Assembly (NCBI GenBank): GCA_947627215.1 | Contig: CANQVD010000031.1 | Location: 1-42,790 of the forward strand | From: an uncultured Eisenbergiella sp. | Lineage (GTDB): Bacteria > Bacillota > Clostridia > Lachnospirales > Lachnospiraceae | Direction: 5' to 3' | DNA: 42,790 nucleotides | Shown here: positions 1 to 42,790 of the stretch, one piece after another | How positions within the stretch are numbered: the first letter of the stretch is position 1 | How the letters are laid out: each line of letters begins with the position of its first letter | Translations under genes and position numbers: made by a program | Notes under the pieces: generated by a model | What the model was told of the DNA's origin: nothing | The model's database searches: none | What the model saw: only the letters and a program-made list of their open reading frames with translations

Positions 1-762
1 GTCTGCCTCTGCGATATCACGGTGGAGCTCGCCCAGGGCGGCAAGGCCAGGATCCAGAAGAACATCAATTTCCTGGTCGGAAAAGAGAAGATCTCCCAGG
101 AAAAGGGCGAGGAGATCATGGGCAAGATCGTCTGCGGATTAAAGGACATCTGCACGGACTGCGATATGATCATCGAGGTCGCCCCCGAGAAGATGGAGAT
201 CAAGAAGACTACCTTCAAAGAGCTGACGGCGATCGTGAAGCCGGAGTGCATTTTCGCCTCCAATACCTCTTCCCTGTCCATCACCGAGATGGGCGCGGGC
301 CTCGACAGGCCGCTGATCGGCATGCATTTCTTCAATCCTGCCGACAGGATGAAGCTGGTGGAAGTGATCGCCGGTGAGAACACTCCCGCGGAGCTGGTGG
401 AGAAGATCAAGACGATCGCGGCACAGATCGGCAAGACCCCCGTGGAAGTCAAAGAGGCTCCCGGATTTGTGGTCAACAAGATCCTGATCCCCATGATCAA
501 TGAGGCCATCGGCATCTATGCGGACGGCATCGCGTCCGTAGAGGACATCGACACCGCCATGAAGCTGGGCGCTTCCCATCCCATGGGCCCGCTGGCGCTG
601 GGCGATCTGGTCGGCCTAGATATCGTTCTGGCGATCATGGAAGTGCTGCAGTCCGAGACCGGCGATCCCAAGTACCGCCCGCATCCCCTTCTCCGCAAGA
701 TGGTGCGCGCCGGCAAGCTGGGCAAGAAGACCGGCGTCGGGTTCTATAATTACGCAAAATAA
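1..762 (+). CDS. hbd: 3-hydroxybutyryl-CoA dehydrogenase, 5'-truncated by the window edge
   Basis: NAD(P)-dependent cytoplasmic enzyme that reduces acetoacetyl-CoA to 3-hydroxybutyryl-CoA in butyrate synthesis. The reading frame is open from base 1, so the N-terminal Rossmann strand with its GxGxxG (roughly 28 residues) lies outside the window. Visible family signatures are ASNTSSLSITE, GMHFFNPADRMKLVEV (catalytic His in HFFNP), APGFVVNKILIPMINEA and a C-terminal GKKTGVGFYNY. The TAA stop is followed by a hairpin and, 149 bases later, by bcd. Order hbd-bcd-etfB-etfA is that of Lachnospiraceae butyrate operons; thl and crt are expected upstream, out of view. The identification is secure. Confidence 0.96.
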   Translation, partial: VCLCDITVELAQGGKARIQKNINFLVGKEKISQEKGEEIMGKIVCGLKDICTDCDMIIEVAPEKMEIKKTTFKELTAIVKPECIFASNTSSLSITEMGAGLDRPLIGMHFFNPADRMKLVEVIAGENTPAELVEKIKTIAAQIGKTPVEVKEAPGFVVNKILIPMINEAIGIYADGIASVEDIDTAMKLGASHPMGPLALGDLVGLDIVLAIMEVLQSETGDPKYRPHPLLRKMVRAGKLGKKTGVGFYNYAK

Positions 763-772
763 AAAGGCAGAC

Positions 773-812
773 TGCGCCGGATGCGGCCGCTTGGCGGCTC
801 GCCTCCGGCGCA
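773..812 (+). other. hbd-bcd intercistronic hairpin
   Basis: A 9-bp inverted repeat (TGCGCCGGA at 773-781, TCCGGCGCA at 804-812) encloses a second GC-rich stem. No T-run follows, so it is more likely an RNA-stability or processing structure than a terminator. Confidence 0.5.
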
Positions 813-911
813 TGATCACGACAGGAAGACTTCGGACCGCTCCGGGCCCGGCAGCCGCATCCGGCGGTAAAGCCTTCCGGTCAGTAAGTATAGTGTGGAG
901 GAAAGACAGAC

Positions 912-2063
912 ATGGATTTTATGTTGGATAAGAAACATGAAATGGCGAGACAGCTCTTTAAAGAGTTTGCCGAAAAAGAAGTGAAGCCCCTGGCTCAGGA
1001 AGTGGATGAGACCGAAGAGTTCCCCAGGGTGACCGTCGATAAGATGGTCAAGGCCGGCTTCATGGGCATCCCGGTCCCGAAGGAGTACGGCGGGCAGGGC
1101 TGCGATCCGCTGACCTATGTGATGTGCGTGGAAGAGCTTTCCAAGGTCTGCGGCACCACAGGCGTTATCGTTTCCGCGCATACGTCCCTTTGCTGCGATC
1201 CGATCCTGACCTTCGGCACAGAGGAGCAGAAGCAGAAATTCCTGGTTCCGCTGGCGAAGGGCGAAAAGCTGGGCGCGTTCGGCCTGACCGAGCCCGGTGC
1301 CGGTACGGATGCGCAGGGACAGCAGACCAAGGCCGTTCTGGACGGCGATGAGTGGGTGCTCAACGGCTCCAAATGCTTCATCACCAACGGCAAAGAGGCG
1401 GATGTCTACGTGATCTTCGCCGTGACCGGCATGGTCGAGAAGCGCGGCAGGATGCAGAAAGAGATCTCCGCGTTCATCGTGGAAAAAGGGACCTCCGGAT
1501 TTACCTTCGGCACCAAGGAAAAGAAGATGGGTATCCGCGGCTCCTCTACCTATGAGCTGATCTTTCAGGACTGCAGGATCCCGAAGGAGAACCTGCTGGG
1601 CCAGAAGGGCAAGGGCTTCAATATCGCCATGCATACGCTGGACGGCGGCCGTATCGGCATCGCCTCCCAGGCGCTGGGCATCGCGGAGGGCGCTCTGGAG
1701 TCCACGATCAACTATGTAAAAGAGAGAAAGCAGTTCGGCAGAGCCATCGCGGCGTTCCAGAACACCCAGTTCCAGCTCGCCGATATGGCGACCAAGGTGC
1801 AGGCCGCACAGCTGCTGGTCTATAAGGCGGCTATGGCGAAGGCCACCCAGAAGACCTACTCTGTAGAGGCGGCCATGGCGAAGCTGTATGCAGCGGAGAC
1901 GGCCATGGAAGTCACCACCAAGGCGGTCCAGCTCCACGGCGGCTACGGCTATACCAGAGAGTATGATGTGGAGCGCATGATGCGCGATGCCAAGATCACG
2001 GAGATCTATGAGGGAACCAGTGAAGTGCAGAGGATGGTCATTTCCAGCGCGCTGCTGAAATAA
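912..2063 (+). CDS. bcd: butyryl-CoA dehydrogenase (short-chain acyl-CoA dehydrogenase)
   Basis: FAD enzyme that reduces crotonyl-CoA to butyryl-CoA, in clostridia as a complex with EtfAB that also reduces ferredoxin. Length is 383 residues, the usual size. Seen are the flavin/substrate loop [15 protein letters not shown], the acyl-CoA dehydrogenase segment [21 protein letters not shown], the [10 protein letters not shown] motif, and IYEGTSEVQ near the C terminus, which holds the catalytic glutamate. The ATG has a GGAGG nine bases upstream. It sits between hbd and etfB, where a butyrate-pathway Bcd belongs. Bifurcation itself is inferred from the family and the linked etf genes. Confidence 0.96.
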
Positions 2064-2101
2064 GACGCCAGCCTGTGCGGGACGGTGCGGAATACGGCGT
2101 C
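2064..2101 (+). other. bcd-etfB intercistronic hairpin
   Basis: GACGCC directly after the bcd stop can pair with GGCGTC at 2096-2101, enclosing further GC-rich sequence. There is no T-run. Like the hbd-bcd hairpin it may set relative transcript stability. Confidence 0.35.
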
Positions 2102-2163
2102 CCGGCCGCGGGCGGAGCGGTTTCCCATATTTTGCAAAACTAAAGTAAGGAGAGATTCACACA

Positions 2164-2946
2164 ATGAAAATCGTTGTTTGTATTAAACAGGTTCCCGATA
2201 CCAAGGGCGGCGTGAAATTCAATCCCGACGGTACGCTGGACAGGAGCGCGATGCTGGCGATTATGAACCCCGACGACAAGGCCGGGCTGGAAGCGGCATT
2301 GAGATTAAAGGATCAGTACGGCGCGGAAGTGACCGTCATCACCATGGGACTTCCCAAGGCGGAGGATGTGCTGCGTGAGGCGCTGGCCATGGGCGCCGAC
2401 AAGGGCATCCTTGTGACGGACAGAGTGCTGGGCGGCGCGGATACCTGGGCGACCAGCCAGACGCTGGCGGGCGCGATCCGCAATCTGGACTATGATCTGA
2501 TCATCACGGGCCGTCAGGCTATCGACGGCGATACTGCGCAGGTCGGCCCTCAGCTTTCCGAGCATCTGAACATTCCGGTCATCAGCTATGCGCAGAAGAT
2601 CGAGATCGACGGCGATTCCGTCATCGTGGAGCGCCAGTATGACGACAGATATCATGTGCTCAAGGCCAAGATGCCCTGCCTGATCACCGCTCTGGCAGAG
2701 CTCAATGAGCCCCGTTATATGACGCCCGGCGGCATTTTCGATGCTTACGATGCTGAGATCACCGTCTGGGGCAGGGCGAATCTGGTGGACACGCTGGATT
2801 CCAACCTGGGCCTGAAGGGTTCTCCGACCCAGATCGCCAAGGCCTCCGATAAGGTGCGCAAGGGCGCCGGTGAGAAGGTTTCCCTGGATCCGACGGAATC
2901 CGTGGACTATATCATGGATAAGCTGCTGACCAAACATGTGATTTAA
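2164..2946 (+). CDS. etfB: electron transfer flavoprotein, beta subunit
   Basis: Smaller subunit of the EtfAB heterodimer, which receives electrons from NADH and passes them to Bcd and, in bifurcating clostridial systems, to ferredoxin. The 260-residue length is normal. It opens with the typical MKIVVCIKQVPDT and carries the beta-subunit signature TGRQAIDGDTAQVGPQLSEH around residue 117-136, which binds the AMP/FAD moiety. The ATG follows AAGGAGAG at a suitable distance. It is separated from etfA by only 15 bases, as expected for translationally matched subunits. Confidence 0.96.
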   Translation: MKIVVCIKQVPDTKGGVKFNPDGTLDRSAMLAIMNPDDKAGLEAALRLKDQYGAEVTVITMGLPKAEDVLREALAMGADKGILVTDRVLGGADTWATSQTLAGAIRNLDYDLIITGRQAIDGDTAQVGPQLSEHLNIPVISYAQKIEIDGDSVIVERQYDDRYHVLKAKMPCLITALAELNEPRYMTPGGIFDAYDAEITVWGRANLVDTLDSNLGLKGSPTQIAKASDKVRKGAGEKVSLDPTESVDYIMDKLLTKHVI

Positions 2947-2961
2947 AATATAAGGAAAAGA

Positions 2962-4017
2962 GTGGTGAACGAAATGAACTTAGAAGAATATAAAGGCGTA
3001 TTTGTCTTTGCGCAGCAGGTGGACAATGAACTGAGCAGCATCGCGCTGGAGCTGGTGGGCAAAGGAAAAGATCTGGCGAAGGATCTGGGCACGGAGGTGA
3101 CCGCCGTCCTGATCGGCAGCGGCGTGAAGGGTCTTTGTACCGAGCTGGCGGAGTACGGCGCGGACAGGATCATCCTGGTGGACGATCCCGAACTGAAGGA
3201 GTACAGGACGGAGCCCTACGCGCACGCCCTGGCCGAGGTGATCAAAACATACAAACCCGAGATCATGCTGATCGGCGCCACCGCCATCGGCCGCGATCTG
3301 GGTCCCCGCGTTTCCGCCAGGATCCATACCGGTCTGACCGCGGACTGCACGCAGCTGGATATCGGCGATTTCCCGATCAATCCGATCCCCGGCAAGGAGC
3401 AGAAGCACAATCAGCTGCTGATGACCCGTCCCGCTTTCGGCGGCAATACCATCGCGACCATCGCTTGCCCGGAGTTCCGCCCGCAGATGGCTACGGTCCG
3501 TCCCGGCGTCATGCAGAAGGCGCCCCGCGTGGAAGGCGCGCAGGCTGTCATTGAGGAGTTCAATCCCGGCTTTGTGCCCGATCATAAATATGTGGAGATC
3601 CTGAAGATCGTGAAGGCCGTATCCGATGTGGAAGACATCATGGATGCCAAGATCCTGGTTTCCGGCGGCCGCGGCGTGGGAAGCCCCGAGAACTTCAAGC
3701 TGCTGGAGGATCTGGCGGCGGCCATCGGCGGCACCGTGAGCTGTTCCCGTGCGGTCGTGGACGCTGGATGGAAGCCCAAGGCGCTGCAGGTGGGTCAGAC
3801 CGGCAAGACCGTCCGCCCTCATGTGTATTTCGCCATCGGCATTTCCGGCGCGATCCAGCATCTGGCGGGCATGGAGGAGTCCGATATCATCATCGCCATC
3901 AACAAGGATGAGACGGCTCCCATCTTCGACGTGGCCGATTACGGCGTGGTAGGCGATCTGAACAAGATCGTGCCTGTGCTGACCGAGAAGATCAAAGAGG
4001 CGAGAGCGAAGAAATAA
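2962..4017 (+). CDS. etfA: electron transfer flavoprotein, alpha subunit
   Basis: Larger subunit of EtfAB, carrying the FAD of domain II that docks with Bcd. The C-terminal FAD signature is complete: [20 protein letters not shown], then [30 protein letters not shown]. The start is uncertain. GTG at 2962 or 2965 lies 5-8 bases after AAGGA, while ATG at 2974 gives the more typical N terminus [12 protein letters not shown] but has only a GGTGA five bases before it. The gene ends the butyrate operon; a GC-rich hairpin follows, and then the accessory region begins. Confidence 0.95.
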
Positions 4018-4054
4018 TTCAGGTTCAATGAGGGGATAAAGGGCGCGGCGAAGC

Positions 4055-4109
4055 GGGCGGCGCACTGCTCCGGCTCCGGCGGGGAGCGGGGAATGTGCCG
4101 CCCACTTTT
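4055..4109 (+). terminator. possible terminator after etfA
   Basis: GGGCGGC at 4055-4061 pairs with GCCGCCC at 4097-4103; an inner GCTCC/GGAGC stem lies inside, and a short TTTT follows. The T-run is weak, so termination is probable rather than certain. The rest of 4018-4170 shows no gene and no recognised attachment site. Confidence 0.4.
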
Positions 4110-4170
4110 GAGTAGCAGCTCCAATCTGCATTCTGCCTGACGGGAAGGCGGGAGGGTATCACAAAAAAAG

Positions 4171-4199
4171 TTGCATCACCGCGACAACTGTGCTATACT
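4171..4199 (+). promoter_or_regulatory. cassette 1 promoter (TTGCAT-17-TATACT)
   Basis: -35 TTGCAT at 4171-4176 and -10 TATACT at 4194-4199 are 17 bases apart. It is the first of five near-identical promoters in this region. The leader after it (GATATTGTAAAAATTT, then GTGTATAATTATC) is conserved in the other copies and runs into the terminator at 4239. Confidence 0.8.
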
Positions 4200-4238
4200 G
4201 ATATTGTAAAAATTTCATTCCGTGTATAATTATCTTTT

Positions 4239-4269
4239 AGAGCAGACTTTCACAGCCTGCTCTTTTTTT
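4239..4269 (+). terminator. cassette 1 leader terminator, followed by ribosome site and mini-hairpin
   Basis: AGAGCAG at 4239-4245 pairs with CTGCTCT at 4257-4263 and runs into seven T residues. It lies only about 35 bases downstream of the expected transcription start, so it acts either as an attenuator or as the end of a small RNA. It is followed by AAAGGAGG (4283-4290) and a mini-hairpin GCCT-GAAA-GGGC (4292-4303) with no start codon near. Confidence 0.8.
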
Positions 4270-4371
4270 GTTTTAAAAAAAGAAAGGAGGCGCCTGAAAG
4301 GGCAGAGAAAAACACACGGATGGAACCGTAACTGTAAACAGCCCATCAGGGCAATGGAAAAGGAGAAACGT

Positions 4372-5310
4372 ATGGTAAACAAGGATTTCTATCCTACGCC
4401 TGCGGCGCTGCTGGATGCGGTCACTGCGGGAGTGAGGTGGGAAGCTCTCGGAACGGTCCTGGAACCGGAAGCGGGCATGGGCGACATCGTCGAGTATGTC
4501 ATGAAGAGATACCGGATGCGCACAGACTGTGAGCTGGATGTGGACTGCGTTGAGCTGGATCCCGCCCTGCAGAAGATCCTGCGGCAGAAAGGATACCGGC
4601 TGGTGCACGATGATTTCCTGACGTATCAGACGCATAAGCAGTACGACCTGATCATCATGAACCCGCCGTTCTCCAACGGCGCCGCTCATCTGACAAAGGC
4701 ACTGCAGATGCAGGAAGACGGCGGAAACATCATCTGTATCCTGAACGCTGAGACGATCCGCAATCCATGGACGAACGAGAGGAAGGCACTGGTGACCCGG
4801 CTGGGTCAGCTGAACGCCCAGATCTCTTACATGGAGGGCGGATTTGTTCATGCAGACCGGCCTACAGACGTGGAGATCGCGGTGGTCAAAGTCTCAGTGC
4901 CGAAGATAGTCAGATTCCAAACTAAGAAGGAGTTTGATAAGTTCCGTTGGAAGACAGCCGCTGAGGCATACCTCATTTGGCAGAAGAAACAATACCTAAA
5001 GCTGCCGTCAGCCGAAAAGAGACCGACAGCGGACGTCCGGTACGATATGCGTCAGTATCACTTCCACCGGTACAATACGGAAGAATACCTGGATCGAGCC
5101 GTTCTCAGAGACATGTCCACCAACGGGGAGACAGTGGAGTTCTCCATTCCCTGGAAAAAGGACCTCCGGATCGATGATGTGATCGACAAGAGCGGTTATA
5201 TCATCCTGTTCCACCAGGAGGACCTCAAAAAGAAAGCGAATATGCTCAGAGCGGAGCGCAGTAAATCAGGCAGATGCCCTGAAGAAAGGAGATGTTATGA
5301 AAAGCAATGA
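4372..5310 (+). CDS. class I DNA methyltransferase (YPTP/NPPF type) with C-terminal domain shared with the next gene
   Basis: Probable SAM-dependent DNA adenine methyltransferase. FYPTP at residues 6-10 is the usual opening of plasmid and phage methylases of this kind; motif I reads EPEAGMGD (31-38) and catalytic motif IV NPPF (97-100). ATG 4372 is preferred because AGGAG lies six bases upstream; ATG 4354 in frame has a poorer site. Residues about 190-290 are clearly homologous to residues 117-226 of the following protein (both have YLIWQ, QYLK, then RY and VSLRD or AVLRD blocks), so an accessory domain is fused here. No cognate restriction enzyme is adjacent. First gene behind cassette 1. 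Confidence 0.75.
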   Translation: MVNKDFYPTPAALLDAVTAGVRWEALGTVLEPEAGMGDIVEYVMKRYRMRTDCELDVDCVELDPALQKILRQKGYRLVHDDFLTYQTHKQYDLIIMNPPFSNGAAHLTKALQMQEDGGNIICILNAETIRNPWTNERKALVTRLGQLNAQISYMEGGFVHADRPTDVEIAVVKVSVPKIVRFQTKKEFDKFRWKTAAEAYLIWQKKQYLKLPSAEKRPTADVRYDMRQYHFHRYNTEEYLDRAVLRDMSTNGETVEFSIPWKKDLRIDDVIDKSGYIILFHQEDLKKKANMLRAERSKSGRCPEERRCYEKQ

Positions 5311-6277
5311 GATCACCAGGGAGCTCCTGCAGAAATGCAGGGGCGCCTTTGTGGACCTGCACTTCATGTACGGGTTCGATTTTGAGAAGCCTTTCGGCAT
5401 TACCAGCGTGGAGGGTTCTTTCACAGTCGCGAAGGTCATGAAAGCTGCCGCTGCTGCGGGGCCGAAGTCCGGTGTCAGTTACATACCGGGACATCAGGTC
5501 CTCGTACTGATCACCTACTCGGATGATTGGAACGGCTTCCTGACAGCAGCTGTTGCGTATGGGAAGGTGAAGATCGAAGAACGCCCGGTTCCCGGATACC
5601 ATTGGGACAAGCGTAAACTGGCACAGTTTTATAACAAGAGTCAGTTTGAGGAAGTCCGCAAGAAACTTTGGGGAAGGGACAAGACCTACCTCATCTGGCA
5701 GGATGTGCAGTACCTGAAGATCCCCCCTCTCGAAAAGGAGCCGACGGAATACGGCAGATATGAGCTGATCACCCCATATGTCACCGTCTTTATGGCCATG
5801 TCATATGTGGAGCGCGTGTCCCTTCGGGATAAGTCCTCTAAGGGTGAGCTGATCGAGTTCAGCCTCCCGCTGGGCTTTGCCGGCGCACACGATCCTTCGG
5901 AGATCATCGACCGGAGCGGGAACCTCATCTATCCTCACCGCTCGGAGCTGAGACGCAGGGCGGCGCAGAATAAGAGGGAGCACGACCGTCAGGAGTTCCT
6001 CGCGACCGACCACAGCGGCAAGGTGGAGGAACTGCAGAGGCTGGCCGCTGAATGGAAAACCAAGATTCTGAAGGACCTCGCGGCCGCAGAGACAGGCGAA
6101 CAACTGAAAAGCGCTGCGGAAGAACTGTCACGCTGGAAAGGGCTGACCGGCTCCGTACTCGACCTGGAGTTTTTCAGGGATAAGGTACAGGGAAAGCAGT
6201 TCAGCAGCAACGCAGAGTGCGAGCAGTTCTATCAGCGAATACGTGGACAGCTCACGGCCTGGAGACAGGCTGTGTGA
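5297..6277 (+). CDS. hypothetical protein sharing the C-terminal domain of the adjacent methyltransferase
   Basis: A 326-residue protein of unknown function, overlapping the methyltransferase gene by 14 bases with GAAAGGAG before its ATG. Residues 1-110 match nothing I recognise. Residues 117-226 align with the C-terminal part of the upstream methylase (YLIWQDVQYLKIPP against YLIWQKKQYLKLPS, DRSGNLI against DKSGYII). Residues 230-300 are charged and probably helical or coiled coil. The shared domain and tight coupling suggest that both proteins act on the same substrate or complex, with this one lacking the catalytic domain. Confidence 0.6.
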   Translation: MKSNEITRELLQKCRGAFVDLHFMYGFDFEKPFGITSVEGSFTVAKVMKAAAAAGPKSGVSYIPGHQVLVLITYSDDWNGFLTAAVAYGKVKIEERPVPGYHWDKRKLAQFYNKSQFEEVRKKLWGRDKTYLIWQDVQYLKIPPLEKEPTEYGRYELITPYVTVFMAMSYVERVSLRDKSSKGELIEFSLPLGFAGAHDPSEIIDRSGNLIYPHRSELRRRAAQNKREHDRQEFLATDHSGKVEELQRLAAEWKTKILKDLAAAETGEQLKSAAEELSRWKGLTGSVLDLEFFRDKVQGKQFSSNAECEQFYQRIRGQLTAWRQAV

Positions 6278-6381
6278 GCTGGGAACGTTCCTCAAACAAA
6301 AAAACTGAATAGGGAAAAAGCGGTAGGCGCCGCAGGAAAAAGAAAGGAGAAGGGCTGAAGGAGAAAGGAGTAACAGCAACA

Positions 6382-6942
6382 ATGGCAGATCTGGCATTCC
6401 GCTTCCGCACAAACTATTTCCATGTCATGGACGTGCCCGCGTTCCTGCGCCTCATGCGCACCGCCGACTTCACTCTGGAAAATTCCAAGCTTTGGCTGGC
6501 ACGCGGACCGAAAGGCGATGCCGTCTATGCTTTTGGTTCTGAAGAGGGCATTCTTTCCGATTGCACGGACAATGCCGTCATCCTGCTCTCCAAATATGGG
6601 TATCGGGAAGATTTCCCCATCCGGGACAACGATGAGAAATGGTCCGAGTACAACAGCAGGCTCAGCGAATGGTGTAAAGCCAACGAGATCGACTTCGGAG
6701 CCTGCGAATATGCGGAGTATGACGAGGCATCCAAATCACTGATCGAACAGCTCCAGAAACTGCTCCCCATGGATGATCTTATCGTCATCACCGAGATCGG
6801 CTGTCAGAAACTCCAGTACCTCTGGGGAGATGTGCAGGTCATCACCCGCACGGACGTCCAATATGTTTCCTTGGAATCCGCCGCACGGGACATGTGTGAG
6901 AAGATGATGGAGTCTCAGAACAGGACCAAAGTGGACAACTGA
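6382..6942 (+). CDS. hypothetical protein, 186 residues
   Basis: Last gene of the cluster behind cassette 1. It starts with MADLAFRFRTNYFHVMD after AAAGGAG with an 11-base spacer. The protein is acidic, without signal peptide or membrane segment, and I do not recognise the family. A central acidic stretch (residues 95-120) and a hydrophobic LIVITEIG strand near residue 135 suggest a compact soluble protein. No terminator follows; cassette 2 begins 18 bases after the stop. Confidence 0.55.
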   Translation: MADLAFRFRTNYFHVMDVPAFLRLMRTADFTLENSKLWLARGPKGDAVYAFGSEEGILSDCTDNAVILLSKYGYREDFPIRDNDEKWSEYNSRLSEWCKANEIDFGACEYAEYDEASKSLIEQLQKLLPMDDLIVITEIGCQKLQYLWGDVQVITRTDVQYVSLESAARDMCEKMMESQNRTKVDN

Positions 6943-6959
6943 GCGCTCGAACAAAACAG

Positions 6960-6988
6960 TTGCGCCATTAGAACGTCTGTGGTATACT
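6960..6988 (+). promoter_or_regulatory. cassette 2 promoter (TTGCGC-17-TATACT)
   Basis: -35 TTGCGC at 6960-6965 and -10 TATACT at 6983-6988, spaced 17. The downstream leader (TATTGTAAAAATTTT, GTGTATAGTTTTC) matches cassettes 1, 4 and 5. Confidence 0.8.
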
Positions 6989-7028
6989 GTTATTGTAAAA
7001 ATTTTATCCCGTGTATAGTTTTCTTTTA

Positions 7029-7059
7029 AGAGCAGACTTTCATAGCCTGCTCTTTTTTT
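7029..7059 (+). terminator. cassette 2 leader terminator, followed by ribosome site and mini-hairpin
   Basis: AGAGCAG (7029-7035) pairs with CTGCTCT (7047-7053) and is followed by a T-run. AAAGGAGG (7072-7079) comes next, then ACCC-GAAA-GGGT (7081-7092), a perfect four-pair stem with a GNRA tetraloop. Bases 7093-7198 hold no gene that I can support. Confidence 0.8.
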
Positions 7060-7198
7060 ATGCAAAAAAGGAAAGGAGGCACCCGAAAGGGTAAACAGGA
7101 AAACAGGACACGGATTCCCGCTATGGGAGATAAGCAACTGTCAATGACCACACTGGTCAACGCGATTTCAAAGGGGCGAGACTCCGGAAAGGAGGAGC

Positions 7199-7447
7199 AT
7201 GATCTCAGATCCGATCACGATCACGAGCTTCAGCGAGGACAACCGTTCCCGCACAATCAAGAACAGCATGTACCGCATCTGCCGTACGGAGACAGGTGTC
7301 TGGTACATCAAGGAAGTGTACAACAATCCCGCAACGGGATCCTTCGCGATCGGCAGTGATTTTCACTGCAGGTCCCTGCGCAGGGTGATTAACCAGATCA
7401 ACCGGTTCAAAAAGGAGAAGGAGATCGTTTCGAGGAAGATCGGCTGA
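7199..7447 (+). CDS. small basic hypothetical protein, 82 residues
   Basis: ATG at 7199 follows AAAGGAGG at a short spacer, which decides this frame over an overlapping longer frame beginning near 7124. The protein opens with MISDPITITSF and ends in a Lys/Arg-rich tail (RFKKEKEIVSRKIG). The mix of short beta-like segments (YRICRTETGVWYIKEVYN) and basic C terminus would suit a nucleic-acid binding role, but no family was recognised. First gene behind cassette 2. Confidence 0.55.
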   Translation: MISDPITITSFSEDNRSRTIKNSMYRICRTETGVWYIKEVYNNPATGSFAIGSDFHCRSLRRVINQINRFKKEKEIVSRKIG

Positions 7448-7472
7448 AGGGCCGAAGAAAGGAGCTTTTATC

Positions 7473-8090
7473 ATGGAAGAAAGAAAGATAGTCAAGATCA
7501 CTGCAGGGAACGGCTACGTCGGGTTTCGGACCGCGGGCAGGAAGCACAGGTCGCCGCACATGTTCTACATGTCTGCACTGCGGCTGTCACAACTGGACAA
7601 GGGAGGGATCACCGTAAACGATATCCGTTCCTTCGCACAGGTATACCTGCGGTCAGCGAACACGGCAGAGATCCGGTTCACATGGTTGAACCAGCAGTGC
7701 TGCGAGAACGTCGCGGGCTATGTGGAGACGGTCTGCATTGACTACGCGGAGCTGAAAGAAATGGTCGAGATCAGCCTGGAAGGCGGCTCGGCGCAAAAGG
7801 TCCTGCTGGCAAGGGCAGAAAAAGCCCCGGCTCCCGCACTGGATTTTTCGGGTGCAGTGGATGAGCTCCATGACGTTCTGTCGGTGCCGGAAACCCGGAG
7901 GGCACTCTCAAAGGCCCTGCGCGATAACTTCAAGTGGTACGGTGCCAGGAGCATTCAGTTCTTTCCCGATTGGGATAAGTCCTTTGCGTTCCGTGAGGTA
8001 CGGATGGATGGGACTTACGGCATCAACGGCGGGCTGATCCTGCAGGAGAACACCAAGAAGAGCGGCTGGCGCTATCAGGTGCACACCTGA
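7473..8090 (+). CDS. hypothetical protein, 205 residues
   Basis: Starts MEERKIVKITAGNGYVGF after AAAGGAG; 25 bases separate it from the gene before. No signal peptide, membrane segment or catalytic motif is visible. The middle (residues 115-145) is helical and acidic; the C-terminal third (KWYGARSIQFFPDWDKSFAF) is aromatic-rich. It is followed by the conserved GGGCC hairpin that precedes the repeat-protein gene. Function unknown. Confidence 0.55.
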   Translation: MEERKIVKITAGNGYVGFRTAGRKHRSPHMFYMSALRLSQLDKGGITVNDIRSFAQVYLRSANTAEIRFTWLNQQCCENVAGYVETVCIDYAELKEMVEISLEGGSAQKVLLARAEKAPAPALDFSGAVDELHDVLSVPETRRALSKALRDNFKWYGARSIQFFPDWDKSFAFREVRMDGTYGINGGLILQENTKKSGWRYQVHT

Positions 8091-8114
8091 ACGATGACAG
8101 CTGCAAAAGTGAAG

Positions 8115-8135
8115 GGGCCTGCGGGAAGCGGGCCC
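8115..8135 (+). promoter_or_regulatory. ribosome-site-proximal GGGCC hairpin, copy 1
   Basis: GGGCCTGC (8115-8122) pairs with GCGGGCCC (8128-8135), including one T-G wobble, and is followed by AGAAAGGA and the ATG at 8154. Two further copies at 10406 and 11776 have the same shape and flanks with compensatory changes. Confidence 0.6.
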
Positions 8136-8153
8136 AGAAAGGAAAATGAGAGA

Positions 8154-8600
8154 ATGAACAAAAAATACGCAACTGTTGAAAACACAACAACGGAACATAT
8201 GGATCCCCAGGTGGTCGCTGCGGGCGACCACGGTACTGCCGCCGCTGCGGGCGATTTCGGATCCGCCACTGCGGGCTATGATGGGACCGCTGCCGCGGGC
8301 GATATGGGGACAGCCACAGTGGGCGAACGCGGGACTGCCATTGCCGGCTATAAGGGAAGTGCCACAGCAGGCGATTTCGGATCTGATGTTGCCGGCGAGA
8401 ACGGAGCCGCCACCAGCAGGGGACGGTCAGAGACCGGCAGGAACGGTCTTTCAGTTGCACGTGGGGTAGGATGCCGCGTAAAAGGCGGCATGGGCGCGCT
8501 CCTCGTGATCGGAGAAGAAAGGGAAAGCGACGAACTCGCCGCATGGAAAGCCGCAGTAGTGGATGGTCAACTTCTCACGACTAAAGTCGCGAGCTTGTGA
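8154..8600 (+). CDS. octapeptide-repeat protein with 3' end replaced by the IscB element
   Basis: A short paralogue of the repeat protein at 10440. It lacks the N-terminal DUF7666 domain, starting instead at MNKKYATVENTTTEHMDP, which aligns with the TTTEHTDP that precedes the repeats of the paralogue. About eight units of the pattern xATAGxxG follow (8211-8405), with one unit one residue longer. The conserved tail SRGRSETGRNGLSVARGVG and LAAWKAAVVDG then matches the paralogue until base about 8567, where the sequences diverge and nine unrelated residues (QLLTTKVAS and L) run into the IscB left hairpin. The original C terminus is not found after the element. Function unknown. Confidence 0.6.
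   Translation: MNKKYATVENTTTEHMDPQVVAAGDHGTAAAAGDFGSATAGYDGTAAAGDMGTATVGERGTAIAGYKGSATAGDFGSDVAGENGAATSRGRSETGRNGLSVARGVGCRVKGGMGALLVIGEERESDELAAWKAAVVDGQLLTTKVASL
8211..8405 (+). repeat. 24-bp coding repeats (about 8 units)
   Basis: In-frame 24-base units encoding [S/T]ATAGxxG-type octapeptides within the short paralogue. The units diverge in bases but keep Gly and Ala positions. Confidence 0.75.
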
Positions 8601-8792
8601 CAAAGGTTACTTTTGGTTACAGGCAACCGATTTTGTCGTGGGAAGCCGAGCAGAGACATTGGAACCGGATGGTGCCCCGGCACCTACCACTGGAGATTGA
8701 CGACAAGATTTCCACCCTGGGATGTAGCCGGTCCAAGTCTATGACAACCTTACGGGGAGCAATCCCCGACTACTCACTTAAAGGAGTACGCA
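8572..8792 (+). ncRNA. putative omega-RNA of IscB
   Basis: This 220-base gap directly upstream of iscB, on the same strand, is where omega-RNA is encoded in known IscB loci. It has no open frame and is rich in stems: the end hairpin, GGTT/AACC around 8605-8630, TTGTCGT (about 8632) with ACGACAA (about 8700), GGTGC-CCCG-GCACC, and CGGGG-AGCAAT-CCCCG just before the iscB ribosome site AAAGGAG. By family rule the guide would be the bases immediately 5' of it (about 8550-8570), from the interrupted repeat gene. Exact ends are inferred. Confidence 0.6.
8574..8593 (+). repeat. left-end hairpin of the IscB element
   Basis: CTCACGACT pairs with AGTCGCGAG across a two-base loop with one mismatch. It shares CGACTAAAGTC with the right end. 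Confidence 0.65.
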
Positions 8793-10319
8793 ATGGATAA
8801 CAAGGATTATTATGTATATGTTCAGGCACCGGACGGGACGCCGCTCATGCCGACCAGAAAATACGGCTGGGTGCGCAAGGCGCTGAAAAGCGGGAGGGTA
8901 CGCATAGTTGCGTCCCTGCCGTTCACGGTCCAACTGAATTACGAACCAAAGGCGAGGGCGACACATCCGGTCACCCTCGGGATCGACCCAGGCAGGACGA
9001 ACATCGGGCTTGCCGCCGTGACGGATGACGGGACATGCCTGTATGCCGCCGAATGCGGGACCCGCAATAAGGATATCCCGAAACTGATGGCGGAGCGAAG
9101 ATCCCATCGGCAGGTGTCCAGGAGGGGAGAACGCCTCGTGCGGAAGCGCCGCGCAAGGGCTCATGGGACTGTCATGCGGCGGGGACAGGCGGAACGACTT
9201 CTCCCGGGATGTGAAACGCCCGTTACCGTAAAGGACATCATCAATACGGAGGCGCGGTTCAACAACCGGAAGAGGCTGGACGGTTGGCTGACCCCGACGG
9301 CAAGGCAGCTGCTGCAGACACATGTGAACCTTGTACGCAAGATCATGAAGATCCTTCCGGTCACCCGGATCTGCCTGGAGCTGAACCGGTTCGCCTTCAT
9401 GGAACTGGAGGCCGGCGGGAGGCTGAAGGACCGCGCGGAATACGTCAGAGGCCCCATGCATGGCTATGCGGACGAGAAGGAGGCGCTTAACGCCATCCAG
9501 GGCGGGAAGTGTCTTTTATGCGGGAAACGGCCAATCGAGGCATTGCACCATTTATATGCAAGGCACAGGAATGGAAGCGACACGCTTGCGAATAAAGCGG
9601 GCCTGTGCAGACAGTGCCATGACAGGGTGCATAAGGACAGAGAGGCCGCCGCAAAGCTCAGAAATATCAAAGCCGGGCTGCGCAAGGAATACGGCGCACT
9701 GTCCGTGCTGAATCAGATCATCCCGTACCTGGCGGAGGAACTTTCCATCATGATGGGAGGCAGCCTGTCAGTCACGGCGGGATGGAAGACGAAGGAAGCC
9801 AGGGAAGCCATGGGCGCGGAAAAGGAACATTACGTGGATGCGTACTGCATCGCCGCAGGAGCCGTGGCCGCGGTATGCAGGGACAACAGCCGAAAGGTCC
9901 CTGGCAGGTGTTTCCACATCCGTCAGTTCCGCAGGCAGGACCGCCAGCTTATCAACAACCAGAGGGAACGAACCTATTATCTGGACGGCAAAGAGATTGC
10001 CAAAAACCGCAGAAAACGGTTCGAACAGAAAGGCGATGCGCTGTCGGACTGGTACGCCGCAGCCTGCAAAACGTACGGAACCCAGGCTGCTGAGGCCATG
10101 CGTTCCCGTATGACGGTCAGGAAAAGCGTGAGGCGTTATAACAATCCCAAAAGGCTGCTGCCAGGTTTCATAATCAGGTATAAGGGCCAGAGATGCGTGG
10201 TTACCGGACAGCGGACGAATGGGCAGTACTATCTCAGCCCGGATATGCCGGGGATCAACATCCCTGCCAGGCAGGCTGAGATACTTGCCGGAAATATGGG
10301 ATTGGTATATGTTGCTTAA
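8793..10319 (+). CDS. iscB: IscB RNA-guided nuclease (PLMP, RuvC, HNH domains)
   Basis: A 508-residue IscB, the transposon-encoded family related to the ancestor of Cas9. Domains in order: N-terminal PLMP domain (PLMP at residues 17-20); RuvC-I GIDPGRTNIG with Asp65; arginine-rich bridge helix (about 98-130); RuvC-II CLELNRF with Glu196; HNH domain 235-285 with CxxC at 240/243, HH at 252-253 and a second CxxC at 272/275; RuvC-III HYVDAYCIAAG with His346 and Asp349. All catalytic residues appear present, so both nuclease centres should work. It would cut DNA guided by the omega-RNA encoded just upstream. ATG follows AAAGGAG. The C-terminal 140 residues presumably recognise the target-adjacent motif and RNA. 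Confidence 0.92.
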   Translation: MDNKDYYVYVQAPDGTPLMPTRKYGWVRKALKSGRVRIVASLPFTVQLNYEPKARATHPVTLGIDPGRTNIGLAAVTDDGTCLYAAECGTRNKDIPKLMAERRSHRQVSRRGERLVRKRRARAHGTVMRRGQAERLLPGCETPVTVKDIINTEARFNNRKRLDGWLTPTARQLLQTHVNLVRKIMKILPVTRICLELNRFAFMELEAGGRLKDRAEYVRGPMHGYADEKEALNAIQGGKCLLCGKRPIEALHHLYARHRNGSDTLANKAGLCRQCHDRVHKDREAAAKLRNIKAGLRKEYGALSVLNQIIPYLAEELSIMMGGSLSVTAGWKTKEAREAMGAEKEHYVDAYCIAAGAVAAVCRDNSRKVPGRCFHIRQFRRQDRQLINNQRERTYYLDGKEIAKNRRKRFEQKGDALSDWYAAACKTYGTQAAEAMRSRMTVRKSVRRYNNPKRLLPGFIIRYKGQRCVVTGQRTNGQYYLSPDMPGINIPARQAEILAGNMGLVYVA

Positions 10320-10350
10320 ACTGGATTCAGGGAGTTATCAAAACCAAAAC

Positions 10351-10396
10351 CCGGGCAATTCATCCCACGACTAAAGTCACGGGCGTCCTTGCCCGG
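10351..10396 (+). repeat. right-end palindromes of the IscB element
   Basis: CCGGGCAA (10351-10358) pairs with TTGCCCGG (10389-10396) and encloses the CGACTAAAGTC hairpin at 10364-10383. Such imperfect nested palindromes mark IS200/IS605 right ends. Confidence 0.65.
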
Positions 10397-10405
10397 TTCG
10401 TGAAA

Positions 10406-10426
10406 GGGCCTGCGGGAAGCAGGCCC
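10406..10426 (+). promoter_or_regulatory. ribosome-site-proximal GGGCC hairpin, copy 2
   Basis: GGGCCTGC pairs perfectly with GCAGGCCC around the loop GGGAA; GGAAAGGA and the ATG at 10440 follow. Relative to copy 1 a T-G wobble has become T-A. Confidence 0.6.
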
Positions 10427-10439
10427 GGAAAGGAATGAA

Positions 10440-11750
10440 ATGATCAAAAGCTATAAAGGCTTAAACAAAGACATGACCTGCCGCGGAAAGAAATATGAAG
10501 AGGGAAAGGATTATGAGGAGCCAAAGGCAAAAGCACGGAATTGGGGAATGCATGCCTGCGAGTACCCTCTGGATATTTTCACCTATTATCCTCCCTCAGA
10601 GTCTGTCTATCATGAAGTCACGCAGGATGGGGAGCTTTCCCATAATGCTGGCGATACTAATGTGGCGTCCACCCGTATGCATATCGGAGCTCGTTTGAGC
10701 ATCCGTGACCTTGCGGAAGCAGCTGTTGAATACATAAGGGCTCGGACGACAACGGAACATACGGATCCCAAAATGGCCACGGTGGGCGAGCACGGTGCTG
10801 CCATCACGGGCCAAGACGGAGCCGCCGCTGCCGGCAATTATGGTTCTGCCGCTGCAGGCGATAAAGGATCCGCAACTGCGGGCTATATGGGAGCTGCCAC
10901 TGTGGGCGGGTCGGGTTCTGCCACTGCGGGAGATAAAGGCGTTGCACTTGCAGGCGATTACGGGGCCGCCACAGCAGGCGACCATGGAGCCGCTATCGTG
11001 AGCAATTACGGAGCGGCCACCGTGGGTGATTGCGGAGCTGCCGCTGCGGGCGCTTTCGGCGCCGCCACTGCGGGCGTCTCGGGTTCTGCCGCTGCGGGCG
11101 ATAAAGGATCCGCCAATGCGGGTAATTACGGTTCCGCCACAGCAGGCGATTTCGGAGCCGCCACTGCTGGTTATTCCGGATCCGCAGCTGTGGGCGATAA
11201 GGGAGCTGCTACAGCTGGCGAACGTGGAACAGCCGCAGCGGGCGATAATGGAGTCGCCGCAGCGGGCAATTATGGATCCGCCGAAGCAGGCTATTACGGG
11301 ATCGCCGCAGCGGGCAATTATGGATCCGCAACTGCAGGCAATTTCGGGGCCGCTACTGCGGGCCTTAACGGAGCAGCCGCAGCGGGCGATATGGGATCCG
11401 CCACAGCAGGCGATCACGGAACCGCCACTGCTGGCTGCAATGGAAATGCCACCGCGGGCGATTACGGAACCGCCACAGCCGGCGAGAACGGGGCTGCCAC
11501 CAGCAGGGGACGCTCAGAAACCGGCAGAAATGGCCTTTCAGTTGCCCGTGGGGTAGGATGCCGTGTAAAAGGCGGCATGGGCGCGATCCTCGTGATCGGA
11601 GAAGAGGCTGGTTATGATCTTGCCGCATGGAAAGCTGCGGTAGTAGATGGCGAAACGATCAAGCCAGACACCTGGTACGAGCTTAAAGACGGTGAGTTCG
11701 CAGAGTGCGAAGATGATAGCGTTGACGAGAAGGCAAAGAGCCATCGCTGA
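10440..11750 (+). CDS. DUF7666 domain protein with about 30 tandem octapeptide repeats
   Basis: A 436-residue protein in three parts. Residues 1-100 look like DUF7666: KGLNKDMTCRGKKYEEGK, then MHACEYPLDIFTYYPP and VASTRMHIGARLSI. Residues about 112-351 are some thirty uninterrupted 8-residue units of the form [A/S]ATAGxxG. Gly and Ala spacing recalls the half-repeat of ice-nucleation proteins and suggests a beta-solenoid. Residues about 352-436 are the tail SRGRSETGRNGLSVARGVG, LAAWKAAVVDG and an acidic end, shared in part with the paralogue at 8154. No signal peptide or anchor is seen. DUF7666 proteins are common in phages and mobile elements; their function is not known to me. A site ATG is preceded by GGAAAGGA. 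Confidence 0.75.
   Translation: MIKSYKGLNKDMTCRGKKYEEGKDYEEPKAKARNWGMHACEYPLDIFTYYPPSESVYHEVTQDGELSHNAGDTNVASTRMHIGARLSIRDLAEAAVEYIRARTTTEHTDPKMATVGEHGAAITGQDGAAAAGNYGSAAAGDKGSATAGYMGAATVGGSGSATAGDKGVALAGDYGAATAGDHGAAIVSNYGAATVGDCGAAAAGAFGAATAGVSGSAAAGDKGSANAGNYGSATAGDFGAATAGYSGSAAVGDKGAATAGERGTAAAGDNGVAAAGNYGSAEAGYYGIAAAGNYGSATAGNFGAATAGLNGAAAAGDMGSATAGDHGTATAGCNGNATAGDYGTATAGENGAATSRGRSETGRNGLSVARGVGCRVKGGMGAILVIGEEAGYDLAAWKAAVVDGETIKPDTWYELKDGEFAECEDDSVDEKAKSHR
10773..11492 (+). repeat. tandem array of about 30 coding 24-bp repeats
   Basis: Thirty or so 24-base units, all in frame and with no indel, encode octapeptides with fixed Gly at positions 5 and 8 and Ala at 2 and 4. Unit ends such as GCGGGCGATTACGG recur with third-position differences, so the array expanded and then drifted under protein-level selection. 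Confidence 0.85.
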
Positions 11751-11775
11751 GCAGTCCGAAAGGAAAAGATTGAAA

Positions 11776-11796
11776 GGGCCCGCTTCCGGCGGGCCC
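11776..11796 (+). promoter_or_regulatory. ribosome-site-proximal GGGCC hairpin, copy 3
   Basis: GGGCCCGC pairs with GCGGGCCC around the loop TTCCG; GGAAAGGGAA and ATG 11812 follow. The pair that is T-G or T-A in the other copies is C-G here. Confidence 0.6.
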
Positions 11797-11811
11797 GGAA
11801 AGGGAATTTCT

Positions 11812-12594
11812 ATGGAAAAGATCAAATATCATGATAACAACATCGAGCCGCAGTATGGGCCCGATGACAGGCTTCTGGACAACTGGAACCCCGATCTGGA
11901 TTACGGCGAGGAATACGCGGTTGTCCACTTCCGCGTGCACACGCCGCTGTATTCGTATCCGCGTTTTTCCTTTGAGCCGGAGGACCGGAAGATGTTCTAT
12001 GCGGAGACGGACCGAATCTTTGCCGGCATCGGCTGGCATGTGCTGCGCGATGAGCGCGGCGGACACTGCATGGAGGTGGCGAAAGGAGATTCCAGCCTGT
12101 ACCTGCACCCGCAGGACTTCAGTGGGACGGTCCTCAAAAATGAGGTAGAAGCCGTTGCGGAGGCCCTGGCTACTTCCAAAGTGTTCAGCCTGAATTGGGT
12201 GGACGTGTACCAGACCGTCTATACCTGGTCAGATGAGGAGTACGCAAAGCTCCTGGAGGAGCGGATCGACATTGCCCGAAAGGAAGTGCTGAAACGCTCC
12301 AGGACCAGACGGTACGATTACTACTGCCTTAAAGCGGACATCGCTGAGACTGCAGCAGGATTCGTCGCACCGGGGCTCCGCCTGAAGAACATGAACTTAG
12401 GGATCGGCCATACGGACAAGCAGACGGTGGAGTTCGTGAACTCTGTGATCGCCGATCTCGTCGAAAAAGGGTATCTGCTGGAGAAGGCATTTGCGCTGAA
12501 ATGCGGAGACTTTCCGTATATCCGGGCGCTTAACCGGGCCGAACAGAAAATGATGGCAAAGTCCCTCGCGTATGGTGACATCTTCTGCGGTTGA
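11812..12594 (+). CDS. hypothetical protein, 260 residues
   Basis: Starts MEKIKYHDNNIEPQYGPDD after the GGGCC hairpin and GGAAAGGGAA; the frame is open further upstream but overlaps the previous gene, so ATG 11812 is preferred. The N-terminal 90 residues are acidic and aromatic (YAVVHFRVHTPLYSYPRF), the middle helical, with a basic KEVLKRSRTRRYDYYCLK segment near residues 157-175. No known motif, signal or membrane segment. It probably belongs to the cassette 2 operon with the next small gene. Confidence 0.55.
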   Translation: MEKIKYHDNNIEPQYGPDDRLLDNWNPDLDYGEEYAVVHFRVHTPLYSYPRFSFEPEDRKMFYAETDRIFAGIGWHVLRDERGGHCMEVAKGDSSLYLHPQDFSGTVLKNEVEAVAEALATSKVFSLNWVDVYQTVYTWSDEEYAKLLEERIDIARKEVLKRSRTRRYDYYCLKADIAETAAGFVAPGLRLKNMNLGIGHTDKQTVEFVNSVIADLVEKGYLLEKAFALKCGDFPYIRALNRAEQKMMAKSLAYGDIFCG

Positions 12595-12613
12595 ATAGAA
12601 GGAAGTGATCGGA

Positions 12614-12835
12614 ATGTACAGAGGAGAGATTTACGCCGGGGGCACCTATCTTGGCAGCGTCAGCGGCCGGAGCCTCAGGCAGATCAGGAACAGGGCGGAT
12701 GCTCTCTGCCGTGGGAACACGGACAGCGATCTGACCATCAACCTGACCCGCTTTTGGGCGAACGGGAAGCTCCGCAGCTGTCTGGTGCTGAACTGGCGGC
12801 AGGAGCCTGGCTCCGCAAAAGGCGGCTGGATCTGA
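12614..12835 (+). CDS. small hypothetical protein, 73 residues
   Basis: ATG at 12614 has AAGGA ten bases upstream; an in-frame GTG at 12605 is an alternative. The product (MYRGEIYAGGTYLGSVSGRSLRQI truncated here to its opening pattern of Gly-rich strands followed by SLRQIRN) has the same layout as the 82-residue protein at 7199, with a basic helix after short beta strands. Function unknown. A strong terminator follows, ending this operon. Confidence 0.5.
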   Translation: MYRGEIYAGGTYLGSVSGRSLRQIRNRADALCRGNTDSDLTINLTRFWANGKLRSCLVLNWRQEPGSAKGGWI

Positions 12836-12848
12836 AAAAAACGGGAAG

Positions 12849-12874
12849 CGGACCCTTCGGGGTCCGTTTTTTTT
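12849..12874 (+). terminator. rho-independent terminator
   Basis: CGGACCC (12849-12855), loop TTCG, GGGTCCG (12860-12866), then eight T residues. This ends the cassette 2 operon. Confidence 0.92.
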
Positions 12875-12902
12875 GTGTGGGGACGAAGATGTGCAGGCCA
12901 CA

Positions 12903-12931
12903 TTGACGATGCTCCGGAATGGTGATAAAAT
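12903..12931 (+). promoter_or_regulatory. promoter of the sortase cluster
   Basis: TTGACG (12903-12908), 17 bases, TAAAAT (12926-12931) preceded by TGA as an extended -10. Unlike the five cassettes it has no leader terminator, so this cluster is under different control. Confidence 0.75.
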
Positions 12932-12998
12932 GATATCATAAATAAACAGGAAAACGATAACAGGCGCATGCAGTGCGTTCTCCATCTGAGGTAAGGAC

Positions 12999-13904
12999 AT
13001 GCGGAAACTGAAATGGAAGGACAGGGATGTCAAAAAGAAAGAAGAGCGTCAGGGCGTCATCCTGTGGATCACGGCGCTGGCGGTCATGCTCAGCATGGCA
13101 CTGCTCGTCATGCGGATCTTTGAGTACCGCGTCGGGGAGCAGAAGTACCGCAGCCTGAGCTCCGAGATGACGATCGATATCCCGATCGGCGTTTATGAAC
13201 GAGACACCAATCCGCTGCCGGATGACGAGCGGATACCAAGGGCCAAAGGCGTCAACTACGTCTACTTAAAGAACGTCAACCCTGATTATGTGGCATGGCT
13301 GGATATGGGCCCGGAGGTCGGCGTGGACTATCCGATCGTGCAGAGCGGCGATGATTATTACCTGAAGCACAACTTCTACGGCGAGTATAATTCCAACGGA
13401 TGCCTGCTCATCGACAATGCGAACAAGCCGGATTTCCATGACATGCATACGCTGGTCTGGGGCCACAACATGCGAAGCAAAGCCATGTTCGGGCGCCTGC
13501 AGGATTACCGGTCTGAGGCATATTATCAGGAGCACCCTTATTTCTGGATCTATACAAAGGACGAGGCGCTTCTGTACAAGATCGTCAGCGTACATGATGT
13601 CAGAACGGACAGTCCCGCCTTCTATGTGGAGCTGGAGGCGGAGGAGTATCAGGAGCAGTTCCTGGATGCGATGTACGACAAGCCTATGTATGAGACTGAG
13701 ATGGTGGAGTCGAAGTACCGCACGTATACGACCCTGTGTACCTGCGACGGCAATAAAAAAACGCGGTTCATGGTCCATGGAAGGCTCATCTGGGTGGGGA
13801 GCCATGCCGAGGCAGTGTCCAGGCAGGCAGCGCAGAAAAAGAGCGCGGCGGCGGTCGGAGAGACCGCTGAACAGGAGACGGCAGAGTCCCAGGACGGGGA
13901 ATGA
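12999..13904 (+). CDS. srtB: class B sortase
   Basis: Membrane-anchored transpeptidase that attaches surface proteins to peptidoglycan. A basic N terminus is followed by one membrane segment (about residues 19-39). The catalytic set is complete: His156 in VWGHNM, Cys249 in TLCTCD (the sortase TLxTC box), Arg256 in KKTRF. The C-terminal 40 residues are an Ala/Glu-rich tail beyond the domain. Start: ATG 12999 after AGGTAAGG. Class B sortases are regular cargo of Firmicute conjugative elements. The membrane protein at 15771 is a nearby candidate partner but has no sorting motif that I can see. Confidence 0.88.
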   Translation: MRKLKWKDRDVKKKEERQGVILWITALAVMLSMALLVMRIFEYRVGEQKYRSLSSEMTIDIPIGVYERDTNPLPDDERIPRAKGVNYVYLKNVNPDYVAWLDMGPEVGVDYPIVQSGDDYYLKHNFYGEYNSNGCLLIDNANKPDFHDMHTLVWGHNMRSKAMFGRLQDYRSEAYYQEHPYFWIYTKDEALLYKIVSVHDVRTDSPAFYVELEAEEYQEQFLDAMYDKPMYETEMVESKYRTYTTLCTCDGNKKTRFMVHGRLIWVGSHAEAVSRQAAQKKSAAAVGETAEQETAESQDGE

Positions 13905-13963
13905 GCTGCGGATATTGACAGCCCGCGCGGCGAGGCGCATACTGTAGAAAAAGGAGAAACAAG

Positions 13964-14155
13964 ATGGGAAAAGGAATATTGGATTTCATCGTTGACAACC
14001 TGAACGAGATTGAAGAAAAGAACGGTCGCGGCGGCAGATGGACCGCGCTGCACAGCGAGCCGGTAGAACTGGTGGAAACGCCTAGAGGTATTCGGCATCG
14101 GGATATCAGAACGGGAAAGTTCCTTGCAGACGTGGATCTTCCGGAGGGCGATTGA
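13964..14155 (+). CDS. small hypothetical protein, 63 residues
   Basis: ATG follows AAAAAGGAGAAACAAG, a strong ribosome site. The product begins MGKGILDFIVDNLNEIEEK and is amphipathic at first, then charged. The stop TGA overlaps the next ATG (TGATG), which indicates translational coupling. I do not recognise a family. Confidence 0.6.
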   Translation: MGKGILDFIVDNLNEIEEKNGRGGRWTALHSEPVELVETPRGIRHRDIRTGKFLADVDLPEGD

Positions 14156-14571
14156 TGATTCTTTTCGCTGCAGTCGATCAAAAAATGGGGATGCTGTTCA
14201 ATGGACGGCGCCAGAGTCAGGACCGTATTCTGCGGGAGAAACTGATCCGCATGGCGGACGGGCATCCGGTCTGGATGGACGGCTATACCGCGGGACAGTT
14301 CTCCGAGGCAGAGCGGGAGTACATCCGGGTGGATGAGACGTTCCTGTCCAAAGCCGGGAAAGGAGAGATTTGCTTCTTGGAAAGACCGTCAGGGGAGATA
14401 TTCGGGATAGAGAAGATCGTCCTGGCCCGCTGGGATAAGACATACCCGGCGGATGTCTGGTTCGATGCCGGGCTCCTGAACGGGATGCGATTGACGAAAA
14501 CTGAAGAGATTGCAGGATACTCACACGACAAGATCATCTTAGAAACATATGAGGAGGTAAGAAGATTATGA
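14155..14571 (+). CDS. conserved mobile-element protein often labelled ribonuclease Z, 138 residues
   Basis: Opens MILFAAVDQKMGMLFNGRRQSQDR, here recognised only by pattern: proteins with an FNGRRQSQD segment and a VLARWDKTYPADVWF-like segment recur beside sortase and nuclease genes in Firmicute conjugative elements. Databases sometimes call them ribonuclease Z, but no HxHxDH metal motif is present, so I would not assign that activity. ATG 14155 overlaps the previous stop; TTG 14152 is a weaker choice. The end overlaps the following nuclease gene by four bases. Confidence 0.6.
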   Translation: MILFAAVDQKMGMLFNGRRQSQDRILREKLIRMADGHPVWMDGYTAGQFSEAEREYIRVDETFLSKAGKGEICFLERPSGEIFGIEKIVLARWDKTYPADVWFDAGLLNGMRLTKTEEIAGYSHDKIILETYEEVRRL

Positions 14572-15572
14572 GCAAAAAGCGCAAATTCCATTACAACAGA
14601 CTGCGGAGGATTCTGATCTCGCTGATGATGCTCCTGCTCATCGCCGTACCGATAGCGGCAAACGCCGCTGGCACGAAGACAGGGAATGCGGCTGCACAGG
14701 AACAGAGCGATACCGTTACCCTGGCGAACCTGCCGGCATATGCAGGCGTCCCGTTCGTCGCGGTCAACGACAACGTGCCGTATTTCACGGCCGATGAGCT
14801 GGTGACGACGTCCTTTGAGACGTACAGCGAACTCGACAAGCTGGGCAGGTGCGGCGCCGCATACGCGAACGTAGGGAAGGACCTGATGCCGACGGAGGAG
14901 CGCGGCAGCATCGGGCAGGTAAAGCCGTCCGGATGGCATACTGTGAAGTACCCGGACATCATCCCTGACCGTTACCTGTACAACAGATGCCATCTGATCG
15001 GCTATCAGCTGACGGGAGAGAATGCCAACGAGAAGAACCTGATCACCGGCACCCGGTACATGAACGTGGACGGGATGCTCCCCTTTGAGGACCTGGTGGC
15101 CGATTACGTCAAGGAGACCGGGAACCATGTGCTCTACCGCGTAACGCCCGTATTCACGGGTAAAAACCTGGTGGCCGACGGGGTCCTGATGGAAGCGGAG
15201 TCTGTAGAAGATGCGGGGGAGGGCGTTCTGTTCAACGTATTCGTCTATAACGTGCAGCCCGGGATCGTCATAGATTACGCGACGGGCGAGAGCGTTGTCG
15301 GTCAGACGCCCGCTGCAGTGCCTGCCGCTGCGCCCGCATCCGCGAAGAGCGGGACGGAAAAGGCAGCCGTGACAAATACCGCGCCCGCCAAGGCGGATAC
15401 GGCTGTACCGGTCGGAACGACATATATCCTGAACACCAACACGCACAAGTTCCATCTGCCGTCCTGTGCGAGCGTGAAGCAGATGAAGGAAAAGAACAAA
15501 GAGGTTTTCACAGGCAGTCGTGATGAAGCGATCGCAAAAGGCTATCAAGCCTGTAAGAACTGCAATCCCTAA
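14568..15572 (+). CDS. secreted DNA/RNA non-specific (DNA-entry type) nuclease with C-terminal Zn-binding-like domain
   Basis: A 334-residue exported protein. A signal peptide covers about residues 1-34 (basic start, ISLMMLLLIAVPIA core, ANAA cleavage). The nuclease core is of the EndA/NucA beta-beta-alpha-metal type: RCHLIGYQL with His142, then NEKNLITGTRYMN with metal-ligand Asn157 and Arg163. A Pro/Ala linker (about 245-285) leads to a final 50-residue domain with HxxxCxxV then CxxC spacing (HLPSCASV, ACKNCNP), like the metal-binding domain found on some surface nucleases. It overlaps the upstream gene at ATGA. Likely role: degrading or processing extracellular DNA. Confidence 0.82.
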   Translation: MSKKRKFHYNRLRRILISLMMLLLIAVPIAANAAGTKTGNAAAQEQSDTVTLANLPAYAGVPFVAVNDNVPYFTADELVTTSFETYSELDKLGRCGAAYANVGKDLMPTEERGSIGQVKPSGWHTVKYPDIIPDRYLYNRCHLIGYQLTGENANEKNLITGTRYMNVDGMLPFEDLVADYVKETGNHVLYRVTPVFTGKNLVADGVLMEAESVEDAGEGVLFNVFVYNVQPGIVIDYATGESVVGQTPAAVPAAAPASAKSGTEKAAVTNTAPAKADTAVPVGTTYILNTNTHKFHLPSCASVKQMKEKNKEVFTGSRDEAIAKGYQACKNCNP

Positions 15573-15586
15573 GGAGGAAAGAAAAC

Positions 15587-15730
15587 ATGGTTACGATCCT
15601 TGTAAGCGGAAGGAAATACATTTTCTACGATGAAGATGAGCTCATAAGCTACCTGGAGGAGTGCGCTGACGAAGTCGATGATACCGACGAGTCCGACGGT
15701 GTCCTGGTCGAAGACGACGAAGACAAGTGA
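15587..15730 (+). CDS. small very acidic protein, 47 residues
   Basis: ATG after AAGGAGGAAAGAAAAC, fourteen bases beyond the nuclease stop. Opens MVTILVSGRKYIFYDEDELI; the second half is almost wholly Asp/Glu. The strong ribosome site and tight spacing support it as a gene. Function unknown; such acidic small proteins can be DNA mimics, but that is only a guess. Confidence 0.55.
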   Translation: MVTILVSGRKYIFYDEDELISYLEECADEVDDTDESDGVLVEDDEDK

Positions 15731-15770
15731 GACTGGAAATTAGCGCATAGGAATGTGAGGGTGGAGAAAA

Positions 15771-16595
15771 GTGAAACAGATCAGAAGATTGTCACTGTTT
15801 GTGATGACCGCAGTACTGTCCTTCTTTGTGACGGCACAGCCGGTGCATGCTGAGGGATTGTCGCCGTTCCTGGAGTTTTATCTGGACTACATAGACAGTT
15901 TTGGCTATGGCGATGTTCTGTGGCTGATCCAGAATGGGGAAGGAGAGTTCGCCGCAGTGGACATCTACTGGCTCATCGACAACGACTGTCTGGATATGGC
16001 GGGGGCGCAGTGGTGCGTGGATCATGGGCTGGTCCCGCCTGATGCACTCCAGCGTCCGGCACTTCAGGAGCCGAAGACAAAACCATATTCCGTCTATGGG
16101 CTGGAGGATCCGAACAAAGGTCAACAGCCGCAGCAGAGCACCCCGGCGCCCGCCGCTGAGAGCCCACCGGCACAGGAAACGGCTGCGGCTTCTGTACCAG
16201 AGGCTCCTGCCGAGACGGCCGAGGAGACAGATGCGCCGGAAGAAAAAGCAGTGACAGAGACCAGTGCGGCGGAGACTGAGACAGAAACGGTGACTGAGGC
16301 TGAAACAGCGGCGGAGACCGGGACGGAGACTGAAGCTGAGACCGAAGCGGCCACGGAGACAGAAACGGAAACCGAGTCCGTGATTGAGACGGAGACCGAA
16401 ACAAGAGTGGAGAGCGAGACGACTGTGGAAACGGAGACTGCGGAGGAGACCGAGAGCGTAATACCCTCAGCAGAAGAGGCGCCAGTCGAAGAGGAAAGCC
16501 ATATCCATGCGGGTGTCACCGTTGTTGTGATCTCTGCGGTGTGCGCAGCCGCTGTAATCCTTCTGATCGAAGTCTGGAAGAAAAAGAAAAAATAA
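15771..16595 (+). CDS. membrane-anchored surface protein with Glu/Thr-rich stalk
   Basis: Starts at GTG 15771 after GGTGGAG. A signal peptide (about residues 1-27, ending PVHA) precedes a 90-residue folded domain rich in Asp, Tyr and Trp (YLDYIDSFGYGDVLWLIQ). Then comes about 120 residues of low-complexity TETE/ETAAETE stalk, a membrane helix (VTVVVISAVCAAAVILLIEV) and a KKKKK end. The layout is that of a wall-spanning protein. No LPxTG, NPQTN or similar sorting motif is visible before the helix, so anchoring by the nearby sortase is unproven. Confidence 0.7.
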   Translation: MKQIRRLSLFVMTAVLSFFVTAQPVHAEGLSPFLEFYLDYIDSFGYGDVLWLIQNGEGEFAAVDIYWLIDNDCLDMAGAQWCVDHGLVPPDALQRPALQEPKTKPYSVYGLEDPNKGQQPQQSTPAPAAESPPAQETAAASVPEAPAETAEETDAPEEKAVTETSAAETETETVTEAETAAETGTETEAETEAATETETETESVIETETETRVESETTVETETAEETESVIPSAEEAPVEEESHIHAGVTVVVISAVCAAAVILLIEVWKKKKK

Positions 16596-16614
16596 CATTT
16601 TTGGGGAGGATATC

Positions 16615-17199
16615 GTGTGTGGGCGGTTTTTTGTGAATGAGGAGATGACCAAGGAGATCTTTCGGATCGTGCAGGGAGTCGATTCGGTTGCATACGGGGG
16701 GACGAGCGGGGATGTGTGCCCGTCCCAGAAGGCAGCGGTACTCGCCGGGAGGAACGGCAGGATCTCCCTGGGCGAAAAGTGCTGGGGATTCCCTGCATCC
16801 AACGGAAAGCAGCTCGTGATAAACGCCCGTGCGGAGAACATCACGACATCCGTGATGTTCCGGGATGGGCTTCGGAACCGGCGGTGCATCATCCCTGCCG
16901 CGAAGTTTTACGAATGGAACGCGGCCAAGGAAAAGTCCACGTTCTTTCTGGCGGATTCGCCGGTCATGTATATGGCCGGGATCTTCGACCGGGATCCGGG
17001 CGGCGACCGTTTCGTCATCATAACGACGCGCGCGAACAGCTCCGTATCCCCCGTGCATGACCGGATGCCGCTGCTCCTGGAAGAGGCGGAGCTGAACGAC
17101 TGGATCTTCGACTTTGGATTCGCGGGGCATGCCCTGTACAAAACACCGCCGATGCTATCGGTACAGCCGCCGGAGTTCGAGCAGATGAGCCTGTTTTAG
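16615..17199 (+). CDS. SRAP family (YedK/HMCES-type) abasic-site DNA-protein crosslink protein
   Basis: Binds abasic sites in single-stranded DNA through its N-terminal Cys2 and protects them. It starts at GTG 16615 (MCGRFF after Met removal exposes Cys2), after GGGGAGGATATC. All family residues are present: Cys2, Asn70 of the NARAE box with Glu74, the FYEW motif near 98-101, and His148 in HDRMP. Length 194 is slightly short but normal. SRAP genes often travel on phages and conjugative elements, where they may protect transferred single-stranded DNA. Confidence 0.92.
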   Translation: MCGRFFVNEEMTKEIFRIVQGVDSVAYGGTSGDVCPSQKAAVLAGRNGRISLGEKCWGFPASNGKQLVINARAENITTSVMFRDGLRNRRCIIPAAKFYEWNAAKEKSTFFLADSPVMYMAGIFDRDPGGDRFVIITTRANSSVSPVHDRMPLLLEEAELNDWIFDFGFAGHALYKTPPMLSVQPPEFEQMSLF

Positions 17200-17235
17200 C
17201 CTGCGCGAAATGCCTGTTTTAGCCTGCGCGAAATG
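17190..17235 (+). repeat. perfect 23-bp tandem duplication at the SRAP stop codon
   Basis: Bases 17190-17212 and 17213-17235 are identical, and the first copy contains the SRAP stop. It is probably a replication slippage product with no effect on the protein. Confidence 0.85.
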
Positions 17236-17240
17236 TATCC

Positions 17241-17269
17241 TTGCATTATTTGTACCTGTATGATACAAT
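17241..17269 (+). promoter_or_regulatory. cassette 3 promoter (TTGCAT-17-TACAAT)
   Basis: -35 TTGCAT at 17241-17246 and -10 TACAAT at 17264-17269. This is the most diverged cassette, but the leader still has CATTGTAGATAATTTT and GTGCATAATTTTC. Confidence 0.75.
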
Positions 17270-17314
17270 ATCATTGTAGATAATTTTTCAAAGTGCATAA
17301 TTTTCCCCCATTTT

Positions 17315-17344
17315 AGCAGATTCTGAACGGATCTGCTTTTTTTT
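17315..17344 (+). terminator. cassette 3 leader terminator, followed by ribosome site and mini-hairpin
   Basis: AGCAGATTC pairs with GGATCTGCT (nine pairs with one wobble), then eight T residues. The stem sequence differs from cassettes 1, 2 and 4 yet pairing is kept. AAAGGAGG (17356-17363) and a GGCC-AGAA-GGTC mini-hairpin (17365-17376) follow. Confidence 0.8.
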
Positions 17345-17429
17345 GTCCAAAAACGAAAGGAGGAGGCCAGAAGGTCAGAAAAACACGGGAAAACAAATGC
17401 ACACCACAAGAAAAGGAGGTGTGTTCACA

Positions 17430-17813
17430 ATGATGAACGCGAAAGAGATCATGCAGCTCATGCAGGAAAACCTGCAGGACGGGGTTTCAGAGGTCACGAA
17501 CCTGCAGCTGAACCAGCAGACCAACGGTTTCGTCGAGAACATGGAGGCGGTCGATAAGGCGCTCCCTATCCTTGCACGGTGTGCCGCGAGCTGCCGCAGT
17601 CAGCTGAAGCAGCTCGTGGAGGAGGACAGCTCGATGACCAGAGAGATGTTCGTGGAGAAGGCGAACCCTATCTACGCAAAGTACTGCGGGAAGTTCGCCA
17701 AAACGCCGCTTAACGGCTATGCCAGGGATGTGTTCCTGCTGATGGTCACGGACGTGCTGGGGACTGTACCGGCGAAGAAAGCAGAGAAAAAGGAAGGGAA
17801 GGTGACGGCATGA
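17430..17813 (+). CDS. hypothetical protein, 127 residues
   Basis: ATG 17430 has AAGGAGGT nine bases upstream; ATG 17433 directly follows. An in-frame ATG at 17398 lacks a good site of its own. The product (MMNAKEIMQLMQENLQDG) looks fully helical, with a Lys/Glu-rich end, and has no recognised motif. First gene behind cassette 3; it overlaps the next gene at ATGATG. Confidence 0.55.
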   Translation: MMNAKEIMQLMQENLQDGVSEVTNLQLNQQTNGFVENMEAVDKALPILARCAASCRSQLKQLVEEDSSMTREMFVEKANPIYAKYCGKFAKTPLNGYARDVFLLMVTDVLGTVPAKKAEKKEGKVTA

Positions 17814-18034
17814 TGGACAAAGAATTCAGATGTGAGTACTGCGCGGAAGAGATCACAGAGGCGCTGGCAAAGGCTGCCGGAAGGGAAGACCTGGACGGCC
17901 GCGAGCGCGGGGAAGTGGAAGATGCCGTCAGTTGGCTTGAAGCGGCGGCGGAGAACCCGTACAACCACGACTATTTCCGCACCCTGTACCGGTTGATGGA
18001 ACAGATCGTGGAACATGCGGAGAGAACAGCCTGA
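17810..18034 (+). CDS. small hypothetical protein, 74 residues
   Basis: Overlaps the upstream stop (ATGATGG; ATG 17810 or 17813). Opens with MDKEFRCEYCAEEITEAL, with one CxxC pair and otherwise helical, acidic sequence. A single CxxC does not make a zinc ribbon by itself. Coupled in the cassette 3 operon; function unknown. Confidence 0.5.
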   Translation: MMDKEFRCEYCAEEITEALAKAAGREDLDGRERGEVEDAVSWLEAAAENPYNHDYFRTLYRLMEQIVEHAERTA

Positions 18035-18054
18035 GAAGGCAGAAGGAGGCTTTT

Positions 18055-18396
18055 ATGGTCATCACGAGAAACGGTATCGCCTATACCCTCACGGACGATG
18101 AGCTCTATGCAGCTTACCGCGAGCAGCTGAAGCGGATCGACCTGGAGGCGGTAGAGATCAACATGCATATATCCCTCTCCAAACAGGAGTATGCATTCCT
18201 GCAGGACGATGAGGAATTCATCGCCGAGGCCGCCGCAAACGTACGGCGCCTCATGCACAAGCGGAACATCACCTTTATGGCTGCTGTCACCGCTTCGGTC
18301 ATGGAGACAAAGGACAAGTACCTCTGTCAGAGGATGCCCCATTTCATGGCGCTGCATATCCCGGCCAGGGACCTTGTGAAAGGAGGCGCGGCATGA
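18055..18396 (+). CDS. hypothetical protein, 113 residues
   Basis: ATG after AGAAGGAGGC. Helical protein beginning MVITRNGIAYTLTDDELY; it contains AYREQLKRIDLEAVEI and a RLMHKRNITFMAAV stretch. It resembles small proteins of conjugative elements in general style, but I do not know the family. It overlaps the next gene by four bases. Confidence 0.55.
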   Translation: MVITRNGIAYTLTDDELYAAYREQLKRIDLEAVEINMHISLSKQEYAFLQDDEEFIAEAAANVRRLMHKRNITFMAAVTASVMETKDKYLCQRMPHFMALHIPARDLVKGGAA

Positions 18397-18602
18397 AGAC
18401 AAACGTGTTCCGGTTCCCCAGCGGGTTCTGGGGCGTCAGGGTCCGCCTGACAGATGGATGGAGCCTGTGGTCCGTGTCCTGCCCGAACAAGGAGACAGCG
18501 ATACATGAGTCACGCCTGGCGTCCCTGCACTGTCCGGGAGGAAGGCTGTATCAAAAGGAACAGAAGAAAAAGCCGCGCCGGTCAAAGACCGGGCGGCGGT
18601 AA
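18393..18602 (+). CDS. small basic hypothetical protein, 69 residues
   Basis: ATG overlaps the upstream TGA; AAAGGAGG lies close before it. Opens MKTNVFRFPSGFWGVRV and ends in a strongly basic KKKPRRSKTGRR tail, encoded by DNA that can also form the hairpin before the next ribosome site. Possible nucleic-acid binding; no family recognised. Confidence 0.5.
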   Translation: MKTNVFRFPSGFWGVRVRLTDGWSLWSVSCPNKETAIHESRLASLHCPGGRLYQKEQKKKPRRSKTGRR

Positions 18603-18612
18603 GGAGGTTTTC

Positions 18613-18882
18613 ATGGATCTGAGAGATACCGCAGATGTGATCTATGCATTTGTTTGCGTAAGGTATAGACGCGAAAGACCAGACGTGGATCTCACCAAGG
18701 CAATGAAGGAAGCCATATGGTTTTCCATCTTAGGGGAACTGGAGAGAAATGGAGAAAAGGCTGCGTGGGAATATGCGCGGACGGTTCGGTTAGCAGACGG
18801 CGGGGCCGCACCTTCTCAAAACAGTTCCGCCGGAATGCCTCGAATGCGGCTGGTACAAAACCAGAAACGACCCTTACTCTAG
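18613..18882 (+). CDS. small hypothetical protein, 89 residues, paralogue of the gene at 19154
   Basis: ATG 18613 after TAAGGAGGT. The first 58 residues (MDLRDTADVIYAF to EYARTVRL) match the product at 19154 (MEKRDAADQIFSF to EYARTVKL) at most positions, including RERPDV or KERPNV and AAWEYARTV. The final 30 residues here have no counterpart there and run over a stretch that encodes protein-like sequence in another frame, so the natural C terminus has probably been altered. Upstream DNA is duplicated too. Confidence 0.55.
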   Translation: MDLRDTADVIYAFVCVRYRRERPDVDLTKAMKEAIWFSILGELERNGEKAAWEYARTVRLADGGAAPSQNSSAGMPRMRLVQNQKRPLL

Positions 18883-19039
18883 TCTCATGCCTGTCTGGCC
18901 GAAAGACGTCCAGACGCCGATACCGCCGGCAAAGCTGAAAGCCGCCTCGGACGACTGCGACAGCCTTGCCGCCCGATATCCTGACCTGGCACCGGAACAG
19001 TTCAAAGAACTGCTCGGCGAAAAAGGAGTTCTCCTGTAA
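18794..19039 (+). pseudogene. gene remnant with CxxC, lacking a start
   Basis: After a TAG at 18791 this frame stays open to TAA 19037 and reads like real protein: a CLECGWYK zinc-ribbon-like start, then PVWPKDVQTPIPPAKL and a helical DLAPEQFKELLGEKGVLL end. No ATG, GTG or TTG occurs before ATG 18887, which has no ribosome site, and the first part lies out of frame under the end of the 18613 gene. A truncated or frameshifted gene fits best; a 50-residue gene from ATG 18887 is the alternative. Bases 19040-19153 hold the duplicated hairpin and ribosome site of the next gene. Confidence 0.4.
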
Positions 19040-19153
19040 CGGATGGACGGAAACCCCAATATGTGTTCATCCGGGGATCCGCGAAAGGAAGAGTAGTAGG
19101 AACAGAAGAAAAGGCCGGCCGGTCGAAAACCGGTCGGCGGATAGGAGGTTCAT

Positions 19154-19345
19154 ATGGAAAAAAGAGACGCTGCAGACCAGATCTTTTCCTTTTTGATCAA
19201 ACGGCTTAGAAAGGAAAGACCGAACGTCAGCATCACAAAGGAGATAATGTATGCCATATGGTATTCCATCCTGGGCGTTCTGGAGCGCAAGGGAGAAGAG
19301 GCTGCGTGGGAATACGCGCGGACGGTTAAGTTAGGCAAAATTTGA
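19154..19345 (+). CDS. small hypothetical protein, 63 residues, paralogue of the gene at 18613
   Basis: ATG follows TAGGAGGTTCAT. Upstream, GCCGGCCGGT pairs with ACCGGTCGGC in a ten-pair hairpin with loop CGAAA, and the corresponding position before 18613 has a shorter hairpin of similar sequence. The protein is a compact helical domain (ITKEIMYAIWYSILGVLERK). It likely represents the intact form of this duplicated gene. Function unknown. Confidence 0.55.
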   Translation: MEKRDAADQIFSFLIKRLRKERPNVSITKEIMYAIWYSILGVLERKGEEAAWEYARTVKLGKI

Positions 19346-19364
19346 AGAGAATGGAGATTTTCAT

Positions 19365-19574
19365 ATGCAAACAGCGATTCACAAAAAAGTTGCACCATTG
19401 AATGAACGTGCGTTGCAGAGACGAAATGCTTTCCCTAACCAAAAAGTCCAGGAAGATGTTCGGATTGATGAGATGAAAGAGCAAATGTACGAACAAATCA
19501 CGGAGGACTTAACAAGGAACTCAAAAGAGGAGAAAAGGGCAACATTCCCTGACAAAACAGAAAAGGAGGAGTAA
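19365..19574 (+). CDS. small charged hypothetical protein, 69 residues
   Basis: ATG 19365 has GGAGA eight bases upstream. The product is Lys/Glu-rich and helical (MQTAIHKKVAPLNERAL, EMKEQMYEQITEDL). It ends one base before the TTG of the NrdG gene, within AAAGGAGGAG, which suggests coupling. No family recognised. Confidence 0.45.
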   Translation: MQTAIHKKVAPLNERALQRRNAFPNQKVQEDVRIDEMKEQMYEQITEDLTRNSKEEKRATFPDKTEKEE

Positions 19575-19575
19575 A

Positions 19576-20067
19576 TTGAATTACCACAACATAACCAAAG
19601 AGGACATGCTCAACGGGGACGGCATCCGTGTCGTCCTCTGGGTGGCAGGATGCGGTCATCACTGCAGGGGCTGTCAGAACCCGGAGACGTGGGACCCGAA
19701 AGGCGGGATACCGTTCGATGAGAGCGCGATGGCCGAGATCATGGAAGAACTGAAAAAGGACTACGTGACCGGACTGACCTTATCGGGCGGCGATCCGCTG
19801 TATCCCGGGAACCGAGCCGATGTACTGAAGCTCTTAAAGGCCGTGAACGATAAGTTCCCGGACAAGGATGTCTGGATCTACACCGGTTATACACTGGAGC
19901 AGCTCATGTGCACTGAGAAGGATACGCTCGATATCCTCAAACTCGCGGATGTCCTTGTGGACGGTCCTTATGAAGAGGAGAAGCGGGATATCAACCTTCC
20001 CTGGCGCGGCAGCTCCAATCAGCGCGTGATTGAGATCGGGCGCGGCTGGTTCAGAAAGGATGCGTGA
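19576..20067 (+). CDS. nrdG: anaerobic ribonucleoside-triphosphate reductase activating protein
   Basis: Radical-SAM activase that installs the glycyl radical on class III ribonucleotide reductase NrdD. The start is TTG at 19576, nine bases after AAAGGAGGAG. The 4Fe-4S motif is CGHHCRGC (Cys26, Cys30, Cys33), the NrdG form CxxxCxxC. TLSGGDPLYPGN and DVLVDGPYEEE blocks are also typical. Length 163 is normal. No nrdD lies in the window, so it is either an orphan acting on the chromosomal NrdD or is linked to one elsewhere on the element. Confidence 0.9.
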   Translation: MNYHNITKEDMLNGDGIRVVLWVAGCGHHCRGCQNPETWDPKGGIPFDESAMAEIMEELKKDYVTGLTLSGGDPLYPGNRADVLKLLKAVNDKFPDKDVWIYTGYTLEQLMCTEKDTLDILKLADVLVDGPYEEEKRDINLPWRGSSNQRVIEIGRGWFRKDA

Positions 20068-20106
20068 GAAGGACAAGATACGCTGCTGGAACCGAAAGGA
20101 AAGACA

Positions 20107-20226
20107 ATGTTTGTTGTGTATTTTGATCTTGATACAGGCAAGATTATTCTAAAACGAAAGGGGTTTAACGATGAGCGGTTATTCTACGGACCTTGGTCAG
20201 TGCATATGCGGCGATTCATTAGATGA
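20107..20226 (+). CDS. possible 39-residue ORF, perhaps a gene fragment
   Basis: ATG after GAAAGGAAAGAC opens a frame reading MFVVYFDLDTGKIILKRKGF that runs 56 bases into the start of the methyltransferase gene. The beginning looks protein-like, the end does not. It may be a gene cut off when the methyltransferase arrived, or a short leader peptide. Weak support. Confidence 0.3.
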   Translation: MFVVYFDLDTGKIILKRKGFNDERLFYGPWSVHMRRFIR

Positions 20227-21115
20227 GCTTGCCAAATTGGAAGATGGAAGCATTAATTTAGTGATAACAAGTCCGCCGTTCGCTTTGCAAAGGAAAAAAG
20301 CCTATGGAAATGAAGAGCAGGATAATTACGTTAATTGGCTGTGCCAATTTGCCAGATTAGTGTTTCAGAAATTAAGAGATGATGGCAGCTTTGTAATTGA
20401 TATAGGAGGTGCTTATGAAAAGGGTGAACCTTCATATAGCTTATATCAGTTTAGAGTACTTATTAAAATGGTCGATGAAATTGGATTCAAATTGGCGCAA
20501 CCCTTCTATTGGCATAACCCATCAGCGTTACCGGCGCCAATCGAGTGGGTGAATAAGAGAAAATTAAGAGCAAAAACGTCTGTAAATACTGTCTGGTGGC
20601 TTTGCAAAAATCCGCGGGAGTGCAGAGCGGATGTACGTAAAGTTCTAACACCTTATTCATGTAGAATGCAGAATCTTATTGTTCATCCGGAAAGTTATAT
20701 AAAAGGCCCGAGTGTAGAACGTCCTTCCGGGCATGTTCTAACGATTGATTCATGGGCCAAGAATAATGGAGGTGCAATTCCGCCAAATATGCTGCGGTTT
20801 CCTAATAGTGAAAGTAATAGTCAGTATCTTCGCTATTGCAAGAAATGGGGCGTAAAAGGGCACCCTGCCAGGTTTCCAATGGCGCTGCCAGAGTTCTTTA
20901 TAAAGTTCCTAACTGATGAAGGTGATTTAGTTGTAGATATATTTGGCGGTAGTAATACTACCGGAATGACAGCTCAGGGACTTGGAAGACGATGGAAGTC
21001 CTTTGAATTGTCACAAGAATATGTTGCAGCTTCTGTGTTCAGATTTGCAAAAGGTGAAGATGAAGCAAAAAGACTGTATGAAGAAATACTAGGTGGCAAA
21101 GAGGTTGTATTATAA
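20171..21115 (+). CDS. orphan DNA methyltransferase of the PvuII/SmaI type (probable N4-cytosine)
   Basis: A 314-residue beta-class methyltransferase: catalytic motif IV SPPF at 34-37 near the N terminus, SAM motif FGGSNTTG at about 258. Segments TSPPFALQRKKAYGN, SFVIDIGGAYEKGEPSYSLY, FYWHNPSALPAP, NTVWWLCKNP, NGGAIPPN and HPARFP match what I know of the M.PvuII/M.SmaI group, which makes N4-methylcytosine. No restriction gene or C-protein gene is adjacent. The DNA is clearly richer in A+T than its neighbours, with ATA and TTA codons, which points to separate acquisition. Confidence 0.85.
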   Translation: MSGYSTDLGQCICGDSLDELAKLEDGSINLVITSPPFALQRKKAYGNEEQDNYVNWLCQFARLVFQKLRDDGSFVIDIGGAYEKGEPSYSLYQFRVLIKMVDEIGFKLAQPFYWHNPSALPAPIEWVNKRKLRAKTSVNTVWWLCKNPRECRADVRKVLTPYSCRMQNLIVHPESYIKGPSVERPSGHVLTIDSWAKNNGGAIPPNMLRFPNSESNSQYLRYCKKWGVKGHPARFPMALPEFFIKFLTDEGDLVVDIFGGSNTTGMTAQGLGRRWKSFELSQEYVAASVFRFAKGEDEAKRLYEEILGGKEVVL

Positions 21116-21152
21116 AAAGCCGGGGCTGTCGGGAAATAACCTGCCTTAAAAC

Positions 21153-21188
21153 AGGGAGAGATAGGAACTAAATGGCTCATCTCTCCCT
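21153..21188. terminator. ten-pair inverted repeat after the methyltransferase
   Basis: AGGGAGAGAT (21153-21162) pairs perfectly with ATCTCTCCCT (21179-21188) around a 16-base loop. No strong T-run follows on either strand, so its role as a terminator is tentative. The rest of the 308-base gap 21116-21423 holds cassette 4. Confidence 0.45.
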
Positions 21189-21230
21189 AAAATTCTCGAA
21201 ATTCTCGAAAAAAATGCAGACAAATTTTGG

Positions 21231-21259
21231 TTGCACCACAACAAGATCAGTGGTATACT
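21231..21259 (+). promoter_or_regulatory. cassette 4 promoter (TTGCAC-17-TATACT)
   Basis: -35 TTGCAC at 21231-21236 and -10 TATACT at 21254-21259. From the -10 on (GATATTGTAAAAATTT) it is nearly identical to cassette 1. Confidence 0.8.
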
Positions 21260-21299
21260 GATATTGTAAAAATTTAATTCAGGTGCATAATTTTCTTTA

Positions 21300-21331
21300 A
21301 GAGCAGACTTTCACAAGCCTGCTCTTTTTTT
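21300..21331 (+). terminator. cassette 4 leader terminator, followed by ribosome site and mini-hairpin
   Basis: AGAGCAG (21300-21306) pairs with CTGCTCT (21319-21325), then T residues. AAAGGAGG (21345-21352) and mini-hairpin GTCCT-GAGA-AGGGC (21354-21367) follow; GAGA is again a GNRA loop. Confidence 0.8.
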
Positions 21332-21423
21332 GTTTAAAAAAAAGAAAGGAGGAGTCCTGAGAAGGGCAGAAAAACAGAAAAGTGTGCACCATTTCACCCC
21401 AAAGTGGGAGAAAGGGAAAACTA

Positions 21424-21636
21424 ATGAAGAGCAGGCATATTTGCCCGTGTTGTGGGAACACAGAGAGGTTTATTACTACAGCACACGTCGTGCAGTCATG
21501 GATTGTTGACGGGGAAGGTAATTTCATCGAGGAACTCTCCACAGATGAGACTTTGGCTGAGCCCGATGATGACAACGTCTGGACCTGCGAGAAGTGCGGC
21601 GCAGAGGCAGTAGCCGTGAAAGGAGGAGAAAAATGA
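21424..21636 (+). CDS. small zinc-ribbon-like protein, 70 residues
   Basis: ATG 21424 follows GAGAAAGGGAAAACTA; an in-frame GTG at 21382 is less likely. Two cysteine pairs, CPCC near residue 6 and CEKC near residue 57, could bind one zinc ion across an acidic middle. Similar small zinc-ribbon proteins are common in mobile elements, with unknown targets. It overlaps the next gene by four bases. First gene behind cassette 4. Confidence 0.55.
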   Translation: MKSRHICPCCGNTERFITTAHVVQSWIVDGEGNFIEELSTDETLAEPDDDNVWTCEKCGAEAVAVKGGEK

Positions 21637-22517
21637 GCATTTATGAGAAGTTTGCGGAACTCGCAAAGAAACAGGATACGTTCGTCTTAAAAACAGAAGA
21701 CAGGGAAAATGCCTGGACTGTTATGTCGCATCCGTATGGACCCAGGGGCAGGGTGTATTACGCCGCCGATATGAAGATCATGGATGGCGGTAGGGACTAT
21801 ATCCCGTGTCTGGGACGTGCTCCGATCATGGCCGCAGTAAAGGCGGATGACCGGGTGTATTTCAAAAATGCGCCCTTTGGTCAGGCAGAAGATATCCCTC
21901 TCCTCGAAGATGTGCTGGAAGAGTTGGCGCAGAAATGCTGGGAATGCCTTCTTGTGAAGATTCCTGACCGCGGGGAAGCTGAAGAGGAGCAGGACAATAA
22001 CGACAAATACGCTTATTTCCGCGCACGAGAATGTCTGATCAAGGGGATTCAGCCTCAGCGGTTATGGTTCTATGCATCCAAGGATATAGACCTGCTTGGA
22101 AACATCCTTGTCGGGAACCTGTCGGTTGAAGCTGCTGTTGACAATGAAATAGCAAGATTGCATCGGGGACCTTTAAGTAAGGTTGCCCCTGAAGGACAGG
22201 TCATCGACTATCGAAAGACTATGCGGTATTTCAATGATCCGGATCTGCTCCAGCCGTGGGAGAAGGAACTCGCCGCTTCCATACGCGGACGCGAGAACAG
22301 GACATTTGAAGTCCACTTAGCGAAAGAGGGCGGTACGGCTGTAGTCCGGGTGAAGGGAGCGCTACTGATGCATGCGATCCACTTCAATATTTCCAACATT
22401 ATCACAGACTTCTGTGATGCGGATGGAAACCTGATAGCGGGGGTGGACAGACACTGCGGATGCGATGATATCACGCAGGTACTGTACCACAAAATCGTAG
22501 TTTATTCCCGGCAGTAA
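21633..22517 (+). CDS. hypothetical protein, 294 residues
   Basis: ATG 21633 after AAAGGAGGAGAAAA, overlapping the upstream stop. Opens MSIYEKFAELAKKQDTFVL. No signal or membrane segment. The N-terminal third has a beta-rich pattern, the middle is acidic (EAEEEQDNNDKYAYF), the end contains hydrophobic strands and a CGCDD cluster. I do not recognise it. The gene lies in a tightly packed run of unknown genes behind cassette 4. Confidence 0.55.
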   Translation: MSIYEKFAELAKKQDTFVLKTEDRENAWTVMSHPYGPRGRVYYAADMKIMDGGRDYIPCLGRAPIMAAVKADDRVYFKNAPFGQAEDIPLLEDVLEELAQKCWECLLVKIPDRGEAEEEQDNNDKYAYFRARECLIKGIQPQRLWFYASKDIDLLGNILVGNLSVEAAVDNEIARLHRGPLSKVAPEGQVIDYRKTMRYFNDPDLLQPWEKELAASIRGRENRTFEVHLAKEGGTAVVRVKGALLMHAIHFNISNIITDFCDADGNLIAGVDRHCGCDDITQVLYHKIVVYSRQ

Positions 22518-22546
22518 GCCGGAGAGAAAAAAGGAGGAGAAAAACC

Positions 22547-23248
22547 ATGTTGTTTGTTTATTATGAACTTTATTACGACGATGCTCACAAGAGCGAGAAT
22601 GTCCAGGACTTTTCCAACCTGAAAGAGTTCGAAGACTGGATCTTCAGGCAGATGAGACAGAAGTACTCGGAGGACGGAAAGTGCATTCACATGTATTTCC
22701 CGACCGATGAGCCGACCTGTTTCCGGTTCACGCCGTCCAGCGACGGCGCCGGATATAAGATCTTCATGATCCGCGGTGAGAACGGCATCATCTACTCGGA
22801 TGGAACCGCCACGAACGGGGTCAAGTTCTGGACAAAGGAAGTGCGGGAGTGGCTGAAAGATTGTAAAGAAAGGCAGAGTTGCCCGACCTTCGATTTCGCT
22901 CCTGAAGATAGTGAAGAGCCGAAGCCGAAGCCGATGAACGAATCCCGGGATTGGCATCTGGTGATCGAAGATTATTCCGATCCTACCGATGTGGCCGTGT
23001 ATGACTTCCTGACAGCCCATCCCAATGAATCGGAAAGCATGGATGCGTTGACCGAAGTGATCAAGGAGTACCTGCAGACCCATGAAAACGCGGATCCCGA
23101 TGCGCTGATGTATGACTGGCACGACTTCCAGTATTTCAGCGAAAGCATCCCGGCTGATCTCTACGCGAAGCATGGGCTTCGTCCAGTGACCAGCGATACG
23201 CAGATCTCCACGGTTGACGGCAGCAGCATCATCAGCTTCGCGGAGTGA
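22547..23248 (+). CDS. hypothetical acidic protein, 233 residues
   Basis: ATG after AAAGGAGGAGAAAAACC. The protein opens MLFVYYELYYDDAHKSEN and has an acidic Pro-rich linker at about residue 125 (PEDSEEPKPKP) that separates two domains; the second contains YDWHDFQYFSE. No known motif. It is highly acidic overall and cytosolic. Confidence 0.55.
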   Translation: MLFVYYELYYDDAHKSENVQDFSNLKEFEDWIFRQMRQKYSEDGKCIHMYFPTDEPTCFRFTPSSDGAGYKIFMIRGENGIIYSDGTATNGVKFWTKEVREWLKDCKERQSCPTFDFAPEDSEEPKPKPMNESRDWHLVIEDYSDPTDVAVYDFLTAHPNESESMDALTEVIKEYLQTHENADPDALMYDWHDFQYFSESIPADLYAKHGLRPVTSDTQISTVDGSSIISFAE

Positions 23249-23260
23249 GAGGAGGATCCG

Positions 23261-23641
23261 ATGGAACTCTACAAGTTCGTGCAGGAACTGGACCAGAACG
23301 CATTGGACGAACAGAGGCTCGCCCTTCAGGAGCTCATCGACAACGGCAGTGCCGAGCGGAGGCCCTTGGAAGGGATCATGTGCCTTCTGAACAATCTGAG
23401 CGATATGCACCGGCTCCTGCAGCTCGATCCGGTATGGTACGAGGAATTTTGGAGCATGCAGGACCTGTATGACGCCATTGATGCCGTCTGCGAGGATGCG
23501 GATGAGTATCAGATCACGAAGGAGGACATGGAAAAGCTGAAAGCGGCTGCGGAACAGGAGGACACTATCAAGAACCTGACCGCCCGCTGCACTGCCCTCG
23601 AAGACCTTGCCGAGCGTGTTGTCTTTGGCAGGGAAGAGTGA
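23261..23641 (+). CDS. hypothetical acidic helical protein, 126 residues
   Basis: ATG after GAGAGGAGGATCCG, twelve bases beyond the previous stop. Helical throughout (MELYKFVQELDQNALDEQ, then TARCTALEDLAERVV at the end), strongly acidic, without signal or motif. Function unknown; operon partner of its neighbours. Confidence 0.5.
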   Translation: MELYKFVQELDQNALDEQRLALQELIDNGSAERRPLEGIMCLLNNLSDMHRLLQLDPVWYEEFWSMQDLYDAIDAVCEDADEYQITKEDMEKLKAAAEQEDTIKNLTARCTALEDLAERVVFGREE

Positions 23642-23682
23642 TCTGCAGGGACTGCGGAAAAAAGCAAGACTGAAAGGAGGAT

Positions 23683-23707
23683 GCGCGGCGGACATGTTCT
23701 GCCGCGC
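23683..23707 (+). promoter_or_regulatory. hairpin between ribosome site and start codon
   Basis: GCGCGGCGGA (23683-23692) pairs with TCTGCCGCGC (23698-23707). It lies between AAAGGAGG (23673-23680) and ATG 23716, which are otherwise too far apart; folding would bring them to about fifteen bases. Confidence 0.55.
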
Positions 23708-23715
23708 GAAAATTT

Positions 23716-24381
23716 ATGAAGAAAGAAGAAAGAGCAGAGCTCATCGGCCGTCTGATCGATGTCGTGGAGGATTGGCTGACCGACAAGACAGGCGATGAGG
23801 ATACCGTTTTCATCCAGGGCGCGGATCATGACATCCTGGCGGAGAAATTTGCAGTGGCTCTCGGCCTGGACGAGGACGACGGGAAAGCACAGGAACCGCT
23901 GACTGCTGATACCCCTCTGGGGCAGCTCATCGCCTATCCGTCCAACAACTCGGAAAACCCGGGGATCTATATCGATCTTCACAGGGACACTTTTGACTGC
24001 GATGCTCCGCTTGCGCTCATTGAGTATACGTCTACCGAGGCAGACGTAGAAGGCGGCACCCTGATCACCCGGGTATGGAGCGATGTCAGCCAGGAGGATT
24101 ATTCCGACCGCCATATCCATACCGGCGTGGAGGAGTTCTTCGACGCTCCGGTCAACCGGTATTTCTATACCTTCGGTTCCGATCCCGGGTTCCCCTTCAA
24201 CGGCGGCTATGTTGAGGTGCATGCGGCAACTCTGCAGAAGGCGCATGAGAAGTTCCGGAAAAAATATCCGGATCGGCACAAGAAATGCATCAACTGCGCG
24301 TTCTTCTATACGGAGGAACAGTGGGAGAAGACAGAAATGTCGAAGATGGAGGGATATAAACGCCACGAGGTCATCGAGTAG
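23716..24381 (+). CDS. hypothetical protein, 221 residues, with CxxC near the end
   Basis: Opens MKKEERAELIGRLIDVVED. The only nearby ribosome site is AAAGGAGG on the far side of the hairpin at 23683, so initiation may depend on that fold. The C-terminal part, with FGSDPGFPFNGGYVEV and a KKCINCAFF zinc-like pair, looks like a domain I have seen in proteins of Firmicute mobile elements, but I cannot name it. Acidic and cytosolic. Confidence 0.55.
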   Translation: MKKEERAELIGRLIDVVEDWLTDKTGDEDTVFIQGADHDILAEKFAVALGLDEDDGKAQEPLTADTPLGQLIAYPSNNSENPGIYIDLHRDTFDCDAPLALIEYTSTEADVEGGTLITRVWSDVSQEDYSDRHIHTGVEEFFDAPVNRYFYTFGSDPGFPFNGGYVEVHAATLQKAHEKFRKKYPDRHKKCINCAFFYTEEQWEKTEMSKMEGYKRHEVIE

Positions 24382-24395
24382 GGAGGAGCGAGGAG

Positions 24396-24668
24396 ATGCA
24401 GAAAAAAGAATTCTGGCAGGGCGGAGCAGAAATGAACCCGCAGAAGTTCAGATGCATTCGGGACTATTCCGAGTGCATCAAGGCAGAGCGTGACGCGCTC
24501 ACCGGACGGCTGATGGCGACGAAGTTTGCGCTGGCATTCCGCAGAGGCGCTGAATATGACCTGATCCGCCAGACCGGAACAGCCTATGTCCTGCGAAACG
24601 AACAGGGAAGCGAGACCGAGTTCGATGTCAAGGTAATCGATAACTTTTTTGAGACACCGGTTTGTTGA
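24396..24668 (+). CDS. small hypothetical protein, 90 residues
   Basis: ATG 24396 after GGGAGGAGCGAGG; ATG 24432 in frame lacks a better site. Opens MQKKEFWQGGAEMNPQKF, with a helical middle and a beta-like end (TAYVLRNEQGSETEFDVKV). No family recognised. Confidence 0.5.
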   Translation: MQKKEFWQGGAEMNPQKFRCIRDYSECIKAERDALTGRLMATKFALAFRRGAEYDLIRQTGTAYVLRNEQGSETEFDVKVIDNFFETPVC

Positions 24669-24685
24669 GCAGGAATCGAAGCATA

Positions 24686-24705
24686 CCGGCGCCTTACGGC
24701 GCCGG
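24686..24705 (+). promoter_or_regulatory. hairpin directly before a ribosome site
   Basis: CCGGCGCC (24686-24693), loop TTAC, GGCGCCGG (24698-24705), then GGAAAGG and ATG 24719. Same arrangement as the GGGCC hairpins but a different stem. Confidence 0.55.
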
Positions 24706-24718
24706 GGAAAGGATAGAA

Positions 24719-24958
24719 ATGAGAAAATATTATAAGCTTCAGCTCGCAAAGGGCAATGCAAATGAATATACTTCCGACTGTGAGATGTGCATCATCGGAA
24801 CAAGGGAGCCGACACCGGCGGAAGCAACAAGGTTTTGTCAGAACAGCTTGCTTTTGCTGGGCTATGATTTTGTATCGAAGGTTTCGCCTATAACATATGA
24901 AGAGGCGCATTCGTCGTTCGACATGGCAAATGAGGATCTCTTCCCTGTGTTTTGCTGA
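24719..24958 (+). CDS. small hypothetical protein, 79 residues
   Basis: ATG 24719 after GGAAAGGATAGAA. Opens MRKYYKLQLAKGNANEYTSD; a GTREPTPAEATRFCQ stretch and an acidic end follow. No motif recognised. It precedes the DpnD/PcfM-like gene by 14 bases. Confidence 0.55.
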   Translation: MRKYYKLQLAKGNANEYTSDCEMCIIGTREPTPAEATRFCQNSLLLLGYDFVSKVSPITYEEAHSSFDMANEDLFPVFC

Positions 24959-24972
24959 GGAAAGGAGAAAAA

Positions 24973-25194
24973 ATGCTCTTTTCTGTTGAGATCAAAGAAA
25001 CGACTGCGATCACGGTCCTGGTCGAGGCCGGGAGCCGTGAAGAGGCAGTCCTGAAGACCGACAAGCAGTACAACAACGGCACCACGCCGGATATCATGGA
25101 CTTTCTGGAATATTCCATCGGAATCTCCCAGATGGCGAATCCGGACGGGACCGCGACGGATGTGCAGCGGAAGATGCTTCCGATGCTGGACTGA
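24973..25194 (+). CDS. DpnD/PcfM-like protein, 73 residues
   Basis: ATG 24973 after AAAGGAGAAAAA. The pattern VEIKETTAITVLVEAGSREEA followed (beyond this excerpt) by a YNNG turn agrees with the short DpnD/PcfM C-terminal domain, found on conjugative plasmids and transposons. Its biochemical role is not established. Support is by pattern only, so another small alpha/beta protein is possible. Confidence 0.55.
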   Translation: MLFSVEIKETTAITVLVEAGSREEAVLKTDKQYNNGTTPDIMDFLEYSIGISQMANPDGTATDVQRKMLPMLD

Positions 25195-25209
25195 AAGAAA
25201 GGAGGTACT

Positions 25210-25230
25210 GGAGGGGTGTCTTACCCCTCC
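25210..25230 (+). promoter_or_regulatory. hairpin over the translation start
   Basis: GGAGGGGT (25210-25217), loop GTCTT, ACCCCTCC (25223-25230). It lies between AAAGGAGGT and ATG 25240, and overlaps the alternative start GTG 25216, so folding would decide which start is used. Confidence 0.5.
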
Positions 25231-25515
25231 AGAAATGAGATGAATACGATATTTTTTGTATTTGTCTTTACGGCAGTAATCCTATGCTTCCAGATAGCCG
25301 GATGCAAATGGGCCTTATATGCCGGGACTGCGGCCGGCGCGATGATGGAGGCTGTCACCCTGGCTTACGCCCTCGCCCTGCAGGGCAGGGGGATAGGCAT
25401 GTGGGGCATGTCCTGGCTCACCGCCGGACTGATCCTGCTCGCGGGATCCGTACTTGGGATTCTCAGGACAGGGTCAGGGAGCAGCACTTCGGAGCCTGAT
25501 GAGGGGAAAGACTGA
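25216..25515 (+). CDS. small membrane protein with two to three helices
   Basis: GTG 25216 lies nine bases after AAAGGAGGT; ATG 25240 eight codons later is the alternative. Hydrophobic segments at about residues 11-28, 30-55 and 63-82 (FFVFVFTAVILCF, WALYAGTAAGAMMEAV, WLTAGLILLAGSVLGIL) make this an integral membrane protein with an acidic cytosolic tail. It is the only membrane protein in its cluster. Function unknown. Confidence 0.6.
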   Translation: MSYPSRNEMNTIFFVFVFTAVILCFQIAGCKWALYAGTAAGAMMEAVTLAYALALQGRGIGMWGMSWLTAGLILLAGSVLGILRTGSGSSTSEPDEGKD

Positions 25516-25571
25516 AAACAGCCTGCAGGCTATATTCCTGTGGGCGATTTGTGCAGAAAGGGGGAAAAATA

Positions 25572-25901
25572 ATGAAAGAAAAACTGATCAGCACCGTAAT
25601 GGAGCAGATGCGAGTATGGGGATTTCCCAACACAACCGCTCCTGAATATTTTGCCGAATGGTTCAGCGCTATGAGCCGCCGTCGCCTTGTCCCTGGCAAC
25701 AGGATGACCGCATTTATGGCGATCATCGCCTGCGGGACATTTTTTGAGACGGAAGACGACAGTTGGTCATTCGAAATGCCCACAGTCAAGGACTGTGTAA
25801 AGGCATGGAAGGAAGTTCGCAAAAACTTCAAAAAGGCCGAGTATGTGATCTCCGCTGTCGATAAGGACCACACATTGAGAAGTATCCCCGTGTGGGCCTG
25901 A
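25572..25901 (+). CDS. hypothetical protein, 109 residues
   Basis: ATG 25572 after AAAGGGGGAAAAATA. Helical protein opening MKEKLISTVMEQMRVWGF, with a short basic stretch (WKEVRKNFKKAEY). No recognised domain. A strong terminator follows 17 bases later, closing the cassette 4 operon. Confidence 0.55.
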   Translation: MKEKLISTVMEQMRVWGFPNTTAPEYFAEWFSAMSRRRLVPGNRMTAFMAIIACGTFFETEDDSWSFEMPTVKDCVKAWKEVRKNFKKAEYVISAVDKDHTLRSIPVWA

Positions 25902-25918
25902 AAAAAGTTTGTGGAAAA

Positions 25919-25949
25919 GGGCGCTTTCTTCGGAAGGCGTTCTTTTTTT
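25919..25949 (+). terminator. rho-independent terminator
   Basis: GGGCGCTTTC (25919-25928), loop TTCG, GAAGGCGTTC (25933-25942), ten pairs including wobbles, then seven T residues. Confidence 0.9.
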
Positions 25950-25982
25950 GGACATTTCTGCCGCAAGATCCGAAGAATTTTC

Positions 25983-26011
25983 TTGCCTTCAAAAGGCTCG
26001 TGTGGTATACT
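25983..26011 (+). promoter_or_regulatory. cassette 5 promoter (TTGCCT-17-TATACT)
   Basis: -35 TTGCCT at 25983-25988 and -10 TATACT at 26006-26011. The leader reads CATATTGTAAATAAATTTT and GGGCATAGTTTT, a diverged copy of the common leader. Confidence 0.8.
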
Positions 26012-26051
26012 CATATTGTAAATAAATTTTATCAAGGGCATAGTTTTTTTT

Positions 26052-26085
26052 AGAGCAGTTACTTTTTGTAGCTGCTCTTTTTTTT
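26052..26085 (+). terminator. cassette 5 leader terminator, followed by ribosome site and mini-hairpin
   Basis: AGAGCAGTTAC pairs over eleven positions (one wobble) with GTAGCTGCTCT around a TTTTT loop; eight T residues follow. AAAGGAGG (26097-26104) and mini-hairpin GGCTG-ATGAAA-CAGCC (26107-26122) come next; here the loop holds the start codon of the following gene. Confidence 0.8.
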
Positions 26086-26111
26086 GTCCCGAAAAGAAAG
26101 GAGGACGGCTG

Positions 26112-26432
26112 ATGAAACAGCCACAAAAACAGAATAACCCTGCGGACAGCAGGAGAGTGTTCGGGGTCCCGTGCGATGTGTTTCCCTATTACGCGCAGGC
26201 CCTGAATTTTTTTGGAGTCCGGCGGTATGCCCTGACCCAGGATCAATCCGGCTGTCGGCTCATGGCCGATATTTCCGGAAGAACTTATCGGAGGGTCGAG
26301 AGGAAAGCGAAAGCGCTTTTGCACTCCGATAAAGGCAACATGCGGTTTCTCACCCGCGATGATATCGACGAGAACGTCTCAGGGGTCATTCTTGCGAGCG
26401 AGAAGATCTTTTTTGAAAGGGCAGTATTGTAA
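26112..26432 (+). CDS. hypothetical basic protein, 106 residues
   Basis: The start ATG lies in the loop of the cassette 5 mini-hairpin, seven bases after AAAGGAGG, so folding could gate its translation. Opens MKQPQKQNNPADSRRVFGV; a central basic helix (RRVERKAKALLHS) suggests contact with nucleic acid. Not recognised. First gene behind cassette 5. Confidence 0.55.
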   Translation: MKQPQKQNNPADSRRVFGVPCDVFPYYAQALNFFGVRRYALTQDQSGCRLMADISGRTYRRVERKAKALLHSDKGNMRFLTRDDIDENVSGVILASEKIFFERAVL

Positions 26433-26460
26433 GATTGCCTAAGAAAGGAGGGCTGCGGTT

Positions 26461-26883
26461 ATGCAGTCGAAATTGCAGTATTTTTACGGGCTGATCGAGG
26501 AGTGTATCGACAGCCTGGGCAGCCTGGAGCATGCGGTCTATGCGCATTCCTTCCAGGATGACGAGAAACTGAAAGACAGATGCAGGGCGGAAAAGGTCCG
26601 TGGGGCTTCATGCTTCAACGAGGGCGATGATATCGTCGAGATCGTAGCGGATATCCTCTATGATTCCACTGAACTGCTCGCCTGGATGAAGATGACCGGA
26701 GACGAGGACCTGCGTCTGGTAGTCGAACAGCCTGCCTGCGGGAAGAAATTCCTGAAGGATTTCAGGCATGATTGGGAAGCCGGCGCGTTGATCTGTGACA
26801 GGATCGTTGTCGTGCTGGGGAAAAAGCTGGATCAGGGCGGCTGCCTTACGAAGATCTTCGTGCGCACCGCTTATCCGGAATGA
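26461..26883 (+). CDS. hypothetical protein, 140 residues
   Basis: ATG after AAAGGAGGGCTGCGGTT. Mostly helical, opening MQSKLQYFYGLIEECIDS; the end (DRIVVVLGKKLDQGG) has a hydrophobic strand followed by Lys-Lys. No catalytic motif seen. Function unknown. Confidence 0.55.
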   Translation: MQSKLQYFYGLIEECIDSLGSLEHAVYAHSFQDDEKLKDRCRAEKVRGASCFNEGDDIVEIVADILYDSTELLAWMKMTGDEDLRLVVEQPACGKKFLKDFRHDWEAGALICDRIVVVLGKKLDQGGCLTKIFVRTAYPE

Positions 26884-26906
26884 TAAGAATAAGGAGGAGC
26901 CAAAAA

Positions 26907-27050
26907 ATGGCTAAAGAAAAGTATGATGCGATCCGCGTGGCAAAACAGATGCCGTACATCACGGCTGAAGACATCCGGCGGATGAAGAAAGAGGAGACTT
27001 CCGTAGAGGAATGTTATCGGATCATGCGGCAGCGCCGTATGGATTGGTGA
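26907..27050 (+). CDS. small helical protein, 47 residues
   Basis: ATG after AAGGAGGAGCCAAAAA. The product, opening MAKEKYDAIRVAKQMPYI and ending RIMRQRRMDW, is short, basic and helical, with TAEDIRRMKKEETSVEE resembling a helix-turn-helix-sized unit. The strong ribosome site and operon position make it likely to be real. Function unknown. Confidence 0.5.
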   Translation: MAKEKYDAIRVAKQMPYITAEDIRRMKKEETSVEECYRIMRQRRMDW

Positions 27051-27094
27051 GCGTTCCGGCCTGCGGGTCCCTTCAAAAGAAAACTGAATATTGA

Positions 27095-27134
27095 AAACAG
27101 TCCCCTGGTGCTGCTTCGCGCCGCTGGGGGACTG
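27095..27134 (+). other. hairpin in the 27051-27192 gap
   Basis: ACAGTCCCC (27095-27103) pairs with GGGGACTGT (27126-27134); an inner GCG/CGC stem is possible. No T-run follows. Confidence 0.5.
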
Positions 27135-27164
27135 TACACTTGTCAACTTGGATTCAAAAGGAGA

Positions 27165-27178
27165 CCTGCTTCGGCAGG
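27165..27178 (+). promoter_or_regulatory. UUCG hairpin directly before a ribosome site
   Basis: CCTGC-TTCG-GCAGG, with the stable UUCG tetraloop, then AGAAGGAG and ATG 27193. Same placement as the other start-proximal hairpins. Confidence 0.5.
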
Positions 27179-27192
27179 AGAAGGAGATAATT

Positions 27193-27600
27193 ATGAAGAT
27201 CAGAAAAGAAATGTTTGGTCCCGATGTCAGATATGCCGTGATCCCGGCTGTATTCCGCCGGGCGAGAGAATTTAAAGCATCCACCGCGGAACACCTGCAG
27301 GGCTGCCGGTACATCATCGATTTTGAGGATGGAACCAAGAGCGTGTTCGTCTTCAAATATGGACAGCCGGAATGCTATTTTGAGGAGACCGCGAAAGGAC
27401 GCTTCCTCGATACCATGCAGGCACTGCGGAAAGACATTGACCTGAAAAGGTGTTATGGCCTGTTAAAGGCACAGGAACATACCACACAGGTCCATAACTT
27501 TATGACGTTACGGGCGATCTACAGAAATCCGAATATTGGAAACAGCACATACCGGCTCTTTGACCTGGATATGGTCTACGGAGCGGCATCTGTTGCCTGA
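27193..27600 (+). CDS. hypothetical protein, 135 residues
   Basis: ATG 27193 after AGAAGGAGATAATT; the frame is open upstream but without a site. Opens MKIRKEMFGPDVRYAVIP. A beta-rich middle (CRYIIDFEDGTKSVFVF) and helical end. No recognised domain. A terminator follows, closing the cassette 5 operon. Confidence 0.55.
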   Translation: MKIRKEMFGPDVRYAVIPAVFRRAREFKASTAEHLQGCRYIIDFEDGTKSVFVFKYGQPECYFEETAKGRFLDTMQALRKDIDLKRCYGLLKAQEHTTQVHNFMTLRAIYRNPNIGNSTYRLFDLDMVYGAASVA

Positions 27601-27627
27601 CGATCGCTTAGAACTGAACCAAACAGG

Positions 27628-27665
27628 CGGGAAGACTGTGTTTTTGCATGGTCTTCCCGTTTTTT
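27628..27665 (+). terminator. rho-independent terminator
   Basis: CGGGAAGAC (27628-27636) pairs with GTCTTCCCG (27651-27659), then six T residues. The next ribosome site begins only about 12 bases later, and no separate promoter is seen for the following gene, so it may also act as a regulated read-through point. Confidence 0.88.
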
Positions 27666-27690
27666 CATTTACGACGAAAGGAGAAAAGAA

Positions 27691-28653
27691 ATGAACGCAG
27701 AAGAACTGATCGAGCGGATCAAACAGGTTATCCGGGAGGAGATGTATCCGGATATCGAGGACGATGACGGCACTTTCTCATTTGAAATCTACTGCGACTA
27801 CCGGGATCAGCTTTCCGATTCTTCCATCGGAGAGATCACGGCGGCGGAGGATCCGGAGGAAGCGCTGGACGATATGCTCAACGAGTGGGCATCAGATTAT
27901 ACTATGGACTTTGGCCGCTGCGATCTGGAAAGCCAGATCAGAAAGGCCCTTTCAGATGAGGAGCTGGCAGTATGGAATGAACACGAGAATGAGATCGACG
28001 ACTGGTTCTTTGAAAACGTGTTCTTCTACTACCCAAAGGACCACTTCAATCAGAAGGTATGCGTCAACATCCTTCTGGATACCGGAGATGCGAGCACCGA
28101 TTTTGTAGAGAACAACGCCCTGAACTATTGGGGCGGATACTCCGGGGAGCTCGGAAAAACGTCATCCATACGCTGGCTCGCCAAACAGCAGGGAAAGCTT
28201 CAGAAGGTGCTGAAGGCTGTCAGGGAGACTGCCAACGGATACCCAGACGGAGAGTATGCTGAGCGTAAAAAAGAGCCGGATGCCTTCGTCGAGAGCGTGG
28301 TGCAGGAGCTGGAGAACATGACCAATGCCATGTCCACGCTGACGTTCCTGGTCGAGATGCCGCTCTTTGATCTGCTGACCATCAAGAAGGCGGTCAATAA
28401 ACGCTCCGAGGGATCCATCACGCTGGGTAAGGACACCATGTGCGGACTGTTCAACCAGTGGAACGGCGGCGGATCCGTGCTGGAGATTGAACTGTGCAAA
28501 GATGTGAAAATCCCGTTGGACCTCATCTGGGATATCCGCGCGGACGGTCAGATCAAGTACGGGTACGATGTCTGCAGCGTCTACGCCATGTGCAGGAGCG
28601 CATGGAGAGATACGCTTAAAGACATCACCATCAAGGAAGCGGCGGCTGCGTGA
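27691..28653 (+). CDS. hypothetical acidic protein, 320 residues
   Basis: ATG after GAAAGGAGAAAAGAA, right behind the terminator. Opens MNAEELIERIKQVIREEM; very acidic N-terminal half (DIEDDDGTFSFEIYCDY), followed by a helical centre and a final alpha/beta part with LTFLVEMPLFDLLTI. No motif, signal or membrane helix recognised. It resembles its neighbours in acidity and codon use. Confidence 0.55.
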   Translation: MNAEELIERIKQVIREEMYPDIEDDDGTFSFEIYCDYRDQLSDSSIGEITAAEDPEEALDDMLNEWASDYTMDFGRCDLESQIRKALSDEELAVWNEHENEIDDWFFENVFFYYPKDHFNQKVCVNILLDTGDASTDFVENNALNYWGGYSGELGKTSSIRWLAKQQGKLQKVLKAVRETANGYPDGEYAERKKEPDAFVESVVQELENMTNAMSTLTFLVEMPLFDLLTIKKAVNKRSEGSITLGKDTMCGLFNQWNGGGSVLEIELCKDVKIPLDLIWDIRADGQIKYGYDVCSVYAMCRSAWRDTLKDITIKEAAAA

Positions 28654-28675
28654 CGGCGCCGGGAAGGAGACAGTG

Positions 28676-28861
28676 ATGGCAAAGAAAAAGGGAAGATATT
28701 ATAAATCCCTCAGAGAGTGGGTGAATGCCGGCGGCAGCGAGGATGTCGTCAACAGGCCGTGCATCCATGCAAGCGGGAGCGTGAAAGGCATGCGCAAGCT
28801 TTTCTGGGGATATTCCTGCGACGTCGTCCGGGTAGGCAACTGGATATACAAGGCAAACTGA
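28676..28861 (+). CDS. small basic protein, 61 residues
   Basis: ATG 28676 after GAAGGAGACAGTG. Opens MAKKKGRYYKSLREWVNA; basic at the start, beta-like at the end (VVRVGNWIYKAN). Not recognised. Coupled by spacing to the gene before (22 bases) and after (15 bases). Confidence 0.5.
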   Translation: MAKKKGRYYKSLREWVNAGGSEDVVNRPCIHASGSVKGMRKLFWGYSCDVVRVGNWIYKAN

Positions 28862-28876
28862 AAGGAGAGGAAAGGA

Positions 28877-29671
28877 ATGGATAATTCCAAATTTTTGAAC
28901 TATCTGTCAAACCAGTTCAGCGGCATCGACAACCACTTCGTGTGGGACCTGCTGGACAATCTGATCAAGTACGCCTTCTGGGCGTACGGCGGCTCCAAAG
29001 GCGCTGCCAAGCGGTTCCTGCAGGGGATCATCCCGGAGGTCGAGCCGGAAGAGTACGATGGATTCCTTCCGGACATCATGACTGCCAATCAGCGGCCGGA
29101 AGGCAGGGAGTTTGTCAGCCTTTTCGATGATTCCGACAAAACGGAAGCGCTCATCGGTGAGGTCAGGGAACTGCTACGGGACCTGCCGGATGGGAAGGTG
29201 GCCGATGCAGATACAGTACTCGCGGATCTGGTCGATGAATGTGACTACGAAGTCAGCGGGATCGCGCAGGACATCTTCTATATCTGGGAGAGGAGCACGG
29301 ACAAAGCTTCGGTCGAGAGCATGTTCGGCGCGCTCACCGGGTGCGAGTTTTCTGAATATCTGGATCGGTGCCGCAAGGTGATGCAGGAACAGAAGCAGGA
29401 GAAGATCGAGCAGGTTGAGACCGAAGCGGTTGAGACCTGCCCCTGGTGTGAGGGCGAGAATGTCCTGCCTGGCTGGAACACAGCAAAGCAGGGTTTTGTA
29501 GCCAAATGCAATCACTGCGGACGCGAAATCTTTCTGTGCGACGAATGCCGGCACGCAGAAGACAATCCGTTTGAGAACTGTGATTGGGAGCGGAAGGAAC
29601 ATGACGGCATCATCGAAGGACGCTGCTTCCGGGGCGTTACGAGGAACCCGGCGGAGTCGGGAAGCGAATAA
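28877..29671 (+). CDS. hypothetical protein with C-terminal zinc-ribbon cysteines, 264 residues
   Basis: ATG after AAAGGAGAGGAAAGGA. Opens MDNSKFLNYLSNQFSGID. Residues about 190-250 carry CPWC, CNHC, CDEC and later single cysteines, arranged as one or two zinc ribbons. The N-terminal 185 residues are acidic and helical. Zinc ribbons at a C terminus often bind nucleic acid or protein; nothing more specific can be said. Last gene before a structured non-coding stretch. Confidence 0.55.
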   Translation: MDNSKFLNYLSNQFSGIDNHFVWDLLDNLIKYAFWAYGGSKGAAKRFLQGIIPEVEPEEYDGFLPDIMTANQRPEGREFVSLFDDSDKTEALIGEVRELLRDLPDGKVADADTVLADLVDECDYEVSGIAQDIFYIWERSTDKASVESMFGALTGCEFSEYLDRCRKVMQEQKQEKIEQVETEAVETCPWCEGENVLPGWNTAKQGFVAKCNHCGREIFLCDECRHAEDNPFENCDWERKEHDGIIEGRCFRGVTRNPAESGSE

Positions 29672-29685
29672 AAACGGGAGGAACA

Positions 29686-29741
29686 GGCCGCCGCTTTCAG
29701 CTCCACAGTCTATGGCTGTGAGCAAAGCGGCGCCTGCGGCC
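29686..29741. repeat. large nested inverted repeat
   Basis: GGCCGCCGCTTT (29686-29697) pairs with AAAGCGGCG and further GCGGCC up to 29741; an inner stem CACAGTC/GGCTGTG (29704-29720) has a three-base loop. The nested shape resembles IS200/IS605-type ends, though no transposase or nuclease gene is attached. Confidence 0.5.
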
Positions 29742-29806
29742 GCCTTTCAACCAACCGGTACAGGATGACGGCATGATGTTCCGGTGATTTTAGGAGATTT
29801 CTATTT

Positions 29807-29829
29807 GTCCCCGGCGGGGGCTTTTTTTT
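29807..29829 (+). terminator. probable terminator
   Basis: CCCC (29809-29812) and GGGG (29816-29819) form a short stem, followed by eight T residues. The stem is short but GC-only. Bases 29830-29904 show only an A-rich lead into AAAGGAGG. Confidence 0.6.
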
Positions 29830-29904
29830 GTTGCTAAAATTCCATATATACATCACAATTTCCCCAGGGACCAGGAGCCCCAAAAAAAGGAGGAATATGT
29901 TGCT

Positions 29905-30324
29905 ATGAGAAACACAGAGGAACTGATGATGTATGATTCACAGTACAAAAAACTTCAGGAACTGTTTTCGGAGTCGATCCGGAAAGCGCAGAATTATTGG
30001 CTGACCAGGATCGATGGCCTGGGGTATATCGTGGTCACGGGCAGTTATGACCCTGACGCCGAGAGCAGTATGGAAGCGGCCAATGGAATTACCATTGATG
30101 CCGTTTTGCGTACCCCATATGAAATGGCTGCTGAACTCCTGGAAAACTGGAGATGGCAGTGGTACTATGCGCATAGAGACATAGTCCACATGGATGATTG
30201 GGATAGCATCCGTGAGATGGATTCCTGTATCCTTTCCGAAGTTGGAAGCGAGTATGCGGAGGAGCTCGAAGAACTTCGCAGAAAAGCTGGTGAAATATTG
30301 GGGATGGACCTATCTGGACTTTGA
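29905..30324 (+). CDS. hypothetical protein, 139 residues
   Basis: ATG after AAAGGAGGAATATGTTGCT. Opens MRNTEELMMYDSQYKKLQ; soluble, acidic, with an aromatic WRWQWYYAHRD core. No family recognised. It is the last small gene of the accessory region before the signalling operon. Confidence 0.55.
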   Translation: MRNTEELMMYDSQYKKLQELFSESIRKAQNYWLTRIDGLGYIVVTGSYDPDAESSMEAANGITIDAVLRTPYEMAAELLENWRWQWYYAHRDIVHMDDWDSIREMDSCILSEVGSEYAEELEELRRKAGEILGMDLSGL

Positions 30325-30376
30325 TGGGCTGATCCTGTAAAGCATCGCCGGCCCCGGGTCAGGGACGGATACCGGA

Positions 30377-30409
30377 GCCGGCATAACGAATAGGCTTGCC
30401 TTATCCGGC
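30377..30409. other. inverted repeat in the 30325-30502 gap
   Basis: GCCGG (30377-30381) and ATAA pair with TTAT and CCGGC (30401-30409), with one bulged base. It may end transcription weakly before the next operon; no T-run. Confidence 0.3.
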
Positions 30410-30452
30410 GCCTCATTTGTCCAGAAGTGGCCGGAAGAGTTCACCGCAAATA

Positions 30453-30481
30453 TAGATTTTGTCATTTCTATATGATAAAAT
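30453..30481 (+). promoter_or_regulatory. possible promoter of the signalling operon
   Basis: TAGATT (30453-30458), 17 bases, TAAAAT (30476-30481) preceded by TGA as an extended -10. The -35 is poor, but the -10 matches that of the sortase promoter. Confidence 0.4.
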
Positions 30482-30502
30482 ACAGAAAAGGCGGCACGAA
30501 AA

Positions 30503-31300
30503 ATGAATACAACATGGGAAATATCCGTTTGGGGCGTCAGGGGATCCTTCCCCATGGCGGACAGGCGGCACATGGACTATGGCGGGAATACGTCCTGCAT
30601 ATCCGTCCGGAGCGGCGAAGACATGATCGTCTTGGATGCCGGGAGCGGACTGATCCGGCTGTGGAACAGCCTGAAGACGGAAAAGGAACTGCATATCTTT
30701 ATCAGTCATCTGCATATGGACCATATATGCGGCCTGTTCGGTTCGCCCTTTCTGCTGGATAAGGACCGGATCGTCCACTTCTACGGACCCGCCGGACTGA
30801 GGAACGCATTGAAAGCGGCCGTGCGTCCGCCGTACTGGCCGGTCAGCCTGAAAGAGGGCGGCGCGGCGCTCAGGTTCCATGAGGCAGTGTCGGCGGATGC
30901 TTTCTTTCATAAGGTCGGGGATGTATGTGTCAGCGCGATGAATGCCAGACACCCCGGCGGCGGGTTCCTATACCGGCTGGACGGCGCAGGAAAGAGTCTG
31001 GTGTATGCGCTTGACTATGAGGCGGACGGACAGGAGACGGATCTATTCATCGATTTCGCGTCCGGATGTGATCTGTTGGTCTGGGATGCGGCCTACGATG
31101 CCGGCGCCGCTCATCCCGGCTGGGGACATTCCACATTGGAGGACGGGATCCGGATAGGCCGCATGGCCGGTGTCGGGAGGATCCTCATGTCGCATTACTC
31201 CTGGGAATATGACGATGAGCGCCTGCACGCGATGGAAGAGCGTGTTCGGGAGAAAAAAGACGTGGTTTTCGCCAGGGAAGGGATGGTGTTTGAGATATGA
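30503..31300 (+). CDS. MBL-fold metallo-hydrolase
   Basis: A 265-residue metallo-beta-lactamase-fold hydrolase of the RNase Z / phosphodiesterase-like branch. Metal ligands are all visible: HLHMDH at 69-74, His150 in ARHPGGG, Asp171 in ALDYE, His231 in MSHYSW. The opening VWGVRGSFP and the YGGNTSCI segment are typical of a subgroup acting on phosphodiester or cyclic phosphate bonds. Its end overlaps the next gene at ATGA. In this operon, with a class III cyclase, cyclic nucleotide hydrolysis is a reasonable but unproven role. Confidence 0.8.
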   Translation: MNTTWEISVWGVRGSFPMADRRHMDYGGNTSCISVRSGEDMIVLDAGSGLIRLWNSLKTEKELHIFISHLHMDHICGLFGSPFLLDKDRIVHFYGPAGLRNALKAAVRPPYWPVSLKEGGAALRFHEAVSADAFFHKVGDVCVSAMNARHPGGGFLYRLDGAGKSLVYALDYEADGQETDLFIDFASGCDLLVWDAAYDAGAAHPGWGHSTLEDGIRIGRMAGVGRILMSHYSWEYDDERLHAMEERVREKKDVVFAREGMVFEI

Positions 31301-32775
31301 CCCAAGAAGGAATGCAGAAGATCCTGGAGACAGGCGTCATGCTGTCGGCCGAACAGGACTACAATAAGCTCCTGGAGCAGGTGCTCATCTGTGTGATGGA
31401 TATCGCCCATTGCGACGCTGGCACGCTGTATATCCTGGAGGACGACTGCCTGCATTTTCGGATCATGCGCAACAAGACTTTGCATACATTCTCTGGCAGG
31501 AACGGTAAGGAGCCGGATATCCCGCCTGTGCCGCTGGAGGCGGGGAACGTCTGCGCCAGATCCCTTATCGAGAATAAGACGATCCGGATCGACGACGTCA
31601 GCGAGAGCGGGTATACCGGACCGACGGCCTACGACGCCATCACCGGATACCATACCCAGTCCATGCTCGTTGTGCCGATGATCGGCCGCGACGGGGAGAA
31701 GATCGGCGTTCTGCAGCTCATCAACGCACAGGATGCAGAAGGCAATGTCTGCCCGTTCGCGCCGGAGATGACGCTGGTCCTGGAATCCATCGCGTCACAG
31801 GCGGCGCTAACCATTCGCAACGCTCGCTATACAACCCAGATCCGGGACCTGCTTCAGGCGTTCGTCAGGGTCATGTCAGGCGCGATAGATGAAAGGACGC
31901 CGTATAACGGAAATCATACAAGGCATATGGCACAGTACGGCAGACGCTTCCTGGATTATCTGGATCAGATGGGGGCCATGAACTTGGATGAGGATCACAA
32001 AGAGGAGATCCTCATGAGCATCTGGCTCCATGATATCGGGAAAATGGTCACCCCGTTAAGGGTCATGAACAAAATGCGCCGCCTGTACCCGGAACAGGTC
32101 AAGGCAATCCAGAACCGGATGGAGCGGATCCGCCTGCTGAGCCGTATCCGGTTCCTGGAAGGGGAGATGATCCGTCCGGAGTACGAGGCCCTCATGGAGC
32201 GGACGAAGTGGGCGGGAGTTGTGGTTCAACGGGCAAACAACGCAGGATTCCAGACACCGGAGACATTGCAGGAGCTTCGGGAGATACGGGCGCTCCGATA
32301 TCAGGACGAGGACGGGAACCTGCAGAACTGGCTGTCAGCGGAGGAGATGGATCTGCTCAGCATACGCAAAGGTACGCTGTCTGCTGCGGAAAGACGCATC
32401 ATGGAAGAGCATGTAAATGTAACGGATCGGCTGCTCGCCCAGATGCCGTTTCCTCCAAAACTGTCCCATGTGCGCCAGTGGGCGTCGGAGCACCACGAGC
32501 TCCTGAACGGCAGCGGTTATCCAAACGGCCTGTCGGGAGACGCAATCCCGAAGGAGGTGCGGATCATCACAATCCTCGATGTGTTCGACGCGCTCGTAGC
32601 CTCCGATCGCCCGTATAAGCAGGGCATGCCCATCGCACGGGCCCTGAACATACTGGAAGAGATGGCGAACAAAGAAGGAAAGCTGGATCCCGAGCTGACG
32701 GACCTGTTCATCAAGAGCAGGTGCTGGATAAACACAGAGGATGAGGACCAGAGCGGCAGCGGAACAGAGAGATGA
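31297..32775 (+). CDS. GAF and HD-GYP domain signalling protein
   Basis: A 492-residue cytosolic sensor. Residues about 15-185 form a GAF domain (CDAGTLYIL, SMLVVPM, GVLQLINAQ). Residues about 195-480 form an HD-GYP phosphohydrolase: HTRHMAQYG, LHDIGK near 244, EEHVNVTDRLL near 371, HHELLNGSGYP near 398, and RIITILDVFDAL. The gap between the HD and the HHE...GYP motifs is about 150 residues, some 90 longer than usual, so there is an inserted segment. HD-GYP proteins hydrolyse cyclic dinucleotides; GAF domains often bind cyclic nucleotides. It is coupled at both ends by 4-base overlaps. Confidence 0.85.
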   Translation: MTQEGMQKILETGVMLSAEQDYNKLLEQVLICVMDIAHCDAGTLYILEDDCLHFRIMRNKTLHTFSGRNGKEPDIPPVPLEAGNVCARSLIENKTIRIDDVSESGYTGPTAYDAITGYHTQSMLVVPMIGRDGEKIGVLQLINAQDAEGNVCPFAPEMTLVLESIASQAALTIRNARYTTQIRDLLQAFVRVMSGAIDERTPYNGNHTRHMAQYGRRFLDYLDQMGAMNLDEDHKEEILMSIWLHDIGKMVTPLRVMNKMRRLYPEQVKAIQNRMERIRLLSRIRFLEGEMIRPEYEALMERTKWAGVVVQRANNAGFQTPETLQELREIRALRYQDEDGNLQNWLSAEEMDLLSIRKGTLSAAERRIMEEHVNVTDRLLAQMPFPPKLSHVRQWASEHHELLNGSGYPNGLSGDAIPKEVRIITILDVFDALVASDRPYKQGMPIARALNILEEMANKEGKLDPELTDLFIKSRCWINTEDEDQSGSGTER

Positions 32776-34574
32776 AAAGGCTTCTGAAAAAACACCAGTT
32801 CATTATAGCTGCGGCGGCACTTCTGACACTCGCCGCTGTCGCCGGCGTATTTGGCCGGTCGGACAGATGGATCTCCGATGCGGTCTATCAGCAGCGCACA
32901 TCCCCGTTGGAGGATATCGTCATCATCGGCATCGATCAGCGGGCCCTGGATGCGCTGGGGCCGTACGGCAGTTGGGGCAGGGGCGCCATGGCGGATGTGG
33001 TGGAGGCGCTGAATGCGGACAAAAACAGTCTGCCGTCCGTGATCGGGCTAGACATCGTCTTTTCCGGCGCGTCTGATCCGGAAGGGGACCTGCGCCTTGC
33101 GGAGGCCGCGGGGAGATATGGGAATGTCATAGCCGGATCGCTGGCAGAATACGGGACGGCCGTGACAGAGGACGATACCCTGGACCGCTTCGCCGTGACG
33201 GCTTACGATGAACCATATGAAAGCTTGGCGGGGGCCGTGGAAACGGGACACGTCAACTGCATGCTGGACGGTGACGGGATCCTCCGGCATCAGCTTCTGT
33301 ATGTGGATCTGCCCGATGGACGCCGCATCCCATCCCTGGCGTTGGCAGTCGCTGACAGGTTTACAGAGGTGTGTGGTCTGGATCCGATAGAAAGACCGCC
33401 GGTGGACGCCAGGGGATTCTGGTATCTTCCTTTTACGGGCAGGCCGGGAGACCGTTATGAGGGGATTTCGGTCATCGACCTGCTGGATGGAAAAGTACCG
33501 GCGTCACGGCTGAAGGATAAGATCGTGCTGGTGGGTCCGTATGCTGCCGGGCTGCAGGATGCGTATCTCACAGCGATTGACCACTCCAGTCAGATGTACG
33601 GCGTAGAGGTACAGGCAAACGCTGTTCAGGCGCTGCTTGGCGGAAAGTACGCCGCAGAGATCCCGGACGGCATTCAAGCGGTGGTTCTGTTCCTGCTCCT
33701 TCTGGCAGGCGGGGTGTTATTCTGGAAGCGCCCGATAAAACGGTCTCTGCCGGCGTTCCTCATCTTATGCGCTGCCTGGACCGCGCTGTGCTATGCCCTG
33801 TATGCCCTTTTCGGCTGGGTCCTGCATGTCCTCTGGTTCCCAGCGGGGGCGCTGGCCCTTTATATCGCGGGGCTCGCGGCCAATTATGCGATGGCGCTGC
33901 TGGAGACGAAGCGCATCACGGGGATCTTCAAGAAATACCTCGCCCCGGAGATCGTGGCCGAGATCATCCGGCGGGGGGATGGGGAGCTGCTCCTGGAGGC
34001 GCATCTTTCGCAGATCGCGGTACTCTTTGTGGATGTGCGCGGCTTCACGCCGCTGTCGGAAAAGTTGGATCCCGGCCAGGTGGTGGAGATCCTGAACCGG
34101 TATCTGTCCATGATCTCTGACTGTATCCTTTCAAATGGGGGAACGCTGGATAAGTTCATCGGAGACGCCGCCATGGCCTTCTGGGGAGCGCCGCTTCCGT
34201 GCGAGGATCATGTCATGAAAGCCGTGAGGGCGGCAGACGCCATGCGTAAGGGGGCCAGGCCGCTTTCGGATGAGCTGCGGGAAAAGTATGGATGCGATGT
34301 CGCCTTTGGGATCGGGATCCACTGCGGGGAGGCGATGGTGGGAAGCATCGGTTCCCAGATGAGGATGGATTATACCGCGATCGGAGACACCGTGAACACG
34401 GCCTCCAGGCTGGAAGCGAACGCGCCGGGCGGGACCGTGTACCTGTCCCGGGAGGTCTATGACAGCCTGAAGGGCAGGATCATGGCGTCGCCTCTGCCCG
34501 AGCCGTTGAAGCTGAAAGGAAAAGAAGCCCCTCAGGAGGTGTATGTTCTGGAGGGGATCCTGACGGATGACTGA
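32772..34574 (+). CDS. CHASE2 sensor with class III adenylate/guanylate cyclase domain
   Basis: A 600-residue membrane cyclase. One N-terminal helix (about 10-28), an extracellular CHASE2 domain (about 33-300, with IVIIGIDQRALDALG and KIVLVGPYAAGLQD), three membrane helices (about 300-372), then the class III catalytic domain (about 410-590). Metal aspartates lie in VLFVDVRGF (about 421) and FIGDAAMAFWGAP (about 465). Lys in LDKFIGD and the DYTAIGDTVNTASRLE block favour ATP over GTP. It should make a cyclic nucleotide, probably cAMP, in response to an outside signal. Its start overlaps the HD-GYP gene by four bases. Confidence 0.88.
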   Translation: MKRLLKKHQFIIAAAALLTLAAVAGVFGRSDRWISDAVYQQRTSPLEDIVIIGIDQRALDALGPYGSWGRGAMADVVEALNADKNSLPSVIGLDIVFSGASDPEGDLRLAEAAGRYGNVIAGSLAEYGTAVTEDDTLDRFAVTAYDEPYESLAGAVETGHVNCMLDGDGILRHQLLYVDLPDGRRIPSLALAVADRFTEVCGLDPIERPPVDARGFWYLPFTGRPGDRYEGISVIDLLDGKVPASRLKDKIVLVGPYAAGLQDAYLTAIDHSSQMYGVEVQANAVQALLGGKYAAEIPDGIQAVVLFLLLLAGGVLFWKRPIKRSLPAFLILCAAWTALCYALYALFGWVLHVLWFPAGALALYIAGLAANYAMALLETKRITGIFKKYLAPEIVAEIIRRGDGELLLEAHLSQIAVLFVDVRGFTPLSEKLDPGQVVEILNRYLSMISDCILSNGGTLDKFIGDAAMAFWGAPLPCEDHVMKAVRAADAMRKGARPLSDELREKYGCDVAFGIGIHCGEAMVGSIGSQMRMDYTAIGDTVNTASRLEANAPGGTVYLSREVYDSLKGRIMASPLPEPLKLKGKEAPQEVYVLEGILTDD

Positions 34575-34600
34575 CATAGAAAACGTGCGAGAAATAATAT
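34571..34600 (+). promoter_or_regulatory. promoter of the hsd operon
   Basis: CTGACA (34571-34576), 18 bases, TAATAT (34595-34600). The -35 overlaps the stop codon of the cyclase gene. Confidence 0.5.
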
Positions 34601-34627
34601 AATAAATACAACCAGGAGGGGAGCAGT

Positions 34628-36721
34628 ATGGCTGACAGTAGGATTATGGACGCATTGTGGGATGATGACCCCATTGACATCACAAATGAAGCGAATTTTA
34701 TCTGGAGCATAGCCAATAAGCTCCGCGGTTCATATATGCCAGACAAATATGGAGATGTCATCATACCCATGACGATCATCCGCCGCTTCGAATGCGCACT
34801 GGAGCGTACAAAAACGGACGTAGTGGAGGCATACGATAAAAATCCTAATTATCCGCCAAAAGCCATGCAGCGGATCTCCGGTTTTCAGTTCTATAATACC
34901 AGCGAGTATTCCCTTGCCGAATTATGCAACGACCCGGATCATCTGGCGGAAAATTTTACGGAATACTTAAACCGCTTTTCATCCAATGTGCAGGAAATCG
35001 TCCGTGAGCTGAACATGAGTGACCATATCAAAAAGATGGACAAGGATGGCTGTCTGTACTCTGTAGTAAAAGCTTTTTCTGAGCTGGATCTCTCCATAGA
35101 GACATTCGACAGCATTAAGATGGGATATATTTTTGAAAATCTTATCGGCCGTTTCTATCAGAATGTGGATGCCGGACAGTTTTACACTGGCCGGGATATT
35201 ATCAAGATGCTCGTATCCGTTCTTCTGGCAGAGGGATGTGATGATATTTTCGATGATGGGAAGGTCGTCACGGTATGCGACCAGGCGTGTGCGACAGGAG
35301 GCATGCTGTCAACGGCGTATTCCTATATCAAACACTTTAATCCATCAGCCGATGTCCGCTTATTTGGGCAGGAGCTCATGGGGCAGTCTTATGCCGTGGG
35401 ACTTGCGGAAATGCTGATCAAGAACCAGAATGCAGATAATTTCCGCCATGCTGATACATTGAAAGAGGATTGCTTCCCAGATGTGAAGATGCGTTTTCTT
35501 ATAGAAAATCCCCCATTCGGGACGCCATGGAGCGGTGCTGATGCCAAAGATGGGCAGGAAACCGCTGTAAAAGCTGAGTATGAAAAAGGATTCAACGGCC
35601 GCTGGGGGGCCGGCCTCCCCAGCGGTGGGGATTCTCAGCTTTTGTTTATGCAGTCCGCTGTGGCAAAGATGGATGACAAGCTGGGAAGGGCGGCGATCAT
35701 TGAAAATGGTTCACCGTTGTTTACGGGCGGCGTATCTTCAGGAGAATCCCAGGTACGCCGTTGGCTCCTGGAACAGGATATGATCGAAGCGATCATCGCT
35801 ATGCCAACGGATCTGTTTTATAATACCGGAATTGCTACATATGTATGGATCCTGTCCAAGAATAAACGTCCGGAGAGAAAAGGAAAGATCCAGTTGATCA
35901 ATGCAGCGAATATTTATCATAAGCTGCGCAAGCCGCTGGGTGCGAAGAAAAATGAGTTCAGCCGCGAGGATCGCGCGGCGATCACGAAGCTGTATGCCGA
36001 CTTTGAAGAGAATGATCTTTGTCAGATCTATGACAATACGGAGTTTATTTACCGGGAGTATACGGTCATGCAGCCGCTGCAGAGAAGCTATGCTATTACG
36101 CAGGAGCGGATCGATGCGATGTTGATGGACGGCGCCCTGAACAGTGTGTATGACGAGGCGAAGGTTTATGCGTTGGAAAATGCGGCAGAGAAGCTGAGTG
36201 CGAAGGATGAAAAGAAGCTGGCAGAGTATAAGAAAAGGAAGCCGCTGTATGATGCCGTTATTGACAGGCTCACACAGAACATCTCGGACGCTGTCTGGAT
36301 GTCTCCAGCCGCGTTTATGCCTGTACTGAACAAAGTTCTGGTCGGGCTTGAAGTTGATAAGAAACTAGCTGACAGGATCGCGGACGGGCTGTCCGTCATG
36401 GACAAGCAGGCCAAGGTCCAGAAGGATAGGAGGGGTAATGTTCTGTATGACAAAGCAACGAAAGACACGGAGACAGTGAAGCTCGGGGAAGATATCGACA
36501 CCTATATGCAGCGTGAAGTGCTGCCTCATATCCCAGATGCGCAGTGGTTCTGGGAGGAGAACGTCGGGGCGAAGAATCCGGTTATCAAGACTGGGGCGGA
36601 GATTCCGTTCACACGGTATTTCTACCAGTACCAGCAGCCGGTTCCGAGTGAGGAGCTGGAGAAGCGGTTTGTTGAGCTGGAACGGTCTGTATCTGAGCGC
36701 GTTGCAAAACTGTTTGGGTGA
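34628..36721 (+). CDS. hsdM: type I restriction-modification methyltransferase subunit
   Basis: Adenine-N6 methyltransferase subunit of a type I R-M complex (HsdM2S). Length 697 is on the long side. The N-terminal helical HsdM_N part precedes SAM motif I (CDQACATGG, about 217-225; Ala in place of the usual Gly) and catalytic NPPF (about 294-297). The ATG has GGAGGGGAG upstream. It heads the operon hsdM-hsdS-HEPN-like-hsdR, with 12 bases to hsdS. Codon use is richer in A+T than the signalling operon before it. Confidence 0.95.
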   Translation: MADSRIMDALWDDDPIDITNEANFIWSIANKLRGSYMPDKYGDVIIPMTIIRRFECALERTKTDVVEAYDKNPNYPPKAMQRISGFQFYNTSEYSLAELCNDPDHLAENFTEYLNRFSSNVQEIVRELNMSDHIKKMDKDGCLYSVVKAFSELDLSIETFDSIKMGYIFENLIGRFYQNVDAGQFYTGRDIIKMLVSVLLAEGCDDIFDDGKVVTVCDQACATGGMLSTAYSYIKHFNPSADVRLFGQELMGQSYAVGLAEMLIKNQNADNFRHADTLKEDCFPDVKMRFLIENPPFGTPWSGADAKDGQETAVKAEYEKGFNGRWGAGLPSGGDSQLLFMQSAVAKMDDKLGRAAIIENGSPLFTGGVSSGESQVRRWLLEQDMIEAIIAMPTDLFYNTGIATYVWILSKNKRPERKGKIQLINAANIYHKLRKPLGAKKNEFSREDRAAITKLYADFEENDLCQIYDNTEFIYREYTVMQPLQRSYAITQERIDAMLMDGALNSVYDEAKVYALENAAEKLSAKDEKKLAEYKKRKPLYDAVIDRLTQNISDAVWMSPAAFMPVLNKVLVGLEVDKKLADRIADGLSVMDKQAKVQKDRRGNVLYDKATKDTETVKLGEDIDTYMQREVLPHIPDAQWFWEENVGAKNPVIKTGAEIPFTRYFYQYQQPVPSEELEKRFVELERSVSERVAKLFG

Positions 36722-36733
36722 GGTGAAGTTATT

Positions 36734-37969
36734 ATGCGGCAGATGAAAGATAGTGGGATTGAATGGATTGGTGAAATTCCTGGAGATTGGGAATTTGCCA
36801 GAATTGGAAGCTTATATGGACTCCGAGTACAGAAAGTAAGTGATCGGGATTATCCGCCTCTTTCGGTCACAAAACTTGGCATATTGCCACAATTAGAAAC
36901 AGCTGCAAAAACAAATGCGCATGATGATCGGAAATTGGTAAAAAAGGGGGATTTTGCTATTAACAGTCGGTCTGACAGACGAGGATCTTGTGGTATTTCC
37001 GAGTATGACGGATCGGTATCTTTGATAAATACCGTTTTATATCCAATTATAAATATGAACCCACGATATTATAATTGGTTTTTTCATACGACAGAGTTTG
37101 CCGATGAGTTTTATCGTTGGGGACATGGAATTGTAGATGATCTGTGGACTACAGGTTGGCAGGATATGAAAAATATAGTTATAGTGCAGCCACCGTTGTG
37201 TGAGCAGCACCATATCGCCGATTTCCTCGACGGCAAGTGTGCCGAGATCGACGCGCTGGTCGCTGATATTCAGGCGGAGATTGAAACGTTGGAGCAGTAT
37301 AAGCGTTCCGTTATCACCGAGACGGTAACGAAGGGATTGGATTCTGGTGTGGTGATGAAGGATAGTGGAATCGAATGGGTTGGAGAGATCCCTGCTCATT
37401 GGGAATTGGTCAGAATAGGAAACTTATATGCGCTCCGAACACAAAAAGTAAGTGATGCTGACTATCAGCCACTTTCAGTAACTAAATCAGGTATCTTACC
37501 GCAATTAGATACGGTGGCTAAAACGAATGCACATGATGCCCGTAAGTTAGTCAAAAAGGGTGATTTTGTCATTAACAGTCGTTCGGATAGGCGCGGTTCT
37601 TGCGGGATTTCAAAATATGACGGTTCTGTATCGTTAATAAATATAGTGTTATACCCGATTATGGGTGCAAACCCTCGATATTACGATTGGCTTTTTCATA
37701 CAGTGGAGTTTGCTGATGAATTTTACAAGTGGGGACATGGCATTGTTGATGATTTGTGGACTACAGGTTGGCAGGATATGAAAAATATTGTAATAGTTCA
37801 GCCGCCACTCTCTGAGCAACATTGTATCGCCGATTTTCTTGACACGAAATGCACTGAGATTGATAGTATTATCAGCAAGAAGCAGGAACAGCTCGATACA
37901 CTGGATGCCTATAAGAAATCCGTAATTTATGAGTATGTCACTGGTAAAAAAGAGGTTCCGGTTGCATGA
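36734..37969 (+). CDS. hsdS: type I restriction-modification specificity subunit with duplicated recognition domain
   Basis: A 411-residue HsdS with two target-recognition domains, each followed by a conserved helical spacer. Halves 1-205 and 206-411 both open with MKDSGIEW and differ at only about one position in six across the recognition domain (VSDRDYPPLSVTK against VSDADYQPLSVTK; identical stretches include NSRSDRRGSCGIS and WTTGWQDMKNIVIVQPPL). HsdS usually has two unrelated domains that read two different half-sites; here both should read the same one, giving a symmetric split target. It overlaps the next gene by four bases. Confidence 0.93.
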   Translation: MRQMKDSGIEWIGEIPGDWEFARIGSLYGLRVQKVSDRDYPPLSVTKLGILPQLETAAKTNAHDDRKLVKKGDFAINSRSDRRGSCGISEYDGSVSLINTVLYPIINMNPRYYNWFFHTTEFADEFYRWGHGIVDDLWTTGWQDMKNIVIVQPPLCEQHHIADFLDGKCAEIDALVADIQAEIETLEQYKRSVITETVTKGLDSGVVMKDSGIEWVGEIPAHWELVRIGNLYALRTQKVSDADYQPLSVTKSGILPQLDTVAKTNAHDARKLVKKGDFVINSRSDRRGSCGISKYDGSVSLINIVLYPIMGANPRYYDWLFHTVEFADEFYKWGHGIVDDLWTTGWQDMKNIVIVQPPLSEQHCIADFLDTKCTEIDSIISKKQEQLDTLDAYKKSVIYEYVTGKKEVPVA

Positions 37970-38517
37970 TTGAGCGAATTATCGAGGACATCAATGGGGC
38001 ACTCAATGCCGAAGCATATCTGGCGGCTCTCGCATTGGCCTTGACTCTGCCGGATATTTGCGCCAGGGCTGAATATGGCGCCTCAAAAGGCAGTAGAAGA
38101 AGATATATTGATTGGTTCGATGAATATATTGGAAAATTCGAAGAGATACCAACTGGTCCAAGCGGCATCAAAATGCCATATCTGTCTGGGGAAGTGGTTT
38201 ATCAACTGCGCTGCTCTATGCTGCATCAGGGGACCCCGAGTATAGAAAAGGATAAGATAAAAGAGGATTCCTGCAAGATCGACCAATTCACGTTGGTAAT
38301 TGAGAAGAGGAAGACGTTTGATATATATACAGACGCCTCCTGCGCTATGTGGTGTGAAGGATCAGAGAGTGATGTGACTCGCAGTTATTATGTTAATGTA
38401 CAGCGACTATGCCTCATCATCACACTTGCCGCACAAAAATATTATCAGGACTGCGGGGGAAGATTTGATTTTTTCGATTGTAAAATTATTGATGGCGATA
38501 CGTTTATAAGCAAATAA
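37966..38517 (+). CDS. HEPN-like protein inside the hsd operon, 183 residues
   Basis: Starts at ATG in an ATGA overlap with hsdS and ends directly before hsdR. The protein is helical in its first half. Residues 82-87 read RCSMLH, an Rx4H motif in the context VVYQLRCSMLHQG, as seen in HEPN-type ribonucleases and their relatives. The second half is beta-rich. HEPN proteins within restriction loci commonly act as toxin or abortive-infection effectors. The fold assignment rests on the motif and context only; an ordinary accessory protein is possible. Confidence 0.6.
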   Translation: MIERIIEDINGALNAEAYLAALALALTLPDICARAEYGASKGSRRRYIDWFDEYIGKFEEIPTGPSGIKMPYLSGEVVYQLRCSMLHQGTPSIEKDKIKEDSCKIDQFTLVIEKRKTFDIYTDASCAMWCEGSESDVTRSYYVNVQRLCLIITLAAQKYYQDCGGRFDFFDCKIIDGDTFISK

Positions 38518-38544
38518 ATGTGGCGAAAAAGGGGATCGGAATTT

Positions 38545-41526
38545 ATGAACGATATTCTTTCTGAAAAACAGTATCAGCATGAGATCATGGACTACCTGCA
38601 ATCCGTGAATGGCTATCGGATCCGTAAAGCGGTCAACTTCGACCGTTTCTTTGCCGTAGACCGTGAGCTGCTGTTTGAGTTTCTGAACGTCTCTCAGCCG
38701 GATACCATGGCGGAGCTTGCAAAGATCTTTAAATCTGACATGGAAGAGACGGTTGTGAACGTCATCAATCAGTCTGTGACTGCCGACAAGTCCAGTCTTG
38801 TGGAAGTTCTGAAGAATGGTGTGGAGATCAGCAGCCGACATCTGGACCTGATGTACACGAAGCCAGCCACGACGTTCAACAAGACATTAAACCAACGGTA
38901 TAACGATAACATCTTCTCCGTGATGGAGGAAGTCTGGGCTTCAGATGATGAACGCATCGACCTGGTGATCTTTCTGAACGGCCTTGCTATTATCTCATTT
39001 GAGCTGAAATGCAATGCTGCGGGACAGTCCTATCGGGATGCGATACAACAGTACCGCAGCGCCCGCAATCCCAAGACCCGCCTGTTCCGGTTTAAGGCCG
39101 GTACGATCGTGAACTTCGCCATGGATCTGAATGAGGTATACATGACGACGCGACTGGATAATGAGGCGACTTTCTTTATGCCATTCAATATGGGAAATGG
39201 AGAAGGGATAGAAGCAGGCGCGGGGAATCCCATTTACGAGGACCGGTACAGTGTGTCGTACATGTGGGAAGATATCCTGACGAAGGACACGATCCTGGAT
39301 CTTATCTCAAAGTTCATATTTGTGGAGCGAAAAGAGGAGTATGATGAGGTGACCAGGAAAAAGAGACCCACAGAGACTCTTATTTTCCCACGTTATCATC
39401 AGCTAGATCTGATCCGGAAGCTGCTGACTTCCGTGTATGAGCATGGTTCAGACCTTAACTATCTGATCCAGCATTCAGCGGGATCTGGCAAGACAAACAG
39501 TATCGCATGGCTTGCCTATAGGCTTGCATCTCTGCATGACGCCGGGAATAAAGTAATCTTCAATAACATTATCATCGTAACAGACCGCCTTGTGGTTGAC
39601 CGTCAGCTTCAAAAGGCGATCCTCAGGATGGATCATAAGGATGGAATGATCCGTGTTATGGATGAGAAATGCACGTCGGCTGATCTGGCTTACGAGCTGA
39701 CCCACAATACGAAGATCATAGCGACAACGATCCAGAAATTTCCGTATATTGTGGACACAGTTGCTAACCTGAAGGACAGGCGTTTTGCGGTCATCATTGA
39801 TGAGGCGCATTCATCTACCTCGGGAAAAGATATGCAGGCTATTACACAGGCACTCGGATCAGGAGACCAAGAATATGTAGATGCGGATGATCTGGTCAAT
39901 TATCAGATAGATAAGTCTGGGAAGCAGCCGAATGTCAGCATATTCGCGTTCACAGCTACACCAAAAGATAAGACGCTGCGTCTGTTTGGCCGTTTAAATA
40001 CAAAAGGCCAGTATGAGGCTTTCCATCTGTATTCCATGAAACAGGCCATAGAAGAGGGGTATATACTGGACGTACTGCAGAACTTCACGGAATATGACAC
40101 CATGTTCCGTTTAAACAAAGAGATCACAGAAGACCCGACGATGAAGACCGATGATGCAAAGAAACAGATTGCCCGTTTTATCGATCTTCATGAGGTGAAT
40201 ATTGGACAGCGGGTAGAGATCATCGTGGAGCATTTTCGCAATGTGGTGATGGGGGAGTTGGGAGGCATGGCGAAAGCGATGGTCATAACAGCATCCCGCC
40301 AGGCCGCAGTGAAATACCGTCAGGCATTTGAGGATTATATCAATCGGAAGGGTTACAAGGGAATTTCTGCATTGGTCGCTTTTTCGGGAAAGGTGAAGTT
40401 GGAGGGGGACGAAACAGAGTATACAGAAGCTGCAATGAATGGGTTTCCAGAGGATAAACTTCCATACATGTTCAACACGGATGATTACAATGTCCTGATC
40501 GTAGCCAACAAATATCAGACCGGATTTGACCAGAATAAGCTCTGTGCGATGTATGTGCTGAAAAAACTGAAAAAGGTAAACACGGTCCAGACTTACAGCC
40601 GTCTGAATCGTATCTGCCCGCCGTATGACAAGAAAACGTTCATTCTTGATTTTGTGAACAAATACAAGGATGTGCAGGACGCATTTGCACCGTTCTATAC
40701 GACGACACTGCTTTCAGGGAATATGAATCCGAAGCATATCTATGATCTGGAAGCGAACATGGATGCGTACATGGTTCTGGATCCAATGGATATACAGGAT
40801 TTCAATGACATCCTATTCAAGCAGCGGTCAAAGAACATTACGCCGACAGAAAAGAAAAAGCTGACATTCTGTCTGGCGAAAGCGGAAAAGGCAGTGAAAC
40901 AATACAGCGAGGCGCAGCAGAGGGAGATCCGATTTCGGATGCGCGGCTTCGTCCGGTTTTATGAATTTCTGCTGCAGGCAAGCTGTTTCAAAGATATTGA
41001 TATCCATAAGAAGTACGTGTTTCTCACATACCTGCTTCCGTATCTGGATATATCCGGCGGGGGCAGAGGGTTCGATCTTACCGGGAAGATAAAGGCGAGT
41101 CAGTTTGTGCAGAAGAAAGGAGAAACGCACGGCGATGAGAAGCAGTATTCCGAACCCGTGCTGAAACTGCCTCAGTCAGACGGCTTCAATCTTACGGAGG
41201 CAAAACTGGAACGTTTGAGCCAGATCATTGCTGAGATCAATTCCCGTACCGGAAAGGAGTTCAAGGAAGATGTGGCAGTCAAGGCTATGCTGCAGATTCG
41301 CGACATTCTGTTGAGATCGGAACGTTTGAAGACGTCAGCGAAAAATAATACCGAAAAAGATTTTGAATTTTCATTTTATGACGATATTGATGACGCATTG
41401 ATCGAGGGACTCGAACAGAATCAGGATTTCTTTACTCTGCTCCTCAATAATGAGGAGATAAAGAAGAGCGTGCTGGGCATATTTGCCGGTGAGATTTATA
41501 AGAGCCTTCGGCAGGCGGATTCATAA
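38545..41526 (+). CDS. hsdR: type I restriction endonuclease subunit R
   Basis: A 993-residue motor and nuclease subunit. The N-terminal PD-(D/E)xK nuclease shows Asp in RIDLVIFL (about 138) and SFELKC (about 152). The SF2 translocase follows with Walker A SAGSGKTN (about 311), DEAH (about 418), FAFTATP, and QTYSRLNR as motif VI. A helical C-terminal region for HsdM contact ends the protein. ATG 38545 is preferred, with AAGGGGAT about ten bases upstream; ATG 38518, just after the previous stop, is an alternative. All motifs are intact, so restriction should be active. Confidence 0.94.
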   Translation: MNDILSEKQYQHEIMDYLQSVNGYRIRKAVNFDRFFAVDRELLFEFLNVSQPDTMAELAKIFKSDMEETVVNVINQSVTADKSSLVEVLKNGVEISSRHLDLMYTKPATTFNKTLNQRYNDNIFSVMEEVWASDDERIDLVIFLNGLAIISFELKCNAAGQSYRDAIQQYRSARNPKTRLFRFKAGTIVNFAMDLNEVYMTTRLDNEATFFMPFNMGNGEGIEAGAGNPIYEDRYSVSYMWEDILTKDTILDLISKFIFVERKEEYDEVTRKKRPTETLIFPRYHQLDLIRKLLTSVYEHGSDLNYLIQHSAGSGKTNSIAWLAYRLASLHDAGNKVIFNNIIIVTDRLVVDRQLQKAILRMDHKDGMIRVMDEKCTSADLAYELTHNTKIIATTIQKFPYIVDTVANLKDRRFAVIIDEAHSSTSGKDMQAITQALGSGDQEYVDADDLVNYQIDKSGKQPNVSIFAFTATPKDKTLRLFGRLNTKGQYEAFHLYSMKQAIEEGYILDVLQNFTEYDTMFRLNKEITEDPTMKTDDAKKQIARFIDLHEVNIGQRVEIIVEHFRNVVMGELGGMAKAMVITASRQAAVKYRQAFEDYINRKGYKGISALVAFSGKVKLEGDETEYTEAAMNGFPEDKLPYMFNTDDYNVLIVANKYQTGFDQNKLCAMYVLKKLKKVNTVQTYSRLNRICPPYDKKTFILDFVNKYKDVQDAFAPFYTTTLLSGNMNPKHIYDLEANMDAYMVLDPMDIQDFNDILFKQRSKNITPTEKKKLTFCLAKAEKAVKQYSEAQQREIRFRMRGFVRFYEFLLQASCFKDIDIHKKYVFLTYLLPYLDISGGGRGFDLTGKIKASQFVQKKGETHGDEKQYSEPVLKLPQSDGFNLTEAKLERLSQIIAEINSRTGKEFKEDVAVKAMLQIRDILLRSERLKTSAKNNTEKDFEFSFYDDIDDALIEGLEQNQDFFTLLLNNEEIKKSVLGIFAGEIYKSLRQADS

Positions 41527-41546
41527 TAAGAAAAGGAGAAGTTTTT

Positions 41547-41966
41547 ATGCTCTCTTTTGGCGGTTGGTTCTGGTATTTTTCTGGGGGACAGGACAGACTG
41601 GACACACAGAAAAGCGGGAAATGGATGTATATTTTTACGGATCAGTCTTTTGCTTAGCAGATCTGCGAAAAGGCCATTGAAGAGCACGTCTGTTATGAAT
41701 GTAAATGCTCTGACATGTCCGCACAGATGGCTCCTACCGGTGTTATCTGCTTTTACCTCAATGGGGATGATACAGAAAATCATAAACGTGTGATTCAGTT
41801 TATGATGAGCAACGGTCTTATCCGCAAGACAAAGACAGGTAGGTATTATAATATCAGTTTCAAGTATAATGAGCAGACTCGTGCAGGAGAGTACGGCGAT
41901 GATTTTGAGGGTAAAATCAAATTGGATCAGTTCATAGATCTTAATACCGGAGAGTGGATCATATGA
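41547..41966 (+). pseudogene. small conserved gene interrupted by an in-frame TAG
   Basis: A single 140-codon frame begins at ATG 41547 after AAAAGGAGAAG and ends at TGA 41964, but TAG at 41655 breaks it after 36 residues (opening MLSFGGWFWYFSGGQ). After the stop, protein-like sequence continues: CYECKCSD, GVICFYLNGDD, NISFKYNEQTRAGEYG and a KLDQFIDLNTGEW end. One base change (for example CAG to TAG) explains it. I seem to recall close relatives as intact small proteins of Lachnospiraceae, but cannot give a function. ATG 41715 could start a shorter product, without a good ribosome site. Confidence 0.65.
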
Positions 41967-41968
41967 TT

Positions 41969-42020
41969 AAAAAACACCCCAACAGCACCGGACCATGGGA
42001 CTGAAGGGGTGTTTTTTTTT
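41969..42020. terminator. bidirectional rho-independent terminator
   Basis: ACACCCC (41974-41980), preceded by an A-run, pairs with GGGGTGT (42006-42012), followed by nine T residues. It serves both the hsd side and the convergent gene at 42038. Confidence 0.85.
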
Positions 42021-42037
42021 ATGTATCTGTCTGTGCT

Positions 42038-42592
42038 TTATTCCGCGTCTCTGGCGAAGGTGACCTGATCCCGCAGGATCTTCTCCAGGATCTTATCGGC
42101 GGCGTCCTGGTGTTTTTTCATCTGCCGTACCATCTCATCGAAGGGGCGGAGCATGATGGCTCTGTAGTTGTACGGCGCTGCGAAGTAGATCGCGTACTTG
42201 CCCACATGGGCGATAAACGCCTCTTTAAAAGCGTGATGCATGATGGGGAAGACGTCGATCACCTGGTGCGTTCCTTCCGATTGGTGGATGATCACACCTC
42301 CATCGTTGAAGGAGAGAAGTGTGTGCATCCGAGAACCGGGCTCGGAGAGCAGGTTGTAGTCTGCACAATCTGTTTTGTTTTTGAGGAGCTGGCCCAGGAA
42401 ATCGTCGGTGAGGCGCTTATGTTCGTCCTCGGGGTAGAGTCCGAAGGAGTGCCGGTTCCCAGCGCTGTCCGTGATCGTCATGGTCACGCCGAATCTCTCC
42501 GGAAGACTGAAGGAAATGCTGAAATCCTCCTGGGAAGGAGCGTCTTCTGCGACGGCGGTTTCGATATTCTTTTCGTATTCGTTCTGGGACAT
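42038..42592 (-). CDS. hypothetical protein, 184 residues
   Basis: The only minus-strand gene. ATG at 42592 has AGGGAGGT eight bases upstream. Opens MSQNEYEKNIETAVAEDAPS; acidic N terminus, beta-rich middle (VTMTITDSAGNRHSFGLYPEDE), and a helical end with RPFDEMVRQMKKHQDAAD. No signal or membrane segment and no known motif. It converges on the hsd operon at a shared terminator and probably marks the return to ordinary chromosome. Confidence 0.7.
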   Translation of the reverse strand: MSQNEYEKNIETAVAEDAPSQEDFSISFSLPERFGVTMTITDSAGNRHSFGLYPEDEHKRLTDDFLGQLLKNKTDCADYNLLSEPGSRMHTLLSFNDGGVIIHQSEGTHQVIDVFPIMHHAFKEAFIAHVGKYAIYFAAPYNYRAIMLRPFDEMVRQMKKHQDAADKILEKILRDQVTFARDAE

Positions 42593-42624
42593 TGCCTGTA
42601 CCTCCCTTTCGTTTATCTATCATT

Positions 42625-42653
42625 AGGTTATCTTTTTGTGCTCAAAAAGTCAA
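42625..42653 (-). promoter_or_regulatory. promoter of the minus-strand gene
   Basis: On the minus strand TTGACT (42653-42648), 17 bases, TAACCT (42630-42625), 33 bases before the ATG. Bases 42660-42790 show no gene, only T-rich sequence and a GC-rich end. Confidence 0.6.
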
Positions 42654-42790
42654 TATGGCCTTCCTGTTATGAAGTGACCTTTGTCAAGAGGTAAATTTGT
42701 ATTTTGCAAACTTTTTTTTCCTCTGACAAATCTCACATTTTATTCTTCTGACAGCGCCGGAAAAGGGCTCTGTTTTTACAGTCCCCGGCA

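Follow-up and report, generated by a model that had tools for sequence, protein, structure and literature searches.

A recurring promoter-leader-terminator cassette with a predicted three-helix RNA heads operons on a putative conjugative element of a gut Lachnospiraceae bacterium

To our knowledge, little has been established about the way in which large conjugative elements in gut Clostridia coordinate their many unrelated accessory genes. On a contig from an uncultured Eisenbergiella sp. (CANQVD010000031.1, here C31; all 42,790 nucleotides form our window), the initial annotation described five similar cassettes, at 4171, 6960, 17241, 21231 and 25983, each ahead of a different gene set. By direct reading and measurement we found all five at these positions. 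In each, the promoter and leader blocks are followed by a hairpin with a T-run (P2) and then by GAAAGGAGG, an SD-like sequence. A small hairpin (P3) lies immediately 3' of GAAAGGAGG, and a long-range helix (P1), convincing in some copies only, is predicted between the leader and sequence downstream of GAAAGGAGG:

4171..4325, forward strand: cassette w1; -35 4171-4176; -10 4194-4199; leader block 4222-4233; P2 4239-4263, T-run to 4269; GAAAGGAGG 4282-4290; P3 4292-4303; P1 arms 4214-4225 / 4314-4325 (shuffle p 0.018)
6960..7113, forward strand: cassette w2; -35 6960-6965; -10 6983-6988; leader block 7011-7022; P2 7028-7054, T-run to 7059; GAAAGGAGG 7071-7079; P3 7081-7092; P1 arms 7009-7023 / 7099-7113 (shuffle p 0.020)
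17241..17402, forward strand: cassette w3; -35 17241-17246; -10 TACAAT 17264-17269; leader block 17293-17304; P2 17315-17337 (different stem), T-run to 17343; GAAAGGAGG 17355-17363; P3 17365-17376; possible P1 arms 17293-17305 / 17389-17402 (shuffle p 0.066, singly not significant)
21231..21390, forward strand: cassette w4; -35 21231-21236; -10 21254-21259; leader block 21283-21294; P2 21299-21326, T-run to 21331; GAAAGGAGG 21344-21352; P3 21354-21367; P1 arms 21282-21295 / 21377-21390 (reached by 0/500 shuffles)
25983..26122, forward strand: cassette w5; -35 25983-25988; -10 26006-26011; leader block 26036-26047; P2 26052-26078 (11 bp, different stem), T-run to 26084; GAAAGGAGG 26096-26104; P3 26107-26122; ATG at 26112 after GAAAGGAGG; no convincing P1 found (shuffle p 0.38)

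The promoters, which we propose to be of the sigma-A type, measured as claimed in all five cassettes: TTGCNN, exactly 17 bases of non-conserved sequence, and then TATACT (four copies) or TACAAT (w3). The leader carries the blocks ATTGTA(A/G) and G(T/G)G(C/T)ATA(A/G)TT. With the expected transcription start set 7 nt beyond the -10 box, the hairpin is present where it had been placed, 35-45 bases on, except that it begins slightly nearer, at about 33-39 nt. The five matches are AT-rich (GC 0.35-0.38, against 0.53 for the window). For w1 and w2, simple scanners miss both the promoter, for which they demand 9 or more matches out of 12, and the hairpin, which carries a 1x1 mismatch in each; minimum-energy folding does show these two hairpins.

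The gene content behind the cassettes indeed differs from copy to copy:

4372..6942, forward strand: genes behind w1; a methyltransferase-like protein (PF05175) plus two proteins lacking any Pfam match
7199..17199 (approximate as an operon extent), forward strand: genes behind w2; unknowns, an IscB-type nuclease (8793-10319), DUF7666, a sortase, a DNA/RNA non-specific endonuclease and an SRAP peptidase
17430..21115, forward strand: genes behind w3; unknowns, a radical-SAM/4Fe-4S protein and a DNA methylase (PF01555)
21424..25901, forward strand: genes behind w4; seven scanned proteins, none with a Pfam match
26112..26883, forward strand: first two genes behind w5; an unknown, and a protein with a weak resemblance, at 20.8 bits (cut-off 27), to the CdiA-CT RNase A domain

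The cassette is not confined to this locus. Using copy 4 as the sole query against the 4.03 Mb genome recovered three other window copies (E 1.8e-39, 2.5e-25 and 2.3e-15); w3 was matched solely over its 3' part (E 1.7e-7), and a second contig, C3, yielded four copies. A covariance-model search (R1), which scored 150 of 1,948 first-look candidates, returned 14 matches up to E = 1, every one below 1e-3, and no other among those scored. All 14 lie on two of the 108 contigs, five on C31 and nine on C3, the latter also carrying conjugation-type genes. Seven further copies, two of them without GAAAGGAGG, were found in a Clostridia assembly from rabbit gut, on contigs that also encode relatives of C31 and C3 proteins. 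Copies elsewhere, whose lack the initial annotation had named as grounds for rejection, are thus present, and judged from these matches the repetition is not due to chance.

Since mean identity is 0.56 among the genome's own copies and 0.59 between own and rabbit copies, homogenisation within an element does not simply account for them. In all three pairs compared, the best paralogue (0.71-0.92) was closer than the counterpart (0.63-0.65), and a tree mixes some of the copies. In design the cassettes resemble the EGeRS sequences of plasmid pLS20, where EGeRS1 copies on one conjugative element are described as preceding different variable operons (Val-Calvo et al. 2021, PMC8708921). Both families comprise several similar copies, each before a different operon, the conjugative nature of the element or elements here being suggested by the C3 genes, and a predicted RNA/ssDNA structure is common to both (PMC8708921). 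According to the same account, however, EGeRS1 spans 420-750 bp, is GC-richer than its plasmid and lacks a sigma-A promoter, whereas the cassette measures about 150 bp, is AT-rich, and combines a consensus-like promoter with a terminator and a start-less SD. Within one plasmid, EGeRS1 copies are reported almost always to group together (PMC8708921); in our comparison every copy examined was closer to a paralogue than to its counterpart, but mean identities reveal no such clustering.

We then asked which parts of the cassette are maintained as structure. Across 19 copies, eight of eight P2 pairs show changes on both sides, and covariation over all 12 pairs was 0.557, against 0.199 (sd 0.025) in shuffles (0/500). 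The suggestion that stem bases differ while pairing is kept therefore extends to a larger alignment, and selection on the P2 structure is supported. Of the three grounds for rejection named in the initial annotation, a lack of covariation is hence the second that does not apply.

P1 was tested by re-pairing leaders and downstream parts of different copies: the mean over 19 copies was -12.2, compared with -8.8 (sd 0.54) after re-pairing (0/20,000). The genome's own 14 copies alone likewise gave 0/20,000; the five rabbit copies alone were not significant (1,482/20,000), and P1 reached a shuffle p below 0.05 singly in no more than 9 of the 19. Among 348 window pairs scanned, the top four were P1 windows. 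P3 averaged -5.5 kcal/mol in 18 copies, against -1.2 in mononucleotide shuffles (0/300), and is nearly missing from one copy, C3_9k (-1.5). Taken together, a three-helix RNA (P1, P2 and P3) is well supported by comparison of the copies. Because P1 joins the leader to sequence past the terminator, the read-through RNA is itself a selected structure.

The terminated transcripts could themselves be the products, small RNAs of about 60-70 nt that use their single-stranded leader to pair in trans with sites of the P1 type. An open leader followed by an intrinsic terminator is a usual sRNA layout, and each read-through mRNA offers a site complementary to its leader. That site, however, lies in cis and co-varies with the leader of the same copy, and P3, GAAAGGAGG and the operon-heading position would go unexplained, making such a family quite improbable. 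Very unlikely, in our estimate, is control at the DNA level, with the leader blocks as a protein operator like the Reg operators of the EGeRS2 sequences of p576 and the terminator merely an insulator. One repressor over several operons is the EGeRS2 design (PMC8708921), but by eye no palindrome is apparent in the leader blocks, covariation ties the variable part of the leader to a distant segment, and P1 duplexes contain more G-U pairs on the forward strand (29/210 pairs, against 16/218 on the other strand), which is modest evidence. Promoters active in single-stranded DNA, as Frpo in the leading region of F (PMC11541004), would suit the SSB, methyltransferase and nuclease genes that these operons carry in one orientation. 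We find this idea barely credible: the promoter hexamers are ordinary and 17 bp apart, and -35/-10 windows with partners at least 21 nt apart reached z of no more than -1.7, against -5.2 for P1. An Frpo/ssi-type promoter was rejected, as no covarying -35/-10 partner appeared among these windows.

The placement of GAAAGGAGG is equally constrained. An GAAAGGAGG-type sequence begins 0-12 nt after the T-run in 18 of the 20 copies having one. In 11 of the 14 own copies no ORF of at least 60 aa begins at reading distance of it, and in 11 of 14 a called gene (at least 60 aa) starts 43-94 nt past it, the w2 call being doubtful. GAAAGGAGG thus mostly seems to have no gene start behind it. One copy counted among those lacking such an ORF, C3_137k, has an ATG at reading distance opening a short ORF (by eye). 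A precedent is the STAB-SD of cry3A mRNA, described as a non-initiating SD-like 5' UTR sequence at which a bound 30S subunit blocks RNase J1 (PMC4113751). The cassette, too, has an SD-like sequence that may not start translation; unlike STAB-SD, GAAAGGAGG lies between a terminator and a hairpin within a long-range helix, and its stabilising role is putative. The initial annotation mentioned none of P1, P3, the copies elsewhere or the start-less GAAAGGAGG.

The cassette has the look of a common module for switching operons on or off and for stabilising their RNA. We tentatively favour an attenuator that, on read-through, yields a folded and probably stabilised 5' UTR common to many operons. A large mobile element, either a megaplasmid or an integrated conjugative element, would carry this one 5' module at the head of many of its operons. 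RNA would initiate at the sigma-A-type promoter, pass the conserved YATAAT/TTTT leader block about 25 nt beyond the -10 box, and in the basal state stop at roughly 60-70 nt, at the presumed intrinsic terminator P2. On read-through, the leader and the post-terminator sequence would form P1 and P3 would fold, giving a three-helix 5' UTR in which a 30S subunit could occupy the start-less GAAAGGAGG; together with the paired leader it may shield the operon mRNA, whose genes mostly begin further downstream, from 5' decay. Read-through might answer an element-encoded or element-state signal, the single switch envisaged earlier. Attenuation is thereby retained, while the original choice between small RNA and attenuation was too narrow, since P1 spans the terminator.

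Some observations tell against this reading. P1 and P3 are completed only in read-through RNA; since they lie in part beyond the terminator, they cannot govern whether that same transcript terminates, and upstream we saw no conserved hairpin that could form as an alternative. Antitermination systems are known from conjugative elements, namely conAn (PMC8955417) and canT (PMC11658703). As characterised there, conAn of pLS20 and canT of Tn916 are, like the cassette, operon-initial RNA elements with terminators in Gram-positive conjugative elements, but both act on terminators that follow them, in the service of conjugation genes (PMC8955417, PMC11658703), whereas our structure closes past its first terminator and is found again ahead of many operons. 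With respect to P2, the cis RNA before the terminator that marks conAn, canT, EAR and put is replaced by helices completed after it. Antitermination by LoaP, a NusG paralogue, was rejected: the genome's one NusG match is on contig C2, not on C31 or C3. No antiterminator was recognised among the families listed for 78 C3 proteins (the first 25 of 80 and the first 25 of 350).

A dedicated antiterminator may not be needed. The terminator could stop upstream read-through and pass a fixed fraction of its own transcripts, with P1, P3 and GAAAGGAGG lengthening the life of the few full ones; we consider this constitutive insulator and stabiliser possible, if somewhat doubtful. It requires no unseen factor, and none was found; P1 would be of use to read-through RNA only. 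Insulation by a terminator is reported for Tn916 (PMC11658703), and EGeRS1-B of pLS20 is described as blocking upstream transcription (PMC8708921). Yet setting a fixed level through a strong terminator right behind one's own promoter is costly, and the block conservation and tight spacing from the -10 box to YATAAT would be left unexplained. In all 21 copies a YATAAT-type hexamer lies 23-29 nt from the -10 end, directly before the terminator. This could be a -10-like, sigma-dependent pause element, where the stalled polymerase would take on a protein encoded by the mobile element and from then on disregard P2. The likeness to lambda Q is one of form only, a promoter-proximal terminator with a -10-like element in between, and four promoter-proximal terminators recur in plasmid pCY186 with another constant block. 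Lambda Q, however, binds a DNA element between -10 and -35, the very spacer that is not conserved here; no candidate protein emerged, and the model has no need of P1 or P3. We regard it as unlikely.

We also compared the cassette with described RNAs. Rfam 15 gave no family at the gathering threshold in the window and only RT-2, far from any cassette, in C3 1-140,000. The scan thus took in the five window cassettes and those of C3 apart from one in 140,001-164,354, but no rabbit contig. At the scanned cassettes this agrees with the earlier statement that no described family matches; the best sub-threshold match at w4 was L20_leader (25.6 of 58.7 bits, E 0.0035). EGeRS2 of p576, like the cassette, places a promoter and short inverted repeats ahead of several operons, and its authors suppose that the repeats extend RNA half-life (PMC8708921). 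Its defining trait there is a set of operators with TTATCCC dual motifs, to which the RHH repressor Reg binds (PMC8708921), and no such dual motifs were seen by eye near the promoters of the five window cassettes.

Fourteen copies on two contigs of one genome define a candidate regulon from sequence alone, offering both a structured RNA with testable helices and a handle on unannotated accessory genes. If read-through is regulated, this would be a new one-step switch for many operons, acting after initiation. More speculatively, and with considerable doubt, the cassette may represent a class of self-gated RNAs that head operons of clostridial megaplasmids, in which a terminator is nested in a long-range helix and only polymerases passing it build a message-securing 5' structure that possibly modifies the polymerase; heading a dozen or more operons, it could be released everywhere by one element-wide signal, such as arrival in a new host. 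Analogues of unrelated sequence would make architecture, not sequence, the defining trait, and pCY186, a Butyrivibrio megaplasmid, may be one. It carries four copies of a promoter, a constant TTTAGTAGT block and a terminator; the block differs from that of the cassette and the likeness is judged by eye, as is the clear pairing of the leader with post-terminator sequence in two of the four minimum-energy folds.

Direct reading of the window placed five cassettes on the forward strand exactly where the initial annotation had put them (4171, 6960, 17241, 21231 and 25983; hereafter w1 to w5). Each runs from TTGCNN through 17 bases, TATACT or TACAAT, a two-block leader and a hairpin with a T-run to the Shine-Dalgarno (SD)-like GAAAGGAGG. 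Queried alone against the organism's own 4.03-Mb genome, w4 recovered the other window copies (w3 through its 3' part only) as well as four on another contig, C3 (164 kb). A covariance model of the cassette, R1, trained on ten copies, found 14, all at E < 1e-3: five on the window contig (C31) and nine on C3, with none beyond these up to E = 1 among the 150 of 1,948 first-look candidates scored. Orientation was uniform among the copies of one contig, and GAAAGGAGG was exact in 12 of the 14, C3_117k carrying GGAAGGAGG and C3_9k GAGAGGAGG. A terminator-like hairpin followed by GAAAGGAG also lies at 27628-27695 of the window (forward strand), right before an ORF at 27691 and without the cassette promoter or leader; it scored 17.5 bits against the model (E 0.4) and is perhaps a cassette remnant or an ordinary terminator.

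A scan of a genome-contig collection with a strict pattern, which missed w1 itself, returned three stretches: one from goat colon (20.4 bits) and two on a single 20-kb contig of a rabbit-gut Clostridia assembly (G433). This assembly has six R1 matches at E <= 1e-4, on its contigs C47 and C82, and a weaker seventh on C47 (28.4 bits); none of the seven was in the training set. Further copies exist outside the window locus, nine on C3 and seven in G433, and the observation of a repeated cassette is confirmed and enlarged. C47:16050 and C47:19950, the latter close to the contig end, lack GAAAGGAGG after the terminator, and C82:4154 carries GAAAGGAGT.

The genes around the copies point to a mobile context. 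The fatty-acid and electron-transfer genes at C31 1-4017 seem to be chromosomal, the element apparently beginning downstream of them. On C3 lie genes for a VirD4-type coupling protein, a T2SS/T4SS-type ATPase and, slightly under the cut-off of its family, an actin-like protein; the families among the matches listed include topoisomerase III, SSB, YqaJ, UvrD, RecG and NrdD. Proteins of C31 as well as of C3 have relatives encoded on C47 (on C82, only those of C3 do; main matches about 30-80% identity), a hint that the two contigs may belong to the same kind of element. Relatives of the ATPase neighbour at C3 82912-84906 occur on 25 plasmid records; the ten that were listed are of 149-543 kb, and the best among the matches listed is on Butyrivibrio pCY186 (37.5% over 93%). 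VirD4 matched in 2,700 plasmid records, none reaching 60% identity. The gene behind C3_8k had no plasmid match and, by pattern search, no viral relative, and no viral relative was found for the window sortase. Other features were:

Window 8793-10319, forward strand: IscB-type RNA-guided nuclease (NF040563, above cut-off)
Window 34628-41526, forward strand: type I restriction-modification genes hsdM, hsdS and HsdR-like (the last below cut-off), near the contig end
C3, locus L013:7707-7925, minus strand: RT-2 RNA (RF03077), 85 bits

Window 8300-10800 held no Rfam match at E <= 0.1, and hence no recognised guide RNA for the IscB-type gene in that stretch. On C3, two ORFs that we take to be TnpB-like (57136-58275 and 146284-147423) have identical first 24 residues, a pair that suggests recent IS605-type movement in the element.

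Some cassettes of the two genomes have counterpart genes: methyltransferase-like genes (64% over 178 residues) follow w1 and C47:2616, genes for a 59% identical protein pair follow C3_8k and C82:4154, and w4 and C47:16985 have a common gene neighbourhood only. The cassettes of these three pairs are 0.63-0.65 identical, against 0.71-0.80 (own) and 0.88-0.92 (rabbit) for the best paralogue. Despite these closer paralogues, homogenisation of copies within an element appears only partial, since mean identity is 0.56 among own copies, 0.74 among rabbit copies and 0.59 between the two sets, and the cassette tree groups C3_139k with rabbit copies and places C47:12799 among own copies.

Three paired elements were considered: the terminator hairpin (P2), a small hairpin after GAAAGGAGG (P3) and a long-range helix between the leader and downstream sequence (P1). 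Across 19 aligned copies, each of the eight P2 pairs had changed on both sides, and 91.2% of cells could pair. Covariation over all 12 pairs was 0.557 versus 0.199 (sd 0.025) in shuffled alignments (0 of 500 shuffles) and 0.10-0.18 with the partner shifted by 1-3 columns, values from an alignment fitted to, and thus biased towards, the structure. The claim that terminator pairing is kept despite base changes was borne out by these P2 counts and shuffles. In the P3 columns, pairing held in only 67-69% of cells. P3 starts 0-2 nt past GAAAGGAGG in most copies; the first 24 nt downstream averaged -5.5 kcal/mol versus -1.2 in mononucleotide shuffles (0 of 300) in 18 of the 21 copies (R47_16.0 and R47_19.9, i.e., C47:16050 and C47:19950, and C3_117k left out), and P3 is nearly absent from C3_9k (-1.5).

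P1 pairs the leader just before and into the conserved YATAAT block with a segment about 18-40 nt past GAAAGGAGG. As MAFFT left its 3' arm unaligned, P1 was tested by permutation in 19 of the 21 copies, R47_16.0 and R47_19.9 being excluded because they lack GAAAGGAGG. Mean duplex energy was -12.2 versus -8.8 (sd 0.54) when arms were re-paired between copies (0 of 20,000); the 14 own copies alone gave 0 of 20,000, the window five 183 of 20,000, and the rabbit five a non-significant 1,482 of 20,000. When 348 window pairs were scanned, over a span reaching from about 110 nt before the block to about 100 nt past GAAAGGAGG, the top four were P1 windows, and the fifth paired sequence upstream of the -35 with the leader block (z -3.5). 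Arms include TCCGTGT/ACACGGA in w1, TTTTCCAGAT/ATCTGGAAAA in C3_158k, CATAATTTTC/GAAAATTATG in C3_8k and AGGTGCATAA/TTATGCACCT in C47:12799. Copy by copy, shuffling gave p < 0.05 in nine of the 19 (w1, w2, w4, C3_158k, C3_126k, C3_8k, C3_128k, C3_13k and C47:12799) and no significance in the other ten, some of which retain a complement of 5-6 bases close to where P1 would place it (ACAGGT in C3_137k, CCCGTG in C82:4154). In w5, C3_139k and C3_9k, which have no significant P1, a gene starts right after the SD.

A called gene (at least 60 aa) starts 43-94 nt past GAAAGGAGG in 11 of the 14 own copies; the called start behind w2 is doubtful, 7199 being likelier, and by eye C3_137k has an additional short ORF right after GAAAGGAGG. 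P1 and P3 depend on RNA past the terminator, so they have no way to influence whether their own transcript terminates; they are features of read-through RNA. A precedent is the STAB-SD of cry3A mRNA, a start-less SD at which 30S subunits bind and RNase J1 is blocked (PMC4113751); GAAAGGAGG likewise mostly has no gene start nearby. Given the post-terminator position of P1 and P3, the distant gene starts and this precedent, we read the module as a putative attenuator with a probably stabilising 5' UTR: read-through past P2 would form the P1 and P3 structure in read-through RNA only, and the start-less SD with the folded UTR would then stabilise the operon mRNA. A sigma-dependent pause at YATAAT, a rival reading, would also fit, the distance from the -10 box to this block being a steady 23-29 nt in all 21 copies. 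The earlier interpretation, a small-RNA family or attenuation released by an antiterminator, was half right: taken over the whole copy set, there is good support for a structured module, and its regulation remains a proposal.

Other leader types were set aside. Neither an Rfam match at threshold where scanned nor a conserved leader hairpin spoke for a metabolite riboswitch or T-box, the terminator sequence is not conserved as in a BglG-type site, and by eye no start codon after GAAAGGAGG is common to the copies, as a leader peptide would have. The only NusG-family match in the own genome is on another contig, C2, which makes a LoaP-type factor encoded on the element unlikely. Domain scans listed no recognised antiterminator among the matches of 40 window proteins, or among the best 25 of 80 and of 350 families for 78 of the 165 C3 minus-strand ORFs.

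R1 searches of genomes grouped by family, order and class used overlapping sets and stricter filters, under which 8 of the 14 own copies appear. R1 matched in 11 others of 397 family-level genomes (E <= 1e-3), 9 of 392 at order level and 4 of 391 at class level (E <= 1e-4), each with a single match of 35-52 bits (best L133, 52 bits). On reading the sequences, we counted none as a cassette, so R1 E-values near 1e-4 are no proof of one. Seven loci (L036, L037, L040, L089, L094, L095 and L111 of pCY186) lie, by eye, antisense to the start of a putative transposase gene, presumably IS1182-like. The first six show recurrent promoter-like and terminator signals opposite that start, possibly an antisense RNA of the insertion sequence. 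The remaining matches are, by eye, lone promoter-terminator-gene arrangements or ambiguous; L038 lies upstream of a protein resembling the product of the gene behind C3_158k. By BLAST, w4 had no phage relatives, only a 27-base match in plasmids (15 Lactococcus records) and short matches in two of 60 related genomes (E about 6e-4). Three pattern scans of viral contigs gave 1, 0 and 9 stretches; the single one had no R1 match at E <= 0.01, and the nine were gene ends ahead of terminators or unrelated (23.6-31.2 bits where R1 matched). R1 matched plasmids pCY360, pART37 and pTHECO01 only at E 0.16-0.94, and of two genomes with long VirD4 relatives, G155 gave two weak matches and G025 none.

In agreement with the claim that no described RNA family matches, Rfam had no family at threshold in the window, and in C3 1-140,000, with the cassettes it contains, RT-2 alone, far from any cassette. 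A literature search for conjugative elements that join promoter-proximal terminators to antitermination found no papers; others, on bipartite or processive antitermination and conAn, and on pCY186, leading regions and Lachnospiraceae structured RNAs, found no description of the cassette in the titles and abstract openings listed (for leading regions, 8 of 28), in a collection with few subscription papers. Antitermination in conjugative elements is known from conAn (PMC8955417) and Tn916 canT (PMC11658703), which lie upstream of the terminators they overcome, unlike P1 and P3. Closest in design are the EGeRS (establishment-gene regulatory sequences) of pLS20-family plasmids, which occur as repeated copies ahead of several variable operons. 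According to PMC8708921, EGeRS1 lacks a promoter and differs in length and composition, and EGeRS2 has repressor operators, so the cassette belongs to neither. A motif scan of pCY186 (NC_014390.1) gave six matches, four of which (3046, 54578, 168324 and 170289) show, by eye, a promoter, TTTAGTAGT and a terminator hairpin; in two of these four, the minimum-energy fold of rough windows clearly joins the leader to post-terminator sequence, which is suggestive only of a possible, sequence-unrelated analogue of the cassette.
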